A stretch of DNA of 64,000 bases from Flagellimonas oceani (GTDB lineage Bacteria; Bacteroidota; Bacteroidia; Flavobacteriales; Flavobacteriaceae). The number at the start of each line of letters is the position of its first letter. Position 1 is the first letter of the stretch. The stretch covers positions 2,274,501 to 2,338,500 of the forward strand of contig NZ_CP049616.1 in the NCBI RefSeq assembly GCF_011068285.1, in the 5' to 3' direction. Shown piece by piece: positions 1-64,000 of this stretch. A model generated the notes under the pieces. It made no database searches and was not told the origin of the DNA. It saw only the letters and a program-made list of their open reading frames with translations. The translations under genes and the position numbers were made by a program.

Positions 1-141
1 TCCCCCGCAGTCTATAAAGTGTTTGTGAATCTTCCCCACTTCGGTGACATGGAAATGTCCGGGGACCATTTCCCCGGTGGGCAATTGGAAGCCAAGGGTT
101 TCCAATCGGGACAGTACTTCTTTTACTTCTGATAATTTCAT
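1..141 (-). CDS. DUF6428 family protein, N-terminal part only (cut by window start)
   Basis: The minus strand is open from an ATG at 141-139 to the window edge, giving about 47 residues that begin MKLSEVKEVLSRLETLGF and include VPGHFHVTEVGKI. I recognise this as the start of a DUF6428 protein, a small family of unknown activity found in flavobacterial ars operons. Its ATG overlaps the stop codon of the upstream gene (ATGA), so the two are probably translationally coupled. The arsenate reductase and ACR3 pump genes that usually follow would lie outside the window. The family call rests on a short N-terminus. Confidence 0.7.
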   Translation of the reverse strand, partial: MKLSEVKEVLSRLETLGFQLPTGEMVPGHFHVTEVGKIHKHFIDCGG

Positions 142-770
142 GGATTGTTCATTTTAGCTTTGATAATAGCATCGACCTGGGTGGCGACATAGATCATTTC
201 CCCCGCGATGACGGCCTTGTTTTCAAAAAGGACCTCTGCATTTCGGTCCGTCAGCCCATCCTGTACATATACCTTGACACTGCTGTCCTCGTCCAAATGT
301 AAGGATTCGAGGGTCTTTCTGTTGATGGTCCAACTATCGGAGCCATAGCGGACCGAATACGTGAACAGGGATTCGCCCTGCGCATTGGAGACCCTGAACC
401 CATCGTTCTTCAGCAGGGCCAGACCGGGAAGGGTCTCATTGGCGGTATCCAGACCAGCGGATTCCACCTTGAACCTGTCATATAATCCGTAGTACATAAG
501 GCCCGTCCTGAGCCAGATCATGGCCAATTGGCCCATATCGTCATTGTCCTGGTCCACAAATTCAACGGTATAAGGGGTCTCCCCCATATTGGACACCATT
601 CTGGCGGCGAGTTGGTCCAAAAGCTGGATCTTTTCTTTGGGTATCTGGGGAAAAACGGTCTTCAGTTCCTTTACGGAGCGTTGGATCTTTCCCCTCAGTT
701 CCTGGGAATGTGTGGTCAATGGGAGGCACAACAGCAGCAGTGCCATGGTTAGGATCATTTTTGTTTTCAT
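138..770 (-). CDS. Exported protein resembling an arsenate reductase/LMW-PTP that has lost its catalytic loop
   Basis: A 210-residue protein with a clear signal peptide (hydrophobic residues 5-18, cleavage near HSQ 23). The rest follows the order I remember for flavobacterial arsenate-reductase-type low-molecular-weight phosphatases: an N-terminal helix, a beta strand, the P-loop position, an 'AxxWLRTGLMYYG' helix, a 'GFRV' strand, 'YSVRYGS', and a C-terminal 'GEMIYVATQV' segment. The enzymes carry a CX5R loop (C-T-H-N-S-R-R) where this protein reads D-Q-D-N-D-D-M (residues 73-79), so both catalytic Cys and Arg are absent. It lies between arsR and a DUF6428 gene, which fits an ars origin. I infer an exported pseudo-enzyme, perhaps a binding or sensing protein; the activity is unknown. 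The homology is judged by eye and needs a structure comparison. Confidence 0.55.
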   Translation of the reverse strand: MKTKMILTMALLLLCLPLTTHSQELRGKIQRSVKELKTVFPQIPKEKIQLLDQLAARMVSNMGETPYTVEFVDQDNDDMGQLAMIWLRTGLMYYGLYDRFKVESAGLDTANETLPGLALLKNDGFRVSNAQGESLFTYSVRYGSDSWTINRKTLESLHLDEDSSVKVYVQDGLTDRNAEVLFENKAVIAGEMIYVATQVDAIIKAKMNNP

Positions 771-800
771 GGTTTCTATTTTATGGTTTCAGTTTATTAG

Positions 801-822
801 TTAATCGCAATAAAACGATTAA
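801..822. promoter_or_regulatory. Inverted repeat, candidate ArsR operator inside the ars unit
   Basis: TTAATCG (801-807) and CGATTAA (816-822) form a perfect 7-bp dyad around 8 bp, between the arsR stop and the start of the next gene. It contains the octamer ATCGCAAT, also present in the arsR promoter dyad at 1183-1206. The stem is too AT-rich for a terminator, so an internal operator or promoter for the two downstream genes is the better reading. Confidence 0.4.
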
Positions 823-838
823 TGGGTTCAAAAAAATA

Positions 839-1171
839 CTAACAGCACTCTTGGTCCAGTTCAATCCCCTGATCGAGGAATGCCTTGAACTTATCCTTCA
901 TTTCGTTCCAATTTGCCACATTGACACAGTAACAGACACTGGTGCCCTCCACATCGCCCTTGATGAGTCCCATGTTCCGGAGTTCCTTCAAGTGTTGTGA
1001 AACCGTAGGCTGTGCCAGTCCTATCTCGTCCACAAGGTCACCACAGACACAGGCCTTGACCTTGAAGAGGTGCTGCAATATGGCAATCCGGGCGGGATGG
1101 GCAAATACCTTACCGATGAGGGCGAGCTCATTCTGGTTTTCGGTAAATATTTCGGTCTTTGCCAGTCCCAT
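839..1171 (-). CDS. arsR: ArsR/SmtB family metal(loid)-responsive repressor
   Basis: A 110-residue winged-helix repressor. The helix-turn-helix reads 'LAQPTVSQHLKELRNMGLI' and is preceded by 'ACVCGDLV', giving the Cys-x-Cys pair (C41, C43) at the alpha3 metal site of As(III)/Cd(II)-sensing members. The protein ends in a further Cys-Cys pair (109-110), which could supply more thiolate ligands. It heads a minus-strand unit with the exported PTP-like protein and DUF6428. A dyad with the same octamer as the internal one lies in its promoter, consistent with autorepression released by arsenite or a thiophilic metal. The inducer is inferred from family and neighbours. Confidence 0.88.
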   Translation of the reverse strand: MGLAKTEIFTENQNELALIGKVFAHPARIAILQHLFKVKACVCGDLVDEIGLAQPTVSQHLKELRNMGLIKGDVEGTSVCYCVNVANWNEMKDKFKAFLDQGIELDQECC

Positions 1172-1182
1172 ATCATTATTTT

Positions 1183-1206
1183 ATCGCAATATTACAATAT
1201 ATTGAT
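1183..1206 (-). promoter_or_regulatory. Candidate ArsR operator in the arsR promoter
   Basis: ATCGCAATAT (1183-1192) and ATATTGAT (1199-1206) form an imperfect AT-rich dyad 12 bp upstream of the arsR start codon. The left half shares ATCGCAAT with 804-811. Size and position suit an ArsR dimer site. Confidence 0.45.
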
Positions 1207-1279
1207 TCAACATAAAAAGATTTTCGATAAAAATACTTAGGTTCAAACCAAGGCTTTACAAATTTTCAGGGTCACTTGG

Positions 1280-1498
1280 TCATGTACCACAACATCCGGA
1301 TGTTGCCTGAATGGGGGGACAGGCCACCGAACCAAAGGAACAATACACGCAACAATCGCCATTTTTGGGCCTTAGAATGGAGCCGCAATTTTCACATTCA
1401 TAAAAGAACTGACAAGAATCCGTAGGCATCTTTTCCTCTTTGGAATTGCCACAATGCGGACAGGTAATTGTAGAGTACAGATTGATATCCATTATCAC
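1280..1498 (-). CDS. Small cysteine-rich GDCCVxC-motif protein
   Basis: A 72-residue protein with paired cysteines throughout: CPHC at 13-16, CENC at 35-38, the family signature GDCCVYCSFGS at 47-57, then ACPPIQ and a terminal GCC. Proteins with GDCCVxCS(Y/F)G are commonly found beside mercuric transport genes and are thought to bind thiophilic metals; no reaction is established. Its ATG overlaps the stop of merTP, so it is the last gene of a coupled three-gene unit. The two N-terminal CxxC pairs look like zinc-ribbon knuckles. Confidence 0.85.
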   Translation of the reverse strand: MIMDINLYSTITCPHCGNSKEEKMPTDSCQFFYECENCGSILRPKNGDCCVYCSFGSVACPPIQATSGCCGT

Positions 1499-2097
1499 TG
1501 GTCCTTTATGGTGTATCCGGTTTTCAAAATGGCGTTCACGATAGCATCCCTGGTGGTTTTGGCGGGATCGTACATTATCTGTGCATTGGCTTTTTGGTAA
1601 TCTGCCTTGACCATGATGATCCCATCAAGTCCATTGACCTCGTGTTCAATATGTGCCTCGCACCCACTGCATGTCATTCCCACGACCGGAATATTGATTT
1701 CCTTGACATCTTGGCTCGCAAAAAAGTTCGTTTGACCCTTGGCTTCCTGTTTCGGGTACAAAGATTGGGCATAATAGGGAAAGGCAAGCATCGCTAAGGC
1801 AAAGACCGTGATGGTCATCAACCAAATTTTACCCTTCCAAAAGGCCGGCTTTTCGTCCGTATCGCATGCACAGTCTATTTCCTTTTTGGCGACTGTCCTT
1901 AACTGTTGGTACCACGCCACTACCAAAACCAAACCCGTAATTCCGATCAAATACGGTCTGAACGGTTCCAAAAACTTAAAATTGGACGCCAGGCCAGATG
2001 TTCCGGCCACAATGGCCAAAAGTGGTCCTATGCAACAAAGGGAGGTGGCCATGGCCAAAATAATGGAAGATCCCATTAAGGTTTTCTTGTTATTCAT
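1495..2097 (-). CDS. merTP: Mercuric transport protein MerTP (MerT-MerP fusion)
   Basis: A 200-residue fusion. Residues 10-35 form the first membrane helix with the vicinal Cys21-Cys22 pair of MerT; a second helix spans about 48-64; a cytosolic loop carries Cys-x-Cys (76, 78); a third helix is at 90-108. The C-terminal domain (about 130-200) is a heavy-metal-associated fold with GMTCSGC (C143, C146). In MerTP the HMA domain captures Hg(II) outside and passes it to the membrane cysteines for import. No mercuric reductase is encoded in the visible unit, so it could feed a MerA elsewhere or carry another thiophilic metal. It overlaps the upstream arsR-like gene by 8 bp. Confidence 0.88.
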   Translation of the reverse strand: MNNKKTLMGSSIILAMATSLCCIGPLLAIVAGTSGLASNFKFLEPFRPYLIGITGLVLVVAWYQQLRTVAKKEIDCACDTDEKPAFWKGKIWLMTITVFALAMLAFPYYAQSLYPKQEAKGQTNFFASQDVKEINIPVVGMTCSGCEAHIEHEVNGLDGIIMVKADYQKANAQIMYDPAKTTRDAIVNAILKTGYTIKDQ

Positions 2098-2473
2098 GGT
2101 TTACTGGTTTTATTTGTTCTTTTTTATCGAGCAGGTCAAAAATTGGAAAAAGTAACGGCGAATGATCGGTCACCAAGGAATAATGGATCATCTGGCCTTC
2201 CTTTTGGGATGTGATCAAATTTCTGTCCTTGAGCTTGCGCAAATGTTGTGAAATTGCGGATACATTCATTTCCAGTATATCACTAAGGTCACAGACACAT
2301 AAGCGTTGCTCTTGGTTCAAAAGGTAGAGAATCTTAAGCCGAACCGGATTGCCCATTAAATTCATTATCCCTGAAAGGGAGTCCATGGAATTTTCCAAAT
2401 TTTGCATAGTTTCCCTGCATTCCATTATCTGTTTGGCATCCGCCTCCAAACGTATGCATATGTTCTTATCCAT
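2090..2473 (-). CDS. ArsR family repressor of the merTP unit
   Basis: A 127-residue winged-helix protein with 'QRLCVCDLSDILEMNVSAISQHLRKLKDRNLI': the ArsR-type CxC (C59, C61) followed by the recognition helix. Two further cysteines sit at 6 and 19. It is the first gene of the merTP/GDCC unit and overlaps merTP, so it probably autoregulates this unit in response to a soft metal. It differs clearly from the ars-unit ArsR at 839-1171 and is not a recent duplicate. Confidence 0.87.
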   Translation of the reverse strand: MDKNICIRLEADAKQIMECRETMQNLENSMDSLSGIMNLMGNPVRLKILYLLNQEQRLCVCDLSDILEMNVSAISQHLRKLKDRNLITSQKEGQMIHYSLVTDHSPLLFPIFDLLDKKEQIKPVNHE

Positions 2474-2520
2474 ACTACGAAGTTACAGTAATTTATTATT
2501 TTAGCAAACTCTAAAATAAA

Positions 2521-2542
2521 TGGGTGGCAAAAGAACAATATC
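2521..2542 (+). repeat. Imperfect 22-bp direct repeat, copy 1 (candidate attachment-site remnant)
   Basis: This segment begins TGGGTGGCAAAA and matches 6600-6621 at 20 of 22 positions, differing at two bases near the 3' end. It lies just past the integrase stop codon. The two copies bracket the integrase and Fic genes, as direct repeats of an integration site would. No third copy was seen near the right end. Confidence 0.35.
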
Positions 2543-2557
2543 AAGCCCTGGGTCACA

Positions 2558-3832
2558 TTACCTGATAATCTTTAGGGTCGGATATTCCGAATTGTCGTTC
2601 GCTTTACTTTGCCCGCTTCCCAATTTCTCCTTCAACTGGGCCATGTCCTTGCTGATTTTCTTTTCCACGACCCTAGCATACTTTTGGGTCGTTGAAAGCT
2701 TGGTATGCCCGAGGAGTTTGGAAACGGTCTCAATGGGCACGTCGTTCATTAAGGTGATTGTCGTTGCAAAGGTATGTCTGGCCACATGGAAGGTTAGGTG
2801 CTTATCAATATTTGCCCTTTGTGCAATGATCTTTAGGTATTGGTTCACCTTTTGATTGGAATACACTGGAAGAACGGTATTTTCATTTTTGGGAAAATCC
2901 ACATACTTCTCCAAGATTTTCTTGGCTTTGGGCAATAGGGGAACCTTCACTTCGGTCTTGGTCTTTTGGCGTTTTACATCGATCCAGAGTTCCCCGTCGA
3001 TGCCGGATACGATACCATTGGGATTGAGAAGTTTGATCTCTATGTAGCTGAGTCCGGTATAACAGGCAAAAAGGAAAATATCCCGGACCAGTTCCATGCC
3101 CTTTTCCTCGAATTCCAATTGGTCCAGCGCCAGAATTTCCTCCTCTTCCAAGAAAGCACTGTCATAATCCTCCATTTTCACTTTATACAGATTGAAGGGA
3201 TTCTTGGGGATACAATCAAATTTATAGGCCATGGTCACCAATTTCTTGAACCGCAGCATATGTTTCATGATACCGTTGTTGTTCAATGTCTGGAACGATT
3301 TGATGGGTTCGCAGTTCCGCAGGAAGTTTTCAAACTCGATCAAAAAGGCATAGTCTATCGAGGCCAGCCCAATATCGGGTACCCGATATTTTTTGGCAAT
3401 GAAGCGTTTCAGGTAGGTCTCTGTGGAGGAATAGTTCTTGACCGTCCCTTTGGCCAGTTTGGGCAACTCATAGGTTCGGTTGTACTCCAAAAGGTCCAAT
3501 AGGGTGAGCATCACCTTGTCCTTTCCCAGATATCGAAGCTTGATGGATTGTGCCGTTATAAAGTTACTCTCGGCACTAAGTTGCCGATGGCATTCCAGCA
3601 ACTTTGCACGGACGTCGTCCAGATATTTGTTTACAACAACGGATTCACTGGCCCTATGGTCCATTTTTCCCAAAATAGGACACCATCGTTCTTCAAAAGT
3701 TGATCTATGGACACTGAGATCTGCATTTTTTCCTTTACATCTGATCCGGACATAAATTGGAAACCGTCCATCTTTTTTTCTTCCTGATTTTTTCAGCCAA
3801 AAACTGATACTGAAGGAGTTAGAGGTATTCAT
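2558..3832 (-). CDS. int: IntDOT-type tyrosine recombinase (ICE integrase)
   Basis: A 424-residue integrase, using the internal ATG at 3832 because 'MNTSNSFSISFWLKKS' is the usual N-terminus; an in-frame start at 3856 adds 8 residues. Order: N-terminal arm-binding region, SAM-like core-binding domain (about 100-210), catalytic domain (about 230-400). Catalytic motifs, numbered from 3832, include HVAR (H349, R352), LGH (H376) and the nucleophile in QKYAR (Y385). The usual first arginine is serine in 'CYTGLSY' (S262), the substitution described for IntDOT of CTnDOT, where strand exchange tolerates core mismatch. It would integrate and excise the element, with the Xis-like protein at 53.5 kb and RteC as likely partners. 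Confidence 0.92.
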   Translation of the reverse strand: MNTSNSFSISFWLKKSGRKKDGRFPIYVRIRCKGKNADLSVHRSTFEERWCPILGKMDHRASESVVVNKYLDDVRAKLLECHRQLSAESNFITAQSIKLRYLGKDKVMLTLLDLLEYNRTYELPKLAKGTVKNYSSTETYLKRFIAKKYRVPDIGLASIDYAFLIEFENFLRNCEPIKSFQTLNNNGIMKHMLRFKKLVTMAYKFDCIPKNPFNLYKVKMEDYDSAFLEEEEILALDQLEFEEKGMELVRDIFLFACYTGLSYIEIKLLNPNGIVSGIDGELWIDVKRQKTKTEVKVPLLPKAKKILEKYVDFPKNENTVLPVYSNQKVNQYLKIIAQRANIDKHLTFHVARHTFATTITLMNDVPIETVSKLLGHTKLSTTQKYARVVEKKISKDMAQLKEKLGSGQSKANDNSEYPTLKIIR

Positions 3833-3925
3833 GTGTTCTCGCTTTAAGTGAAACATTGGTTGAAGCGAAAGTCAAATCACACGAAAAATCAATAATGGAA
3901 GTACAATTTAGGGAATTTTTCCCGA

Positions 3926-3950
3926 CAAAAATAGGACACTCTATAGGACA
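3926..3950 (-). promoter_or_regulatory. Candidate integrase promoter and repeated operator or arm-site
   Basis: On the minus strand 3933-3926 reads TATTTTTG, a perfect match to the Bacteroidetes -7 consensus TAnnTTTG, about 95 bp upstream of the integrase ATG. No good -33 TTTG is visible. The octamer ATAGGACA occurs here twice (3931-3938, 3943-3950) and once inside the gene (3675-3682). It could bind the integrase N-terminal domain or a regulator. Confidence 0.35.
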
Positions 3951-3981
3951 TCCTCACCGATGGTTTCAGATGGAAATAAAA

Positions 3982-4011
3982 AAAACCAGAAAAAATTAAT
4001 TTTCTGGTTTT
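3982..4011 (-). terminator. Hairpin with T-tract reading leftwards
   Basis: AAAACCAGAAAA (3982-3993) and its complement (4000-4011) enclose a 6-nt loop. On the minus strand a run of T follows (about 3985-3978), the form of an intrinsic terminator. It would stop leftward transcription entering the integrase promoter. The stem is AT-rich, so strength is uncertain. Confidence 0.5.
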
Positions 4012-4464
4012 CAATTAATTAAGGTTTTACTTAGTGTCATAAAACCATGGTTCGTCGGGATGACTGGACCATCTATATTTTTGTAAGTTATTATTAATCA
4101 ATAACTAGCACTGATATTTTAAATCCTGCACACCTTATTGCACATTTTTGTATGGATTGAGCATAAGTACATATCCTCAGAGAATAAATATAGTCAAAAC
4201 TGTTCAAAAAGGACCAAATATTTTAAAAACCACATCCACGTTATGTAAAATCTGGACAATCCTTCCAATTTTTACTATAATAGACGGATTGTATTGAGCA
4301 ACCCTACAGCATAGCACAAATATCTGACTCTCCATTTATTACATCCAAATAGTAGATGGTTCAAATTTTCCACTTTTGTAATCTCGGCTATCCGGCTCAT
4401 ACAAAAATGAGGTAGGTTCAAACATCTTCGTGCCAGTACCCACTTTTTATACAATTGCCAAATT
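4012..4464. other. Intergenic stretch without a gene
   Basis: AT-rich and with stops in all frames. I see no gene, RNA or mobile-element remnant here. In this type of element an attachment end or an arm-site array would be plausible in such a gap. Confidence 0.5.
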
Positions 4465-4520
4465 TGCGCCTATTTTTATTGTACTGCACGTATATTTAAT
4501 ATAACTTGCGCTTATATTTT
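4465..4520 (+). promoter_or_regulatory. Three tandem 14-bp repeats upstream of fic
   Basis: TGCGCCTATTTTTA (4465-4478), TGCACGTATATTTA (4485-4498) and TGCGCTTATATTTT (4507-4520) are spaced 20 and 22 bp apart, close to two helical turns, ending 7 bp before the fic ATG. Same-face spacing suggests a cooperative repressor site, perhaps autoregulatory. Confidence 0.5.
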
Positions 4521-4527
4521 TTAAATA

Positions 4528-6093
4528 ATGTTAAAAAGCGCCCACTTTTCATTTGTTGCACCCGTTTTTAACGGTGTGGTTCTTCCAGAAGAAGGTATCA
4601 TCTCTGGCTATGCAGCCATTATACATAAGCTAGGGCTCGCTGTCCCATTACCAATACCCTTTACAGTCGTCAGTTTAAAAAACAAACGGATCAAGGACAA
4701 AAGTTTCACTTATCTTCCAAAGAGCTATGAAGTGGATGATTCCCTTGAACTCTCGGAAGTAGAGGCATTATATAAGCACCTTGTTTTTGCACTTAAGTAT
4801 GAAGGTGTAAATCTATTGACTTTCAGTGCTCTTACAAAGCATTATACCGAAGATGAACTGACTCAATTAGTCAGTATCGAGCCAACCGGCCAATATTCAA
4901 GAAGGATATGGTTTTTAGTGGAGTGGTTGATGCAAAGGGAACTTTCAGGGATTTCAGACCTAAGTAAAAAGAGTTATGTGGATGTTATTGATACAAAACA
5001 ACAATTTGGGATAAAGGGAATTCGATCGCCGAGACAAATGGTCAATAATAATTTGCCGGGAACTGTTGACTTCTGTCCATTGATACGAAGAACTGCATTG
5101 TTGGAGCAATATATCAATGAAAAACTCTCCAATAAAAACAGTGCCTATCTCAAGGGCATTCGGAAAAATATCCTACGACGGGCAGCTGCATTTTTGTTGT
5201 TAAAGGATTCAAAGGCCTCCTTCACCATCGAAGGCGAAAGCCCAAAGAGTAAACGTGCCGCGCGATGGGGACAAGCTATAGGTCAAGCAGGGATGACAGA
5301 TCTAAGTCATAATGAATTTGAACGGCTACAACAACTGGTGATTGAAAACCCACGCTTTATTGAAATGGGGTATCGGAAAAAAGGTGGTTTTATAGGAGAA
5401 CGGGACAGGGATACCTTTTCTCCGGTTCCAGATCATATCTCCGCCAAACATGAGGATATCCAACAACTTATGACAGGATTATTGGAAACCAGCCAAAAAC
5501 TATTGGATAACGAAATGGATGCAGTACTTGCTGCTGCCAGTATTTCGTTCGGCTTTGTATTTATACATCCATTTGCCGACGGAAATGGGCGAATACATCG
5601 TTATTTGATCCATCATGTTTTGGCAAAAAAGCAATTTTCGGAACAGGGCTTGATTTTCCCAGTTTCCGCATCCATACTAAGCCATATTGGGGATTATCAA
5701 AAAGTATTGGAAGGGTATTCCATCCCGCTATTGGATTTTATTGATTGGAAAGAAACAGGTGACCACAACGTGGAGGTCATAAACGAAACAATAGATTACT
5801 ATCGTTATTTTGATGTGACCCCACAAGCAGAGTTCTTATACTCTTGTGTCAAGGATACCATTGAGAACATTATTCCAAATGAAGTGAACTATCTCGGCAA
5901 ATATGAAGAGTTTAAATACTACATTGACAATACCTATGAAATGCCGGATGATATGGTATCATTATTGGTCAGCTTTTTGGAACAAAACGATGGCTCCTTG
6001 TCCAAAAGAGCCAAAAAGAAAGAGTTTGTACAACTCAGTGAAAGTGAAATTAAGGATATCGAATACCGCTATAACCTTATTTTCAATTCTTAA
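4528..6093 (+). CDS. Fic family protein (probable AMP transferase) with N-terminal inhibitory motif
   Basis: A 521-residue protein. The active-site loop HPFADGNGR lies at 347-355, with the catalytic His and the acidic residue needed for nucleotidyl transfer from ATP to a target hydroxyl. An upstream S-F-T-I-E-G (231-236) matches the (S/T)xxxE(G/N) inhibitory helix of class II Fic proteins, so it is probably autoinhibited. Residues 1-200 hold an N-terminal domain I do not recognise, and the C-terminal 100 residues look like a helical winged-helix-type region. No separate antitoxin is adjacent. It is preceded by three tandem repeats and followed by a perfect palindrome. Role in the element (stability, defence or host control) is inferred. 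Confidence 0.9.
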   Translation: MLKSAHFSFVAPVFNGVVLPEEGIISGYAAIIHKLGLAVPLPIPFTVVSLKNKRIKDKSFTYLPKSYEVDDSLELSEVEALYKHLVFALKYEGVNLLTFSALTKHYTEDELTQLVSIEPTGQYSRRIWFLVEWLMQRELSGISDLSKKSYVDVIDTKQQFGIKGIRSPRQMVNNNLPGTVDFCPLIRRTALLEQYINEKLSNKNSAYLKGIRKNILRRAAAFLLLKDSKASFTIEGESPKSKRAARWGQAIGQAGMTDLSHNEFERLQQLVIENPRFIEMGYRKKGGFIGERDRDTFSPVPDHISAKHEDIQQLMTGLLETSQKLLDNEMDAVLAAASISFGFVFIHPFADGNGRIHRYLIHHVLAKKQFSEQGLIFPVSASILSHIGDYQKVLEGYSIPLLDFIDWKETGDHNVEVINETIDYYRYFDVTPQAEFLYSCVKDTIENIIPNEVNYLGKYEEFKYYIDNTYEMPDDMVSLLVSFLEQNDGSLSKRAKKKEFVQLSESEIKDIEYRYNLIFNS

Positions 6094-6148
6094 AAAAGTG
6101 ATCTTATCCCAAACCGGGGGTCTGTAAATTAAACTCTGTCCGATCTGT

Positions 6149-6180
6149 CAATCCCTCTGGGGCTAGCCCCAGAGGGATTG
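6149..6180. terminator. Perfect 32-bp palindrome after fic, terminator-like
   Basis: Each arm is CAATCCCTCTGGGGCT/A type and the halves are exact reverse complements, giving a very stable GC-rich hairpin with a minimal loop, 56 bp after the fic stop. Neither side has a convincing T-tract, so it may act as a transcript 3' end, a processing signal or a protein-binding dyad rather than a classical terminator. Confidence 0.5.
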
Positions 6181-6648
6181 GGATTTAATTCCAAGGGAAT
6201 CCTCTCCCCAAATTTAATATAAAGTTGCTGGACCACCAGGCTCCAATTCTGCAGGGTGAGTGTAAGTGTAAGCTCCCCTTTTTTCGTACCGGTTCCCTAT
6301 CCACTGAATTTTGCTCTTGACCTCCTCCCATATTTAGGTACCGGTCATAACTAGAGAATCCGGGCTGTTTTCAGTTGATATACTCATATACAGCTACTTC
6401 GTTGCCATCCAAAATTGGCCAATCATCTTTCAATAAGTTCAATAATACCCCAGCTATACGTAGGCACACCAAACTACATCTGTGACCTTCTATATGGGAG
6501 TCAGACTCCTATAATTTGTTTCGTGCCGCTTCCATGGCATATGAACTTCTCCAGTTTCGTTATTGATATTCCCTGCTAAGCCCGCCGTCCCTCCTTTTTT
6601 GGGTGGCAAAACAACAACATCCCTTCCTGTAGCCGGCATAAAGCCAGA
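6181..6648. other. Intergenic stretch, no gene supported
   Basis: No reading frame here has family resemblance or sensible composition. The stretch holds the second copy of the 22-bp repeat (6600-6621) and leads into the terminator at 6649. Short open frames at 6563-6850 and 6726-6965 cross that terminator and look fortuitous. A leader RNA ending at the terminator is possible. Confidence 0.5.
6600..6621 (+). repeat. Imperfect 22-bp direct repeat, copy 2
   Basis: Matches 2521-2542 at 20 of 22 positions. It could mark the other end of an integrase-Fic unit or a former element junction. Confidence 0.35.
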
Positions 6649-6676
6649 CCCCACTTCGGTGGGGTTTCTTTTTTAT
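6649..6676 (+). terminator. Intrinsic terminator
   Basis: CCCCAC-TTCG-GTGGGG (6649-6664), a stable UUCG-type tetraloop stem, is followed by TTTCTTTTTT. This is a strong rightward terminator about 300 bp before ssb with no recognised gene in front, so it may end a leader or small RNA. Confidence 0.75.
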
Positions 6677-6961
6677 ACGGCTCCCACAGCAAGGGATGCC
6701 GTATCCCATTTAGCATCAAAAAAAGGTGACAGCGATGGCACTACTGGAAGTAAATCAAATACCACAAAACATGAAATCGTACACATCCCATATATCGGAA
6801 GCAGCACAAAACCTTCAAAAAAAGGAAGACGCTCCGGATACCATAAGTAAATCAGTGGCCTTCGGCTTTTGTTGTATTGCTGCTGGGGATGTGGTTCGGT
6901 CCGTCAATCAAGAGTTCAATTATTTTCTAACCGCCCGATTTGGGCATAAATCCTTTCAATC

Positions 6962-7372
6962 ATGAGCAATTTCAGAAATCATGTACAGTTAATCGGAAAT
7001 GTGGGGGAAGACCCCAAGATCACCCTCCTCGATGGAGGCCGTAAAGTGGCCCGTTTTCCCATGGCCACCAATGAACATTACACCAACAACCAAGGGGAAA
7101 AGATCCAGAATACCGACTGGCACCAGGTCGTGGCCTGGGGCAAGACCGCCGACATCCTCGAAAAGTACACCGCCAAGGGCAGCGAGATCGGCGTGCAAGG
7201 GAAGATCAAGACCCGTTCCTATACCACCGAGGACGGCAACCAACGCTATGTGACCGAAATCATCGCCGATGAAGTGCTGCTAATGGGTCCCAAAGCTGCC
7301 CAAGAGGACAGCCAGTCCAAGACGCCCAAGTCCAAGACCGCTAAAAAGACATCCACCAAAAAGGATGCCTAG
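6962..7372 (+). CDS. ssb: Single-stranded DNA-binding protein lacking the acidic tail
   Basis: A 136-residue SSB with the OB-fold in residues 1-110 ('RNHVQLIGNVGEDPKI', 'TDWHQVVAWGKTADI', 'GSEIGVQGKIKTRSY'). Housekeeping SSBs end in an acidic tip (DDDIPF-like) that recruits partners; this one ends in a lysine-rich tail with repeated SKTxKK. That may give different partners or extra nucleic-acid binding. It starts the mobilisation-side gene set with DUF6876 and radC, a typical accessory ssb in mobile elements, protecting single-stranded DNA during transfer. Confidence 0.92.
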   Translation: MSNFRNHVQLIGNVGEDPKITLLDGGRKVARFPMATNEHYTNNQGEKIQNTDWHQVVAWGKTADILEKYTAKGSEIGVQGKIKTRSYTTEDGNQRYVTEIIADEVLLMGPKAAQEDSQSKTPKSKTAKKTSTKKDA

Positions 7373-7378
7373 CACCCC

Positions 7379-7413
7379 GGGGTGCCCCCTTCGGGCATCC
7401 CTTCTTTTCTTTT
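7379..7413 (+). terminator. Terminator-like hairpin after ssb, with a competing fold
   Basis: GGGGTGCCC (7379-7387) pairs with GGGCATCCC (7393-7401), one G-T wobble, then a T-rich tract. The left arm is also part of the perfect palindrome GCACCCCGGGGTGC (7372-7385), so two exclusive folds are possible, as in an attenuator. It lies 36 bp before the next start codon. Confidence 0.6.
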
Positions 7414-7436
7414 TGTTCAATCCAAAATCAATTCCC

Positions 7437-7817
7437 ATGGAAACAAACTCCCAACACCTCAAAGAACAGCTAAGCCAGTTTTGCGGCTCGCAACAGATTT
7501 TTACCCTTCCCCTCTGCCGAACACGGTACACCGAGGGCATACAATTCCTAGCACAGACCGCCAACGCCTTTTGGCTGCTGACAGACGCCTCCATAATGGG
7601 CAGGAGCCTAAAGGACAAAAGCCGGTTTATTACCATCGACTTTAAACGCTATTCCCCATCCGAAGTGGAAACCCATGGCCATGATGCCGTGATTACCTAC
7701 ACCGATGGCAACGGGACCGTACTTGCTCGTCAACAGTACCATTTTACGGATTTTCCCTTGGAACAGATCCGACTCTTTTTTGTGGACAATACCCTGCTAT
7801 TGCCCTCCGAATATTAA
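7437..7817 (+). CDS. DUF6876 family protein
   Basis: A 126-residue protein with the start set at 7437 (METNSQHLKEQ); a longer frame from 7365 would include the hairpin after ssb. I recognise the layout 'YTEGIQFLAQTANAFWLLTDASIM' and a conserved C-terminal 'DFPLEQIRLFFVDNTLLLP' as DUF6876, a small soluble family common in Bacteroidetes conjugative elements and of unknown function. Its place between ssb and radC is typical. It has its own terminator. Confidence 0.75.
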   Translation: METNSQHLKEQLSQFCGSQQIFTLPLCRTRYTEGIQFLAQTANAFWLLTDASIMGRSLKDKSRFITIDFKRYSPSEVETHGHDAVITYTDGNGTVLARQQYHFTDFPLEQIRLFFVDNTLLLPSEY

Positions 7818-7824
7818 AATGGTC

Positions 7825-7873
7825 GAGGGGATGCCCCAATAACCCTTAGTACATCCCCTCTTTCATTCTTCTT
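7825..7873 (+). terminator. Intrinsic terminator after the DUF6876 gene
   Basis: GAGGGGATG (7825-7833) pairs exactly with CATCCCCTC (7852-7860), followed by TTTCATTCTTCTT. The 18-nt loop is long but the 9-bp stem is perfect. Confidence 0.65.
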
Positions 7874-7892
7874 AACCCTAAAATTTAGAAAA

Positions 7893-8342
7893 ATGATCTT
7901 TAAAGTTAATGAAATAAAAATCAGCTACCGGGAGCATACCCGAATATCCCAAACTCCCCAATTGTCCTCTTCCCGTGATGTGGCCGCACTATTGCACCAA
8001 AATTGGGATGCCGATACCCTGGCCCTTAAAGAATCCTTTAAAATCCTATTGCTCAACAATTCCAATCGGGTCAAAGGTACCTATCAGGTGTCCGATGGGG
8101 GCATCACGGGTACCGTGGTAGATCTGCGCATCCTCTTTGCCGTGGTGCTCAAGACCTTGAGCGTGGGCATTATCCTCGCCCATAACCACCCCTCGGGGAA
8201 CCTCAAACCCAGCCAGCCCGATAAACAGCTGACCCAAAAAATCAAACGGGCTGCTGCACTCTTCGATATCAAAGTGCTCGATCACCTGATCATCGTGCCC
8301 AACGGGGACTACTTTAGTTTCGCGGATAATGGCCTGCTGTGA
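7893..8342 (+). CDS. radC: RadC/JAB-domain protein of mobile elements
   Basis: A 149-residue short RadC carrying only the MPN/JAMM domain. The metal-binding signature is complete: 'HNHPSGNLKPSQPDKQLTQ' supplies H-x-H and the downstream Asp, and 'DHLIIVPNGDYFSFADNGLL' is the usual C-terminus. Members of this size are frequent in ICEs and plasmids; a DNA-repair role was proposed historically but no reaction is settled. It lacks the helix-hairpin-helix of chromosomal RadC. Confidence 0.93.
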   Translation: MIFKVNEIKISYREHTRISQTPQLSSSRDVAALLHQNWDADTLALKESFKILLLNNSNRVKGTYQVSDGGITGTVVDLRILFAVVLKTLSVGIILAHNHPSGNLKPSQPDKQLTQKIKRAAALFDIKVLDHLIIVPNGDYFSFADNGLL

Positions 8343-8384
8343 GTTGTCCGTTCACGACAGCCATTTTATACGCTGAAACTTGAT

Positions 8385-8412
8385 AGCCATCCCATCGGGG
8401 TGGCTTCTTTCG
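8385..8412 (+). terminator. Intrinsic terminator after radC
   Basis: AGCCATCCC (8385-8393) pairs with GGGGTGGCT (8397-8405), one G-T wobble and a 3-nt loop, then TCTTTC. It is one of a series of hairpins that follow each gene from 6.6 to 8.4 kb. Confidence 0.6.
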
Positions 8413-8783
8413 GTCTATGACCTGTCATATGCAAATTAAATTCAATCTGTTTTGTAGTCCCTTTTCTTTCGGGTTTTTCAATGGCGTTGATGGTATGGTG
8501 AGACGGTTTCCCTATCTAAATCATCTCCACCATTTTAATAAAAATCCAGCCTTTTCCGGCAATTGCTGCAAAATCCATATTTCCATATCCTTTCCCTTCT
8601 TAAAATTTTATCCCTTTTTCCTTCAATAGCGCACATCCAATACCTTGACCTAGGCGATGAATTTTGTGCTGCGCACAATAAGGAAGAGCAAGAGGGCAAC
8701 ACGGCCAGCCGGTGTTGCATGTATTGATTTTTAAATAAACCGCTGTTTTACAGTGGTTTATTATTGAAAAGATTATTAAACAT
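8413..8783. other. Intergenic stretch leading to the oriT candidate
   Basis: No gene is supported; short frames here lack family resemblance. AT-rich sequence before an inverted-repeat cluster and mobilisation genes is the usual setting of a transfer origin. Confidence 0.5.
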
Positions 8784-8859
8784 GGGCCTTGGGAGGCCCC
8801 GATTTGCGGCAAATGCCCCCGAAACCCCTATAAACAGGCATGGATTTGCGGCAAATCCA
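8784..8859. other. oriT: Candidate origin of transfer (oriT) repeat cluster
   Basis: Three dyads lie just upstream of btgA. GGGCCT-TGGG-AGGCCC is at 8784-8799. ATTTG-CGG-CAAAT is at 8802-8814. TGGATTTG-CGG-CAAATCCA is at 8841-8859. The last two share the 14-mer GATTTGCGGCAAAT, 42 bp apart, four helical turns. Bacteroides mobilisable elements carry oriT next to their mob genes, and BtgA-type proteins bind there. The nick site is not identified. Confidence 0.5.
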
Positions 8860-8873
8860 AACCAAAAACATCT

Positions 8874-9461
8874 ATGGGAACTGAAAGTTTTAGCAACATA
8901 CGCTTCAAAAAGGAGACCGCCAGACGGTTCCAGTCCTTCTCGCGCATGTACTACAAGACCCATACCCTGGCCCTTTCTGGGATGCTCGATTTCTTCAAGT
9001 ACAATGAGATCTCCCCCCACGAAAACCTGGGCAAGCGCATGGGCCTGATCATGGACTTCCTCCAAAAGTTCCGTGACTTTACCGCCAAACGCAACAATGC
9101 CACCATCGCCATCATCAAGGATCTCGAAAAGCACGGTATCATGCCCACCAAGGCGATGATGGAACTGTTATTTGAAGGAGGACCGACCTCCTCAACTCAA
9201 AAGGCTGGCGATATCCCCAAGGCCGAATTGGTCATTCCCGAGATCCAAGGGATGGACCTCGATACCGAATTTGCCCTGCTCGAGGAGCGCAAACAACACC
9301 AACTCCTGGAACAGGAACTGGCCCAGCTTAAAACCCTAATCAACGAGCAACTCCTGAATCGGGTCAAGGTCATCCGTCCGACTCTCGGTACCCCCCGACT
9401 CCAATTGGATATGACCCTATCCGAATGGAAGGCCGTTCAAGAACATTTTAAAATACCATAG
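8874..9461 (+). CDS. btgA: BfmA/BtgA-type mobilisation accessory protein
   Basis: A 195-residue protein beginning 'MGTESFSNIRFKKETARRFQSFSRMYYKTHTLAL', which resembles BfmA/BtgA proteins of Bacteroides mobilisable elements: a ribbon-helix-helix-like oriT-binding region, then helices and a coiled-coil stretch (about 125-165, 'LLEERKQHQLLEQELAQLKTLI'). It would help the relaxase bind oriT. It sits between the repeat cluster and btgB with a 2-bp gap, so they are co-transcribed and probably coupled. Confidence 0.85.
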   Translation: MGTESFSNIRFKKETARRFQSFSRMYYKTHTLALSGMLDFFKYNEISPHENLGKRMGLIMDFLQKFRDFTAKRNNATIAIIKDLEKHGIMPTKAMMELLFEGGPTSSTQKAGDIPKAELVIPEIQGMDLDTEFALLEERKQHQLLEQELAQLKTLINEQLLNRVKVIRPTLGTPRLQLDMTLSEWKAVQEHFKIP

Positions 9462-9463
9462 CC

Positions 9464-10489
9464 ATGTACATCACCATTACCCGACAACATCTAGGCGAGA
9501 CCTTTTCCCAAAGCTCAGCGGACTTTGTAAACTATCTGGAAAAAGAAAACAAGGCGCTCTCCCCCGAACAACAGGAACCTTTTTTTAACCAACAGCAAGA
9601 CCATATCGATCCCAAGACCGTGGTCCAGGAAATCGACGCCAATACGGACCGACTCAAACAAAGCGAGCCCAAGTTCTATTCCCTGACCATCAATCCCAGT
9701 CAGCGGGAACTGGCCGCCATCCAAAATGATCCCGAAAAACTTAAGGCCTATGTCCGGGAGATCATGAAGGACTATGCGGCTTCCTTCTACCGTAAGGAAC
9801 CCGTTCAAGTGGAGCAACTGAAATATTTTGCCAAGATCGAAAAGGAACGGACCTATTCCGGACGGGACCGGGAAATCCGGGAAAACCGCCCCTATCGGGC
9901 ACAGATCGCCAAACTTCAAAATGACTTGGCCAAGGTCAACCGCGGAGCCCTCCAAGGGAATCCCAAACACATCCAACGGGATATTGACCGACTCTACAAA
10001 CAAATGCCCCATAAATTGGATGGAAAGCCCATCACAGCCGGGATGCAAAAACCGGGTTCCCAAACGCATGTGCATATCGTGATGAGCCGGAAGGACGTTA
10101 CCAACACCTATAGTCTGTCCCCAGGGAGCAGCTACCGTGAATCCGAGGTCCAACTCCATGGAAAGACCGTCAAACGGGGCTTCCGTAGGGACCAATTTTT
10201 TGACAAAGCCGAAAAGACCTTTGATCGGATGTTCAAATACAACCGGAACTATGTGGAATCCTACAAGGCCCGAAAGACCCTCGACAAAGACCCCAAGGCC
10301 TACTTTTCCAAAATCATGGGACTGCCCGCCTCCAAACGGGCCGTGGCCCTCAAACTGTTGTCCAAGACCGGGGCCAAGGTACCGCTGCCCAACATTCCGA
10401 CCAGTAAGGTCGCCATCGCCCGAAAGACCATCGCCCGCCTTCAAAAGGCCGCAGCCCTGGCCCGAAAGGCCAGCTCCATTGAAATCTAA
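9464..10489 (+). CDS. btgB: BtgB/MobB-type relaxase
   Basis: A 341-residue protein with the hallmark start 'MYITITRQHLGETFSQSSADFVNYLEKENK' and 'EPKFYSLTINPSQREL'. I recognise it as BtgB (clindamycin resistance transfer factor, MobB-like). The motif 'SQTHVHIVMSRKD' near residue 205 gives the H-x-H expected for a metal-dependent relaxase active site; a tyrosine near the N-terminus is the possible nucleophile. It would nick oriT and pilot the strand. The C-terminal third is very basic, as expected for DNA binding. Confidence 0.9.
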   Translation: MYITITRQHLGETFSQSSADFVNYLEKENKALSPEQQEPFFNQQQDHIDPKTVVQEIDANTDRLKQSEPKFYSLTINPSQRELAAIQNDPEKLKAYVREIMKDYAASFYRKEPVQVEQLKYFAKIEKERTYSGRDREIRENRPYRAQIAKLQNDLAKVNRGALQGNPKHIQRDIDRLYKQMPHKLDGKPITAGMQKPGSQTHVHIVMSRKDVTNTYSLSPGSSYRESEVQLHGKTVKRGFRRDQFFDKAEKTFDRMFKYNRNYVESYKARKTLDKDPKAYFSKIMGLPASKRAVALKLLSKTGAKVPLPNIPTSKVAIARKTIARLQKAAALARKASSIEI

Positions 10490-10494
10490 CCGCT

Positions 10495-12117
10495 ATGTCC
10501 TTGGAGTACCTTGATCATATTGATATCTTTTTCACTCAACATTGGTGGTGGCTGTACCTTCCCTTAGGCCTGGGCATGCTGCTGTTCCAATATGTCCACC
10601 GAAGGGGTGGGCTGATAGTTACAGGGCTGTTCACGTTGGATAGCGCTCTGTTTGTTTACTTCTTGGATTGGATCATTGTAGCACCCTTATTGTTATATGC
10701 CCTGCTTCCTTCGCTCTTCCTGAATATGCTAATCGGATTGTTGTTTCATATACATGAGGACGAAGACACCATTCCCCCGAAATACCAAGCTCGGCTGCCA
10801 CTACGCAGCGGTGCCCTGACACTCAAAAACATTAGAAGGGGAATTTCCATTATCGGCTCTGCCGGAAGTGGGAAAACGGAATCCGTGGTCAATGCCTTGT
10901 TACGACATTTTCAGAAACATGGCTTCTGTGGGGTCATCCATGACTACAAACACTTTGAGATCACCGAACTGGCCTATCCCCTCTTCAAAGACCAAGGCAT
11001 TCCTTTTCATATCGTGTCCTTTGATACCATCCACCAAAGGGTGAATCCCATTGCGCCCCGATACCTGCCCGATGAGGAAAGTGTGAATGAGGTCTCCCGG
11101 GTCCTACTGGAAAACCTTCTCGAACAACGGGAGTCCGTGGCCCAAGGGGCCTCCAAGTTCTTCAACGATGCCGTCGAAGGACTGCTGGGCGGATTGATAT
11201 GGATGCTCCGTACCCATCATCCCAAATACTGTACCCTGCCCCATCTGATTGCCGTATACCAGTTGTTGGAACCTGACCATCTCATCCAATGGCTGAGCCA
11301 AGACTTGGTGGCCAAAGCCATGGCCGATGCCTTTATCGCAGGCAGGGCCTCGGAAAGACAAACTGCCGGGGTGCTCTCTACACTAGCCAACGCCCTCAAG
11401 AAAATATCGACCCGCCGGATATTCATGGCCCTCTCCGCCGATGAAGTGGACCTGGACATCAACAACCCAGAACACCCTGCTATACTATCTATCGTCAACC
11501 ATCCCAAATTCGAGACCGCCTACTCCCCCATCATTGCAACCATCCTGCATACCGTTATCAAACAGATGAGCCTTAGGGGGCAAAGACATTCATTTGTATT
11601 GATGGAAGAGGCCCCGACCATCCGGCTGCTCAATATGCACCGAATCCCCGCTACCCTACGTAGCTATGACATCACCACCGTCTATGTGATGCAGGACAAG
11701 GCACAGAACGATATGATGTACGGCGATAAAGCCAGTAGGGCCATCCTCTCCAACCTGTCCTATCAGTTTTTTGGGAAGGCCAATGATCCTGACACCGCCT
11801 ACTATTATGAACGCTTTTTCGAATTGGTCAAAAAGCCCTTACGGAGCGTGAGCAAGAAAGTGGATTTTATGGCATCCGATACCCGGATAACCAACATTGA
11901 ACGTGAAGTGGGCAAGGTACGGTCCGAGGAGTTCTTCCGATTGAAACAAGGAGAGTTTATCGCTTTTTCGGATGGGAAGGACAGAAAAGTGCGGTTTCCG
12001 GTGCCAAAGGCAGAGCGGGATTTACCACATCTAAAATTCACATCTGATAGCCCTGAAATAGCTGCCAACTTTAATAGGATACATTTGGAGGTCAAGGGAT
12101 TGTTTCAAAAGCCCTAA
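10495..12117 (+). CDS. TraG/VirD4-type coupling ATPase of the mobilisation module
   Basis: A 540-residue protein with two or three N-terminal membrane segments (about 18-35, 42-55, 60-85), then a soluble ATPase. Walker A is 'GSAGSGKTESVV' near residue 121 and the Walker B-like strand is 'SFVLMEEAPTI' near 365, followed by 'RSYDITTVYVMQDKAQ', typical of VirD4/TraM-recognition proteins. It would link the BtgB-DNA complex to the secretion channel at 41.9-48.7 kb. It begins 5 bp after btgB, so the three genes form an operon. Confidence 0.87.
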   Translation: MSLEYLDHIDIFFTQHWWWLYLPLGLGMLLFQYVHRRGGLIVTGLFTLDSALFVYFLDWIIVAPLLLYALLPSLFLNMLIGLLFHIHEDEDTIPPKYQARLPLRSGALTLKNIRRGISIIGSAGSGKTESVVNALLRHFQKHGFCGVIHDYKHFEITELAYPLFKDQGIPFHIVSFDTIHQRVNPIAPRYLPDEESVNEVSRVLLENLLEQRESVAQGASKFFNDAVEGLLGGLIWMLRTHHPKYCTLPHLIAVYQLLEPDHLIQWLSQDLVAKAMADAFIAGRASERQTAGVLSTLANALKKISTRRIFMALSADEVDLDINNPEHPAILSIVNHPKFETAYSPIIATILHTVIKQMSLRGQRHSFVLMEEAPTIRLLNMHRIPATLRSYDITTVYVMQDKAQNDMMYGDKASRAILSNLSYQFFGKANDPDTAYYYERFFELVKKPLRSVSKKVDFMASDTRITNIEREVGKVRSEEFFRLKQGEFIAFSDGKDRKVRFPVPKAERDLPHLKFTSDSPEIAANFNRIHLEVKGLFQKP

Positions 12118-12626
12118 TATGAATCCTGTCAAAGTATACATCAAGCCAGCAGTGGAATAAAACTTTTTCGTACAGTCCCTACCTCAAGAAACAATTGTTG
12201 TTCTCGACTGGTCCACTATCACTGAAAAATTATGTTTTATAACATTATAATCAGGTTAAAGCTGACTTTACTACTATGAAAAGTAAACTAATGATGGCCC
12301 GGACCGTTGGAAACAAGCTATAAAAGACAATTCGCTAAGAATATTTCTCAACGACTTGTAGCCTTCCCTAAAAATGTAGCCCTACCCCTTTTAGGACATC
12401 GCCAAATGATTAAAATATTCATGCTAGAATAAAGACATATTACTTTGAACCTATAACAACTAGTCTATACCCATGTTTTTCTCGAAGCCCCACTAATAAG
12501 TTTTCACAGCTGCCCATGGCAACTTTGGGTATCACAAAAACAAACCTTTGTTTATTTGTAGTTGGAACCATAGGGGGGCAAACCCTGCCGGTATAAGGGG
12601 TAACTACGTCAACTAAAAGTGTCTCT
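12118..12626. other. Gene-poor stretch with decayed sequence
   Basis: No intact gene. The minus-strand frame at 12440-12640 continues from the IS1-like remnant and may be its scrambled 3' part, but I see no conserved catalytic motif. The rest is AT-rich with stops in every frame. Confidence 0.45.
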
Positions 12627-12896
12627 TTAATTGTTATCAAAATAGTCCACTTTTAGTTGAAGATTTACAAGTACCGTTTTGGGAGAAATGCCCAATATTC
12701 TTGAAATGCTCCGTACCCCACAACCTTCTTTTAACAACGTTTTTATTAGTGAATCCACTTGGGGCTCATAGGCTTTGTATTGGTATTGTAATTAAAATGA
12801 TTTTTGGCATAGTTTGCACTTGTAGCGCTGATTGCCTTTTTGTTTTCCATTCTTTATGGCATATCCATTACAGTTGGGGCAGCGTTTCTTTTCCAT
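12627..12896 (-). pseudogene. Remnant of an IS1-family InsA-like transposase
   Basis: Reading minus from 12896 gives a zinc-finger start, 'MEKKRCPNCNGYAIKNG' then 'RYKCKLCQKSF', with the CxxC...CxxC of IS1-family InsA. A stop follows (codon 35), after which the same frame continues through the helix-turn-helix 'CGVRSISRILGISPKTV' to a second stop. The DDE part is missing or unrecognisable. It marks an old insertion between the mobilisation genes and the AbiE pair. Confidence 0.75.
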
Positions 12897-13108
12897 CCAC
12901 TAATCTACTACACGATATTGAAAAGAAGCCTTGTATCACGAGGGCTAATGAAATTTCTTAGAACAGAGAACCCCATACAGCAACAAAAACCAGTATCTGG
13001 AAAGCATCCAAAACACTGGCTTTTAATTATTTAAATTCAATAATAAGCAAAAACAACTGTTTTACTACATTACCCCACTTCAATACAGTTGTCATAAAAA
13101 GTACACAC

Positions 13109-13127
13109 AATCGGAAAATATCCGATT
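13109..13127 (+). promoter_or_regulatory. AbiEi operator, upstream copy
   Basis: AATCGGA-AAATA-TCCGATT, a perfect inverted repeat; the flanking ACACA/TGTGT-like bases extend the symmetry with one mismatch. An identical core lies at 13172-13190. AbiEi antitoxins are known to bind inverted repeats in their own promoter. Confidence 0.75.
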
Positions 13128-13171
13128 ATGTGTTTAATATTTTACATTTTATTGTTATTTTTATGATACTT

Positions 13172-13190
13172 AATCGGAAAATATCCGATT
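13172..13190 (+). promoter_or_regulatory. AbiEi operator, downstream copy
   Basis: The same 19-bp dyad as at 13109-13127, 63 bp apart (six turns) and 21 bp before the abiEi start. Paired sites fit the cooperative negative autoregulation described for AbiE systems. Confidence 0.75.
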
Positions 13191-13211
13191 ATCTAGTCAT
13201 ATAGTTACAAT

Positions 13212-13850
13212 ATGGATTTTAGAGCGAAGATAAAAGATTTTGCAGAAGGGCCCATCTCTAGACATTTAATTTTGGAGTTGCTTAGCGATTATGATCGACC
13301 CAACGATAAAATCAGTGAGTTGATCAAAAACAATGAGCTCATACCCATTAGAAGGGGACTGTATATAACAGGGCCAGAAATGGATCTACCATCACCGGAA
13401 CCTTTTCTAATAGCAAATCACCTAAGGGGCCCCAGTTATGTTTCACTGGAAACTGCACTATTCTACTGGAACTTAATCCCGGAGAGAACCTATGAGATAA
13501 GTTCGGCAACTATAAAAACCTCAAAAACATATAAAACCCCAGTTGGAAGGTTTAGTTACCATCAACTAAAGTTACCCTATTACTCTTACGGAATAAAAAG
13601 TATAGTATACTCCCCTAAACAAACAGCACTGATTGCTTCTCCTGAAAAGGCGTTGTGCGATAAAATCGTTTTGACACCAAGGGTCAATCTCAGAAGCATC
13701 AAGCAAACGCAACAGTTTCTATTGGACGATCTTCGAATGGACAGTGAAATATTGAACACATTGAATAAGGAGATTATGGAAACATGGATCGAAAACGCAC
13801 CTAAAAAAAACAGTTTAAAAATGCTAATCAAAACATTGAGGGTACTATGA
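13212..13850 (+). CDS. abiEi: AbiEi-type antitoxin/autorepressor (type IV TA)
   Basis: A 212-residue protein with an N-terminal winged-helix domain (1-60, 'LIKNNELIPIRRGLYITG') and the AbiEi C-terminal domain ('GPSYVSLETALFYWNLIPE', 'SPEKALCDKIV'). In AbiE systems it represses the operon through the N-terminal domain and counters the toxin through the C-terminal domain without stable binding. It is preceded by two identical dyads and overlaps the toxin gene by 4 bp (ATGA). Confidence 0.9.
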   Translation: MDFRAKIKDFAEGPISRHLILELLSDYDRPNDKISELIKNNELIPIRRGLYITGPEMDLPSPEPFLIANHLRGPSYVSLETALFYWNLIPERTYEISSATIKTSKTYKTPVGRFSYHQLKLPYYSYGIKSIVYSPKQTALIASPEKALCDKIVLTPRVNLRSIKQTQQFLLDDLRMDSEILNTLNKEIMETWIENAPKKNSLKMLIKTLRVL

Positions 13851-14704
13851 TCAAAGAATGGATAGAAGAATATAATCCAAGAAATGAAGATGAGATATTG
13901 TCCGCACTACGCGAAATAATGCAAGAAATCACATTGGCAGGTTTATCGAGGACCGATTTTTTTGAAAAAGCAGCTTTTTACGGCGGAACCGCTCTCAGGA
14001 TTTTCTATGGGCTGGACAGGTATTCAGAAGACCTGGGTTTCTCTTTACTTCAACCAGACCCCAATTTTTCCATAGAACCTTATTTCAAGGCAATTCTGGA
14101 TGAATTCAAATCGTTGGGACTCAATGTCAGCATCAAGGAAAAGAAAAAGACAAAAGAATCAGCGATAGACTCTGCTTTTTTGAAAGCTGAAACCATATGG
14201 CAGGAAATCGTACTTGAAGATGTTATTAAACAAACAGGGGTACGTTCAAATAGGACCCTGAAAATAAAGATAGAAGTGGACCGGCGGCCACCCCTGAACT
14301 TTAATACAGAAGAAAAGCTATTGCTCAGGCCATTTTCTTTTTATGTAAAGTGTTTTGCCGGGCCAAGTTTGTTTGCTGGTAAAGTGCACGCATTATTATT
14401 TAGACAATGGAAAAATAGGGTAAAAGGGCGGGACTGGTATGATTTGGAATGGTATATCAAGAAGGGAATTTCTTTAGATCTGAGCCATTTTTTGGCAAGG
14501 GCGAAAGACACAAACGACTGGCAAGCGGACGATATTTCTCCCGATCAGATAATTGAAATACTCCAAAAAAAAATTGATTCAGTATCATTTAAAAACATCA
14601 AAGAAGACGTTATCAGATTTATTAAAAATGATGATGTTTTAAGTATTTGGAGCCCTGAATATTTCCATGATCTAGTTGGGAAAATCAAATTCAAAAGCGA
14701 ATAA
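13847..14704 (+). CDS. abiEii: AbiEii-type nucleotidyltransferase toxin with altered DxD motif
   Basis: A 285-residue DUF1814 nucleotidyltransferase. Motif I is GGTAL (46-50). The next motif, normally S-x-D-(I/L)-D-F with both Asp binding metal, reads S60-E-D-L-G64-F: the second Asp is Gly (codon GGT at 14036-14038, one base from GAT). 'RTLKIKIEVDRRPP' and 'AGKVHALLFRQW..KGRDWYDLEWY' supply the remaining family motifs. The frame is intact and coupled to abiEi. The lost carboxylate suggests an attenuated or inactive toxin, which would leave a repressor plus a dead partner. A sequencing error cannot be excluded. Confidence 0.88.
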   Translation: MIKEWIEEYNPRNEDEILSALREIMQEITLAGLSRTDFFEKAAFYGGTALRIFYGLDRYSEDLGFSLLQPDPNFSIEPYFKAILDEFKSLGLNVSIKEKKKTKESAIDSAFLKAETIWQEIVLEDVIKQTGVRSNRTLKIKIEVDRRPPLNFNTEEKLLLRPFSFYVKCFAGPSLFAGKVHALLFRQWKNRVKGRDWYDLEWYIKKGISLDLSHFLARAKDTNDWQADDISPDQIIEILQKKIDSVSFKNIKEDVIRFIKNDDVLSIWSPEYFHDLVGKIKFKSE

Positions 14705-14875
14705 AGTCAAGTCAATTATCTGTTCATTCCCCAATTAACAGGACAGGTTTTCTACAAATCTAGGTTAATTTATGCTGCCTTTTTAAACATGTCCATAGGT
14801 CTATCATAATCTATTGATCCATGTCTTTCTCATTCCTAATAATTAAAAATACAAGCTTTTATTTATTTTCATTAC

Positions 14876-16181
14876 TGTCCCATTAAAATCTAAAATTGTC
14901 CTTTGAAATATTTGAAATATAGTTAGTTACAGAGGTTTTTCGAGCGAACGGACTTGAAAAACATAGCTTTGTATCAGATGAATCTGACAGCATATGTTTC
15001 AAGATAAATACGTTTTCGCTCAGTTGGTCTCGTTTCTTAATCGGAGTAAGTTCAATCGTATTGTCGCCAAGTATGAAGGTGACAAATATGTGAAGCATTT
15101 CAGCTGCTGGAATCAACTCCTTGTTTTGATGTTCGGCCAGCTCTCCAATCGTGAAAGTTTGAGGGGTCTGATTGTCGCCTTGGACGCCCATCACTCCAAA
15201 TGTTACCATTTGGGAATGGGCAAGAATGTCTCAAAATCATCTTTGGCAAGAGCCAATCAGGATAGGGACTATCATATCTTTGAAGAGTATGCTTACTATT
15301 TGGTAAACCAAGCAAGAGAGAAGCGTACCACCAACATCTTCAATCTCGGTGGTAACGTTTACGCTTTCGACTCGACGACGATTGACCTATGCCTTTCCAT
15401 ATTTTGGTGGGCAAAGTTCCGTAAGAGAAAAGGAGGTGTCAAAGTGCATACATTGTATGATGTAGAAACACAGATACCGACATTCTTTCATATTACTGAA
15501 GCTTCTGTACACGACTCAAAGGCTATGAAAGAAATCCCCTATGAACCAGATTCTTACTATATATTTGACCGAGCTTACAATAACTTTAAGATGTTGTACA
15601 AGATCCATCAGATAGGAGCCTACTTCGTTATCAGGGCAAAAAAGAACCTTCAATACAAATCCATCAAATGGAAACGCAGGTTGCCCCGGAATGTACTTTC
15701 AGATGTGACAATTGAATTGACCGGATTTTATCCGAAGCAGTACTATCCCGGGCCGCTTCGCTTGGTCAAATACTGGGATGAGGAGCAAAACCGTGAGTTT
15801 GTTTTCTTGACCAATGCCTGCTACATCTCAGCTCTGCAAGTTGCTGAACTTTATAAGAACCGATGGCAGGTAGAACTGTTTTTCAAATGGCTGAAGCAGC
15901 ACCTTAGAATCAAGAAGTTCTGGGGTACTAGCGAGAATGCTGTTAGAATCCAGATCTATGCCGCTATATGCACATACTGCTTGGTGGCAATCGTTCAGCA
16001 CGATATGAAACTGGACAGAAGCACATATGAAGTACTCCAAATATTAAGCATCTCACTGACAGATAAAACGAACCTTCGGGAACTCTTTAGCAAAACTAAA
16101 TTTCAAAATGACAAAGAACGAATAAGCCTTAATGGGCAAAGTTTATTTAATTTTTAAAAACGCCCCAATTTTAATGGGACA
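14876..16181. mobile_element. Complete IS4-family insertion sequence
   Basis: The ends are TGTCCCATTAAAAT at 14876-14889 and its exact complement at 16168-16181, giving about 1.3 kb around one transposase gene. I see no convincing target duplication next to the repeats, so either the true ends differ by a few bases or flanking sequence has changed. It sits between the AbiE pair and the inositol locus. Confidence 0.85.
14994..16157 (+). CDS. IS4-family DDE transposase
   Basis: A 387-residue transposase with the N-terminal DUF4372-type region ('FVQLVSFLNRSKFNRIV'-like) and the catalytic core: first Asp in 'YAFDSTTIDL', second in 'YIFDRAYNN', and the C-terminal 'YKNRWQVELFFKWLK', an exact Y-x2-R-x3-E-x6-K (YREK) signature. 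The frame is intact from ATG to stop between perfect terminal repeats, so the copy is probably functional. Confidence 0.93.
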   Translation: MFQDKYVFAQLVSFLNRSKFNRIVAKYEGDKYVKHFSCWNQLLVLMFGQLSNRESLRGLIVALDAHHSKCYHLGMGKNVSKSSLARANQDRDYHIFEEYAYYLVNQAREKRTTNIFNLGGNVYAFDSTTIDLCLSIFWWAKFRKRKGGVKVHTLYDVETQIPTFFHITEASVHDSKAMKEIPYEPDSYYIFDRAYNNFKMLYKIHQIGAYFVIRAKKNLQYKSIKWKRRLPRNVLSDVTIELTGFYPKQYYPGPLRLVKYWDEEQNREFVFLTNACYISALQVAELYKNRWQVELFFKWLKQHLRIKKFWGTSENAVRIQIYAAICTYCLVAIVQHDMKLDRSTYEVLQILSISLTDKTNLRELFSKTKFQNDKERISLNGQSLFNF

Positions 16182-16391
16182 CTAGTGATTTATTTTAAAG
16201 GAAAACTATCTTTTTATTGGATTTTTCAAGTGGTATGGAGCAGTTCGTCATTTGATACCGAAACAGGTATCAATAATCTATTTGTATACTATTTTATACG
16301 CCTTGTGCGATTCCAATTGGAAATCTAAAGCAATAATTACCAAGAATGGTTTCATATTTCTATTCCCCTCATTTTATGCTTTCTTCAAAAA
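16182..16391. other. Short AT-rich intergenic stretch
   Basis: No gene supported. It separates the insertion sequence from the LacI-type operator at 16392. A frame at 16252-16575 crosses the operator and has no family resemblance. Confidence 0.5.
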
Positions 16392-16407
16392 ATGCAAAGG
16401 TTTGCAT
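16392..16407 (+). promoter_or_regulatory. LacI-type operator (inositol regulon, site A)
   Basis: ATGCAAAGGTTTGCAT, a 7-bp inverted repeat around GG, 80 bp upstream of the 16487 gene. It is identical to the sites at 28807 and 39220 and nearly so to 39381, linking this distant pair of genes to the regulator at 28863-29882. Confidence 0.75.
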
Positions 16408-16486
16408 AAAACAATACATCATTTCTTTCATATAATTGGACAAATGATATTTATTTGTTTACCCAAACAAACTAAATTTTATCCTT

Positions 16487-16978
16487 GTGCATATCATACT
16501 ACTGAAAGTCATCCTTATGCCATTACTTTCAATTGTGTTTGGTTGTATCAACGCAACACAGAGAACTCCCGATAACCAAGGTTTGACCGAAAAGATGGAG
16601 AGGCCCAAAATTTTTATTTTAGCGAACAATCAATCATGGTTGCATACGAGCGCATGTGGGGACAAAATGGTAAAAACTGCATTTGGTAGGGATGCTAAAG
16701 AAAGGGGTCTGTTTACCCATTCATTTATGACAAGTCCTTCACTTATCAATCCCGAAGAATCAACTTATCCCGTCCGGGCCATCCCTACCATAGAGTATCT
16801 GTGCATCTTAAATATTGAATCGGAAAAATGGCCCACGGGAGGACCAGATTTTGTATCATCCGACCGAACTAATCACCGAGATATGGATACCAGCCCCACA
16901 AAGACTCCACTTTGGCAATTAACAAACAGTGAGAAGTTTTGCGCACCTTATGAACCATCAAACCAGCCAATGAAATGA
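16487..16978 (+). CDS. Putative lipoprotein of unknown function, inositol regulon
   Basis: A 163-residue protein with a hydrophobic N-terminus and a possible lipobox ending at C20 ('LSIVFGC'), so probably a lipoprotein. The rest is not recognised; it includes 'FILANNQSWLHTSACGDKMVKTAFGRDAKERGLFTHSF' split over two probable strands and a polar C-terminal tail. Its stop overlaps the next ATG (ATGA), supporting a real coupled gene. The palindrome 80 bp upstream suggests co-regulation with inositol genes. No function is assigned. Confidence 0.6.
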   Translation: MHIILLKVILMPLLSIVFGCINATQRTPDNQGLTEKMERPKIFILANNQSWLHTSACGDKMVKTAFGRDAKERGLFTHSFMTSPSLINPEESTYPVRAIPTIEYLCILNIESEKWPTGGPDFVSSDRTNHRDMDTSPTKTPLWQLTNSEKFCAPYEPSNQPMK

Positions 16979-17931
16979 TTCAAAGAACAGCTGTCTTCGT
17001 TTTTCCTAGCCTAAGAGGCACTTTCAAATTACCATACTTTGTAATTCCACTCCTACTATGCTCTTTCCCGACGTGGTCCCAAAAAGTAAAGAATGTTCCC
17101 GAAGCATTCAACGACATCGATTCCAGTCCAACCACAATCCATATAAGGAACATCCTGGATGTCCCTACGGAAAATGGGCATTTTCAAGGGATTCAGGTAA
17201 TGGAAATCCATGGAAGAAAAAAACTTTTGGTTTCTGGAAGTTCGTTACACCGATCTTATATCCTACAAGCGGATTTAGAAAGCCAAGAAACCGACACCCT
17301 TATCACACTTATGAAAGATCCTTTCCGACATGCGGGAGGAATCCAAGTAAGCAATGGATATCTTGCGGTAGGGATTGAAGATAATTTCAATAAAACCAGG
17401 GCCAAGGCCAGCATCTACAACTATAGGAATGGTAACCTTTATAAGTCACTACCCGATATCACTATTGATAGGTTCGGGGAAGTGAAAAGACCAACAGCCG
17501 GTGCAACAGGACTATTGGCTCTCGACGAGGGTTATTTAATGGTAGTGGCCAATTGGGATTCCCGAATCTGGGATTTTTATGCCGTTGAACCTGAAAATGG
17601 AAAGTACAGGTTGCTCAAAAGTTTTGACGCACCTACCAATTGGGCAAGTTATCAATCCATCAATCTCATTATGGACGAAAAGCACATCTATGCCATTGGG
17701 TTCTATCAAGAAATGAATATTTCTCAAGCTGACCTTATTTATGTGAGCAGTGTGGATCACTTCGAGCCACAAATGGAAAAAATCGGAACAAAGTATTTCA
17801 ACTGCACCAATGGAGTGGATTTTATCGGCGCTGCGGGACTAGAAGTGGAAAATGGGGAGAAATTGAATATTTGGGCCACGCAAAAAAATGCTTTAGAAGG
17901 TATTGCGGTAAACATATTTTCAAAAAAGTAA
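16975..17931 (+). CDS. Exported protein, possibly beta-propeller, inositol regulon
   Basis: A 318-residue protein with a signal peptide (hydrophobic stretch about 21-32, cleavage near 'TWSQ'). The mature part is strand-rich with repeated 'GGIQVSNGYLAVGIED', 'GATGLLALDEGYLMVVANWD' and 'YQSINLIMDEKHIYAIGFY' blocks, spaced like propeller blades. I considered a beta-propeller phytase because of the inositol setting but see no conserved calcium or phosphate-binding motif. It is coupled to the lipoprotein upstream and shares its operator. Likely periplasmic or surface; activity unknown. Confidence 0.6.
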   Translation: MIQRTAVFVFPSLRGTFKLPYFVIPLLLCSFPTWSQKVKNVPEAFNDIDSSPTTIHIRNILDVPTENGHFQGIQVMEIHGRKKLLVSGSSLHRSYILQADLESQETDTLITLMKDPFRHAGGIQVSNGYLAVGIEDNFNKTRAKASIYNYRNGNLYKSLPDITIDRFGEVKRPTAGATGLLALDEGYLMVVANWDSRIWDFYAVEPENGKYRLLKSFDAPTNWASYQSINLIMDEKHIYAIGFYQEMNISQADLIYVSSVDHFEPQMEKIGTKYFNCTNGVDFIGAAGLEVENGEKLNIWATQKNALEGIAVNIFSKK

Positions 17932-18094
17932 AAGCATACCTTCCCCTCTTTAACAATACTACCATAAACCTAACAAACCAGTTGCAAATTTTCTGTTAGG
18001 GTAAAGGTAACATGTCCAGATAAACACGATTTATATTACTGAAATATAAATTTCACACCCTTATTATTGTAAACACAAACTAGTCATTGATACC

Positions 18095-18760
18095 TACTAT
18101 CCCATACAGTGTGTAAATAGAAAATTGGCGGGGATATGCCCCCGCTATTTCTTTTACTTTAAATATTTACACCTTATGAAGAAAGAAGAATTGTACAATC
18201 ATGAGATTTTAAAACAGTTGAAATTCGGAGAGGAACTGAACGGTTTTCTCAAGGAACTCCAGTAGCCCACATCGAGAAGATGCTGGAAGGGGAACTGGAC
18301 GTCAACCTGGATTATAAAAGAAACGCTCCAAGGGTGGCTACTCCCGTAACGGTTATTCCAAAAAGATGGCGGGCTCCTCCTTCGGAGAGTCCGAGATATC
18401 CGTCCCCAGGGACAGGGATGCCGGTTTCAAGCCCATGATCGTGCCCAAACGAGGCAACATGGTGGAAGGCATCGCACTCGAGGTGCATGAGAGTTCCAAG
18501 GTCTTCGCCAAGACCTCTACGTGGCCGTGGGCCTGTGCAGGGACGGAAAAAAGGAAGTACACCAAGAACAAGCTTTCCTTCCCGAGCGATGATACAATCC
18601 GTACATTTGGCAACACGGGAGGCCACCACGAAGTGGCCTATGCCCATTAGGAACTGGGACATCATTTTGAACCAGTTCCTTACTATTTATGAAAAAAAGG
18701 GGCAGACTTTAAATAAAGTCACCCCCTTTCTTTTCAACTTACACACTTATTGGGATAGTA
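18095..18760. mobile_element. Internally deleted IS256-family element
   Basis: The terminal segments TACTATCCCA...GTGTGTAA (18095-18124) and their complement (18731-18760) agree at about 25 of 30 positions. Between them lies a shortened transposase. A GC-rich hairpin at 18128-18145 follows the left end. No target duplication is visible. The element lies just downstream of iolG and could move only with a transposase supplied in trans. Confidence 0.7.
18177..18715 (+). pseudogene. Decayed IS256-family (mutator type) transposase
   Basis: The start reads 'MKKEELYNHEILKQLK..GEELNGFLKELQ' and then hits a stop. Downstream pieces in other frames include 'SSFGESEISVPRDRDAGF' and 'MVPKRGNMVEGI'-type segments, 'LYVAVGLCRDGKKEV', and the C-terminal 'IRNWDIILNQFLTIYE'. 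These are parts of an IS256 transposase in the right order with large deletions and frameshifts; the DDE core is gone. Confidence 0.8.
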
Positions 18761-18804
18761 TCCTCCAATAATCCTTTATTACAAAATCAACATACCCAAC
18801 ATTT

Positions 18805-19815
18805 TCAAACAATTTCAGCTAATCTTACCGGTCTATTTTCCTTTAAAGATTTTATGGCGGCAAGACCGATTTTGAGAGATTGCAATCCATCGTTACCATT
18901 GACGGGCACGTCAACCCCTTTTCCAAGACTATTTATAAAATCCTGTACTTCTACCATATACGCGTCCCTATATCTTTCCAAAAAGAAATGTAGTGGAAGA
19001 GCTGCATGTATCCCTTCGGCGTTGTACAGCTTATGGGAATCCATAAAATTATTATTAGACTGTACCATTCCCTCTGAACCAAAGACCTCGATCCTTTGAT
19101 CGTATCCATAAGATGCTTTTCTACTGTTATCTATTACGGCCATAGTTCCATCCGTATAGGTCAATGTGACTACCGCAGTATCTATGTCCCCGGCCTCGCC
19201 AATGGCCTTATCTATCAGAACAGTTCCTTTGGCATAAACCTCCTCAACCTCCTTATCAACCACAAAACGGGCCACATCGAAATCATGGATGGTCATATCC
19301 AAAAACAGTCCTCCCGATTTCTCAATATAGCTTATTGGTGGCGCCCCGGGGTCCCTGCTGGTTATTTTGACCAGATGAGGATGGCCAACCGCTCCATTTT
19401 GCACCAGTTCCTTAACTTTTTTGAATTCTTTGTCAAACCTTCGATTGAAACCCAACATTAATTTGACATTGGATTCCTCCACCACCTTAAGTACCTCGAC
19501 CACCCGTTGCAAGGACAAGTCCAAAGGCTTCTCACAAAATACATTTATTCCGGCCCTTACCGCCATTTCCACATATTCGGCATGGGTATCTGTTGGAGAG
19601 CATATTATTACCGCATCCAACGGAGCTGTGGCATCCAACATTTCCTTATATGCGGAAACAACACATGGCACATTCTTTTCTTTGGCGTACTGTCTACCTT
19701 CTTCCAAGGGATCCATGGCAGCCACGACTTCCACTCCCCGCATTTGGCAAAGGTTCCCTAAATGGATCTTGCCGATTCTCCCTAAGCCAGCAATGGCTAT
19801 TCTTAAATTTCTCAT
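18805..19815 (-). CDS. iolG: myo-Inositol 2-dehydrogenase (Gfo/Idh/MocA family)
   Basis: A 336-residue NAD-dependent dehydrogenase that oxidises myo-inositol to scyllo-inosose, the first catabolic step. The Rossmann motif is GLGRIG (10-15); the Gfo/Idh signature CEKP supplies K96; 'DMTIHDFD' gives D173 and H177, matching the catalytic Lys-Asp-His arrangement of IolG. It is the last gene of the iol operon, 16 bp after iolE, and adjoins the IS256 remnant. Confidence 0.92.
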   Translation of the reverse strand: MRNLRIAIAGLGRIGKIHLGNLCQMRGVEVVAAMDPLEEGRQYAKEKNVPCVVSAYKEMLDATAPLDAVIICSPTDTHAEYVEMAVRAGINVFCEKPLDLSLQRVVEVLKVVEESNVKLMLGFNRRFDKEFKKVKELVQNGAVGHPHLVKITSRDPGAPPISYIEKSGGLFLDMTIHDFDVARFVVDKEVEEVYAKGTVLIDKAIGEAGDIDTAVVTLTYTDGTMAVIDNSRKASYGYDQRIEVFGSEGMVQSNNNFMDSHKLYNAEGIHAALPLHFFLERYRDAYMVEVQDFINSLGKGVDVPVNGNDGLQSLKIGLAAIKSLKENRPVRLAEIV

Positions 19816-19831
19816 TGATATAAATGTATAA

Positions 19832-20737
19832 CTATAACCCTAATGTCTTGATATATTCCCTATTTGCCTTGGCACATATTTTTGGATTGCCCATCCCTGG
19901 AAGTATGTCTTGTTCCACTACGATCCAATCCTCATACCCCATATTATCCAAGATTTCCACGACCGATTTAAAATCCACATTCCCTTTGCCCAGTTCACAA
20001 AAGACACCTCTTTTCAAAGCATCAAAATAATCCCCTCCAATATTTCTGGATTCCTGTGCGGCCACTGGGTCATAGTCCTTAAAATGTACATGCCATATCC
20101 TGTCTTTGTATTTTTTTAGGGCTTTGACGGGATCGCCCCCACCAAATGCATAATGTCCCATATCAAGGCATAGCCCCAAAATATTTGGATCTGTCAACTG
20201 CATCAAAATATCTATTTCGTCAGGTGTTTCAACATACCCAGCACAATGATGGTGAAAAACAGTACGGATTCCATAGGCTTTTTTTACGCTACGGGCTATT
20301 TCCTCGGCACCCCTTGCAAAAATTGACCATTGTTCAGTATCCAAACCCATTTCGGAGCTGATTCTACCCGCGTTTATGGTTCTTTCCGGCACTGACGCAT
20401 TGTCATCGGCGAGTACGATGAAAGCCTTGTCATATCCGGCCATAGACATCAGTCGAGCAACCTGGATGGCAGATTCAATCCCCTTTTTGTGTTGATTTTC
20501 ATCTGTCAATGCAACAGGGACAAAGGCTCCCAAAAGCTCCAAGCCACGTTTGGATATCTCCTCCCTTAAACGTTTGGGGTCCGTTGGCATATAGCCCCAA
20601 TCACCAAGTTCGGTACCTAAGTAACCCGTTTCCTGTATTTCGTCCAAAACTTGCGCATAGCCTATTTCTTCGGATTTTTTATCGAGATCGAATTCCAGAG
20701 CTCCCCAAGAACAAGGAGCATTTGCTATTTTAATCAT
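19832..20737 (-). CDS. iolE: Inosose dehydratase
   Basis: A 301-residue xylose-isomerase-like TIM barrel that dehydrates scyllo-inosose to the trihydroxycyclohexanedione. The start 'MIKIANAPCSWGALEFDL' is characteristic of IolE, and metal-site segments are visible in 'TVFHHHCAGYVETPDEID', 'LCLDMGHYAFGGGDP', 'HVHFKDYDP' and 'IVVEQDILPG'. It lies 10 bp after iolA and 16 bp before iolG. Confidence 0.94.
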   Translation of the reverse strand: MIKIANAPCSWGALEFDLDKKSEEIGYAQVLDEIQETGYLGTELGDWGYMPTDPKRLREEISKRGLELLGAFVPVALTDENQHKKGIESAIQVARLMSMAGYDKAFIVLADDNASVPERTINAGRISSEMGLDTEQWSIFARGAEEIARSVKKAYGIRTVFHHHCAGYVETPDEIDILMQLTDPNILGLCLDMGHYAFGGGDPVKALKKYKDRIWHVHFKDYDPVAAQESRNIGGDYFDALKRGVFCELGKGNVDFKSVVEILDNMGYEDWIVVEQDILPGMGNPKICAKANREYIKTLGL

Positions 20738-20747
20738 TCTTTATACC

Positions 20748-22220
20748 TTAAAATTTACGGGACCATATATTTGGCCAACGTTCAATTACCACTTTGGTCT
20801 GTGTGAAAAATTCTATCGCGTGTTTTCCCTGGCCATGCAAATCACCAAAAAAGCTATCCTTCCAGCCACTGAACGGGAATTGCGCCATGGGAGCAGCAAC
20901 ACCTATATTTATACCGATGTTCCCTGCATCCGCTTCATTTCGAAATTTTCTGGCATTGGCACCACTTGTTGTGAACAAACATGCCATATTTCCATAGCTC
21001 CCATTGTTGACAAACTTTAAGGCCTCATCAATGTTTTTCATGGATATTAGGCTCATCACAGGACCAAAGATCTCAGTCCTTATCAGTTCTTTGTCCAATG
21101 CCACATTTTCCAATATGGTAGGTGTTATAAAATTTCCTTTTTCATACCCCTCAATCTTGGCTTTCCTTCCGTCCAATAGGATATTGGCCCCCTCATCTAT
21201 TCCCTTTTGTATAAGTCCTTCTATCCTTATTTTACTTTCTGGTGTGATAACCGGTCCCATATCCACATTGTCCAATCCATAGCCCGTGGTACGTTTTTTC
21301 ACCATTTCAAACAGGGATTCCTTAAATTCCCCTTTTTCATCACCTACGTTAATAATTGTCGATGCAGCAAGGCATCGTTGGCCTGCACATCCATATACTG
21401 AATCCGCGATAATTCTTGCGGACATTTCCTTATCGGCATCGGGCATAACAACAACAGGGTTTTTAGCGCCACCCTGTGCTTGAACACGTTTTCCATTTGC
21501 CGTTCCTTTAGAATAAATATAACGGGCCACAGGTGTACTTCCCACAAAGCTGATCCCTTTGACCAAGGGGTGTTCCAACAGCGCATCAACGGATTCCTTG
21601 CCCCCATGTACCAAACTCACCAACCCTTTGGGCAGATCCAATGTATCGATGAGTTCAAACACTTTCATCATGGTCAAAGGGACTTTTTCCGAAGGTTTAA
21701 CGATAAAAGCATTACCCGTTGCAATGGCATAGGGCAAAAACCAAAATACGATCATTCCCGGAAAGTTGAATGGCGTGATACAGGCCGATACCCCTAAAGG
21801 CTGTCGAATCATCATCTCATCAATCCCCGTTGCAATATCCTCAATAATATCCCCTCCCATAAGCATTGGGGTTCCACAGGCGACCTCTACATTTTCAATG
21901 GCCCGTTGAATTTCTCCAAGGGACTCAGCTTTAGTCTTTCCCGATTCATTTGTTATGATAACAGCCAACTCTTCCCGATGCTCCTCCAACAAAGATTTAA
22001 GCTTATAGAGCACTTGGACCCTTTTCATCACAGGAACCTTACTCCATTCCATATATGCACTATGAGCCGTTGTTACAGCACGATTAACGTCCTTAACGGT
22101 TTCATTGCCTAAGGGAACTTGAGCCAAAATTTCTTGATTGGCCGGGTTATAAACAGGTATCGTTTCCTTTGATTCACTCGTGGACCACTGTCCGTCAATG
22201 TAATTTTTTAAAATATTCAT
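20748..22220 (-). CDS. iolA: CoA-acylating (methyl)malonate-semialdehyde dehydrogenase
   Basis: A 490-residue aldehyde dehydrogenase. The catalytic Cys283 is in 'GCAGQRCLAAS'; the Asn in 'ITPFNFPG' and 'GGAKNPVVVMPDAD' are family motifs of the MMSDH group, whose members form acetyl-CoA or propionyl-CoA with loss of CO2. Here it would convert malonate semialdehyde from the aldolase step into acetyl-CoA, ending the pathway. The alternative mmsA role in valine breakdown is chemically the same; the iol context favours IolA. Confidence 0.92.
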   Translation of the reverse strand: MNILKNYIDGQWSTSESKETIPVYNPANQEILAQVPLGNETVKDVNRAVTTAHSAYMEWSKVPVMKRVQVLYKLKSLLEEHREELAVIITNESGKTKAESLGEIQRAIENVEVACGTPMLMGGDIIEDIATGIDEMMIRQPLGVSACITPFNFPGMIVFWFLPYAIATGNAFIVKPSEKVPLTMMKVFELIDTLDLPKGLVSLVHGGKESVDALLEHPLVKGISFVGSTPVARYIYSKGTANGKRVQAQGGAKNPVVVMPDADKEMSARIIADSVYGCAGQRCLAASTIINVGDEKGEFKESLFEMVKKRTTGYGLDNVDMGPVITPESKIRIEGLIQKGIDEGANILLDGRKAKIEGYEKGNFITPTILENVALDKELIRTEIFGPVMSLISMKNIDEALKFVNNGSYGNMACLFTTSGANARKFRNEADAGNIGINIGVAAPMAQFPFSGWKDSFFGDLHGQGKHAIEFFTQTKVVIERWPNIWSRKF

Positions 22221-22256
22221 TATTCTTATTCTTAAACTATTTATTAACTTATTTAA

Positions 22257-23855
22257 CTATGAATTACTTCCAAGCAATACATATATCAAAACGGTGACCA
22301 AACAAAGCCCAATGGACATAGCCTTGGTATATTTCCATGACACAAGGCTTACCGCTCCAACATCGGTCATTTCATAACTATCCTGTCTGGGATAATAATG
22401 GGAAACAACAAACATGATGATTACGTTCATCACAAATTCAATGCCCCATAGGTGCACAAAATGAATACCATGGCCGGTGTATATCCACGACATGAAGATG
22501 TAGAATGCAAGTCCAAAAAACAAAGCGGCCTTTGCCCCCGTTGCAGATACCCGCTTCATAAAAAATCCGGCCAGGAGAATAGAAGCTATGGGGATAAAAT
22601 ATATTCCGTTAAGTTCTTGTAACAGTTGATAGAGCCCATCGGGGGCGTTGGCCATCATTGGCGCAGTAAAAATCGCCACCACCGCCAATATTGCGGAAGT
22701 CGATTTGCCAACGAACACAAGTTTACGATCACTGATATCTTTCTTGAAATGTTTCTTTACAATATCAATACTAAAAAGCGTGGCCACTGAGTTGAGCACG
22801 GAATTGAAGGTACTCAAAACCGCCCCCATAATGACAGCGGCAAAAAAACCGATCAACCACACAGGCAATACCTTTTTGACCAGTTGGGGATAAACACTGT
22901 CCTGTTGGTCATAATACGCGTCTTGAAAATAGAAGAAACATATAACCCCGGGCAATACAATGATCAAAGGAATCAAAATTTTGAACAATCCGGTCAACAA
23001 TAGCCCTTTTTGTGCTTCCTTTAAGTTCTTTGCTCCCAAGGCTCTTTGAATTATCGTTTGGTTCATCCCCCAGAAATACAATTGGTTAATTATCAACCCG
23101 GTAAAAAGCACCTCAAAGGGCAATACCGAATCAGGGGCGCCTATCACATTAAATTTCTCCGGTGCAAATTCATACACTTTGTAGAGGCCGTCCAATGGAT
23201 TACCATCCCCGATGGCCACCAAGGCAAGAACTGGAATCAGCAAACCTCCCAACAAAAGTCCAAAACCATTAATGGTATCTGAAAATGCAACAGCCTTCAA
23301 CCCCCCAAAAATGGCATAAATGGATCCTATGGCACCTATGATGACCACGGTGATCCATAAACCCTCCGTTTTATCCACCCCAAGGATTTCAGAAACCCCG
23401 AACAAACTTTCTATACCAATGGCCCCTGAATACAAGACAATGGGCAAGAGCGTTACAACAAATGAAAAGATAAGGATAACTGCCACCAGTGACCTCGTGA
23501 AGCCATCAAACCGTTTTTCGAGGAATTGCGGTATGGTAGTAAGTCCCATTTTAAGATATTTGGGCACAAAAAACACAGCTGCCACGACCAGGGCGATTGA
23601 GGAGGTAACCTCCCAAGCAATCACAATAAATCCATTGACGTACGAATTGCCGTTCATACCGATCAAATGTTCCGAGGAAATATTTGTCAATAGCATAGAT
23701 CCGGCTATGACAGTTCCTGTCAAGCTTCTCCCCCCCAAAAAATAGCCATCCGAAGATTTTAAGTTGGTCTTTCTAAGGCTGTACCAAGTAAAGTATGCAA
23801 CCCCAACAGTGAATAGAATAAATGAGGTGAAGATGATGAATAAGTCAGAGTCCAT
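22257..23855 (-). CDS. Sodium/solute symporter (SSS family), probable inositol importer
   Basis: A 532-residue protein with about 13-14 hydrophobic helices across its length. Family segments include 'YFLGGRSLTGTVIAGSMLLTNISSEHLIGMNG' split over helices 1-2 and 'GLKAVAFSDTINGFGLLLGGLL'. SSS members couple sodium entry to uptake of sugars, inositol and others. Its place between iolD and iolA (36-bp gaps) points to inositol as substrate, an inference from context. Confidence 0.88.
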   Translation of the reverse strand: MDSDLFIIFTSFILFTVGVAYFTWYSLRKTNLKSSDGYFLGGRSLTGTVIAGSMLLTNISSEHLIGMNGNSYVNGFIVIAWEVTSSIALVVAAVFFVPKYLKMGLTTIPQFLEKRFDGFTRSLVAVILIFSFVVTLLPIVLYSGAIGIESLFGVSEILGVDKTEGLWITVVIIGAIGSIYAIFGGLKAVAFSDTINGFGLLLGGLLIPVLALVAIGDGNPLDGLYKVYEFAPEKFNVIGAPDSVLPFEVLFTGLIINQLYFWGMNQTIIQRALGAKNLKEAQKGLLLTGLFKILIPLIIVLPGVICFFYFQDAYYDQQDSVYPQLVKKVLPVWLIGFFAAVIMGAVLSTFNSVLNSVATLFSIDIVKKHFKKDISDRKLVFVGKSTSAILAVVAIFTAPMMANAPDGLYQLLQELNGIYFIPIASILLAGFFMKRVSATGAKAALFFGLAFYIFMSWIYTGHGIHFVHLWGIEFVMNVIIMFVVSHYYPRQDSYEMTDVGAVSLVSWKYTKAMSIGLCLVTVLIYVLLGSNS

Positions 23856-23891
23856 CCAGTTTGTTTATTTGTTAGTTTGTTATGTGCTTGT

Positions 23892-25751
23892 TTAGAGATA
23901 ATACTTTTGTTGTTTTTTATTTTCCCGGTAGGTTTTATAGGATGCGTTGACTTCTTCCTTTTGTGAAACTTCGGCTACTGCAACGTCCCACCAGGCAAAT
24001 CCGGGCACCGCCTTTTTGCGGTCCACCTCTATGTATATCAAAGTCGTCCGATCTATTTTCTTCGCCTCTTTGAGGGCTTGGTGCAACTCACTCACATTGG
24101 AAGCTTTGATAACATGGGCCCCCATACTGGCCGCATTGGCAGCATAATCAACGGGCAACAACCCACCGTCCAACTGTTGGGTCTCCTCATTTCTGTACCG
24201 ATAATAGGTCCCAAATCCGTCACTTCCCAAAGAAGCGGATAACGAGCCTATACTGGAATATCCATCATTGTTCAACAACACGATGGTAAGCTTTTTTCTT
24301 TCCTGTATTGAGGTAACGATTTCCTGGGACATCATCAGATAACTCCCATCACCAACCATCACATAGACCTCGTTATCGGGGCGCGCCATCTTGGCGCCCA
24401 ATCCACCCGCGATTTCATACCCCATACAGGAATAGCCATATTCCAAATGAAAACCTTTGGGGTCTCTTGTCCTCCATAGTTTATGCAAGTCGCCCGGCAA
24501 ACTCCCGGCAGCACAAAGGACAATGTCCCTGGCATCCGAAAAATTGTTTACCGCTCCAATGACCTCACCCTGAAAAGCAGGTGATTCGTTCCTTTCGCTG
24601 TAGATTTCTTCCACAAAACTGTCCCAGCTTTGATTCAGTTCCACTACCCTTTTCCTATAGGTTTCCATCACTTCAAAATCGGAAAGATGTTCGTAAAGTT
24701 CTTCCAGTACCGCCTTGGCATCCCCCACCAAGGGTAAAGCGCCATGTTTAAAACAATCAAATTCGGTCACATTGATATTGATAAAACGTACATTGGGGTT
24801 TTGAAACCCTGATTTGGACACTGTGGTAAAATCACTGTACCGTGTACCTATACCAATAACCACATCAGCATCCTTGGCCATTTCAATGGCACCTGGTGTC
24901 CCCGTTACCCCGATGGCACCAAGGTTTTGAGGGACATCATAAGGCAAAGAACCTTTTCCTGCATATGTTTCCCCCACCGGGATACCTGTTCGTTCAACCA
25001 GTTTTTGCAATATTTCAGTAGCTCCGCTGTAAATCACACCTCCTCCAGCTACAATAAAGGGTTTTTTACTTGCCCTAATTAAGGTGACCGCTCTCTGTAA
25101 AAGGGAACGATCTGGCAATGTCCGGCCAATAGGCCAGGTCTTTTTACGGAACATATCAATCGGAAAATCAAATGCTTCCGCCTGTACGTCTTGGGGGATG
25201 CCAAGGGTTACAGCACCAGTATCAGCTGGGGATGTCAATACCCGCATAACCTCTGGGAGTGCAGTAATCAATTGCTCTGGGCGGTTGATACGGTCCCAAT
25301 ATTTAGACACGGGCTTAAAGCAATCGTTTACCGAAACGTCCTGGGAAATACTGGATTCCAGTTGTTGAAGGACCGGAGCCACTTGTCTGGTCGCAAATAT
25401 ATCACCTGGTATCAATAATACAGGGATTCGGTTTATGGTGGCCAAAGCAGCGCCTGTAACCATATTTGTGGCTCCAGGCCCAATGGATGTCGTGCACACA
25501 AAGCTCTCCAAGCGGTTCTTTACTTTAGCATATGCCACCGCAGCATGCACCATGGCCTGTTCATTACGTGCAACATAGAACGGAAAATCCGGCTCTTGCT
25601 GCAAAGCCTGTCCGATGCCTGCTACATTACCGTGTCCCAGGATACCGAAACATCCGGCAAAAAACTTGTGTTCCTTTCCATCTCGTTCCACATACTGGTT
25701 TTTCAAATAGGCTATGGTTGCCTGTGCCACCGTTAATCGTATTGTCTTCAT
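23892..25751 (-). CDS. iolD: 3D-(3,5/4)-trihydroxycyclohexane-1,2-dione hydrolase
   Basis: A 619-residue thiamine-diphosphate enzyme that opens the ring to give 5-deoxy-glucuronate. I use the ATG at 25751 ('MKTIRLTVAQATIAYLKNQY'), the usual IolD start; an upstream in-frame ATG adds 33 residues of unlike composition. Domains in order: Pyr domain with 'VARNEQAMVHAAVAYA', a central domain, and PP domain with 'GDGSYLMMSQEI...LNNDGYSSIG' for Mg-ThDP binding. A 99-bp gap separates it from iolC, the longest in the operon. Confidence 0.94.
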   Translation of the reverse strand: MKTIRLTVAQATIAYLKNQYVERDGKEHKFFAGCFGILGHGNVAGIGQALQQEPDFPFYVARNEQAMVHAAVAYAKVKNRLESFVCTTSIGPGATNMVTGAALATINRIPVLLIPGDIFATRQVAPVLQQLESSISQDVSVNDCFKPVSKYWDRINRPEQLITALPEVMRVLTSPADTGAVTLGIPQDVQAEAFDFPIDMFRKKTWPIGRTLPDRSLLQRAVTLIRASKKPFIVAGGGVIYSGATEILQKLVERTGIPVGETYAGKGSLPYDVPQNLGAIGVTGTPGAIEMAKDADVVIGIGTRYSDFTTVSKSGFQNPNVRFININVTEFDCFKHGALPLVGDAKAVLEELYEHLSDFEVMETYRKRVVELNQSWDSFVEEIYSERNESPAFQGEVIGAVNNFSDARDIVLCAAGSLPGDLHKLWRTRDPKGFHLEYGYSCMGYEIAGGLGAKMARPDNEVYVMVGDGSYLMMSQEIVTSIQERKKLTIVLLNNDGYSSIGSLSASLGSDGFGTYYRYRNEETQQLDGGLLPVDYAANAASMGAHVIKASNVSELHQALKEAKKIDRTTLIYIEVDRKKAVPGFAWWDVAVAEVSQKEEVNASYKTYRENKKQQKYYL

Positions 25752-25850
25752 TGGTTTTCTTCTATGGTGTTTAGTTAATTGCCACGTTTCGGGTACCATC
25801 ATTTGAACACCCTTTTTGTTTACACAACTTTGGATACTGCGGGCCCACAA

Positions 25851-26864
25851 TTAAAACCCTCCTTTGTCTTCAATAAATTTTAAGGATTCCTCGATTGTCG
25901 GCATAAAGTTCGCGCACCCTTTTTTTGTCACTACCTGTGCCCCACTGGCATTTCCCATTCGACAGGATTTATACAGATCCCAGCCCTTAAGCAAACCATA
26001 AATAAAGCCGCCTGCAAAAGCATCACCAGCCCCAAGGACATTAACCACTTCAACAGGAAAGCCCGGAACATCTTGCCTAGAGCCGTCCTTCGTATAGATA
26101 CTGACCCCATCCCCTCCTCTTTTTACCAAAAGTGTCTCTATCCCGGAAGAGAGCAACCATGCTATTGATTTCTCAATGTCACCTGTGATTTCAGGTGCGG
26201 ATATCTGCTGATGCTTAATAACGACCTGGGAAGCCTCACTTAGGGTAGCTGCAAGAATCTCCTCTTCCGTTCCAATGGCAATCTTCACCTTGGGCAAAAT
26301 CGCTCTCATCGTTATCCCAAAAGCGCGGTAATCATGCCATTGATCGGCCCTGAAATCAAGGTCCAATACAATGTCAACATCATTTTTCTCAGCTATTTCT
26401 GTAGCAAAGAAGGTTGCACTCCGACTGGGTTCAACATTCATTGCCGTTCCATTGATCAACAACACCCTGTAATCTGATATATTGGCAGCCAATACATCAT
26501 CAATATCAAGTTGACTATCTGCGGCGTTATCGCGATAAAAAACCAACGGAAACTTATCCGGGGGTTCAATTCCCAGAACCACAGCACTACTTCTCGCTCC
26601 ATTTTTTATGGGAATACACTCGGTATTCACCTTTTCGGAATTCAAAAAATTTATGATGAACTCCCCCACTTTATCATTGCCTACGGCCGTTAGGAGACTG
26701 GATTGAAGCCCCAGCCTAGAACAGGCCACTGCAATGTTCAAAGGAGAGCCTCCCACAAAGGCGTCGAACCCTTTTATTTCGTTGAAAGGAGAACCTATGT
26801 TCTGTGAATATAAATCGATAGAAGACCTACCCAATGTAATTACGTCGTATTTTTTACTATCCAT
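25851..26864 (-). CDS. iolC: 5-Dehydro-2-deoxygluconokinase
   Basis: A 337-residue PfkB-type kinase that phosphorylates 2-deoxy-5-keto-gluconate at C6. N-terminal 'VITLGRSSIDLYSQNIG' and 'FVGGSPLNIAVACSRLG' bind substrate; the PfkB signature near the C-terminus reads 'NVLGAGDAFAGGF' with the catalytic base D281. It overlaps iolB by 8 bp. Confidence 0.93.
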   Translation of the reverse strand: MDSKKYDVITLGRSSIDLYSQNIGSPFNEIKGFDAFVGGSPLNIAVACSRLGLQSSLLTAVGNDKVGEFIINFLNSEKVNTECIPIKNGARSSAVVLGIEPPDKFPLVFYRDNAADSQLDIDDVLAANISDYRVLLINGTAMNVEPSRSATFFATEIAEKNDVDIVLDLDFRADQWHDYRAFGITMRAILPKVKIAIGTEEEILAATLSEASQVVIKHQQISAPEITGDIEKSIAWLLSSGIETLLVKRGGDGVSIYTKDGSRQDVPGFPVEVVNVLGAGDAFAGGFIYGLLKGWDLYKSCRMGNASGAQVVTKKGCANFMPTIEESLKFIEDKGGF

Positions 26865-27747
26865 TATTTGGTTGTTGTTTGTTCATTTTTGCCGTTACCA
26901 AGGGTAATCTTTCATCCTTGGTCTTCCACGAACCGTATATCCATTCATGATTTGGATCTGTAGTATTGGCCAGACACTGATCCGTTCCTGCCAAAAAATT
27001 AAGATAGTAGCAATGGAAGCCGTGTTCGGCCACTACAGGATGAAATCCTTTTGGGATCAATACCACATCATTGTGGTGGGGTCTCACGATTTCATCCAAA
27101 GATCGGTCCAAGGTATATACCTGTTGTATGGCGTAAGCTTCAGGTTTCTGAAATTTATAAAAGTACGTTTCCTCTTGTATGGGCTCCAAAACATTTCCTT
27201 GGGAATCCACGATTCTCTCATCGTGTTTATGCGCGGGAAAAGAACTCCAGTTTCCCGAAGGTGTGTACACTTCCCTGACCACGATTTTACTACAGCCAAA
27301 TCCCGGAGGCACAAGGTCATTAAATTGACGGGTAGCATTATCGCCCCCAAAAATAACCACCGGGGCTTCCTCTGGGGCAACAAACTTGGCCGGATGATCT
27401 TCCTCGGCCAAACACCATCCATAAGCTATGTCGAGCACTTCACTGGTTGCGGTTAAGGTGAAAGTACTTCCCTTTGGCAAATAGAGTGTATGTGCCACCC
27501 CACTAAAAACATCCTTTCTACCATTTACAGTTTCCCATGATCCCTTATCACTATCCACTTTGAAGTTGCCGGCCAGAAGGACGATGACCATTTCATTGTC
27601 CCCGGTTCGATGTGTCCACTTTTCATCTTTTGACATCAATCGTGCCCCAAAACTCAGATAGTTCCAATTTGCGGTCTCCGGCGTCACCTTATGGTACTCT
27701 CCCTTTGATTTCCCAGGCCTTACCAGTAAATGGGATTTTTTGCTCAT
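26857..27747 (-). CDS. iolB: 5-Deoxy-glucuronate isomerase
   Basis: A 296-residue double-cupin isomerase converting 5-deoxy-glucuronate to 2-deoxy-5-keto-gluconate. Metal-ligand histidines are seen in 'WSSFPAHKHDER' and 'RPHHNDVVLIPKGFHPV', with the family's C-terminal 'YYLNFLAG'. It overlaps both neighbours (4 bp with iolJ, 8 bp with iolC), so the three are translationally coupled. Confidence 0.94.
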   Translation of the reverse strand: MSKKSHLLVRPGKSKGEYHKVTPETANWNYLSFGARLMSKDEKWTHRTGDNEMVIVLLAGNFKVDSDKGSWETVNGRKDVFSGVAHTLYLPKGSTFTLTATSEVLDIAYGWCLAEEDHPAKFVAPEEAPVVIFGGDNATRQFNDLVPPGFGCSKIVVREVYTPSGNWSSFPAHKHDERIVDSQGNVLEPIQEETYFYKFQKPEAYAIQQVYTLDRSLDEIVRPHHNDVVLIPKGFHPVVAEHGFHCYYLNFLAGTDQCLANTTDPNHEWIYGSWKTKDERLPLVTAKMNKQQPNNG

Positions 27748-28715
27748 TTGTTCAGTACTAATTTATTGTTCATTCTTTTTTTGATACGGTCTGCTTTCCC
27801 AGTGGCTCCAAGCAAATCAAACTTGTTCAGCATAAACCTTTCATACTCCTTCATATATTTCCTCCCGGGAATGACTGGATCGAACAATTCGGGTTCATCC
27901 CCAAAAAATTCACGATGCACCCTGGCCCATAGCAATCGTGTATCTGTAGCGATATTAATCTTACACACACCGTACTTTATGGATTTTACAAGCTCATCTG
28001 TCGATACCCCAGCAGCTCCTCTGGCCAATTGACCTCCATACCTGTTGATTCTTTCAATCTCTTCGGTATTGACCGCAGATCCTCCGTGCAGCACAATAGG
28101 AAATCCATTGAGTTTCTCCTGGATTTTCTCAAGTATATGGAATTGAATGCCCTGTCCTCCAGAAAACTTATAGGCCCCGTGACTCGTGCCTACGGCAACA
28201 GCAAGACTGTCACAACAAGTTTCTTTGACAAACCTGGCCACCTCCGAAGGTTTTGTATAGGAAGAGTCCTCTTCTGCAATGGACACATCGTCTTCCACAC
28301 CGGCCAAAACCCCTAATTCCGCCTCTACCATTATATTGTGTTCATGGGCTCTTGACACCACAGACCTAGTCCTTGTCACATTTGTCTCAAAGTCATCGTG
28401 TGATGCATCTATCATAACGGACTGATATTCCTTTGAATCTATGGCATCAAAAGCGTGTGTTTCATTGCCATGATCCAAATGGACCGCATAGACGGCGTTG
28501 GGATAGCACCTGGAAGCCGCACCTATCATGGCAGACAACATTTTGGCGTGGGCATAATCCCTTGCTACAGGTGTCAACTGCACTATAAAAGGAGCATTGG
28601 CTTTTTGGCCAGCACGGAACAGTCCGAGTATTTGCTCCATGGTAAAAACATTTACCGCTGCAATCCCATAGACCCCATAACAATCATCAAAAAATACTTT
28701 AGGAGAAACTACCAT
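27744..28715 (-). CDS. iolJ: Class II aldolase, probable 6-phospho-5-dehydro-2-deoxygluconate aldolase
   Basis: A 323-residue zinc-dependent class II aldolase. Zinc ligands and active-site motifs are visible in 'AVHLDHGNETHAF', 'MVEAELGVLAG', 'GTSHGAYKF', 'VLHGGSAV' and 'CKINIATDTRL'. The fold is shared with fructose-bisphosphate aldolase; the first position in the iol operon argues for IolJ, which splits the phosphorylated ketogluconate into DHAP and malonate semialdehyde. A LacI-type operator lies 92 bp upstream. Confidence 0.88.
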   Translation of the reverse strand: MVVSPKVFFDDCYGVYGIAAVNVFTMEQILGLFRAGQKANAPFIVQLTPVARDYAHAKMLSAMIGAASRCYPNAVYAVHLDHGNETHAFDAIDSKEYQSVMIDASHDDFETNVTRTRSVVSRAHEHNIMVEAELGVLAGVEDDVSIAEEDSSYTKPSEVARFVKETCCDSLAVAVGTSHGAYKFSGGQGIQFHILEKIQEKLNGFPIVLHGGSAVNTEEIERINRYGGQLARGAAGVSTDELVKSIKYGVCKINIATDTRLLWARVHREFFGDEPELFDPVIPGRKYMKEYERFMLNKFDLLGATGKADRIKKRMNNKLVLNK

Positions 28716-28806
28716 GTTTTAATTTTTATGTGCTGGCAATAACCTATTGCCGAGGATAAAAGAACAAAAAAAACACTATGGCAGAAAGAATTACAGCAAA
28801 AACTCC

Positions 28807-28822
28807 ATGCAAAGGTTTGCAT
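28807..28822 (-). promoter_or_regulatory. LacI-type operator (site B) of the iol operon
   Basis: ATGCAAAGGTTTGCAT, 92 bp upstream of the iolJ start and inside the lacI-iolJ gap. Identical to sites A and C. Confidence 0.82.
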
Positions 28823-28862
28823 GAAAACCGGCACCTTTTTAACTGGAAAAAACTACATAACC

Positions 28863-29882
28863 CTATTTGGAAGAAGCTCTGACCACCAATTCAGGCTTAA
28901 AGATTTCTTCACGAAAGTTCTTCGCTACGTTATTATCCTTCAAACGTTTCAGCAATATCCTGGCAGACAACATTCCCATACTGTATACCGGTTGCCAAAC
29001 TGTGGATAGTGACGGGGAAAAATATGTGGAATGAGGTTCATCATCAAATCCGACAATGGATATATCCTCAGGAATCCTAAGTCCATTTTTTTTGGCTATG
29101 TGCATGGCCGAGGTCGCAATGTTGTCATTTATCGCAAATATGGCATCGGGTACATCAGTTTGGTTCAACAGTTTTTTTGCAGGCTTCAATCCGTCATTAT
29201 GGGAAAAACCCTGAACATGTTGTATGTATTCTTTTCTGATTGGCATATTATTTTTCTCCAATGCATCCAAGTAACCTTGCATTCTGTGCTTTGTGGTGCT
29301 CAAGTTTAACGGCCCTCCCAAGTGTGCAATTTTTTTACATCCGGAATGAATCAGGTACTCTACTGCTTGGTAGGCCCCTGAATAATCATCCACCAATACT
29401 TTATCCGAGTCCAGCCCAGGGCAGTCCCTGTCAAACACCACAACAGGAATTTCGTTTTTTTGCAAATTTTGAAAATGTTCAAAGCTCTTGGTGCCGGATG
29501 CGGGAGAAACTAAAATGCCATCCACACGCATGCGTGACAATTTTTTCACCAAAGTGACTTCCTCCTCAAAAGACTCGTTGGAAATACATATCATAATATT
29601 GTATTGGGTAGGCCCAACAACATCCTGTATCCCCGTAATAATTGCAGAAAAAAAGTGGCTGGTTATCTCTGGAACAATGACCCCTATGGTATGTGATTTT
29701 TTTTGCAGCAGCCCCAAAGCCATGGGATTGGGTTGATAATCCAAAACCTCAGCCAACCTCTTGACTGCCTTTTTAGTGCTATCACCAATAGCTGGATGGT
29801 CATTGAGTGCCCTAGAAACCGTAGAGGGCGATAAATTCAGTTTAACAGCAATATCTTTTAAGGTTACCCGTCCCTTCCTCAT
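28863..29882 (-). CDS. LacI family regulator of the inositol locus
   Basis: A 339-residue LacI-type repressor: helix-turn-helix 'VTLKDIAVKLNLSPSTVSRALNDHP' (residues 6-30), a hinge helix 'NPMALGLLQKKS', then a periplasmic-binding-like sensor domain ('IGVIVPEITSHFFSAIITG', 'SIVGFDDEP'). It lies directly upstream of the iol operon on the same strand. Four palindromes across 25 kb have the length and symmetry of LacI-family sites; their GG/CC centre differs from the more usual CG. The inducer is presumably inositol or an early intermediate. It is unrelated to the DeoR-type IolR of Bacillus. Confidence 0.9.
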   Translation of the reverse strand: MRKGRVTLKDIAVKLNLSPSTVSRALNDHPAIGDSTKKAVKRLAEVLDYQPNPMALGLLQKKSHTIGVIVPEITSHFFSAIITGIQDVVGPTQYNIMICISNESFEEEVTLVKKLSRMRVDGILVSPASGTKSFEHFQNLQKNEIPVVVFDRDCPGLDSDKVLVDDYSGAYQAVEYLIHSGCKKIAHLGGPLNLSTTKHRMQGYLDALEKNNMPIRKEYIQHVQGFSHNDGLKPAKKLLNQTDVPDAIFAINDNIATSAMHIAKKNGLRIPEDISIVGFDDEPHSTYFSPSLSTVWQPVYSMGMLSARILLKRLKDNNVAKNFREEIFKPELVVRASSK

Positions 29883-30160
29883 ATTTCATTCATTAATCAT
29901 TTATTCATGGTACAGCCCAATATGACAAAGTAAAAGGTTACCGCCATAGTTACCGGGCAGGTCCACGATATCAATAAACAAAATACGACAAATATCCCAC
30001 ATTAAAGTCTCTTTTTACAAAAGTAACCTTACCCCACAAACTTTACCGGGCAATGGCTCCAAAACGGGCCATTCCGTTCTCATAGCGTAATAGTGCATTG
30101 GGACAAGATGTCCCCAACCGGCATACTTTTGGCTTACTTGACAACTTTAATCCCCACGGT

Positions 30161-31033
30161 TCATATTGCCTTCAACCATTCCAATAACAATGACCTCCAA
30201 GTGGCCAGCCTACCGTGTTGAAAGCCCATGGCAAACCCATGTCCACCGTCCGGATAAAGGTGCATTTCCACCTTTACCCCCTCTTTTTTAAGTGCACCAT
30301 AGAATTGTATGCTATTTTCAACGGGGACAACCAAATCGTCCTCACAATGCAGTATAAAGGTCGTCGGAGTATTCGGTTTCACCTGTAATTCATTAGAATA
30401 TAGGTCCACCAATTCTTTGGAAGGTTCATTCCCCAACAGGTTGTTTCTAGAACCATTATGGGTATAATCCTTTTTCATCGTCACTACCGGGTAGATCAAT
30501 ATCATAAAATCAGGTCGGTTGGCTTCCTCAAAATGGGTTCCCAACGTAGATGCTAAATGTCCACCGGCAGAAAAACCCATCACTCCTACCTTACTGGGAT
30601 CGACACCCCATTGTCCAGCCATGGAGCGGAGTATTTCGATTCCCTGCTTGGCATCCATTAATGGAGTAAGGTGTGGTACTTGATTGGATTCGTCTTCCGG
30701 TAAACGATATTTTAGTACAGCGGCAGCTATACCTTGACCATTCAACCACTTGGCTATATCAGTTCCTTCTTTGTCATATGCTAGCGCACCATATCCTCCC
30801 CCAGGACATATCATAACCATAGTCCCTGTATTGATAACCGACGATGGCAAATACACCTCCAAAGACGGGTCAATAACTTTGGATATTACCCGAGCGTTAG
30901 GATTTTTCAATTGTTCTTCAAGTGTGGACACTTTGGCATTTGGAACCTCATCCTCCCATAGAGGCACAATATAATCTTGGGCTTGTCCCGACAACATAAA
31001 ACTATAAAATAAAACAAAAAAGATAAATCTCAT
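30161..31033 (-). CDS. Secreted alpha/beta hydrolase (esterase/lipase-like)
   Basis: A 290-residue protein with a signal peptide (cleavage near 'SGQAQ', 19). The oxyanion segment 'CPGGGYG' (76-82), nucleophile elbow G-F-S155-A-G-G, acid region 'HCEDDLVVP' and 'PDGGHGFAMG' with the catalytic His make a full triad. The group includes sugar-ester and acyl esterases. In this locus it may remove acyl groups from inositol lipids or lysolipids, an inference from context; deacetylation of a decorated substrate is equally possible. It follows the PI-PLC-like gene by 34 bp. Confidence 0.85.
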   Translation of the reverse strand: MRFIFFVLFYSFMLSGQAQDYIVPLWEDEVPNAKVSTLEEQLKNPNARVISKVIDPSLEVYLPSSVINTGTMVMICPGGGYGALAYDKEGTDIAKWLNGQGIAAAVLKYRLPEDESNQVPHLTPLMDAKQGIEILRSMAGQWGVDPSKVGVMGFSAGGHLASTLGTHFEEANRPDFMILIYPVVTMKKDYTHNGSRNNLLGNEPSKELVDLYSNELQVKPNTPTTFILHCEDDLVVPVENSIQFYGALKKEGVKVEMHLYPDGGHGFAMGFQHGRLATWRSLLLEWLKAI

Positions 31034-31067
31034 GATTAAGTATTAAGTATTGACAAATAGTGACAAA

Positions 31068-32975
31068 TCAATCACATCCTACGACCTTTTCCAAATCGTT
31101 CCTTACTTCCTGTTCCTCTACATAGTCGACATATAACCCTTCATAAGGCCTGTCCGAAACAGCAAACATTACATTTGTACAACGAATATTGTCATATTGC
31201 CCATCCCCATCCGAACTTTCCATATGAAAGATGCGACTGATGTAACTATCATCCTTGGCATCTATATATGCCCCGATATCATTTCCGTAATTGTCGGGAT
31301 TTCTCCAGTCTGGCGACACCAATTTATTGTCCTCCCTATATCGCTTGAGTTGCAAAAAATTCTCTTGCAGCACCCCACTGGAGGTTCCAAAAGGTTGAAA
31401 GTTATTGGTGTACTCACTTTTGGTAATGTTATTGTTGGGTTGGATATAAAGTACCACCTTTCCGAGCAAACCTCCTTCCTTGGAACCATTTTCATCCATA
31501 AAGTAAAGGGTTTTTCCATCAACAATCTTCTCTTGGTCAACAATGCCCTCACTATGGAAACCACTTGAACTATGATACCTGAGCCTATCACCAAATTTGG
31601 CCTGCATTAGTTCAATTATATACTGCCATTTGGCATCTGCCAACCACTGTTCGTATTCTTTTAACTCGGTCATAATAAAAAGAGGTTCATGGTTCGGATT
31701 GTTATCGCTCCATTGTACCATATAATCAATCCAATCTTCAAGTAATATGGAGGATGGGTTATCAACGGTAAGGTCGACTTCATCGCCAGGGGCATCATGT
31801 CCTAAAACCAATTCCCCAACGTGAATTGCCAACAGTTGTACAGCGTTTCCCTTCTTCAACAACAAATTGTAGCCCGTATCCATCGAATTCAATTTCACCT
31901 CTGCCCCTACCAATACATCTGTTTCATTATTGTACTCATACACCAAAACCGGAATATCCTCATCAATTATCAATTGCGAACCTATTACATTTCCATTCGA
32001 CGTATAGGAGTTGACATAGGTCTTTCCATTGGATTGGACCATCGTTACATCCCCTTTCAACAAATCGGAACTTCCCATCTCAGAATTTTCCATAGACCAG
32101 GATGTATTCCCGATCCCAATGGACTCTACCCTATAGTTGGTCACGGTATTGACATTGTGCCGGAAAATATAGAGCCTATCGTCTTGCTCAAAAGGGTAAA
32201 AGGATTCTCCTGACGGCACGGATTCCACTTTATAAAGTGTGGATCCCAATCCAACATCATCACCATCAATAATGACTTCCTTAATTTCATAAGTCCCCAT
32301 ATCACTGGAATACAAAGTGATAAATGCTTTTTCATCGAAAACGAAACTGGATAACCGAGCATTTACAACCCCTGCATTTTTAGATCCCAACTCACTCAAA
32401 ACCGTTCCGTCGAAGTTGTGTACTGTTAAATCACCACTGGTTGGAACATAATCCAAAACGTACTGTTCACCTTGGTAGTTCAACACATTGAATTCTCTAT
32501 TTTCTTCCGTCCATGGATTTGTGCTATTATCATATCTCAACTCTTGCTCCCCGTTGACCACTTCATATATTTTTAATAGCCCACCGACATTCGAGTAGGA
32601 AAATAGATAACTCTTATCCATATGATGGAAAGAGGAGAGATAGTCCACCTCTTCGGTCCAATTGGCCCTGAATTCCTCCGCTGTATAGAAACTAAAAAGA
32701 TCAAACTCAAAGAACCTGAGCCCCCTTTCAAGCTGGGTCGCCAACCCTTCCCGTTCCATCCCCCCTTGGTTGCCGGAATAGGAATTATGCGTGCCCCTAA
32801 AGAAAAATTGTCTATAAAAAGCAGTTGTGGAATCCCGTACCACAGGTTCAGGGTCGGGATTTTCTTCTCCTTTGGAAGGTGGGGGTGTTGTCGCAGGATC
32901 ATCTCCATCAGACGAACAGGCATTTGTCAGCAAAAAACTGAACAACGAAATACAATAGATAGATATTCTTGTCAT
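31068..32975 (-). CDS. PI-PLC-like lipoprotein with a large insertion in the catalytic barrel
   Basis: A 635-residue lipoprotein (lipobox C20) with a Pro/Asp-rich linker. 'FRGTHNSYSG' (H63) and 'GLRFFEFDLFS' (E90, D92) match the first catalytic His and metal-binding pair of the calcium-dependent PI-PLC-like barrel. The second His appears in 'LVLGHDAPGDE' (H393), about 300 residues further on instead of about 50, followed by 'EPLFIMTELKEYEQW' and the rest of the barrel. Residues about 115-385 form a strand-rich, blade-like insertion, probably a beta-propeller. It would cleave phosphatidylinositol or a related phosphodiester at the cell surface. It lies downstream of susCD and the DUF285 gene. 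Substrate inferred. Confidence 0.75.
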   Translation of the reverse strand: MTRISIYCISLFSFLLTNACSSDGDDPATTPPPSKGEENPDPEPVVRDSTTAFYRQFFFRGTHNSYSGNQGGMEREGLATQLERGLRFFEFDLFSFYTAEEFRANWTEEVDYLSSFHHMDKSYLFSYSNVGGLLKIYEVVNGEQELRYDNSTNPWTEENREFNVLNYQGEQYVLDYVPTSGDLTVHNFDGTVLSELGSKNAGVVNARLSSFVFDEKAFITLYSSDMGTYEIKEVIIDGDDVGLGSTLYKVESVPSGESFYPFEQDDRLYIFRHNVNTVTNYRVESIGIGNTSWSMENSEMGSSDLLKGDVTMVQSNGKTYVNSYTSNGNVIGSQLIIDEDIPVLVYEYNNETDVLVGAEVKLNSMDTGYNLLLKKGNAVQLLAIHVGELVLGHDAPGDEVDLTVDNPSSILLEDWIDYMVQWSDNNPNHEPLFIMTELKEYEQWLADAKWQYIIELMQAKFGDRLRYHSSSGFHSEGIVDQEKIVDGKTLYFMDENGSKEGGLLGKVVLYIQPNNNITKSEYTNNFQPFGTSSGVLQENFLQLKRYREDNKLVSPDWRNPDNYGNDIGAYIDAKDDSYISRIFHMESSDGDGQYDNIRCTNVMFAVSDRPYEGLYVDYVEEQEVRNDLEKVVGCD

Positions 32976-33044
32976 GGCACTAATTTAATGCATTGGAAGG
33001 GACCCCAACACTGGAGCCCCTTCATACAATGAGAAAAAACAATT

Positions 33045-34568
33045 TTAGTTATCCCTGTTACAAAATTCATTATTGTCCGTCTTGTCGGCGATGAAATTTG
33101 GTTTATGGGAATCCTCCCATTGGGGTGCATCCGTATCAAAATCATAGTTACACATCACATTGTCCACATTCCAGCCGGATAAGTCCTGATTGAAGACTTT
33201 GTTTTCTTTGAACAAATTCTGCATGTTCACTACATTGCTCACATCCCATCCTGAAATATCTTGATTAAAAGCACAGTCTTCACCTCCGAACATGGTCTCC
33301 ATATTGTCAAGTCCACTCACATCCCATCCGGTTATCGAAGGGTTGTTGAACCCACTATCCTTGAACATATCCCACATACTCAACACCTTACTTACATCCC
33401 ATGCGCTTAAATCCCCATTAAAATCCGACTCACGGAACAATTCACGCATGGTCACGACATTGCCCAGTTTATCACCCCATCCTGAAAGGTCTTGATCAAA
33501 GGCATCGTTCCCTCTAAAAGTGGATTGTAAACTCGTCACATTCGAGATATTCCAAGATCCGATTGGTTGGTTGAACGGACAATCCCTGAACATATTCTTC
33601 AAAGTTGTTGCTTTGCTTACATCCCATCCAGAGATATCCTGGTCAAAGGCAGAATCCCTGAACATCGTTTCAAAAGTGGTGACATTCCCCACATCCCATT
33701 TGTCCAAGGGTTGGTTATAGCTGGATGCTTTATAAAAAACATCTTGCATATTGGTCACCCCACTAACGTCCCAATGGTTGATATTACTGTTGAAGGAGGT
33801 GGCTTCTCTGAACATCGCCTTCAGCGTAGTGGTTCCACTTAAATCAGGGGCATCGGATGCCGAGATCTGCAGATTGGAACATCCCCTAAAATAGGCTTCT
33901 TCGTTACCCAGTTTCAGCTGACCCCAATTGGTTACATCTATTATATTGTCCGCACTTTGGTCGGTCTTATAAAAATTGAAGCCCTCGATGGCCCCCCACA
34001 CAGTTACCGTATAATCCCCGGCCTCCGTATACGTATGGGTGGCAGACTCAAGATCATATGTGGCGACGATGCTTTCCGTTCCATCACCCCAAAAAACCTT
34101 AAAGTTATAGGTCCCTGTTTCAACCAACGGAAGGGTAATACTTTCATCAGCTCCAACACGCCATACGGTTACAAATTCATCATCGGACTCGAAAGGCTCC
34201 AAGACTTTTAGGTTTACCGAATATTCTTCCTCCAGACCAAATCCAGTTACCAAAAGGGAAGACGTTCCCGTGCCGAAACTATCCCCGGAGGCAGGGGATG
34301 TGGTAATCCCCTCGCTAAGATATATGGTCAATATGATCTCGCTGGCATCACAATCACTCGGTAATGAAGCTGTGATACTTCTAGAAGGGTTTGACACTGA
34401 AACTTCAATATCCTCCTCCACACAACTGTTCTTCGCCGCTTCGATTATAATGGATTCAATATAGACGTCCCTGTCGTCCACGGAATAATCGGTACTATCC
34501 ACATCGCAGGAGTATACTGCTACCCCAATACTTGCAGCGATCAAAATCAATTTATAAAAACGTTTCAT
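33045..34568 (-). CDS. DUF285 (BspA-like) repeat surface lipoprotein with PKD-like domain
   Basis: A 507-residue lipoprotein (lipobox ending C21, 'VAVYSC'). After an N-terminal beta region comes a PKD-like segment ('FKVFWGDGTES...HTYTEAGDYTVTVWG') and then about nine copies of a ~23-residue repeat of the form 'MFRDSAFDQDISGWDVSKAT'. DUF285/BspA repeats form solenoids used in adhesion and binding. It occupies the gene position behind susD normally taken by a surface glycan-binding protein, so it probably captures the ligand or anchors cells to lipid or host surfaces. Confidence 0.85.
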   Translation of the reverse strand: MKRFYKLILIAASIGVAVYSCDVDSTDYSVDDRDVYIESIIIEAAKNSCVEEDIEVSVSNPSRSITASLPSDCDASEIILTIYLSEGITTSPASGDSFGTGTSSLLVTGFGLEEEYSVNLKVLEPFESDDEFVTVWRVGADESITLPLVETGTYNFKVFWGDGTESIVATYDLESATHTYTEAGDYTVTVWGAIEGFNFYKTDQSADNIIDVTNWGQLKLGNEEAYFRGCSNLQISASDAPDLSGTTTLKAMFREATSFNSNINHWDVSGVTNMQDVFYKASSYNQPLDKWDVGNVTTFETMFRDSAFDQDISGWDVSKATTLKNMFRDCPFNQPIGSWNISNVTSLQSTFRGNDAFDQDLSGWGDKLGNVVTMRELFRESDFNGDLSAWDVSKVLSMWDMFKDSGFNNPSITGWDVSGLDNMETMFGGEDCAFNQDISGWDVSNVVNMQNLFKENKVFNQDLSGWNVDNVMCNYDFDTDAPQWEDSHKPNFIADKTDNNEFCNRDN

Positions 34569-34589
34569 GTATGTACTATATTTTTTTAA

Positions 34590-35966
34590 TTAATACCCTG
34601 GGTTCTGTTCCATTTCCGTAATATCCACTTCAGCTTGTGGAAGAGGGGCCAACAAACGAAAGGGGTCCACTGTAATGTTCCTGCCTTGATCCTGAAAAAA
34701 TGAATTCATCGTCTCAATGGCCTTTCCTGTTCTCAAAAGATCGCCCCAACGATGCCCCTCGCCTACGAGTTCCAATCTTCTTTCAAGTGCAATGGCATCG
34801 CGCATACTGGCTTTATCTGTTGCCGTGGTTTCCCCAAGATTCGCCCGATTCCTTACAAGGTCAAGATAGGTCTTGGCCAAGGGCGTTTTATCGTTCTCAT
34901 TCAAACATTCTGCATATAACAATAGAACATCCGCATACCTTACCACATAATGGTTGTCCCCCCCATCACTGTTATTACTATTGGGAGAAGGGGTCCATTT
35001 ATCGATATAGTACACATTGTTCGATACATTGATAAAATTCCTCCGCAAATCATCCGTTTCGTAGAGATCGTACAGGGAACTTTCCATTGCCATGGCACCC
35101 ATACCCCCTTGGTTGTCAGGTTGCGTAAACAAGTAATAAAACCTGCTTCCCTCACTCATACCATCCAAATTCGAGGCATATTGGATACTAAAGACATCCT
35201 CGTCATTCCCTTCATTCTCCACTCCAAAGAGCCCTTCGATTGGGGCAAGGCCATATTTATTGGAATTCACAATAATTTCCAATTGATCCTCAGCTTGACC
35301 GAACAGTTGTCTTTTCATATAGTGTTTGGCCAAAATTGCCCTCGCCGCATATTGGTCAGCCCTACCTGTACTGTTGTTTTTGGGCAATAGTTCAATGGCA
35401 TCCAGCAAATCTCTCTCGATTTGGTCATATATCTCGGCAACAGGGGTCCTGGTATCATCAAAGGCATTGGTCGGGTCGTCTATGGTCAATACCAATGGAA
35501 CATCCCCATAGATAGTCGTCAGAATGTCATATAAAAATGCCCTGATGAATTTCATTTCACCTATACGGACACTTTTCAGGGACTCACTATCGTACACTAC
35601 CTCATCAATAACATCCAAAACCGTATTCGCATATAAAATCCCTTCATAGCAATTTTCCCAGATACTACCGACAAATCCGTCGGTACTTGTCCATGAAAAA
35701 TCCTCCAAGGACCTGGCGCCCCCATTTGAGTTTGGCGCTTGTATATAAGCATTATCCGTAGGAATCTCTCCCCAAAGAATCATATAGTAATCATAGAGCG
35801 CCTGTAATTCATTGTACGTGGCGTTCACTGTGGATTCCACATTATCCTGGTCTGTATAATAATTATCTGCCAATATTCCTGTTTCAGGAAACTGATCTAA
35901 CTCGCTTTCACAAGCAATGCATAACAGCAGTGCTGATATGACAATAAATGTTCTTTTTATAATCAT
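34590..35966 (-). CDS. susD: SusD/RagB outer-membrane substrate-binding lipoprotein
   Basis: A 458-residue lipoprotein (Cys19) with the SusD layout: 'LDQFPETGILADNYYTDQDNVESTVNATYNEL' start, TPR-like helices, 'VRYADVLLLYAECLNE' and 'ERRLELVGEGHRWGDLLRTG' near the end. SusD caps the SusC channel and binds the imported molecule. It starts 12 bp after susC. The ligand is unknown; the regulon suggests an inositol-containing compound. Confidence 0.94.
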   Translation of the reverse strand: MIIKRTFIVISALLLCIACESELDQFPETGILADNYYTDQDNVESTVNATYNELQALYDYYMILWGEIPTDNAYIQAPNSNGGARSLEDFSWTSTDGFVGSIWENCYEGILYANTVLDVIDEVVYDSESLKSVRIGEMKFIRAFLYDILTTIYGDVPLVLTIDDPTNAFDDTRTPVAEIYDQIERDLLDAIELLPKNNSTGRADQYAARAILAKHYMKRQLFGQAEDQLEIIVNSNKYGLAPIEGLFGVENEGNDEDVFSIQYASNLDGMSEGSRFYYLFTQPDNQGGMGAMAMESSLYDLYETDDLRRNFINVSNNVYYIDKWTPSPNSNNSDGGDNHYVVRYADVLLLYAECLNENDKTPLAKTYLDLVRNRANLGETTATDKASMRDAIALERRLELVGEGHRWGDLLRTGKAIETMNSFFQDQGRNITVDPFRLLAPLPQAEVDITEMEQNPGY

Positions 35967-35978
35967 CGTTTTGTTTTT

Positions 35979-38900
35979 TTATTGAAATGATAGATTAATA
36001 CCTGCAGAAATTAGTCTCGGAACACCAGTGGTTCCCTGGATGTGTCCCCTATTAAGTGGATTTCCCGTATTACCTCCATCCGGGTTCATCCCCCTGTAAT
36101 CCGTCCAAGTATACAAGTTATTGGCGGATACATAAACCCTCAGGCTTTGAAGGTGCAGTTGCTCCAAAATTGTCTTTGGCAGGTTATACCCCAATTGTAC
36201 ACTCCTCAATCTTAAATAATCCGCATCCAATACATTATAGTTGGTTGGGTTTCTACTAGCCTTTCTTGTCGCTGTATTTCCATAGGCATCAGGCGGCGCC
36301 AAAAATCCATCGGGATTTCGAGTAGCATCCCAGTAATTGTTGAAATAGTAATAGTTGGTATTGGTAAAAGCTTCTCCATATTCCAAATAACGTGAGGTCA
36401 TTTCATCAAATGCGACCCTACCCATGGTCCCATTAAAGTTCATGTTGAAGTCAAATCCTTTGTAGGCTAGGTTAATTCCAAAACCATAGGTCACTTCTGC
36501 ATTGTAATCTCCCAAAAGTACCCTGTCGTTTGCATCTATTACGTCGTTCCCATCGGTATCCTGAAAGATATAATCTCCCACTTCCGCAGAGAGGGTAGTA
36601 TTTTTTCTACTGGTATATTCCTGCACCTCTTCTTCCGATTTAAGGATTCCGATAATCTTGTAGCCATATAAGTTGGCCAATGATTCCCCGACCCTTGTAA
36701 TAAATCTTTGGTTGCTTCCTTCATACAGTTCTTCGGCTCCACCGAGGGAAAGGATTTCATTGTTATTGGTTGCTAGATTGGCATTTAGTCCAAGGCTAAG
36801 GTCTCCAAACCTGAAGTCCGAGGCACTAAGGTTGAATTCCCAACCCTTGTTCCTCATTTCACCTATATTTTGCAATGATGTATTAAAGCCGGTATGTTTG
36901 GGTACCGGTCTATCCAAGAGAAGGTCTGTAATATCCGCGATATAATAGTCCACCCCCAATCTCACCTTGTTAAAGAAGGTGAAATCGGCACCAAAGTTAT
37001 TGGACGTATTGGTTTCCCATCCCAAATTATAGGATGGTGCACTCGATGGTGCTGCCCCAGGATATAACGTACTGTCATAGGGATAATCCCTTCCCGTACT
37101 TATTGAGGCATATTGTGCATAGTTTCCTATTTGGTTATTCCCGGTCTCTCCCCAACTATAGCGTAGCTTGGCATAGGTTAAAATATCATTTTCAGGAAAG
37201 AAGGATTCATTGCTCAACACCCAACCCGCAGAGAAAGATCCAAAGGTACCGTACCTATTGTCCTTACCAAAGCGTGAGGACCCATCGGTTCTAATGGAAC
37301 CAGACAGAAAATATGTATTGTCATAATTGTACATCAGCCTACCGAAATAGGAAAGTTGAGCCCATCTACTTCTGGAAGCACCTGCCGTCTGTACAGTTGA
37401 CCCATCGATATTTTCAATGATATCATTGGGGAAATCATAACCGTCCACAGAAAGGGAAGTATAGGTACTTTTCTGGAAACTCTGTCCCAACAAGGCGTTG
37501 AACGAATGTTTCCCAGTCTCAAAAGTATAATTTGCCGTATTTTCAATCAGGATATCACCTTGGTCACTCCTGCTCTCCGATCCCTGTTGTGAATCCCTCT
37601 CGCTGATCAATTCCCTATAGGCTCCAGTCAACATGGGGGCATATTGATCTGTAAAGCTAGAATGGTACAGAAAGCCCAATGAGGTTTTCAGTTCCAAGTT
37701 TTTAATAGGCTCATAGGAGAGGTAAGTGTTCCCAAAAGTCCTGAACTCCCTTCTTTGGTATTTGGACAATTCTGCCATGGCCACGGGATTTTCCTGCATA
37801 TTGGCATTGTAAGGCCTATTGGCCCGAATCTGTGCTTCTATATTATAGCCCGTGGGGTCTGTATCGTCATAGGCAGAAAAGAAAGGATACATATACACCA
37901 TTGCCCTTCCTGCTGGGTCTATGGGGTAACGATACTGATTACTTCCGCCCGTGAGTCCCCGTTCCGCATAATATCCATTGACATTGACCCCATATTTAAA
38001 GTGTTTACCCAATCTGGTATTTACTTTGATATTGGCTGTATAACGTTGTTGATCAGCCGTAATCACAATACCTTCCTCATCCGTATACCCCAACGACACC
38101 GAATAATCGGTATTTTCATTGGCTCCAGAGACACCCACATGATAGTTTTGTACAACACCTGCCCTGTATACGGCATCTTCCCAGTCAAAATCGGTCAATC
38201 CTTGTTCATTGTTAAGGTAGGGAACGGTGTAATCAAGGATAAGTTCCCTAACATTGGCCCCATTGGCAATGCGTTCTTCCTCCGTATCGTTGATACTAAC
38301 ATTGGCATGGTTCTTCACGTATGCATTGTTACGGGCATCCTTAAAGAAGACCGCAGCATCATAGGCATTTAACAAATCATAGCTGCCCGTGCGCTCTTGG
38401 ATTCCCATAACTGAACGTATCTCTACCGTTGTTTTTTTGCTCCTTCCCTTTTTGGTGGTAATCATGATAAGGCCATTGGCAGCACGGGAACCGTAAATGG
38501 CCGATGAAGCGGCATCCTTGATAACATCTATACTTTCAATGTCATTGGGGTTGAGCACGTTCAAGGAACTGCCTTCCGCCAATGGAAAACCATCCACGAC
38601 CACCAAAGGATTGGCATCCCTGGTAATGGAACCCGCCCCACGAATGGTTATCGTATTACCATCCCCAGGGTTTCTTGCGTTGGTCAAAATATCCACCCCA
38701 GGCAATTTTCCAACGATGGCTTGGTCAATATTGGCATTTGAATACTGTTGGATATCCTCCGCGTCAACGCTTGCAACAGCACCTGTAATTCTTTCCTTTG
38801 AACTCGTACCATAACCGATTACTACTACATCATCCAACACATTGCTGGCCTCCTTCATGACAAAATCAATCGTTTGCGTAGTAGGACCAACTTTTCTTTC

Positions 38901-39140
38901 CATCGTCTCGAATCCCAAATAGGAAGCCACCAATGTAGGTGCATTCGATAATGTAGTAATTGTGTATCGTCCATTAAAATCAGAAACTGCTCCATTGGCA
39001 GTCCCTTTCTCTATTATACTGGCTCCTGGCAAGGGGACCCCCTCACTGTCAGAAACCGTACCACTTATTGTTTGCTGTGCCCACATTGTAGTTGTCGCAC
39101 CAATAAGAAAAATGAATATCAATAATTTAAATTTCTTCAT
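35979..39140 (-). CDS. susC: SusC/RagA TonB-linked outer-membrane transporter
   Basis: A 1053-residue SusC, start chosen at 39140 ('MKKFKLLIFIFLIGATTTMWAQQ', a good signal peptide) rather than the upstream in-frame codon at 39179. It has a carboxypeptidase-D-like domain ('TISGTVSDSEGVPLPGASI'), the plug with 'VVIGYGTSSKERITGAVASV' and 'VVDGFPL', and a beta-barrel to the C-terminal 'ISAGINLSFQ'. It imports the ligand held by SusD using TonB energy. Its promoter holds operator C, 80 bp upstream. Confidence 0.95.
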   Translation of the reverse strand: MKKFKLLIFIFLIGATTTMWAQQTISGTVSDSEGVPLPGASIIEKGTANGAVSDFNGRYTITTLSNAPTLVASYLGFETMERKVGPTTQTIDFVMKEASNVLDDVVVIGYGTSSKERITGAVASVDAEDIQQYSNANIDQAIVGKLPGVDILTNARNPGDGNTITIRGAGSITRDANPLVVVDGFPLAEGSSLNVLNPNDIESIDVIKDAASSAIYGSRAANGLIMITTKKGRSKKTTVEIRSVMGIQERTGSYDLLNAYDAAVFFKDARNNAYVKNHANVSINDTEEERIANGANVRELILDYTVPYLNNEQGLTDFDWEDAVYRAGVVQNYHVGVSGANENTDYSVSLGYTDEEGIVITADQQRYTANIKVNTRLGKHFKYGVNVNGYYAERGLTGGSNQYRYPIDPAGRAMVYMYPFFSAYDDTDPTGYNIEAQIRANRPYNANMQENPVAMAELSKYQRREFRTFGNTYLSYEPIKNLELKTSLGFLYHSSFTDQYAPMLTGAYRELISERDSQQGSESRSDQGDILIENTANYTFETGKHSFNALLGQSFQKSTYTSLSVDGYDFPNDIIENIDGSTVQTAGASRSRWAQLSYFGRLMYNYDNTYFLSGSIRTDGSSRFGKDNRYGTFGSFSAGWVLSNESFFPENDILTYAKLRYSWGETGNNQIGNYAQYASISTGRDYPYDSTLYPGAAPSSAPSYNLGWETNTSNNFGADFTFFNKVRLGVDYYIADITDLLLDRPVPKHTGFNTSLQNIGEMRNKGWEFNLSASDFRFGDLSLGLNANLATNNNEILSLGGAEELYEGSNQRFITRVGESLANLYGYKIIGILKSEEEVQEYTSRKNTTLSAEVGDYIFQDTDGNDVIDANDRVLLGDYNAEVTYGFGINLAYKGFDFNMNFNGTMGRVAFDEMTSRYLEYGEAFTNTNYYYFNNYWDATRNPDGFLAPPDAYGNTATRKASRNPTNYNVLDADYLRLRSVQLGYNLPKTILEQLHLQSLRVYVSANNLYTWTDYRGMNPDGGNTGNPLNRGHIQGTTGVPRLISAGINLSFQ

Positions 39141-39219
39141 GTTTGGATAGTTTTTATTAATTCGACAACCAAATAACAATAAAAAAACGATTTTGATAAC
39201 ACAGGAAGAACAAAACTTT

Positions 39220-39235
39220 ATGCAAAGGTTTGCAT
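39220..39235 (-). promoter_or_regulatory. LacI-type operator (site C) upstream of susC
   Basis: ATGCAAAGGTTTGCAT, 80 bp from the susC ATG and identical to sites A and B. It places the outer-membrane operon under the inositol regulator. Confidence 0.82.
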
Positions 39236-39380
39236 TGGTTAATCTTTAATTTGCAAGTATTTAACCCTGGATTCACATAGGTTTTTTAACCAATTTAAAG
39301 AACTCAACCCAATCCATATCGAGGCTATCAAATCATAGGTTCACAACCAATTGAAAATTAAGCAACAACCATCGTTATTT

Positions 39381-39396
39381 GTGCAAACCTTTGCAC
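39381..39396 (+). promoter_or_regulatory. LacI-type operator (site D) upstream of the phosphatase fusion
   Basis: GTGCAAACCTTTGCAC, the same core in reverse orientation with G/C outer bases, 105 bp before the fusion ATG. A further half-like TTTGCAAAG follows at about 39408. The 360-bp divergent gap thus has one site per promoter. Confidence 0.78.
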
Positions 39397-39500
39397 AATA
39401 TTTTTTTTTTGCAAAGCATTTTTGTCGTTGTTTTGAATAGGTAAATTCCTATTCCGCCATGTTGATGGCACTTTCATAAATATTAACAAAATCCAGTTTT

Positions 39501-41318
39501 ATGAGCCTTTCTTTTGGTAAATCCGAATCTTTCAAATTTATAAGGATTCTTTTTTTGCTATACTTTGTATCCGTGCACCTATCTGCCCAAGAAGTACATT
39601 CACATAATGACTATGAGCAAGATATTCCCTTTTGGAAAGCTTTTTCCGGGGGAGCCCAATCCATAGAGGTGGATATATATTTAAGGGATGGTATTTTGTA
39701 TGCTACCCATGAGGCCTCGGAAATAGTAGAAGATAGAACCATTGAAAGTTTATATTTACAGCCTATCCAAAAAGCGATTGCGCTAAATTTGTTAAATCAA
39801 GAACACTTTCAACTACTGATCGATATCAAGTCAGAAGCTGTACCTACCTTGGAAAGATTGATGTTGGTATTGCAAGATTATCCTGAAATAAAGAACCATT
39901 CGAACATTACATTGACAATATCTGGGAATCGTCCCCCTGTCCACACGTATTCGAGCTATCCTTCATACATAATGTTCGATTATCAAAGCCTAGAGGATAT
40001 CAACGATCCAAAACAATGGGACAAAGTTGCACTTATCAGTCTTAATTTTAAGAAGATATCCAAATGGAATGGGTTAGGCAGGTTAACAGCATCGGATTAT
40101 ATAAAAGTTGAAGAGACCATTGATAAAGCCCATAGCTATGGCAAACCATTCAGGTTTTGGGCCACACCGGACACCAAGACTGCCTGGAGGGCTTTGGCCA
40201 AACTAGGTGTGGACTACATCAATACAGACACCCCTTTTAGCTGTGGGGAATTTCTTGTCTCAATGCCCAAAAGGACTTTTAAGAACAAACAAATCTCCAA
40301 AGTATATAAGCCAAGCTACGCTTCAGACCAAAAAGAAAGTACCGTTGAAAACGTCATCTTCCTTATTGGTGATGGAAATGGGCTATCCCATATTTCTTCT
40401 TCCGTTTTGGCCAACGGTGGCGCATTGACCCTTACTCAGCTAAAAAGCATCGGTTTTCTAAAAACAGCCTCCGCAGATGATTTCACCACTGATTCGGCCG
40501 CTGCTGGCACAGCTTTGGCAACAGGGTCCAAAACGTACAACAGGGCCATTGGACTGGATACGCTTAGAGCCCCACTTGCCAATATGCCCGAAGTTCTTTC
40601 CAAAGCAGGTTTCATCTCTGGTTGTATCACTACAGACAAATTAACAGGGGCTACACCTGCATCCTTTTATGCACACCAAGAAGATCGATCATACACCGAA
40701 GAGATTGCAGCAGATTTGTCAAAGAGCCGACTTTCGTTGTTCATGGGTGGAGGTGAAAATGATTTTGAAGACAAGGAGACATTACAAGGATTCAAAATCA
40801 TAAACCACATAGAAGATATAGGAAACTCCAAAGATAAAAGAGTCGGACACTTTTTTGCAAAAGGTGATCTACCTGGGGTTATCGAGGGCAGGGATGATCT
40901 ATTGGCCAAAGCAACCAAAAATGGCATTGCTTTCCTAAAATCCAAAAAAAAGCCTTTTTTCCTGATGGTGGAAGGAGCCAAGATAGATAAATATGCACAC
41001 CTGAACAATGCTCCCGGCGTCGTCAGCGAAGGCATAGATTTCGACAAAGCCATTACCGAAGCCATCAAATTTGCGGACCGTTCGGGCAACACGCTTGTAA
41101 TTATAACCGCGGACCACGAAACTTCCGGTTTTAGCATCCCACAGGGAAGTATCCAAGACCATTGGGTAGAAGGTGATTTCACCACCCATGACCATACCGC
41201 CGCCATGGTTCCCATATTTGCTTATGGCCCCTATTCCCATAAATTTCAGGGTGTTTATGAAAACAACGAGGTTTTCCATAAAATCATGGACATTCTGAAT
41301 ATACAAAACGGTGAATAA
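39501..41318 (+). CDS. Phosphodiesterase (PI-PLC/GDPD-like)-alkaline phosphatase fusion
   Basis: A 605-residue exported protein (signal peptide to about 30). Residues 31-260 are a PI-PLC/GDPD-superfamily barrel: 'VHSHNDYEQ' (catalytic His), 'SIEVDIYLRDG' (metal E-x-D) and 'ATHE'. Residues about 285-605 are an alkaline phosphatase: 'NVIFLIGDGNG', the nucleophile S332 in 'TTDSAAAGTA', 'VEGAKIDKYAH', 'ITADHETSGFS' and 'HDHTAAMVPIFAYGP', so all metal-ligand motifs are present. One polypeptide could cut a phosphodiester such as glycerophosphoinositol and remove the phosphate, freeing inositol for SusCD or diffusion. It diverges from susC with its own operator. Confidence 0.88.
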   Translation: MSLSFGKSESFKFIRILFLLYFVSVHLSAQEVHSHNDYEQDIPFWKAFSGGAQSIEVDIYLRDGILYATHEASEIVEDRTIESLYLQPIQKAIALNLLNQEHFQLLIDIKSEAVPTLERLMLVLQDYPEIKNHSNITLTISGNRPPVHTYSSYPSYIMFDYQSLEDINDPKQWDKVALISLNFKKISKWNGLGRLTASDYIKVEETIDKAHSYGKPFRFWATPDTKTAWRALAKLGVDYINTDTPFSCGEFLVSMPKRTFKNKQISKVYKPSYASDQKESTVENVIFLIGDGNGLSHISSSVLANGGALTLTQLKSIGFLKTASADDFTTDSAAAGTALATGSKTYNRAIGLDTLRAPLANMPEVLSKAGFISGCITTDKLTGATPASFYAHQEDRSYTEEIAADLSKSRLSLFMGGGENDFEDKETLQGFKIINHIEDIGNSKDKRVGHFFAKGDLPGVIEGRDDLLAKATKNGIAFLKSKKKPFFLMVEGAKIDKYAHLNNAPGVVSEGIDFDKAITEAIKFADRSGNTLVIITADHETSGFSIPQGSIQDHWVEGDFTTHDHTAAMVPIFAYGPYSHKFQGVYENNEVFHKIMDILNIQNGE

Positions 41319-41372
41319 TTTTTTAATGATTAGTTTAGTTAGCTTTTGATTTAAGTGCTGATATTGAATGGA

Positions 41373-41405
41373 CTTGGGAACTGTTTGTTCCCAAGTTTTT
41401 CTTTA
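41373..41405 (+). terminator. Intrinsic terminator of the phosphatase fusion gene
   Basis: CTTGGGAAC (41373-41381), loop TGTTT, GTTCCCAAG (41387-41395), then TTTTTCTTT. A perfect 9-bp stem with T-tract, 55 bp after the stop codon. Confidence 0.82.
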
Positions 41406-41854
41406 TCAGGACAAAAAACAGGCATAATCCTGTAGGGAATTGGCAAAAAATTCTATACCATCCCCAAACCTGAACTGTTTAAAAATAGTACAATACGAAA
41501 CCCTTATGGATGGGACGGATAATTGGAACCACTAAAAACAGAAAAATTGAACCACCTCAATTTTGACTATAGTCAAATCTGAATCAGTCACTTATTTGTG
41601 ATTTTACCATGCTCCTTTTTCCCGTTTGAGTGGTATACCATGACCGTTTTTTGCAACCTACCTCATTATTTGGTTTTAGACCTATTTTATGGAAAACAAC
41701 CATATTGCGCATAGCGCTAACTTAAGCAGTGAGGCAGTGATTCGATCGTTTTATAAATGAAAAATATCGAACTGCAACCCCCAATTGCACCTCGAGAGCA
41801 TGGTGCTTTGGAAAATCGATATCCAAGGGTTTAATGGCGAGTAAAAACTTTCGG
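41406..41854. other. Intergenic stretch between the inositol locus and the transfer operon
   Basis: No gene supported. It lies between convergent genes and is the junction of cargo and transfer module. No inverted terminal repeat or transposase remnant was recognised. Confidence 0.5.
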
Positions 41855-42727
41855 TCACAATATCCTGTTTGGTTCATTGCTTTCCCATGTGGTATTAGAA
41901 TCCCAAATGCGCCCACGGTTCCTTTTACCTTTTAGCATCAGTTTGCGACTGCCTCTCTTTTCTTCGATTTCAATCATTAGTCGTTCCTTGCCAGTCAAGG
42001 TGAACTTTGGTACGACATATACAAAACGCTCCACTGTACCCACCTTAACCATTGAAGGCCCTTTGTAACTGTAAAGTGGTTCTAGGATAAGCTTCTGATA
42101 GGAGGATTTCTTTCTTGGATTTCCATGTGCCCAGAACAACTGAACAAAATCCACCTCAAAATCAATATCGGACCTATTTTCGATTTCAAGAACGATATAG
42201 GTTTCCTTGCCAAAATAGGACACATCACGAAGTCGAAGGACCATCCCATCTCTACGTTTGGCCTTGAGCATACTAGTATTTTGTTCCAAAAAATAGCGAC
42301 TAGCCTTTCGGTATTGAAGACTATCCGATAGTCGGGTGCTTGGAGACCTGACTTTTTCTTTTTGGGTCAGGTCATCATTATGCTTTTCAGGAAGCACATG
42401 GCCAATAGCTTCATTTATGGCTACAAACCTATGGCTTTCCACTAGTTGTTTACGATAGACCAGATAATAGGAATAGGCCAGACCATCCTCGGTCATCACC
42501 AGCAAATTGCTGTCAGCACCCCGGTTTCCCTGCAATAGCCCTACCCTTTCAGGGGTTTCTTGATTATATCCCAGCGTATAATTGGAATGCCCAGTAACCG
42601 CCCTCGATATCGGCTTTGGGAATATCAGGGACAACACATGGGTATCGTTGACATATAAAGTGTCCGATTGGGCATTAGTCGTTGCAACGGACAAAAAAAG
42701 TACCGTAAGATATTGAAGTGATTTCAT
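41855..42727 (-). CDS. traN: Conjugative transposon protein TraN
   Basis: A 290-residue exported protein (signal peptide ending near 'TTNAQ', 19) of the Bacteroidetes TraN/DUF4138 family: 'LYVNDTHVLSLIFPKPISRAVTGHSNYTLG' and 'GNRGADSNLLVMTEDGLAYSY'. It is the VirB9-like periplasmic/outer-membrane part of the channel. Last gene of the operon, overlapping traM by 4 bp. The operon stops here, without the usual traO and later genes. Confidence 0.88.
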   Translation of the reverse strand: MKSLQYLTVLFLSVATTNAQSDTLYVNDTHVLSLIFPKPISRAVTGHSNYTLGYNQETPERVGLLQGNRGADSNLLVMTEDGLAYSYYLVYRKQLVESHRFVAINEAIGHVLPEKHNDDLTQKEKVRSPSTRLSDSLQYRKASRYFLEQNTSMLKAKRRDGMVLRLRDVSYFGKETYIVLEIENRSDIDFEVDFVQLFWAHGNPRKKSSYQKLILEPLYSYKGPSMVKVGTVERFVYVVPKFTLTGKERLMIEIEEKRGSRKLMLKGKRNRGRIWDSNTTWESNEPNRIL

Positions 42728-43638
42728 AAGGTTTGATTTTCAGATTTGAGTATGAGTTGATAACCATCATGAACGGTCACGCGCACGGTACGATTGGAGC
42801 GTCGGAACACCTGTTTGATGCCTCCCAATTGCGGCATTCCCGGAAGATTGATATCCTGAACGGCATCGTCCAGCACCTCACGTTTTGCTTCTTCGCGATA
42901 ACTGTTCTCCACATAGATGCCCTCTCCCCCGTCCATGATATCGTAGGCCTTTAAACGGACCGAGTACTGGCCGATATGGTCAATAGCGACAAACACCCGA
43001 TTGGCCCGAAAGGAGACAAAGCCATAGAGCAAGGTGTTCCGCTTAAAAAGTCTACTGTTGAATACAACATCTTCCATTAACCGAAGCTCAAGGCGGTTTT
43101 TGGCCCGTACCCGTTGCTCGCCATTGACCACGGCCTTGATGGCAACGGGGGGATGAACACTGTCTTGTTGTATCGGTCTTGAGCCAAAAAAGGCCGTATG
43201 GGCCTTTGAAAAATCAATGGGTTTTGGTTCTGGCTTAGGGTCGGAGTTTTCCGTTTGGGCACCCCCTATTGATTGGGTTTTCGTTGTGGGCTTTCGGTAA
43301 GAGCCCGCCCCATAATCAATTCGCCCCTCCCTGTAGATGCTGTCCACGATACGCTGGCGCTGTTTTTCCCGTATTTCCGGGTCGTAGGTCCCGGTGGAAT
43401 CAATATACTCTTCCCCGTACAGACTGGGCTTTGTTCGTTGCCTCTCTTCCTTGATGGCGTCAACGGCCTCCAGTTTTGAGCTGAACTCCTCTGGTTCCTC
43501 TACCAGTTCCGGTACCCTTGGTTGCCTTATCTCCTCATCTTTCGAGGTTTCCCCCATCTGCAGGGCATAGAGAATGATAAACCCACAGATGCTGATAAGC
43601 AGCCCGATGAACAACAATTTGTTTCTATCCAGTTTCAT
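42724..43638 (-). CDS. traM: Conjugative transposon protein TraM
   Basis: A 304-residue protein with one N-terminal membrane helix (about 9-27), a charged Pro-rich linker (about 35-150), and a C-terminal domain ('AVVNGEQRVRAKNRLELRLMEDVVFNSRLFKRNTLLYGFVSFRANRVFV' spans its core). This is the TraM layout, comparable to VirB10, bridging inner and outer membranes. Confidence 0.88.
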   Translation of the reverse strand: MKLDRNKLLFIGLLISICGFIILYALQMGETSKDEEIRQPRVPELVEEPEEFSSKLEAVDAIKEERQRTKPSLYGEEYIDSTGTYDPEIREKQRQRIVDSIYREGRIDYGAGSYRKPTTKTQSIGGAQTENSDPKPEPKPIDFSKAHTAFFGSRPIQQDSVHPPVAIKAVVNGEQRVRAKNRLELRLMEDVVFNSRLFKRNTLLYGFVSFRANRVFVAIDHIGQYSVRLKAYDIMDGGEGIYVENSYREEAKREVLDDAVQDINLPGMPQLGGIKQVFRRSNRTVRVTVHDGYQLILKSENQTL

Positions 43639-43645
43639 TATGATA

Positions 43646-44263
43646 TTATTTGGTTTGTGTTTCCAATTTGTGAAGGGAATCCTCGAAGAAATCGGTAATC
43701 AACAGTCCATGGGGATTGTGCGGAAAGTTCCTGTCCACCACAATCAGCACCCCTGAAGTATTCAGCTGATAACGGTCCATGACCGTTCCCCGATGTACCT
43801 CAAACACCGTCCGTGCCCTAAAACGATAGGGCCCCTTCTCCAAGTCCAGTTCAATGTCCACCTGTACAACCTGTTGCCGCAAGGAAAACTGCAACAATCG
43901 GTTGTAGACCCCATCCGACTTTTTTTGGCGGTAAACGGCATCCACTGAAGTATCCCCCAACCATAGAGCCCTATCCAAATGGTCCCGGTAATTGCTATCA
44001 TCCATGCCATAAAAAAGGCGATGGAACAAGTCGATATGGGCCAAAGCCTCCACCTCCCGTTTCTCTTCTTGGCCGACCAGCCGCAATGGCAGTATCGTGC
44101 CTTCCGCATCTATCGCAAAGGCAGCGTTCAATAATTTCTCTTGATAACGAAACAGCAGCCCCATCGAAATGCCGCTTGTCAACAGACAGAGAACGACCAC
44201 CGCCAACACAATAAAACGGTTCAAACGAAGGACATCAGTGATGTTTTTATATACTTTTTTCAT
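43646..44263 (-). CDS. traK: Conjugative transposon protein TraK
   Basis: A 205-residue protein with one N-terminal membrane helix (about 17-38) and a periplasmic domain, 'EVEALAHIDLFHRLFYGMDDSNYRDHLDRALWLGD', typical of Bacteroidetes TraK and similar in layout to VirB8. It lies 7 bp from traM and 29 bp from traJ in the transfer operon. Confidence 0.9.
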   Translation of the reverse strand: MKKVYKNITDVLRLNRFIVLAVVVLCLLTSGISMGLLFRYQEKLLNAAFAIDAEGTILPLRLVGQEEKREVEALAHIDLFHRLFYGMDDSNYRDHLDRALWLGDTSVDAVYRQKKSDGVYNRLLQFSLRQQVVQVDIELDLEKGPYRFRARTVFEVHRGTVMDRYQLNTSGVLIVVDRNFPHNPHGLLITDFFEDSLHKLETQTK

Positions 44264-44292
44264 ATCGATTGGTTTTCAAAAATGAATATGCC

Positions 44293-45117
44293 TTAGGCTC
44301 CCCCCGCAAAAAGTCGGAAGGTAAAAGTCGTCGCCCGTTTATAGAGCTTGAACTTCAGCAATACGATAAACCCTATCCCCGCCAGTTCGATCAAAGGTGC
44401 GAACAGCTCGCTACCAAAGTCCGTCCCGAACAGGTTGGGCCAAAAATTGTACGTGATTTCCTGGTACAGGGCATTGACAAAGACATTGACCAAAAAGAAG
44501 GCGGGGACGACCATATACACGGCTGCATACAAGCGAAAGAAGCGATAGCCCATTTCCCTGAACTTCTCAAAGACTGCCATGGCAATGACCAAGGGAAAAA
44601 ATGCCTGCATCGCCCCAAGGATAAAATAGCGCTCGGCCAAAAAGAGCGGATATATGAACAGGTCCAGTACCCAAAGTACCAAACTCCCGGCCCAGGCCAG
44701 GGTCCTTAGCCCCATAAATGGGGTGGCCAGCCATTCGTACAATAAACCCATGGCCTTGGTGGCCGCATCCAAGAGACCTGCCTCTTCCTCAACTTCTACT
44801 TCCTGAAGTCCTAGCGGCAATAGTTCAGGTGCCGTATCTTGGTACTGGGTCTCAATGGCCACTAAAATGGTGTCAAAGGCTCCCAACACTTCCGTTGAGA
44901 ACAATACGACCAATACCACCGAAAAATTCCTAATCAGATCGGTAGGCGTAAGTCCCCATGTGAGTCCTGTGCGCATCGCTCCGCCCTCGTAATACTTTTT
45001 GATGATATTGACCAAAAAGAACAGTACGGCCAAGGCCTTCATCCCACCGATGGTATAGGTGGCAAAACTGCTGTCCTTGATGGTCTGAAAGACCGCATCC
45101 ACATATTCAAGTCCCAT
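44293..45117 (-). CDS. traJ: Conjugative transposon protein TraJ (VirB6-like)
   Basis: A 274-residue polytopic membrane protein with about 6-7 hydrophobic helices and an acidic stretch near 105-115 ('EVEVEEEAG'). The C-terminal 'FAPLIELAGIGFIVLLKFKLYKRAT' and gene order identify TraJ, the inner-membrane pore-like component. Confidence 0.85.
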   Translation of the reverse strand: MGLEYVDAVFQTIKDSSFATYTIGGMKALAVLFFLVNIIKKYYEGGAMRTGLTWGLTPTDLIRNFSVVLVVLFSTEVLGAFDTILVAIETQYQDTAPELLPLGLQEVEVEEEAGLLDAATKAMGLLYEWLATPFMGLRTLAWAGSLVLWVLDLFIYPLFLAERYFILGAMQAFFPLVIAMAVFEKFREMGYRFFRLYAAVYMVVPAFFLVNVFVNALYQEITYNFWPNLFGTDFGSELFAPLIELAGIGFIVLLKFKLYKRATTFTFRLFAGGA

Positions 45118-45128
45118 GTCGTTCTAGT

Positions 45129-45734
45129 TTAATAGTTGGGTTTCCTGTCCTTGATCAAGACCTGCATCTTCCGAAAGGAAATGATCATGTCATACCGTTT
45201 TTTCCGATGCTGGATATCGGCCAACATTTTTCGGGATTCCTCCCGTTGGGCCTCCAATATCCCCAACCGTTCTGCGTCTGTCATGTTCAAAAAGTCATTG
45301 CTGAGCACCTGCCCCATAAAATCCAATTGGTCCAGGGAGTGTTCCATGATGCCGTTGAAGGCATTGGATATGGTCTCCACTTCGTCGCCATGGATATAAG
45401 GGGAATTCAAGACTTCCCTCAAATCGTCCCGGACCATCTCAAAAAGTCGTTCATTGTTGCGGGTAATGTCCCGGACCGCTTGGTACTGCCTCACCGCATT
45501 GTTGACCTTTTCTATCTTTTCCCGTACTGCATTGAGCTGCTCCACCATCTTCAATAATTCCGCGGTCTGCTTGGCGGATTCAACTAGCTGTTTGGCCAAG
45601 GATATAAAGTTGGTATTGTCGTACACCGGCATCCCCTGGGCCGTAGCACGGCCGGGCGATAAAAGCAGGAGGGTCAGGGTCACCATGATTGGAAAGGGCA
45701 CTTTCTTCACGGATTGGTTTTTAGCTGTTTTCAT
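45129..45734 (-). CDS. traI: TraI-like (VirB5/TrbJ-type) conjugation protein
   Basis: A 201-residue exported protein with the start at 45734 ('MKTAKNQSVKKVPFPIMVTLTLLLLSPGRATAQ'), giving a good signal peptide; a longer frame to 45848 overlaps traG without support. The mature part is helical and coiled-coil ('LVESAKQTAELLKMVEQLNAVREKIEKVNNAV'), ending in 'DIQHRKKRYDMIISFRKMQVLIK'. Order between traG and traJ and the VirB5/TrbJ-like form point to TraI. Start overlaps the traG stop by 14 bp. Confidence 0.75.
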   Translation of the reverse strand: MKTAKNQSVKKVPFPIMVTLTLLLLSPGRATAQGMPVYDNTNFISLAKQLVESAKQTAELLKMVEQLNAVREKIEKVNNAVRQYQAVRDITRNNERLFEMVRDDLREVLNSPYIHGDEVETISNAFNGIMEHSLDQLDFMGQVLSNDFLNMTDAERLGILEAQREESRKMLADIQHRKKRYDMIISFRKMQVLIKDRKPNY

Positions 45735-48147
45735 GTTGCGGTTTTTTCTGATGGATGAATGCTTGGATGGCCAGTTCCATATCCCTGGTCTTTTCATAAA
45801 GCGCCATGATGACCTGGTTTTCGGTACCGTCGGTGAGATAGGCGGCATAGGCCTCTGGGGGCACTTCCAAACGGTAGATATTGCTTTCGGACCCGATCTT
45901 GATAAAGATCTCCGTGTACTTGCGCTCGCCTTTCAGGTCGTTTCTGATAGATTTCAGCTGGTTCAGGTCATGGGCGCTTAAATTGAGGCGTCGCCGAAGC
46001 GCATCATACCCCTTTTCATTCCGTAGGCTGTAGATGACCTGGGTGTTTTCCAGAATGGTGGCAGAGGTATGGTTCTCTGGCAATTGGTTGATCGACTGCA
46101 GTACAATGCCGATGGCCCCGTTCTGTTTTCGAATGGCCTGATAGTAGAACTCCACGCTCTCCAGAACATTGGGAAACTTGAGCTGTTTGGCAAACTCATC
46201 AAAGAGAATGATTCCCCGCTCGCTACGGTTTTGCCAAATGGTCCGTTGGATGGCAGACTTGATCAACTTGAGCATCACGGACAAGACCTCACGGTTGTCC
46301 CTGACCTCGTCCAACTCGAATATGATCAGCCGTTTGTCCTCCAACCGGTGGGATCGGTCCTCCCCGACCTTAAAAAGAAAACTGTACATACCATCGCCCA
46401 CATACTCGGAGAGAATGTGCAAAAAATTGGTCGGATTGAAATAGCTCGGGTCAATGCCCAAGGTTTCCAATACCGTATTTTGGTGTTCTTCAATGTAGTC
46501 ATACAAGCCTTCGAGGGAATGCCCCTCCTTGATCCTTTCATAATAGGAGCGAAGGATTTTCTTCAGGGCCACTTGTTGCGCCTTAGCATTGTTATCACTG
46601 GAAGCATAGAGCTCCATCAAGAAGTTGGTCAGGTCCTCCAACCACTCCGCGGCGACACCGTCGCCTGGGGTTTTATAGAAGGGGTTGATACCAAGGTTTT
46701 TTCCAGGTTCGTATTTCAGGATGATATGCTCTTCCGGATACAACTGGGCAAACTTGGCGTAACTGCCGCCCAGATCAATGATCACTAGCCGTACGTCCTG
46801 CTCAAAATACTGTCGTAGGATGTTGTTGGCCAAAAAAGACTTGCCCTCTCCCGTGGGGGCGAATATGGCAAAGTTGCGGGCCTTGATACGCCGCTTCCCC
46901 TCGTCCCAAACATCCTTCACTACCGGGATGTTGTCCAGGCGGTCATTGAAAATGATCCCTTTTTTGTCCGAACGGTAGTTCGTGGAATTGATCCATAGGC
47001 AGAGCGCATGCTTTAGGTCGGTGACATAAAGGTCGGTATCGCCAAAATTACTGGAAAAGAAGGGATAGCTGTTGAGCACATAATGGATACGTGACTTGCC
47101 CACCGGACAGTAGGGTTTAATGTCCAATTCCTTGAAACGGGCGATGAGATCTGATAACGATCGATCCAAGCCCTTTTCACCCTTTGCCCAACAAAGCACG
47201 TTCAATTGGCCCCTGATGATCAATGCCGAATCATCCTGGTTGAGCTCGGATAGGGTATCCGATACCCTATCAAATAGCAGTTTGTTCCGGGAACCGAAAT
47301 TGCTGCTCTTGGAGAGTTCCTCCAATCGCTTTTCGAGCAATTTGCGCCATTTATGTCGATCATCCAAATGGATGATCTGGTTGACAATATGATTTCCAGG
47401 AAAGCTAAGCCCGAACCCATCGATAAAACCTTGGTGGAACAAAAATCCATCTGCGGTATATTGTTCGTTGGGCCGGCTGGTCTGCACGGTATCCCCAAAA
47501 CAAGCTTCATTGTTCACGGCCATGGCCCCAAACCAATGATTACCAACTTGCACTTTATCCTTGTCCAATACCATGTCCGTATCGAATCCTTCATTGAATC
47601 CATTGAAATAAGCATCGGTATATTGGATCATAGCGGCCTGATTGAACAGCAACAGTTTTAGTTTTGGGGAATTGTTGAGATATCCAACGGCATCCCTGAC
47701 CGCTTTGCCAAACTCCTCCGCTCGTTCCCCAAGGATCTCCGGCAACTTTTTGGATGCCTTGGTAAAAGGATTAATCAATGCCGTGCTGGTGATGGTCTTG
47801 TTCTTGGGCCAGATAAAAAAGATCAGGGACTCATGGCGAAGGTGTTCCCTGCCTTCAAAATGGTCCCTTGTGGCCTTTGCCAAAAAGGAACTGCTGGGCA
47901 GTTGACTGGCATCATAGCATGTTTTTTGGTACATATCCTGCTTGTGGACCAAAGTGCCAATGGGGAGGGATTTCAAGGCTTGGAACCAATGGCCGTGAAG
48001 CTCCTCGAAATCGGCCTCTGACAATGAATGGATTTCGGGCAGTTCCACTCGGTAGGCATAAGCGATGTTCCCATTGTTGGCCAATACCCTGTTCCGATCG
48101 ATATCCACAAGGGGATAGTGTTCATGAAAGTTCATCGCAATGCTCAT
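45721..48147 (-). CDS. traG: TraG-type conjugation ATPase (VirB4-like)
   Basis: An 808-residue ATPase that powers the secretion channel. The N-terminal TraG/CagE-like domain holds 'FEELHGHWFQALKSLPIGTLVHKQD'; Walker A is 'FAPTGEGKSFLANN' near residue 435, followed by 'VRLVIIDLGGSYAKFA'; Walker B is 'RGIILFDEFAKQL' near 650; and 'QSINQLPENHTSATILENTQVIYSLRNE' is a standard C-terminal motif. It overlaps traF and traI, in the expected position. Confidence 0.93.
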   Translation of the reverse strand: MSIAMNFHEHYPLVDIDRNRVLANNGNIAYAYRVELPEIHSLSEADFEELHGHWFQALKSLPIGTLVHKQDMYQKTCYDASQLPSSSFLAKATRDHFEGREHLRHESLIFFIWPKNKTITSTALINPFTKASKKLPEILGERAEEFGKAVRDAVGYLNNSPKLKLLLFNQAAMIQYTDAYFNGFNEGFDTDMVLDKDKVQVGNHWFGAMAVNNEACFGDTVQTSRPNEQYTADGFLFHQGFIDGFGLSFPGNHIVNQIIHLDDRHKWRKLLEKRLEELSKSSNFGSRNKLLFDRVSDTLSELNQDDSALIIRGQLNVLCWAKGEKGLDRSLSDLIARFKELDIKPYCPVGKSRIHYVLNSYPFFSSNFGDTDLYVTDLKHALCLWINSTNYRSDKKGIIFNDRLDNIPVVKDVWDEGKRRIKARNFAIFAPTGEGKSFLANNILRQYFEQDVRLVIIDLGGSYAKFAQLYPEEHIILKYEPGKNLGINPFYKTPGDGVAAEWLEDLTNFLMELYASSDNNAKAQQVALKKILRSYYERIKEGHSLEGLYDYIEEHQNTVLETLGIDPSYFNPTNFLHILSEYVGDGMYSFLFKVGEDRSHRLEDKRLIIFELDEVRDNREVLSVMLKLIKSAIQRTIWQNRSERGIILFDEFAKQLKFPNVLESVEFYYQAIRKQNGAIGIVLQSINQLPENHTSATILENTQVIYSLRNEKGYDALRRRLNLSAHDLNQLKSIRNDLKGERKYTEIFIKIGSESNIYRLEVPPEAYAAYLTDGTENQVIMALYEKTRDMELAIQAFIHQKKPQHENS

Positions 48148-48412
48148 AGGGAGTTATTTTTTTGTTCGAGATACTATGCGGGAACCATACCCTTATTTGG
48201 AGCATTCCCGGTTCTTGGGCCAGTTTGAGCAATACACCATAAAGCACTGTATTGCCAATGCCTATCAAAATGAGGAGGATTAAATTAAAAGAGAAGATGA
48301 CCGCCATGAGGGAGCCCACAACGGCCATCATCTGGAGGGCAAAAAAAGCCACGGGCAATCCAAAGATCAAGGCACGGACACGTATGTTTCGGTAAACACT
48401 ATACTGTTTCAT
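48122..48412 (-). CDS. traF: TraF-type conjugation protein (DUF4133)
   Basis: A 96-residue protein, start set at 48412 ('MKQYSVYRNIRVRALIFGLPVAF'), with two adjacent membrane helices followed by a soluble tail ('LKLAQEPGMLQIRVWFPHSI'). This matches the DUF4133/TraF family, a VirB3-like partner of the ATPase. Its end overlaps traG by 26 bp. Confidence 0.83.
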   Translation of the reverse strand: MKQYSVYRNIRVRALIFGLPVAFFALQMMAVVGSLMAVIFSFNLILLILIGIGNTVLYGVLLKLAQEPGMLQIRVWFPHSISNKKITPYEHCDELS

Positions 48413-48449
48413 ATCATTATACTGTTGAATGAAGATGATCTTTCGAGAT

Positions 48450-48743
48450 TTAGACGACAATACCGATGAGATAGGTAAAGATCCCAACGACCGCCCCAGC
48501 AATGAGCACAAAGACGAGAACCCGGGTAATCCCCTTCTTGAGGTCGGCGTTCTCCCCAAAAAAATGGCCCGCATTGAAAAGAAAGCCAATCAAGAAGATC
48601 ACCCCGAGGATTATGGGAAAAATGGCCCGGATGGTATCCGAAATATCATTTACGGAATCTTCTATCCCTCCAATCTGGGGATAGCTGGCCTGTGTGACGA
48701 GAAGTCCAATAACAAGTGCTACTGATTTTTTAAAGTTTTTCAT
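48450..48743 (-). CDS. traE: TraE-type conjugation protein (DUF4134)
   Basis: A 97-residue protein, start at 48743 ('MKNFKKSVALVIGLLVTQASY'), with a signal-like first helix and two further helices ('AIFPIILGVIFLIGFLFNAGHFF', 'GITRVLVFVLIAGAVVGIF' in two segments). This is the DUF4134/TraE family, a VirB2-like pilin candidate. It is the first gene of the visible tra operon; the promoter must lie in 48744-48990, where I see no clear consensus. Confidence 0.82.
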   Translation of the reverse strand: MKNFKKSVALVIGLLVTQASYPQIGGIEDSVNDISDTIRAIFPIILGVIFLIGFLFNAGHFFGENADLKKGITRVLVFVLIAGAVVGIFTYLIGIVV

Positions 48744-48990
48744 GACTGTTCGTTTTTTTGGTCGGTCCAACCCGATACTTCGGGAAAGAGGACCTGTTCG
48801 TTATGATTGATTGAAATGACCCTAGGACTTGTTTTTATCGTCCCATGGGATTTCCGATGTGGAATTTCCAGTGATATGGAGAAAAGGCTTGATTAATCAC
48901 ATTTTTTAACACTTAAAGCTGTTAATTATTGAAATATTGGCACCAAAATCATCGTATCGCTGGAAATTGTTCAAACAAAAGTCTTCCAAT

Positions 48991-49611
48991 ATGAAAATGT
49001 ACCTGTGCACCCTAACAATGTTCGTTTGCTGTTCACTGGCAATGGCCCAAAAGCCCATTGTGGTCATCGACCCTGGCCATGGAGGTCCTGATTCTGGTGC
49101 TATTGGCACCAATGGGATTCTGGAAAAGGAAGTGGTCTTGGATATAGCCCAGCAATGCCTGCAATTGAACCGGAGCCTGTTCCAGGACAGTTTGGAAATC
49201 TACCTGACCCGCTATTCTGACACCTTGGTCTCCTTGGGTACCCGCACTAGGCTGGCCAAGGTACTTCGTGCAGATGTGCTTGTCTCTATCCATTGCAACC
49301 AAGCTCCGAATGAGAAAGCCCAGGGCTTTGAAATCTTTTTGTTCCATGGGCTAGTCGATAATAAATCTAAGAACATGGCCTCCATTTTGGCCGACGACTT
49401 ACATCACCGGTTGGGTATGCATAACAGGGGCATCAAATATGCCAACTTCCAGGTGTTACGCGATACCCATGGTCATTGCCCTTCCCTACTTTTGGAAACG
49501 GGTTTTGTTTCAAATAGCCTTGAAGCGGAATTTACCAAAAGAACAGAAAGCCGAAAGGCCATTGCCCTAGCGCTCCTACAATCATTGATCAAAACCTTCT
49601 ACCATGACTGA
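48991..49611 (+). CDS. N-acetylmuramoyl-L-alanine amidase (Amidase_3)
   Basis: A 206-residue exported zinc amidase, start at the ATG 48991 giving the signal peptide 'MKMYLCTLTMFVCCSLAMAQ'; an upstream TTG start is less likely. Motifs: 'VVIDPGHGGPDSGA' (zinc His), 'GILEKEVVLDIA' (zinc Glu), 'VSIHCNQAP' (zinc His) and 'LLLETGFVSN' (catalytic Glu). It cleaves the peptide stem from peptidoglycan and, diverging from traE, probably opens the wall for the transfer channel. Confidence 0.92.
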   Translation: MKMYLCTLTMFVCCSLAMAQKPIVVIDPGHGGPDSGAIGTNGILEKEVVLDIAQQCLQLNRSLFQDSLEIYLTRYSDTLVSLGTRTRLAKVLRADVLVSIHCNQAPNEKAQGFEIFLFHGLVDNKSKNMASILADDLHHRLGMHNRGIKYANFQVLRDTHGHCPSLLLETGFVSNSLEAEFTKRTESRKAIALALLQSLIKTFYHD

Positions 49612-49714
49612 AATATTCATAACACTGGTCACCTTACTGCGACAATTGTGCTGCGCGTTCATACGCCAATTACGGAGGAAATCAGTAAGCGGAAAACAGA
49701 ATAAAACCGTATAA
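49604..49714 (+). CDS. Possible 36-residue membrane microprotein coupled to the amidase
   Basis: An ATG inside the last codons of the amidase opens a frame of 36 residues, 'MTEIFITLVTLLRQLCCAFI' then a basic tail 'RQLRRKSVSGKQ'. It has one hydrophobic segment followed by positive charges, as a small membrane protein would. The only support is the ATG-stop overlap and composition; it may be chance. Confidence 0.25.
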   Translation: MTEIFITLVTLLRQLCCAFIRQLRRKSVSGKQNKTV

Positions 49715-49860
49715 TATCCAAGAATTAAAATGTACTGAACTTGGTTAAAACATGCATGTTCGTTTATAAACCCTTAAGAAATCCAATGTAGGAACCAAGT
49801 GGACTCCAGTTTTGAAGAAATAACACAAAGTAACTCCAATTGTTTACTTATTAGTTTTTT

Positions 49861-49927
49861 TTGTAAATATATATATTAACATTTTTATATATTTGTAAAT
49901 ATATCAATTTACTTTTATTTATATTTG
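49861..49927 (+). promoter_or_regulatory. Repeats and candidate promoter of the mobile mystery A/B operon
   Basis: TTGTAAATATAT occurs at 49861-49872 and 49893-49904, 32 bp apart (three turns), with a related AT-rich dyad after it. TATATTTG at 49920-49927 matches the Bacteroidetes -7 box TAnnTTTG, 22 bp before the start codon. The nearest TTTG (49892-49895) is slightly too far for an ideal -33. Repeats overlapping the promoter suggest autoregulation by the first gene product. Confidence 0.45.
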
Positions 49928-49948
49928 TCAACGTATAAATTTACTATA

Positions 49949-50410
49949 ATGAGAAACAAACAAAAGCTTTTGATAGAACAGTTGGACCAAAAGCTCCGGC
50001 CCTTTTCTGAGGCCAGAAAGGTCCCAATCCCCGAACGTGGATGGATTCATACCATCAGGACTGCCTTGAACATGACAATGGCCCAGCTTGGAACCCAATT
50101 GAACATAACCAGACAAGGGGTGAAAAATATTGAAGTCAGCGAGGCCAATGGCAGAATAACCCTTAATTCCTTAAAGGATGTGGCCCATGCCATGGATTTG
50201 AAATTAGTGTATGCACTGGTCCCAGTGGATGGTACCATCAATGATTTGATACAACTAAAGGCAGAAAAACTGGCCAAGAAAATAGTTTTGAGGACCAATC
50301 AAAATATGAAATTGGAGAACCAGGGAATTGGTGATGAAAAAATAGAAAAGACCATAAAAGAGCTTGCCGATGAAATAAAACGGGAGATGAGAAGATCGCT
50401 ATGGGATTAG
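49949..50410 (+). CDS. Mobile mystery protein A (HTH, probable antitoxin/regulator)
   Basis: A 153-residue protein, start at the ATG 49949 ('MRNKQKLLIEQLDQKL'). The family start is followed by a helix-turn-helix, 'MTMAQLGTQLNITRQGVKNIEVSEANGRI', and 'SLKDVAHAMDLKLVYALVP'. I recognise it as mobile mystery protein A, always paired with the Fic-domain protein B in mobile elements. By analogy with Fic-associated HTH proteins it may repress the operon and restrain B. It overlaps B by 10 bp. Confidence 0.88.
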   Translation: MRNKQKLLIEQLDQKLRPFSEARKVPIPERGWIHTIRTALNMTMAQLGTQLNITRQGVKNIEVSEANGRITLNSLKDVAHAMDLKLVYALVPVDGTINDLIQLKAEKLAKKIVLRTNQNMKLENQGIGDEKIEKTIKELADEIKREMRRSLWD

Positions 50411-50997
50411 AATTCGATTATAAATACGGCCAAACACCTTTGGACGAGGAAGAAAAGGAAGGCCTTAAAATAAAGTCCATCACCACCCAAGGGGAACTGA
50501 ATGAGTTTGAACAATTGAACATTGAAAAAGCGGTCGAATGGAGCATTCACACCAAATTAAAAGCTGAAAAAATTTTAACCGAAAAGTTTGTAAAAGATCT
50601 CCACAAGAGAATGTATGGCGATGTATGGAAATGGGCCGGTGAATTCCGAAAGACCGAAAAAAACATAGGAATTCCGTGGACGCAGATTGGAATCGAAACA
50701 AAGAACTTACTGGACGACACCAAATATTGGATAGAAAACCAAACGTTTTCCCCTGAAGAAACCGCCATACGATTTAAACATCGCATCGTATCCATCCATT
50801 GCTTCCCCAATGGAAATGGAAGACACTCCAGACTGATGGCCGACATTATCATGGAATCCATATTTGGAAATGAAGTGTTTTCATGGCATCAATCCAATAT
50901 GGTAAAGGCCAACGAAACCAGAAAACGGTATATCAAAGCCTTGAAAGAAGCAGATCAAGGAAATATTGCTCCCTTGATCGAATTTGCAAAAAACTAA
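50401..50997 (+). CDS. Mobile mystery protein B (Fic domain)
   Basis: A 198-residue Fic-fold protein with 'HKRMYGDVWKWAGEFRKTEKNIG' and the loop H133-C-F-P-N-G-N-G-R141. The catalytic His is kept, but the Asp/Glu at the fifth loop position of AMPylating Fic proteins is Asn here, as I recall for this family, so the reaction may differ from AMP transfer. It forms a two-gene unit with protein A, probably an addiction module that stabilises the element. Confidence 0.88.
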   Translation: MGLEFDYKYGQTPLDEEEKEGLKIKSITTQGELNEFEQLNIEKAVEWSIHTKLKAEKILTEKFVKDLHKRMYGDVWKWAGEFRKTEKNIGIPWTQIGIETKNLLDDTKYWIENQTFSPEETAIRFKHRIVSIHCFPNGNGRHSRLMADIIMESIFGNEVFSWHQSNMVKANETRKRYIKALKEADQGNIAPLIEFAKN

Positions 50998-51046
50998 ACC
51001 CCCGATGCAAATAGCTTTTATTATGTGATTCTTATTAGGAAACCGC

Positions 51047-52162
51047 CTAAAGTTTAAAATCAGCCCAAAGCAAGGGCGGCATTGAAGCGCTCACCCTGTT
51101 TTTAGAACTTCCAGGAAAAAGACATTTCCCTCCCTCTCTTTCCCGTAAAACCGATGGAAAATGAACGCCGCACTGCTGTATTCCAGTATGCAAGGGCACC
51201 GAACTCAACAAATAATCGTGCTTGGCCAACCAGCCTCCAATGGATTCATTGTTGGAGAGCTTGTTTTGTCTGATGCCGTTTACTGTTTCAAGCCGCAAAT
51301 GATCGGGAAGATCCCTTAAGGTTTTATCCCCCAACAAGGGCCGCAAACAATCACCATAGGAAACTTCCCCCAAAGTTCCACATACCACAATCCCTTTCTT
51401 TTCTTGCATCAGCAGGCGGTCACAATAGGTACGGACTTTTTGGGCCTGCTCCTTTCGTTTCCCACCGAAATCCAAATCCTTGCCATCCTGTTGGAACCTC
51501 GCGCTGATGATGGTCAACTCATCCCCGGTCGGGGTCACAACGGTATATTCCGGGCAGTCCATTTCAAAAAGGTCCTTGCCTTCTCGGTCTCGTTCATGGG
51601 CATGGGGTTGGAACCCGACGATTCGGTAACCGTTCCTGGTAAGAATGGCATGGCCCAGCCCCCTATTGTCGTTGCCTTCCGTGAACAGCCACTGCTCAAA
51701 GGCACCGCCCAATTTTGGCCCCAAATAATCCCTGTTGAAATCCGATAGGGAGGCCCTGTCCTCCACTTCCTGCAATACCAAAATATCCGGATTGGCCTTG
51801 GCTATACACTCCACTTTGGCATTTCGGTGCTTTTCATCCAAGGGATAAGTCCTGAGTTCCACCCAGCCGTTCCAACCGACCCGCTCCGTAGCTCTTGTCT
51901 GGCGTTCCCCACCTAATGGTTTTACGTAAAGATGCCCCCCTTTTTGACGCAATGTCAAAAAGGGCTCCGTAGCCTGTGGACTGAAGCCCATCAAAAAGGC
52001 CAGTTCCCGCATCCGTCCCAATTCTTGATGTTCCTTATTGGGATTTTTCAACAAGGATTGGAATTCCTCCATCCAATCCTGAAGGTTCTTGGAAGCATTT
52101 TGCCTTAAAAAGGAGAGGTCTCTGTGAAAAAGGTTCTGGATGTTCATCGTCGCTATTCTCAT
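51047..52162 (-). CDS. Endonuclease/exonuclease/phosphatase family protein
   Basis: A 371-residue intracellular EEP-fold protein: 'MRIATMNIQNLFHRDLSF' (metal Asn), 'NPDILVLQEVEDRASLSDFN' (metal Glu), 'GLGHAILTRNGYRIVGF', and 'TIISARFQQDGKD' in the strand usually containing the catalytic His/Asp. About 70 residues (30-100) are inserted after the first motif. The fold covers DNases and phosphodiesterases; the substrate cannot be read. Last in a minus-strand run from the Xis-like gene, convergent with mobile mystery protein B. Confidence 0.75.
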   Translation of the reverse strand: MRIATMNIQNLFHRDLSFLRQNASKNLQDWMEEFQSLLKNPNKEHQELGRMRELAFLMGFSPQATEPFLTLRQKGGHLYVKPLGGERQTRATERVGWNGWVELRTYPLDEKHRNAKVECIAKANPDILVLQEVEDRASLSDFNRDYLGPKLGGAFEQWLFTEGNDNRGLGHAILTRNGYRIVGFQPHAHERDREGKDLFEMDCPEYTVVTPTGDELTIISARFQQDGKDLDFGGKRKEQAQKVRTYCDRLLMQEKKGIVVCGTLGEVSYGDCLRPLLGDKTLRDLPDHLRLETVNGIRQNKLSNNESIGGWLAKHDYLLSSVPLHTGIQQCGVHFPSVLREREGGKCLFPGSSKNRVSASMPPLLWADFKL

Positions 52163-52180
52163 GATTGTCGATTTTTGATT

Positions 52181-52858
52181 TTATTTTTTGTCAGTGTTTT
52201 TTGTTCCCCGTTTGTCCTGGGCATTTTGGTCAAAGGCCACCAAATTGAACAGTTCCCGCATACGGCTCCGGACCCGCTTGCCATAGCGCTCCTCCAGTTC
52301 CTCCGCGTTAAGATTCGTGGTGGCGTGGGTGCGGAGGCCCGATTCCAGGAACAGCTCATGCCGGGACAGTAGTATTTCCCCGATGACATTGCAATCCTTC
52401 CCGAAATGCCGCCCCATCTGTTCCACCCCGATGTCATCGAAACAGAAATACCGCCCGTTGCCATAGTCCTCGATGATACGATGGCCGACATGGTTGAACC
52501 CAAAGACAATGTTCCTGGCCGGGATGACCTCATAGGGCCGATAGTGTGGGGTAATGTGACGGATCAGTTTCATCAGGGTGGTCTTGCCACAGCCCACCGG
52601 ACCCGAAAGCAGGATGCCCTTATCAGGGTCAATGCCCAGTTTTTGACAACTGGTATGGTCACGGACCATATAGTTGCACAACTTCAACAAGACTTCATGG
52701 TCCTCGGGATAGAGCCTAAAATTGCGTCCAAACAAGAGTTTTCCTTTGGCATCCAGATAGTTCAATACCTTGGAGAAATCATATTCGACCTGCCTCCCGT
52801 CGAACTCTCCCAGGGAATAGACCACCCCACCTTCCATTATCTTAGAGGGGTTGCCCAT
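52181..52858 (-). CDS. DnaC/IstB-like ATPase
   Basis: A 225-residue AAA+ type ATPase: Walker A 'GILLSGPVGCGKTTLMKLI', Walker B 'RYFCFDDIGVEQMG', and sensor-like 'TTNLNAEELEERYGKRVRSRMRELFN'. This is the DnaC helicase-loader arrangement. It overlaps the upstream replication-type gene by 17 bp. Together they resemble an initiator/loader pair for autonomous replication of the excised element. Confidence 0.85.
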   Translation of the reverse strand: MGNPSKIMEGGVVYSLGEFDGRQVEYDFSKVLNYLDAKGKLLFGRNFRLYPEDHEVLLKLCNYMVRDHTSCQKLGIDPDKGILLSGPVGCGKTTLMKLIRHITPHYRPYEVIPARNIVFGFNHVGHRIIEDYGNGRYFCFDDIGVEQMGRHFGKDCNVIGEILLSRHELFLESGLRTHATTNLNAEELEERYGKRVRSRMRELFNLVAFDQNAQDKRGTKNTDKK

Positions 52859-53516
52859 AGTCCTTTTGTGTTTCGACCATCAAATGGTCCGGGTCTTTTG
52901 ATTGTCCTTTTGAAGTGCCGGTTGCCTTTTTTATTTCATCGGCCTTGAGCATCCAATTGTGCGCTACTGCCTCCCAATCCACAATGGAAATCTTGCCACC
53001 AATTTTCCATCCAATGGCTTGATAGTGGTTGAAGAATCGCTGGGCCTCTTCTTGGCCATATCCATTTTCCTTAAAAAAATTAAGGACTTCCAATTGACTC
53101 CTGGGCTGTGCTCCCAAAGAGCGTTTGTTCGTTTGGTTTGTTTTCTTATATATGGTGTCCGGTACACTAATGGGACAGTACCTCCCAAAAATGGAACGGC
53201 TTCGTTCCATGACCGTACCGCTCTTGTCCCAATTTTGGGACAGTCCGACCCTACTGGAACGTGCTGGACTATGTGAAGGGGAATAGTTGATATAGCCCAT
53301 ATGGTCCAATTGTTTCAACAAACGATGATATGTGGACTTGGACCCAATCTTGGCCATCTTCATCAGTTCCTTGCGATTGACCGGAAATTCCTTGGGAAAC
53401 CGATACATATTCCAATAAAAAAACAAGGCCAAGTACAAACTGATATGACCGGGGCTTAGACGCTCATCCCCATAGATTTCCACCAAAACAGCAGTAAGGT
53501 GCTTGATATAGTTCAT
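52842..53516 (-). CDS. Winged-helix replication-type protein (DnaD-like layout)
   Basis: A 224-residue protein. The N-terminal half is a winged helix ('FPVNRKELMKMAKIGSKSTYHRLLKQLDHMGYI'); the C-terminal half has 'EVLNFFKENGYGQEEAQRFFNHYQAIGWKIGGKISIVDWEAVAHNWM', a helical motif found in phage and plasmid replication proteins. The linker is polar and variable. It sits between the Xis-like gene and the loader ATPase with overlaps on both sides, so it is probably an initiator accessory. Confidence 0.7.
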   Translation of the reverse strand: MNYIKHLTAVLVEIYGDERLSPGHISLYLALFFYWNMYRFPKEFPVNRKELMKMAKIGSKSTYHRLLKQLDHMGYINYSPSHSPARSSRVGLSQNWDKSGTVMERSRSIFGRYCPISVPDTIYKKTNQTNKRSLGAQPRSQLEVLNFFKENGYGQEEAQRFFNHYQAIGWKIGGKISIVDWEAVAHNWMLKADEIKKATGTSKGQSKDPDHLMVETQKDYGQPL

Positions 53517-53800
53517 AACGTTCCGTCCATGGATTCCACCTTGTTGTCCAGAATGATCTGGTCGATTTCCTCTGCGTCGTAAAAAACAAGTCCCCCTACT
53601 TTGTAGCTGGGAATGATATTCCTGCTGCGTAGACTGTGCAGGGTACTGGGACTTATTTCGAATCGTTTTCGGATATCACTTGATCGCAGCCAGTTTTTGG
53701 GTTTTGGATGGGTATGTTCCACCATCAATTTCTTGAACTCCTCCAAGAGTTCCATCTTGAACTCCATGAGGTCTTCCGTGGTAATAATCGTTGCAGCCAT
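53513..53800 (-). CDS. Small helix-turn-helix protein, Xis-like
   Basis: A 95-residue protein, start at 53800 ('MAATIITTEDLMEFKMELLEEF'); an in-frame start at 53869 adds 23 residues of poor composition. The C-terminal part 'WLRSSDIRKRFEISPSTLHSLRSRNIIPSYKVGGLVFYDAEEIDQII' is a MerR/excisionase-type domain. In CTnDOT-like elements such proteins direct excision and operate under RteC. It begins a four-gene minus-strand operon and has two identical palindromes upstream. Confidence 0.83.
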   Translation of the reverse strand: MAATIITTEDLMEFKMELLEEFKKLMVEHTHPKPKNWLRSSDIRKRFEISPSTLHSLRSRNIIPSYKVGGLVFYDAEEIDQIILDNKVESMDGTL

Positions 53801-53894
53801 ATGCTTGTGGTTTTGGGATAGACGATGGACCTTATGGGTCCTAGGCCTGTTATCCGTGTTCAACCACAAAACTCAAAAAGCTTTTTGGAAAAAA

Positions 53895-53920
53895 TTCCCA
53901 AGTTGGTACCAACTTGGGAA
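53895..53920. promoter_or_regulatory. 26-bp perfect palindrome, proximal copy (candidate RteC site or attenuator)
   Basis: Arms TTCCCAAGTTGGT and complement meet at a KpnI-like GGTACC centre. It lies 95 bp upstream of the Xis-like ATG. On the minus strand it is followed by AATTTTTTCC, so it could also stop transcription. An identical copy lies at 54034-54059. Confidence 0.6.
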
Positions 53921-54033
53921 CGATTTTTTTATCCTAAAATTTGCATCGATTTAGCGCCATTTGGATTTTTGGAAAGTGAAAAAAAAAACCGGAAATGGGA
54001 AAAATAGGTACCCAAACCCCCTGAAAATGAAAA

Positions 54034-54059
54034 TTCCCAAGTTGGTACCAACTTGGGAA
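54034..54059. promoter_or_regulatory. 26-bp perfect palindrome, distal copy
   Basis: Identical to 53895-53920 and 139 bp away, starting 11 bp beyond the rteC stop. It could end the rteC transcript or act as the second half of a paired operator for the Xis promoter. Confidence 0.6.
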
Positions 54060-54070
54060 AAATTCGAGGG

Positions 54071-54910
54071 CTATTCTTCCAGGGATTCCATCCGTTGGTT
54101 GAGCATCTCAATGAGTCTATCCAAAAAGCGTGTCCGGCTGCTCTTACGGGAACGGATATCGATAAAAGTGTGGTAGTAATTGCCCAGATCGACATTGTAG
54201 AAGTATTCGAAATGGGAGGCCATTTCCTTGATGTCCACGGTACCTCCATTGATGCATTTACTGGTATGTAGGGCATAGAGCAGTTCGATGAGATCAATCT
54301 TACTGCCCGTCCAAAAAAGTTTTGATGGTTTTTCCATGATAGTGTTCTTTGTAGGTTCCATATTATTGTTCAAATCGTCCACTTCCTTTCTAAGGTAAAC
54401 GATGAGCATATCGTAGGCCATGATGGTGGCCACCGTGCCGTCCAGACAGGTGGAGAACTGGTCGTCGATCAAAAAGTGGAAGGATTCCAAGGGCATGCGC
54501 AGGTCCCGATTGCCCCGGACAAAATACTGCTCGTCCATGGACATCGCCCCTCGTCGGTAATAGTTATAGAACTCCAGATTTTCATTAAAGAAGTTTTGTA
54601 ATTTATCAATTTGTTGTTGTAGGTATTTGACCTGGGCCACATCCTTGCCCCGGGGGCGCTTGCTCTCAATACTAAAGAGCCGGATATAATAGATGAGCTT
54701 GCTAAAGATCTGGGGCTTGACGTGCTTAAAAAAATAAATCTCGTCGGCTTGGGTCTCAAAATCCTGGCCCACTATCTGCTTTTGTAGTTTTCGAATGCAT
54801 TTCTCCACCATTGCGATGCCCTTCTCCGCTTTGTAAAGGATATCTCCGGTCCCACTTTCCAAGGCCTCCAATTGTCCCTCAAATTCCGATAGCAGTTTTT
54901 GATATTTCAT
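54071..54910 (-). CDS. rteC: RteC family regulator of element excision
   Basis: A 279-residue helical protein with the RteC family features: 'EKCIRKLQKQIVGQDFETQADEIYFFKHVKPQIFSKLIYYIRLFSIE', 'NEDL'-type 'FFNENLEFYNYYRRG', and a C-terminal DNA-binding-like region ('KSSRTRFLDRLIEMLNQRM'). In CTnDOT, RteC activates xis gene transcription by binding inverted repeats. Here it lies directly upstream of the Xis-like operon with two palindromes between. No RteA/RteB two-component pair is present in the window. Confidence 0.9.
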   Translation of the reverse strand: MKYQKLLSEFEGQLEALESGTGDILYKAEKGIAMVEKCIRKLQKQIVGQDFETQADEIYFFKHVKPQIFSKLIYYIRLFSIESKRPRGKDVAQVKYLQQQIDKLQNFFNENLEFYNYYRRGAMSMDEQYFVRGNRDLRMPLESFHFLIDDQFSTCLDGTVATIMAYDMLIVYLRKEVDDLNNNMEPTKNTIMEKPSKLFWTGSKIDLIELLYALHTSKCINGGTVDIKEMASHFEYFYNVDLGNYYHTFIDIRSRKSSRTRFLDRLIEMLNQRMESLEE

Positions 54911-55283
54911 TATAGGTAATCTTTAATAGTCTCCAAAAGCTTGCTGTGTTCCCTCCCAAGTTGAACTTGTAAAGGGGAGCACAATCCATCGATTTCATAA
55001 TTGGGGAACATGTATACCGGACATCCTTCAAATCGGTCCATGCTGTACCAAATCAATTGTACAAGTTTGAACTGCTGAACGAATTGGTATCAAATCGCAC
55101 TTTTTCAAACTAATCAAAATCCATAAAATTTTGTATTCAAGGGGCAGTTAGCGCCTAAAATAATCCCTGACAGATACGTTTTTTTACATTTTGGAGCCTA
55201 TTTTGTTAAAAAAGAAGATTTTTCTTGTTAAATAATTTTTTAAAAATTTTATAAATTAACCGCTCTTTTTGAAATCGCGAAGG
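54911..55283. other. Divergent intergenic region between rteC and the DUF7793-like gene
   Basis: No gene supported. It holds the promoters of two divergent genes and the element GCCTAAAATAATCCCT at 55153-55175, which recurs at 56680-56701. Confidence 0.55.
55153..55175 (+). repeat. Shared upstream element, copy 1
   Basis: GCCTAAAATAATCCCT followed by GACAGAT; it matches 56680-56701 at 20 positions with one single-base gap, and both are followed by T-rich sequence and TTTACATT. It lies about 110 bp before the start of the gene at 55284. Confidence 0.5.
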
Positions 55284-55655
55284 ATGAAAAGAATTGTGGA
55301 AACCGAATTGGCCACCATGTGGTTGGAGAATGACATTCTCTTTTTTGTTTGGAAAGAGGGTATCTCCATTGACCTTTCGGGAGCCAAAAAAACGGTGGCC
55401 CGTCGCATGCTCCTGCAACAGGGAAAACCCTATCGTATCCTTTGCAACATCAATGGGGTCAGGCATATCGAAAAGGATGCCTGGCACTTTTTATCGGGAG
55501 ATGGTGCTGGATTGGTCGAGGAACTGGTCCTGGTGGCGGCCACACCCTTGGAACGTGCCTTCTCCAAATACATTTCGAACCGAATGCGTTCGGCGCCCAT
55601 CAAAGTGTTCCCCCACATGGAAACGGCCCGCAAATACCTGTCGCGGCATCGATAG
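55284..55655 (+). CDS. Small DUF7793-like (STAS/SpoIIAA-type fold) protein
   Basis: A 123-residue protein, start at 55284 ('MKRIVETELATMWLENDILFFVWKEG'). The alternation of strands and helices, 'ISIDLSGAKKTVARRMLLQQGKPYRILCNINGVRHIEKDAWHFL' and 'VAATPLERAFSKYISNR', fits the SpoIIAA/STAS-like small proteins of Bacteroidetes (DUF7793 as I recall). Function unknown; such proteins may act in signalling. It is followed 50 bp later by the AraC-type regulator on the same strand. Confidence 0.6.
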   Translation: MKRIVETELATMWLENDILFFVWKEGISIDLSGAKKTVARRMLLQQGKPYRILCNINGVRHIEKDAWHFLSGDGAGLVEELVLVAATPLERAFSKYISNRMRSAPIKVFPHMETARKYLSRHR

Positions 55656-55705
55656 CTAGTGTAACCGTTTCCAATGGATCATGAATCTAAAACACGGGGA
55701 CAATT

Positions 55706-56668
55706 ATGGACAGTCCAGAAAACAAAAAAAGATTGGAGGATATCTACAACCAATTGGTACATATCGCCAATGGGAACTTCTCCTACCAAATCAAACGAAC
55801 GGATAAAAACGATGCACTGGAAGCCCTGACCTTTTTGGTCAACTCCACTACCGAGGAACTCAGGGACGCCTTTCTGCACCAAGGCTTTATCAAACTCCAC
55901 AACGCCTATGAAATGGTCGTTCAATTGTACTTTGAACTGGATAGCTTAGGCCAAATTATCAGAACCAATCCTACTGTCAATACACTATTGCACTACAAAG
56001 AAGGGACCTTGAAGGGTCGCCCATTTACCCAAATATTGGAGAAGAGCTCCCAAAAGGGATGGAAAAAACTGTTGAAAGCAGCTCCGAAAGACTGGATATG
56101 GGAGCTTACCCTAAAGTTGTCATTTTCCGAACGATCCGGACTCCTGCGCCCTGCCCATTGTCATTTGGTTCATTTCCCGGAACACAGGGAGAAAAAGGGA
56201 ACTTTTATGGTGACCAGCTTTGATCTGGTCAAGAAAGAGGAGACGGATCAGGGCTTCCTTCAAAAAAAACTGAAAAAACAATTACAGGCCCATGGGCTAT
56301 TGCCCCGACCGGAAAAAACAGAGACCCATATCCTCCGCGCTGTGGATCTGGAGAACCTAAGAAAAGTCGAACGGCATATCATGGATAACCTAGATATGCC
56401 ACTGCCCTCCATAAGAGAGCTGGCCCATTTTTGCAATACCAACGAGTATAAGTTCAAAAAGGGATTCAAGGAGCTTTTCGGCATGACGGCCTTTCAATAT
56501 CAAAAACATGAACGGCTCCGAAAGGCCCACATCCTGATAGATCATTCCAACAAGACCATTATTGCCATAGCCAGGACCGTGGGTTTCAAAAAGGGGAACC
56601 ACTTTACCAGGGAATTCAAAAAAAGGTACGGTTATACACCATCCCAACTGCGGAAACGCTCCAAATAA
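55706..56668 (+). CDS. AraC family regulator with PAS-like sensor region
   Basis: A 320-residue protein. Residues 1-65 resemble a short HAMP-like or helical segment ('LVHIANGNFSYQIKRTDKNDALEALTFLVN'), 70-185 a PAS-like domain ('YFELDSLGQIIRTNPTVNTLLHYKEGTLKGRPFTQI'), and 220-318 two AraC helix-turn-helices ('SIRELAHFCNTNEYKFKKGFKELFGMTAFQY', 'TIIAIARTVGFKKGNHFTREFKKRYGYTPSQ'). It has no membrane segment, so the ligand is cytosolic. It likely acts with the preceding STAS-like gene; the two GCCTAAA elements flanking the pair are candidate targets. Confidence 0.85.
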   Translation: MDSPENKKRLEDIYNQLVHIANGNFSYQIKRTDKNDALEALTFLVNSTTEELRDAFLHQGFIKLHNAYEMVVQLYFELDSLGQIIRTNPTVNTLLHYKEGTLKGRPFTQILEKSSQKGWKKLLKAAPKDWIWELTLKLSFSERSGLLRPAHCHLVHFPEHREKKGTFMVTSFDLVKKEETDQGFLQKKLKKQLQAHGLLPRPEKTETHILRAVDLENLRKVERHIMDNLDMPLPSIRELAHFCNTNEYKFKKGFKELFGMTAFQYQKHERLRKAHILIDHSNKTIIAIARTVGFKKGNHFTREFKKRYGYTPSQLRKRSK

Positions 56669-56679
56669 TCCTTCCCAGA

Positions 56680-56701
56680 GCCTAAATAATCCCTAAGAGA
56701 T
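56680..56701 (+). repeat. Shared upstream element, copy 2
   Basis: GCCTAAATAATCCCT followed by AAGAGAT, matching 55153-55175. It ends 43 bp before the MauE/DoxX-like gene. Confidence 0.5.
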
Positions 56702-56744
56702 CTTTTAGATACTTTAATTTTACATTGTAAATCAGGTAGTTACA

Positions 56745-57179
56745 ATGTACAATACTAGAGATATAAAACTTAAGGACATCATCATAGAGGTTATTTGTCT
56801 CTTGCATGCCATACTTTTTGTCTATGCGGCAACTAGCAAGTTGATGGACTTTCAACAATTCAAGGAACAATTGGGTCAATCCGATATGGTGCTGGGAAAT
56901 GAAAATTGGGTGGCGTGGTTGGTTCCGGTTTTAGAGCTTGTTTTGGGGATCTTTCTCCTTATGCGTCCATATCGACTGTTCGCACTATACGGATCGCTGG
57001 CCCTGATGACACTATTCTCAGCATATATCATTGTTGTGCTCAACTTTAGCAATCATATCCCCTGCTCTTGTGGCGGGATCATATCCACCATGGGCTGGGA
57101 AACCCACTTGGTGTTCAATGCCTGTTGGATGGCACTGACCTTGACCGGTATCGCACTTATGGAAAACAAAGGAAAATAG
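56745..57179 (+). CDS. MauE/DoxX-like membrane protein
   Basis: A 144-residue protein with four hydrophobic helices. It begins in the cytosol ('KLKDIIIEVICLLHAILFVYAATSKLMDF') and has 'VPVLELVLGIFLLM', typical of the MauE/DoxX redox-associated group. 'NHIPCSCGGI' holds a Cys-x-Cys pair at the membrane face, perhaps for thiol redox exchange. It precedes a small DUF6520 protein, a common pairing in flavobacteria. Confidence 0.8.
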   Translation: MYNTRDIKLKDIIIEVICLLHAILFVYAATSKLMDFQQFKEQLGQSDMVLGNENWVAWLVPVLELVLGIFLLMRPYRLFALYGSLALMTLFSAYIIVVLNFSNHIPCSCGGIISTMGWETHLVFNACWMALTLTGIALMENKGK

Positions 57180-57264
57180 TCAACATCTAAAAACACTGTG
57201 CAGTGATAGGGGAAGCCGAAAACCTAGGAAAAAGAGTAGGCAGTAATATCTAATTCTCAATACT

Positions 57265-57513
57265 ATGAAAGCTAGATTTTTAAAACTCGTATTACCGGCC
57301 TTTGCCATTCTCTTGGCAGTTGGTCTGGCCTTTGCCACGGAGAACAAACCAGTTCCGAAAATAGGTTATTATGAACATCCAGCCTTAGGATGGCAGGAGG
57401 TCACCGTGGATGACAATTGTGGGGAATCAGGATCTATTGCCTGTACCGCTTTTGGCCAACAAGTTTACTCTGAACCCAATGATGAGAGTACTCCTCTAAT
57501 GAGGGAGCTATAA
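57265..57513 (+). CDS. DUF6520 family small exported protein
   Basis: An 82-residue protein beginning 'MKARFLKLVLPAFAILLAVGLAFAT', the strongly conserved N-terminal hydrophobic segment of DUF6520, followed by a short mature part with two cysteines ('DDNCGESGSIACTAFGQQVY'). Similar small proteins lie beside MauE-type membrane proteins; the paired cysteines may be its redox substrate. Function unknown. Confidence 0.8.
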   Translation: MKARFLKLVLPAFAILLAVGLAFATENKPVPKIGYYEHPALGWQEVTVDDNCGESGSIACTAFGQQVYSEPNDESTPLMREL

Positions 57514-57533
57514 TAGCTCATTGGAAAAAGAAA

Positions 57534-57560
57534 GGTGCCCCAGTCGTGGGCACCTTTTTT
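57534..57560 (+). terminator. Intrinsic terminator after the DUF6520 gene
   Basis: GGTGCCC (57534-57540), loop CAGTCGT, GGGCACC (57548-57554), then TTTTTT. A clear rho-independent terminator 20 bp past the stop. Confidence 0.9.
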
Positions 57561-57646
57561 GGCTAATTCAAACATCCAGGTACAACAAAACCGGATTCAT
57601 TGCGTCCATGGAATATTGTTTGTTCCTGCTCTTTAAACTGGATTCC

Positions 57647-59956
57647 CTACCTCAGGAGTGTTTGTATTTTTTCAAGGCACCTTTGCCAATGGCCTTGGGA
57701 GACAAGGTCCTTGTCCCTTTTCAATCTATGCCCCAAATCCTCTTGCAGCTCAATCAAGCACTCCATCATAAGACCTTTTGTATAATCGGTGTAATCATGT
57801 GACTTGGTCGTTGCGAAAAAGTTGACTCGTTCTTTGGCCATAATGCTGACCAACCTATCGATATAGGTCTTTTGTAGCTCTTGCCTACCTGGATCTACAG
57901 GTCCGGTCCCACGTTGTAATTCTTGGAACAATCCAGCCTGTACCTTATCTAAATATTGTGCAACAGCGTCTTTGTGCCCAATATGAAGTTCAAGATATTC
58001 CAAGCGCTTCAGTCGATCTGGGGCCAACATATCCATTAACAATAGTTGCTGGTAGGCCAATACTTCATTCGGGAAAGTGGAGTACCTGATTTTGACGGCA
58101 AACTCCGGTTCAACCAACCATTGTGGCGTTTGGAAGGCATTGACCTGCAAATAATCCAAGGCTGCTTGCTGTTTTTCCATGGATATCGGGACATACATGT
58201 TCCCAGAAAGCTCCATGGGCTTGTATCGAATATCATAGCCCCCCAATAGACTGGCCACATGTACCATATGATCGTACCAATGCTTTTGGACATCGTGGTA
58301 CAGTCGGTCCAACCGTCCATAATCCGGTTCATCCCCTATGGCCTCTGGCAATAGTTCCAAAACACGTTGTAGGTTCTTCAAGGCCATGCCGGCACTTCCC
58401 ACAGGATCATTGGTCTCCACTACCTCATTGGTGGTTCCGGGGCCTATTCTTTCCGGTCTGGACATATTGAATCGGTACCAAAGCACCGAATCCTGCCAAC
58501 GTAGCATTCGTTCCAATTCGGCCTCCCTATCCTGAGAATCCATTTCCTTCGGGAATTCCGTATAGCCCCATTGGATCTGGTACCTATCCATGGGGCCTAC
58601 TTTGTTCATGAGCAGTTCGGGGGGAATACTGTCCTCTGGTTGTGGTAGATTATTGGTCCTTGTATAATTCATGATACTCGGGGTATGGCCCATCTCCCTT
58701 AACCAAGTACTATCGTTCATTTTCTCGATGGGATAGCCATATTCCCCATAATTGGAATCGATAAGACCAAAGAAATGGCCCGCCTCATGGGCCGTCAATC
58801 TTTGGAAAAGAGCACCGACCAACTCCTCGGGAAACGGGAAGTTTTGTGCTCGCTTGTCCAAGGGTGCCGCTCGTATAAAATAGCGTTCCGACAAACTTTG
58901 GACAGAGGCTCCCAAATAGATGTCTCCCCTAAGGATCTCCCCAGTACGCAAATCGCACATCAAGGAGGCGGTACCTCCATAATCCATATCTTCATTTCCC
59001 CTCAGGTATTTGGCTCGCCCCCATTTGATCAGTGAGGTATGGATACTGTGCTGGTCCCATTCACTGATACTATCCGTTTCTTTGACCACAATGGCATTCT
59101 TGAAGCCAGCGGCCTCGAAAGCGGAAAGCCACTCCTCTACCCCGGCTCTAACATAAGGTCTCCACTTCTTTGGAATATCCGGGGACATGGTCAATGTAAT
59201 CGGCTGCTTGGGTACACTGATAACACTGTCACTGAACTTCTTTTCCAATCGCCAACGGTTGATATTGCCTTTTGTGTTATGGGTTTTATGCTTCCTATCT
59301 ATGGATCCTTCGGTACTAAACCCCATCCGATAATCAAATCCTCTGGTCGCCATGGGATCGGGCAAGGGTGCAAATCCATAAAAAATGGGCAAGGCTATTT
59401 TGGAACCTCCCTTGATAATGCCCTTACGGATTTTGACCACCACCTCCCTTTCCAAGTTTTTGGCCCCTAACAGCTTCGTGATCCCGGGTACCGGGCGTTC
59501 TGAAAAACCGGGCGCCCATTCAATGTCATCCTGCAATAAAAGATCGGTTACATCGATCCGATATTTGTCCGTCACCCCAGAGTTTTCTTCCAAGGGAAAT
59601 ATCGCAAGGATATTTTCATCAAGGACCAGATTGGGCCTTATGGGCAGAATGATTCCTTTTACCGGCCGTATACTGGGCTGCTTCAGTAGTACTTCATCCC
59701 CTTTCAAAGACCATATGACCTGGAGGTAATAAGGCCCCTTATTCTCCCTTCCATATCTCACGAACAACATGGGCTTGCCCAGCACTTCCTTTGGGACATC
59801 CAGGTACAATCTATCATCCTTGATAAGGGAAGACAAAAATTGGGGTTCAATTTGGGGATCATTATCCATGAACCCCATGGACTTTTTCCGTGAGATATTT
59901 GCGACAATCGCTGAAGTGGAGAGCATCAAAAGCATCATCCATATCGTTGTTTTCAT
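57647..59956 (-). CDS. Large zinc-dependent metalloprotease (DUF5117/DUF4953 type)
   Basis: A 769-residue exported protein (signal peptide 1-20). The zinc site is 'LTAHEAGHFFGLIDSNYG', a metzincin-type HExxH with the downstream 'HTPSIMNYT' Met-turn. The N-terminal half contains 'DVPKEVLGKPMLFVRYG' and 'LTMSPDIPKKWRPYVRAGVEEWLSAFEAAGF', typical of the DUF5117/DUF5118/DUF4953 proteases in Bacteroidetes. The gene sits directly downstream of a SusCD pair, which suggests degradation of peptides or proteins linked to that transporter. Confidence 0.88.
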   Translation of the reverse strand: MKTTIWMMLLMLSTSAIVANISRKKSMGFMDNDPQIEPQFLSSLIKDDRLYLDVPKEVLGKPMLFVRYGRENKGPYYLQVIWSLKGDEVLLKQPSIRPVKGIILPIRPNLVLDENILAIFPLEENSGVTDKYRIDVTDLLLQDDIEWAPGFSERPVPGITKLLGAKNLEREVVVKIRKGIIKGGSKIALPIFYGFAPLPDPMATRGFDYRMGFSTEGSIDRKHKTHNTKGNINRWRLEKKFSDSVISVPKQPITLTMSPDIPKKWRPYVRAGVEEWLSAFEAAGFKNAIVVKETDSISEWDQHSIHTSLIKWGRAKYLRGNEDMDYGGTASLMCDLRTGEILRGDIYLGASVQSLSERYFIRAAPLDKRAQNFPFPEELVGALFQRLTAHEAGHFFGLIDSNYGEYGYPIEKMNDSTWLREMGHTPSIMNYTRTNNLPQPEDSIPPELLMNKVGPMDRYQIQWGYTEFPKEMDSQDREAELERMLRWQDSVLWYRFNMSRPERIGPGTTNEVVETNDPVGSAGMALKNLQRVLELLPEAIGDEPDYGRLDRLYHDVQKHWYDHMVHVASLLGGYDIRYKPMELSGNMYVPISMEKQQAALDYLQVNAFQTPQWLVEPEFAVKIRYSTFPNEVLAYQQLLLMDMLAPDRLKRLEYLELHIGHKDAVAQYLDKVQAGLFQELQRGTGPVDPGRQELQKTYIDRLVSIMAKERVNFFATTKSHDYTDYTKGLMMECLIELQEDLGHRLKRDKDLVSQGHWQRCLEKIQTLLR

Positions 59957-60026
59957 GGTATATAAATATTTATAGTGATTCCTATCGGGCCTACCCCAAA
60001 CAGGTAAGGCCCAACAGGAAATTTAT

Positions 60027-61454
60027 TTAATAACCGTTGTTCTGTGGTGCTAGATTGGGATTGGTTTCCAACTCGGATTCCGGGATGGGGAACAATAGAT
60101 CGGTGTCCTTCCAATTCGCCTTGGCCTGTGACATTATTTGCCCCGCCATACCCGTACGCTTGAGATCGAACCAACGATGGCCCCGCTCGGCAAAGAGTTC
60201 CATACGGCGCTCATGCACTATGGCATCCATTAAGGCATTCTCGCCAGCTTCCGCCATATCGGCCAAGCCCGCTCTATTTCGTATGGCATCAAGGTCGCTC
60301 CGGGCCCCGTCGATTTCCCCTGACCGAAGCCTGGCCTCGGCCCGTATCAAGTATTGTTCCGCCAAACGGAAAACAATGGAATATTCCACGGACTCTTCTT
60401 CATTGAGATCCGCCTTGTATTTAAAAGGGTAATACAGGGTGGTGGTATTTTCCGCATCCGACATACTGCCCACCCAGTGGTCCCATCTTTGGTCACCTAC
60501 CTCAAAGTTGGACATCAGATTTTCCGACAGGGCATAGTCCTGTCCCGGAATGGCCTGAATGATAAATTGGACAGCCTCGCGCGTGTTTCGGGGACTATTG
60601 CCCGCTTTGAGCTGCCAAATGGTTTCGGGGGAACCTTTAAGGAATACCTTATCAAGATCGGGCTCTAATCCAAAGGCGCCGATAAGTTTGGTGGCCATGG
60701 CATCCGCCTCTTCCCAATTTTCCGCGTGGAGGTACATCCTTGCCAGGAGTGCCTTGACGGCATAGTGGTCGGGAAGAACTCTTTCATCCGATAAACTGCC
60801 GATGCCCGATAAAAGGTCAGATGCCTCTTCCAAATCGCGAATGATGTATTCCATGACCTGATCTTCCGGCGTTCTGGACACCTGGTTGTTTTCCTGATAA
60901 TCCGTGGTGGCGATATAGGGAACATTACCGAACAATTGGGTCAACAGACTATGGATATAGGCCCTGACAAACAGGGACTGCCCTTTGAACCGGTTCTTTT
61001 CCTCTTCGGTCAATGAATCCGAGAGTTCCACTCCCTTGATGATGTCATTCGCACTGTATATGATATGATACGCTTGACGCCACCATTCCGACACCGTGCT
61101 GTTGCCCGCATGGACCCCATGAAGGTACATTTGTGAGAAATCGGCATTGGTACCGTAGTACTCCAGTTCATCGGCATAGATGCCCAATCCAGTGGTCAGT
61201 CCCGTGCCCCCTGACACCATTCCTTGTTCCCGCATATCATGATAGAGGTTGGCCAATGCGGATTCCACTGTGGCGGGTTGATCAAAAACGGTCTCAGCTA
61301 TAAGAATGTTCTTTGGAGGGTCGACCTCCACAAAGTCGGTACATCCGAAAAACAGCAACGTCAATAGCGGTAATGCGGTTAGGGTTGGACGTGCACCCAA
61401 AAAGGCTAATGAAAAAAGGTGTTTCCCCATGTAAATGGTATTATGCGTTTTCAT
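60027..61454 (-). CDS. susD: SusD/RagB lipoprotein (second pair)
   Basis: A 475-residue SusD-family lipoprotein with a lipobox near 38 ('LLFFGC') and the usual 'VDPPKNILIAETVFDQPATVESALANLYHDM' start. C-terminal 'AEQYLIRAEARLRSGE' and 'VHERRMELFAERGHRWFDLKRTG' confirm the family. It pairs with the SusC that follows and with the metalloprotease downstream, suggesting peptide uptake. An internal start at residue 9 is possible. Confidence 0.93.
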   Translation of the reverse strand: MKTHNTIYMGKHLFSLAFLGARPTLTALPLLTLLFFGCTDFVEVDPPKNILIAETVFDQPATVESALANLYHDMREQGMVSGGTGLTTGLGIYADELEYYGTNADFSQMYLHGVHAGNSTVSEWWRQAYHIIYSANDIIKGVELSDSLTEEEKNRFKGQSLFVRAYIHSLLTQLFGNVPYIATTDYQENNQVSRTPEDQVMEYIIRDLEEASDLLSGIGSLSDERVLPDHYAVKALLARMYLHAENWEEADAMATKLIGAFGLEPDLDKVFLKGSPETIWQLKAGNSPRNTREAVQFIIQAIPGQDYALSENLMSNFEVGDQRWDHWVGSMSDAENTTTLYYPFKYKADLNEEESVEYSIVFRLAEQYLIRAEARLRSGEIDGARSDLDAIRNRAGLADMAEAGENALMDAIVHERRMELFAERGHRWFDLKRTGMAGQIMSQAKANWKDTDLLFPIPESELETNPNLAPQNNGY

Positions 61455-61474
61455 GTTTCTTTTTTTTTTTTAGG

Positions 61475-64000
61475 TTAAAAACTCAGTTGAAGTCCCAAGG
61501 TGATTTGTCTAAGGGCCGGCAAGCGGGTATTGGACGGCTGTTCGGGATCCGGTCCATCATAACCCGTAAAGGTCAATAGGTTCTGTCCCTGTAGATACAC
61601 ATTGACATCCAACCCACTATCCCTTGATGGAATCTCATAATTGAGGGAAATGTTCCGCAAACGGACAAAGGAGGCATCGGAAACGGCCAAATTGCTCACT
61701 TCCTGAAATGGCCCTGTTCCTGGAATCAGGGAAAGTCCCCCGGAGGCCCTTTGATATGTGGCCACATCCCCAGCTTCCCTCCACCTGTCGAGCATTGCCC
61801 TCGGCATATTGTTTCCATAGCCGGGCGTTGCCCCGAACCCCATGGTATTATAGGCACGCTGTTTTTTGAACTGAAAAAAGAAATCCAGGCTCAAATTGCC
61901 CAAGCTAAGGGTATTGCCCAATCCCCCGTACAGTTCAGGGGCAAAATCCTCTACCCATTGCCGATCTTCAAGGCTACTGATTTCCCCATCGCCGTTATAA
62001 TCTTCGATATCATAAGAGCCGGTTTCCGGGTCCACTCCGTGGGACCGGTACAATTTCACAATGGTCAAGGGTTCCCCAATGATATAGCGGTTGGAGAAGG
62101 TGGAGGTCTCCAGACCATCGAAGGCGACCAGTTTGTTCTTGGGTACGGTAATATTAAAGTTCGTACTCCATGAAAACCTTCTATTTTTGATATTGATACT
62201 GCGGAAATCAATCTCAAATCCAGTGTTTTGCACTGTGGCGTCAAAATTCCCGGTAAGCTGTGAAAAGCCCGTTGTCGCAGCCAATGGAATACCCACCAAT
62301 TGGTTGGAGGAGCGGTTCCGATACCAGGAAGTATTGACCAGCAATCGGTCCTTGAAAAAGCCCAATTCCATGGCCAATTCCAATTTCCTGTTCTCCTCCC
62401 ATCCAAATAATGGGTTGAAGATACCGGTGGGTTCCAGTACCATGGTCCCATCATATTCCTGCCCTGTGACATCATAGGTGTCCAAAAAACGGTAATCCCC
62501 GATATTGTCACTGCCCGTTGTACCATAACTGCCCCGTAGCTTCCCGTAGCTTATAACATCACTGTTGGCCAGAAATGTCTCATTGGAAAAGAGCCATGCG
62601 GCTCCAATGGCACCAAAGTTCCCGAACTGCTTGCCCGGTCCAAAGCGGGAGGATCCATCCCTTCGCCCCGTGAGATTTAGGATATACCTATCCTGAAATT
62701 TGAGGTTGACCCGTCCAAAGAGGGCATTGTACCTGTACTCGCTATCCGTGTCCGTGATGATCTCCAAGGTCTCGGCGGCGGCCAAGTTCTGAATGAGGTT
62801 ATCACTTGGAAAACCCTTGCCCCGTTGGACCAATTGTTGGGCAGTTTCCTCTTGAAAGGAGGTACCTACCAGAATATCCACGGCAAAACCGCCCCACTGC
62901 TTCTTCCAACCGATCTGTGGCTCCACTATCCATGACTCCCGATACGAGCCATTGGTGGTCAAGGAGGAACTTGATTGGGGCGTATGCCCATCCCCAGGGT
63001 TCCTTGCCGAGCTGGGCAAGGTCCTTCGGGAATCCAAACGATACCGGGTAAAACCCATGCTTGACTTGACGACCAGGTCGGGCAGAATACTATAGGATAG
63101 GACCGCATTGGAGATGATGGTATTGGACTCCAGTCCATAGGTTTCCTCCAAAGAGGCCAGTGGATTGTCCCAGGTATTGTTCTCCCAGTTCAAGTTCCCT
63201 TGTTCATCAAATACCCTTGGAGCATTGGGCTTCAACGTATAAGCGCTCTGGGTAAAATCAGCAGCGGGCAAATCGTTGACCTCGTGGGTAAAGCCCGTGG
63301 AAAGGTTAAGGCCAAAACGGCCATTTTTGGATCGATGGTTCAGATTGCTGTGAACCGATGCCCTTTTATAATTGAAATCCCCTGGAAATACCGTGGTCTC
63401 GTTTTGAAGGGCCCCACTGACCAAAAATTGTGTATGGGCACTACCCCCCGAAACAGAAAGCTGTACATTGTTCCGGTAGGCTGTGCCTCCAATCAGTTCC
63501 TCTTGCCAATCGGTATAACGTTCACTGTCCCAGGTCTTGAGTTCCGGCCATATAAAATCAAAGGCAGGGTCATTCAACAAATCTCCATAGCCATCATTGA
63601 CAATGCCTTCCCTTCGCACCTCCAAATATTCCCGTGTGTGCATCAAATCCAAGAAATGGGATACTGAACCAAGAGAGGTACTGAGATGGGCATCGAACCT
63701 TGTTTTTCCGGCCCTGCCCTTTTTGGTAGTGATCAATACGACCCCATTGGCACCACGGGATCCATAAATGGCGGTCGCATCGGCATCTTTCAGGACTTCG
63801 ACACTTTCAATATCATTGGGATTAATGGCGTTGAGGGGGCTGATGTCCCCACCAACGATCAAACTGGACATACTGGTCGAGCCCAAGGACTGGGAACCAA
63901 AGGGCACACCATCCACGATGTACAAGGGATCGCTGACCCCGTTGATAAAATTACGACCACGGACCTCGATCTCAAAGCCCCCTCCGGGCACTCCGGTATT
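61475..64000 (-). CDS. susC: SusC/RagA TonB-linked transporter, N-terminus outside the window
   Basis: The frame is open to the window end and covers about 841 residues from within the plug domain: '[27 protein letters not shown]', then '[25 protein letters not shown]', then the barrel to the C-terminal 'ITLGLQLSF'. The signal peptide, carboxypeptidase-like domain and first part of the plug are missing. No LacI-type palindrome is seen in the part visible. Confidence 0.93.

Follow-up and report, generated by a model that had tools for sequence, protein, structure and literature searches.

A predicted LacI regulon links SusCD-type capture genes and a PI-PLC-like lipoprotein to inositol catabolism in a marine flavobacterium

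The window analysed here, a stretch of 64,000 nucleotides, comes from an organism that is kin to Muricauda/Allomuricauda. It carries an iolJ-B-C-D-SSS-A-E-G cluster, a LacI-type regulator gene, susC and susD, and genes for a DUF285 protein, a PI-PLC-like protein, an esterase and a GDPD-alkaline phosphatase fusion (GDPD-AP), all as open frames. The first-pass annotation had named this gene set and every member is present, the assignments of IolE, iolJ and the PI-PLC-like protein being the weaker ones. On the reverse strand, five catabolic proteins score above the cut-offs of their own families: IolG, inositol 2-dehydrogenase (18805..19815; TIGR04380, 426.5 bits, cut-off 355); IolA, CoA-acylating (methyl)malonate-semialdehyde dehydrogenase or MMSDH (20748..22220; TIGR01722, 552.7 bits, cut-off 448.5); IolD, trihydroxycyclohexanedione hydrolase (23892..25850; TIGR04377, 916 bits, cut-off 715); IolC, 5-dehydro-2-deoxygluconokinase (25851..26864; TIGR04382, 377.7 bits, cut-off 300); and IolB, 5-deoxyglucuronate isomerase (26857..27747; TIGR04378, 296.6 bits, cut-off 205). 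The IolE-like inosose dehydratase (19832..20737, reverse strand) falls below its cut-off (TIGR04379, 204.5 bits against 290) and is named from its operon position, and the IolJ-like protein (27744..28715, reverse strand) is placed by family and position, its profile match (PF01116, 256.6 bits) assigning it only to the class-II aldolases. IolG, E, D, B, C, J and A are in this way found together. The TIGR04377 alignment begins at residue 38 of the iolD frame, and the real start probably lies 30-40 residues inside it. Within the cluster, an SSS-family symporter (22257..23855, reverse strand; NF007790 (SSF), 710.6 bits, cut-off 401) is the probable inositol importer.

Upstream of the catabolic genes lies a set with a predicted role in surface capture and cleavage, also on the reverse strand. 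The SusC-like TonB-dependent transporter (35979..39140; TIGR04056 (SusC/RagA), 836.7 bits on frame 35979-39179, cut-off 368.25) adjoins a SusD-like lipoprotein (34590..35966; PF07980 (SusD_RagB), 117.5 bits, cut-off 23.1), the arrangement typical of polysaccharide utilisation loci. They are followed by a DUF285 surface lipoprotein with PARCEL-type repeats (33045..34568; PF03382, 226.5 bits, cut-off 25; TIGR02167 also over its cut-off), the PI-PLC-C1-like lipoprotein (31068..32975) and a sugar-esterase-like alpha/beta hydrolase of the BD-FAE type (30161..31033; PF20434, 75.6 bits), whose closest solved structures are the esterase/lipase-like 6a6o and 7dwc. On the forward strand, the GDPD-AP fusion (39501..41318) has a signal-peptide-like N terminus and matches both PF13653 (GDPD_2, 39.3 bits, cut-off 27) and PF00245 (Alk_phosphatase, 189.8 bits, cut-off 24.4); residues H33, H35, N36, E56, D58 and H70 are kept in 8/8 sequences, and the closest solved structure to the phosphatase half is 2w5v. 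SusCD stands together with predicted phosphodiesterases and a phosphatase, the combination that marks a PUS (Pi-responsive SusCD locus). Because no glycoside hydrolase or lyase was found among the locus proteins scanned with Pfam between the outermost operators, we class the locus as PUL-like and not as a polysaccharide utilisation locus proper.

The PI-PLC-like lipoprotein is of unusual build, with a predicted propeller inserted at about residues 93-390 between PLC-like flanks. It scores 20.3 bits against PF16670 (PI-PLC-C1), under the curated cut-off of 29.9, and the substrate could be a lipid, a deacylated head group or some other inositol phosphodiester; its homologue in G561 scores 20.7 bits. 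Precomputed PF16670 annotation is found on 4 of 37 match rows, including that of a distantly related protein from an actinobacterium, and a weak match (E<=0.01) occurs in 27 of 28 aligned proteins. With a profile of seven canonical PI-PLC-C1 proteins, both flanks of the propeller are matched, in order, in 24 of the 28; the N-terminal piece alone was never significant. Residues H63, N64, E90, D92 and H393, which we take to be catalytic, are invariant in the alignment. Fold comparison returned a match for the propeller only, and the C-terminal piece has a poorly predicted fold (pLDDT 39.1).

Four shared palindromes were noted at the outset; these copies of TGCAAA-ss-TTTGCA are exact and lie at four promoters, at 16393, 28808, 39221 and 39382, 80-105 bp upstream of four start codons. 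The pattern TGCAAANNTTTGCA has 5 sites in the 4.61-Mb genome, 4 of them in the window locus, where a first-order model of the window gives about 1 per genome (four within 25 kb, P ~3e-11); the reversed control pattern has 0 in the whole genome. The putative operator of the iol operon (28808..28821) recurs before iolJ in 6/6 iol-linked relatives and in G032, G037 and G052. That of susC (39221..39234) is unchanged in 7/7 aligned loci, inside a longer conserved stretch, and that of GDPD-AP (39382..39395) keeps its 12 specified bases in 6/7 loci, with one change in G051, while the surrounding DNA has diverged. In the vicinity of the operators, a search for the flavobacterial -7 box gave no consensus match. 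Together with the LacI-family gene (28863..29882, reverse strand; PF00356 and PF13377), the locus therefore shows what is expected of a LacI-type regulon, namely a regulator gene and a palindromic operator shared by the target promoters and found across species.

The fourth, left-hand site, the LacI-type operator-like palindrome TGCAAAGGTTTGCA (16393..16406), is real, but instead of an intact gene it precedes the remnant of an S1-type sulfatase gene (16487..16978, forward strand), of which both ends are kept and the middle is lost. The same site precedes an intact sulfatase in G043 (site at 32324) and a remnant in G051 (36641). The G043 protein (L033:12419-13999; PF00884, 135.1 bits; SGSH_C, 73.9 bits) has an S1_8A sulfatase as its closest solved structure, and apart from these three no sulfatase was found in the flanks of the 7 loci (for L017, a flank of 1.7 kb). 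Next to the remnant lies a conserved protein (16975..17931, forward strand) with no Pfam or NCBIfam match, whose G043 counterpart, 80% identical, likewise adjoins the sulfatase. Plain phosphatidylinositol does not account for the sulfatase, now broken, or for the sugar-esterase-like hydrolase.

A search for conserved synteny of susCD with PI-PLC and iol genes, which the first-pass annotation had proposed as a check, recovers the gene order and operators in six relatives. The entire block, including LacI and the operators, is present in order in G028, G012, G001 and G051; in L017 it runs in order up to the contig end, inside iolA, and G043 has it without the DUF285 and esterase genes. Since gene order and operators recur in this way, the window genes are, as read from comparative sequence, one conserved regulon. 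The PLC-like gene occurs in 6/60 same-genus genomes, all six with IolD and with iol in the same block; IolD itself occurs in 11/71 genomes. G032, G037 and G052 carry the iol cluster but no PLC block, and in G052 PIG-L and a different SusCD also lie behind the shared operator. Conversely, A. abyssi, A. aurea and G561 hold a SusCD-DUF285-PLC core together with FecR and an N-terminally extended SusC (and, in two of them, an ECF sigma factor), and here IolD reaches 247-249 of the 715 bits required and MIOX was not found. Because this FecR-controlled core stands in three genomes without a detected inositol pathway, the core itself may be directed at phosphodiesters or phosphate.

Does the link between PI-PLC and inositol extend beyond this locus? 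Canonical PI-PLC-C1 occurs in 29/397 genomes of the family, MIOX (myo-inositol oxygenase) in 61/397 and both together in 23/397 (Fisher 8e-16, a statistic that ignores phylogeny). MIOX lies within 25 kb of PI-PLC-C1 in 16/29 holders, from 15 genera, and is distant or on another contig in 7/29; the 6/29 holders without MIOX include two weak partial matches. Among the 16 linked pieces, GH92 is present in 13, SusC in 8 and SusD in 8, and a relative of the window symporter, 55-72% identical, in 15 (counted in these pieces alone). Of the 60 genomes of the genus, 13 hold a PLC of one type or the other, and iol or MIOX is present in 13/13 of these and in 20/47 of the rest, again ignoring phylogeny. 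This linkage is independent support for the inositol reading. The claim of one system running from inositol capture to consumption is thus strengthened by the conserved regulon, the complete inositol catabolism and the family-wide linkage, and weakened by the FecR-linked core in the three genomes without MIOX or IolD over its cut-off.

We consider it likely that the locus is a LacI-controlled, PUL-style system whose substrate is an inositol phosphodiester, with phosphatidylinositol or its deacylated derivative glycerophosphoinositol as the best candidates. The DUF285 and SusD lipoproteins would retain the substrate, the PI-PLC-like lipoprotein would convert it to inositol phosphate at the surface, and SusC would draw on TonB energy to import the soluble product. 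Leftover glycerophosphodiester in the periplasm might be cut by the GDPD half of the fusion, whose phosphatase half might take off the phosphate there; the esterase could remove acyl groups. Inositol would then enter the cell through the SSS symporter and be converted by IolG-E-D-B-C-J-A to central metabolites, and inositol or a derivative may free LacI from the four operators.

Alternatively, the locus might scavenge organic phosphorus from any glycerophosphodiester in the manner of a PUS, inositol catabolism being a by-product add-on. The published PUSI, which couples SusCD to a PF16670-type phosphodiesterase under phosphate control as far as its description goes (PMC8115612), points this way, as do the three FecR-linked cores, the GDPD of G561 that lacks the phosphatase half, and G038, which unites canonical PI-PLC-C1, SusCD and GDPD-AP with MIOX about 40 kb off. 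We nonetheless regard this as unlikely: the SusC and GDPD-AP promoters share the operator of the iol operon in 7/7 loci (one with a one-base variant), and among the 60 same-genus genomes the six with the PLC-like gene all carry iol in one block with it.

A target that is no phospholipid but a glycan bearing inositol, or a sulfated inositol conjugate, whose internal phosphodiester would be cut by the PLC-like enzyme and whose decorations would be removed by sulfatase and esterase, could explain the S1_8-like sulfatase behind a predicted operator, the sugar-esterase-like hydrolase, the PIG-L arrangement of G052 and the GH92/GH29 genes that elsewhere adjoin PI-PLC-C1 and MIOX. The absence of glycoside hydrolases among the scanned proteins, and a sulfatase broken in the window and in G051 and seen intact only in G043 among the flanks of the 7 loci, make such a target somewhat less probable still. 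That two unrelated systems, for inositol and for phosphodiesters, adjoin by chance, for instance as cargo of a conjugative element, would fit the conjugation genes flanking the locus and the separate occurrence of iol and core noted above, yet it appears very improbable given the operator common to both halves in 7/7 loci and the iol-linked SusC proteins, which form one clade (support 100/99). Because these, the window SusC included, lack the extended N terminus that FecR-linked SusC proteins have, regulation was seemingly rewired when the halves joined.

Inositol lipids are characteristic of the membranes of eukaryotes, and a dedicated surface-to-cytoplasm route for them would make the recycling of algal membrane lipids by marine bacteria accessible to genetics, for carbon as well as phosphorus. 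It would also take the SusCD paradigm beyond glycans, to the head groups of lipids, and the locus supplies an unusually built PLC-like enzyme and a predicted operator. More tentatively, marine flavobacteria may have assembled at least two SusCD-type systems independently that consume inositol phospholipids or phosphoglycans for carbon and phosphate: the iol type of the window, with its new propeller-bearing PLC and a LacI regulon in which different capture modules are coupled to a single inositol operon, and a far commoner MIOX type with PI-PLC-C1 and GH92, which would fit mannosyl-inositol-phosphates such as GPI-anchor cores.

How does the locus compare with known systems? The closest precedent is PUSI of Flavobacterium johnsoniae, in which PusCD1 stands with Fjoh_4172/4173; similar to the window, a SusCD pair adjoins a PI-PLC-type phosphodiesterase, there Ca2+-dependent, of phosphoinositide-PLC type (pf16670) and thought to take phosphodiesters (PMC8115612). 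Unlike the window locus, and comparing descriptions alone, PUSI is presented as induced by phosphate depletion, with no mention of inositol catabolism in the available part of the report (PMC8115612). Because PUSI already joins SusCD to such a phosphodiesterase, the claim that the unit is undescribed has to be narrowed to its union with inositol catabolism, for which our literature search, over the texts available, found no report. In the accessible text of a survey that found iol gene clusters in 2% of 810 Flavobacteriaceae species, bacterial clusters resemble the window in IolG-E-D-B-C-J-A, transporter and regulator, and the name SusC is absent (PMC9430895). The MIOX-type loci of 15 flavobacterial genera have in common with the window a PI-PLC-type enzyme, inositol catabolism, a related symporter and often SusCD, but contain canonical PI-PLC-C1, myo-inositol oxygenase in place of iol, and GH92/GH29; no window-type operator was found in seven same-genus pieces of this type. 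Canonical polysaccharide utilisation loci likewise have SusC, SusD, surface lipoproteins and a local regulator, whereas the window block carries phosphodiesterases and a phosphatase in a setting where the scanned proteins include no glycoside hydrolase. The window locus would join two kinds of system that are usually treated separately, surface capture and cleavage on the one hand and inositol catabolism on the other.

The genes listed in the first-pass annotation are all present in the window as open frames, in a genome of 4.61 Mb on one contig. On the minus strand, in order from right to left, lie susC, susD, the genes for a DUF285 lipoprotein, a PI-PLC-like lipoprotein and an alpha/beta hydrolase, LacI, iolJ, B, C and D, an SSS symporter gene, and iolA, E and G; a GDPD-alkaline-phosphatase fusion (GDPD-AP) is divergent from susC on the plus strand. 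IolE (204.5 bits vs a curated cut-off of 290) and the PI-PLC-like protein (20.3 vs 29.9) score under threshold, and iolJ is assigned from family and position alone. Judged by eye, the N termini of the PLC-like and DUF285 proteins look like those of lipoproteins, and GDPD-AP carries a plain signal peptide.

The two halves of the locus share a predicted LacI-type operator. TGCAAAGGTTTGCA or its complement occurs at window positions 16393, 28808, 39221 and 39382, 80-105 bp ahead of the start codons of a sulfatase remnant, iolJ, susC and GDPD-AP; a first-order model built on the window puts the probability of four such sites within 25 kb by chance at about 3e-11. The pattern TGCAAANNTTTGCA has five matches genome-wide, four of them inside the locus, and its reversed control has none in the whole genome. 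The fifth site, TGCAAATCTTTGCA, is the only operator-like site of the genome outside the locus (G000:C1:955350-955363; L035:1501-1514) and, judging by eye, has a FecR-like gene on one side and a SusC-like gene on the other. Predicted operators precede iolJ, susC and GDPD-AP in all six relatives with the block, exact except for one base ahead of GDPD-AP in genome G051, and a fourth precedes the sulfatase gene in G043 and G051. In an alignment of seven loci, the DNA between susC and GDPD-AP retains both predicted operators, that of GDPD-AP within diverged sequence and that of susC as part of a longer conserved stretch. This retention is the strongest evidence that both halves would form one regulon.

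The block order, LacI included, is identical in five same-genus relatives and in a separate record (L017) whose contig stops inside iolA; in G043, DUF285 and the esterase are missing from the block. Six of 60 genus genomes, the window's own among them, encode the PLC-like protein, as do none of 39 other genomes of the order; less deeply scored samples gave 1 of 395 order genomes (the window's own) and 2 of 397 family genomes (own and G561, of another genus).

In the window the regulon seems to have lost a member. The frame at 16487 encodes 163 residues, which align with the two ends of a 526-residue sulfatase. That sulfatase is still whole in G043, where its closest solved structure is an S1_8A sulfatase, and the G051 copy is likewise internally deleted, so that the ancestral regulon would have had one further enzyme. 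Since the sulfatase lies beyond GDPD-AP in G043 and G051 and at the opposite end of the block in the window, one arrangement is rearranged. An IS4-family transposase gene (14994-16157) stands on one side of the remnant and a conserved protein at 16975, and an apparent decayed transposase (by eye, ~18184-18665) on the other.

The left flank of the locus holds genes for an integrase (2558-3856) and, at 9464-12117, for a DUF5712 protein beside a coupling protein; on the right flank, 41855-48147 covers TraN, TraM and a TraG ATPase, and RteC lies at 54071-54910. With conjugation genes on both flanks, the locus is probably cargo of a conjugative element or inserted beside one. G028 has RteC and the SusCD locus past it in common with the window, and the window's tra, integrase and coupling proteins had no match in 60 kb of G028. 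A partial integrase match lies ~25 kb past the locus in G043. Probable accessory genes of the element are one for a Fic/DOC-family protein and one of AbiEii type, the latter preceded by a small partner gene (window 4528-6093 and 13212-14704).

Was the susC-susD-DUF285-PLC core always part of an inositol system? The core occurs in A. abyssi (L018:1833-11884), A. aurea (L021:1835-11884) and G561 (C1, around 1529767), the last with an additional GDPD without the phosphatase half. Neither iol genes, a LacI of the window's kind nor an operator was found in these core-bearing pieces, of which L018 and L021 end soon past the PLC gene. Upstream there is FecR in all three, with an ECF-type sigma factor in L018 and L021; their SusC proteins have N termini ~100 residues longer, with an STN domain above cut-off in G561 alone. 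FecR-type control (two with ECF sigma) in place of LacI would be a regulatory swap. A tree built from 13 SusC proteins, with four long-branched outgroup rows, groups the six iol-linked ones in one clade (100/99), which under midpoint rooting is joined first by L018/L021 (84/99), with G561 outside. As no IolD over cut-off and no MIOX (myo-inositol oxygenase) was found in these three genomes, the core may originally have been something other than an inositol system.

The iol genes, too, occur without the core. IolD is found in 11 of 71 genus genomes, five of them outside the PLC-block set. G032 and G037 have LacI and a single operator ahead of iolJ; in G052 (G052:C1:690537-718025; L059, L060) the LacI-iol unit carries four operators and is joined to another SusCD, a PIG-L deacetylase and an FG-GAP/ASPIC protein, next to which lie two large proteins similar to it. 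A PIG-L gene adjoins LacI in G037 as well. Neither operator nor LacI was found on the short contigs of G029 and G026. The LacI-iol unit seems to join different capture modules.

Canonical PI-PLC-C1 loci offer an independent replicate of the pairing of PLC-type and inositol genes. Canonical PI-PLC-C1 is present in 7 of 70 genus genomes, in none of the six with the propeller form and none of the 11 with IolD. MIOX is present in 27 of the 70, including all seven with PI-PLC-C1; six of these have it ~7 kb away, together with a relative of the window symporter (63-67% identical), and G038 has it ~40 kb away. Same-genus pieces with this locus are L072, L073 and L075-L078. In G038 (L074:9740-17795) canonical PI-PLC-C1, SusD, SusC and a GDPD-AP fusion lie side by side, which is the window's enzyme set assembled with a distant SusCD. 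IolD and MIOX co-occur in 0 of 11 among 70 genus genomes (Fisher 0.0048, not corrected for shared descent).

Across 397 family genomes, PI-PLC-C1 was found in 29 (two weak partial matches), MIOX in 61 and both in 23. Sixteen genomes from 15 genera have the two on one contig within 25 kb; among the other PI-PLC-C1 holders, seven have MIOX apart and six lack it. Sixteen 20-kb pieces (L091-L106; matches >60 bits) contain PLC in 16, MIOX in 15 (the sixteenth stops short of the gene), a window-symporter relative in 15 (55-72% identity), GH92 in 13 (ten at 53-69%, three distant best matches at 27-28%), a metallophosphoesterase in nine, SusC and SusD in eight each, and GH29 in seven (four at 74-78%, three at 28-32%). 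The window's IolD, IolG, IolE, LacI, GDPD-AP and propeller PLC had no match above 60 bits in any piece. Fifteen genera and such sequence distances leave little room for chance, though tests are uncorrected for shared descent. PI-PLC-C1/MIOX loci make up a second, widespread class of inositol loci, with an SSS symporter akin to the window's, mostly with GH92 and often with a metallophosphoesterase and SusCD. GH92 enzymes are alpha-mannosidases, and by its gene content the class looks like a locus for using mannosyl-inositol-phosphate (GPI- or PIM-like) compounds.

For the window, a LacI-controlled SusCD-style system that would carry an inositol phosphodiester from surface to cytoplasm is the best explanation, drawn from gene order and from the functions of these protein families. 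Both intact phosphatidylinositol, which the PLC-like gene suggests, and deacylated glycerophosphoinositol, which the GDPD suggests, would be possible substrates; the esterase and the lost sulfatase hint that the natural substrate is decorated.

We found no description of a SusCD locus coupled to inositol catabolism in the literature covered, which mostly excludes subscription journals and preprints. Clusters of iol genes are reported in 3% of the 2,227 species of Bacteroidetes and 2% of the 810 species of Flavobacteriaceae (PMC9430895), Flavobacteriia are named as contributors of phytases in work on marine inositol phosphates (PMC12406696), and myo-inositol is one of the metabolites whose levels are reported to correlate with Muricauda and a second genus in coral microalgae cultures (PMC10611727). 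Among known systems, PusCD complexes are described that are induced when phosphate is depleted, PUSI having a Ca2+-dependent phosphoinositide-PLC-type protein (PMC8115612).
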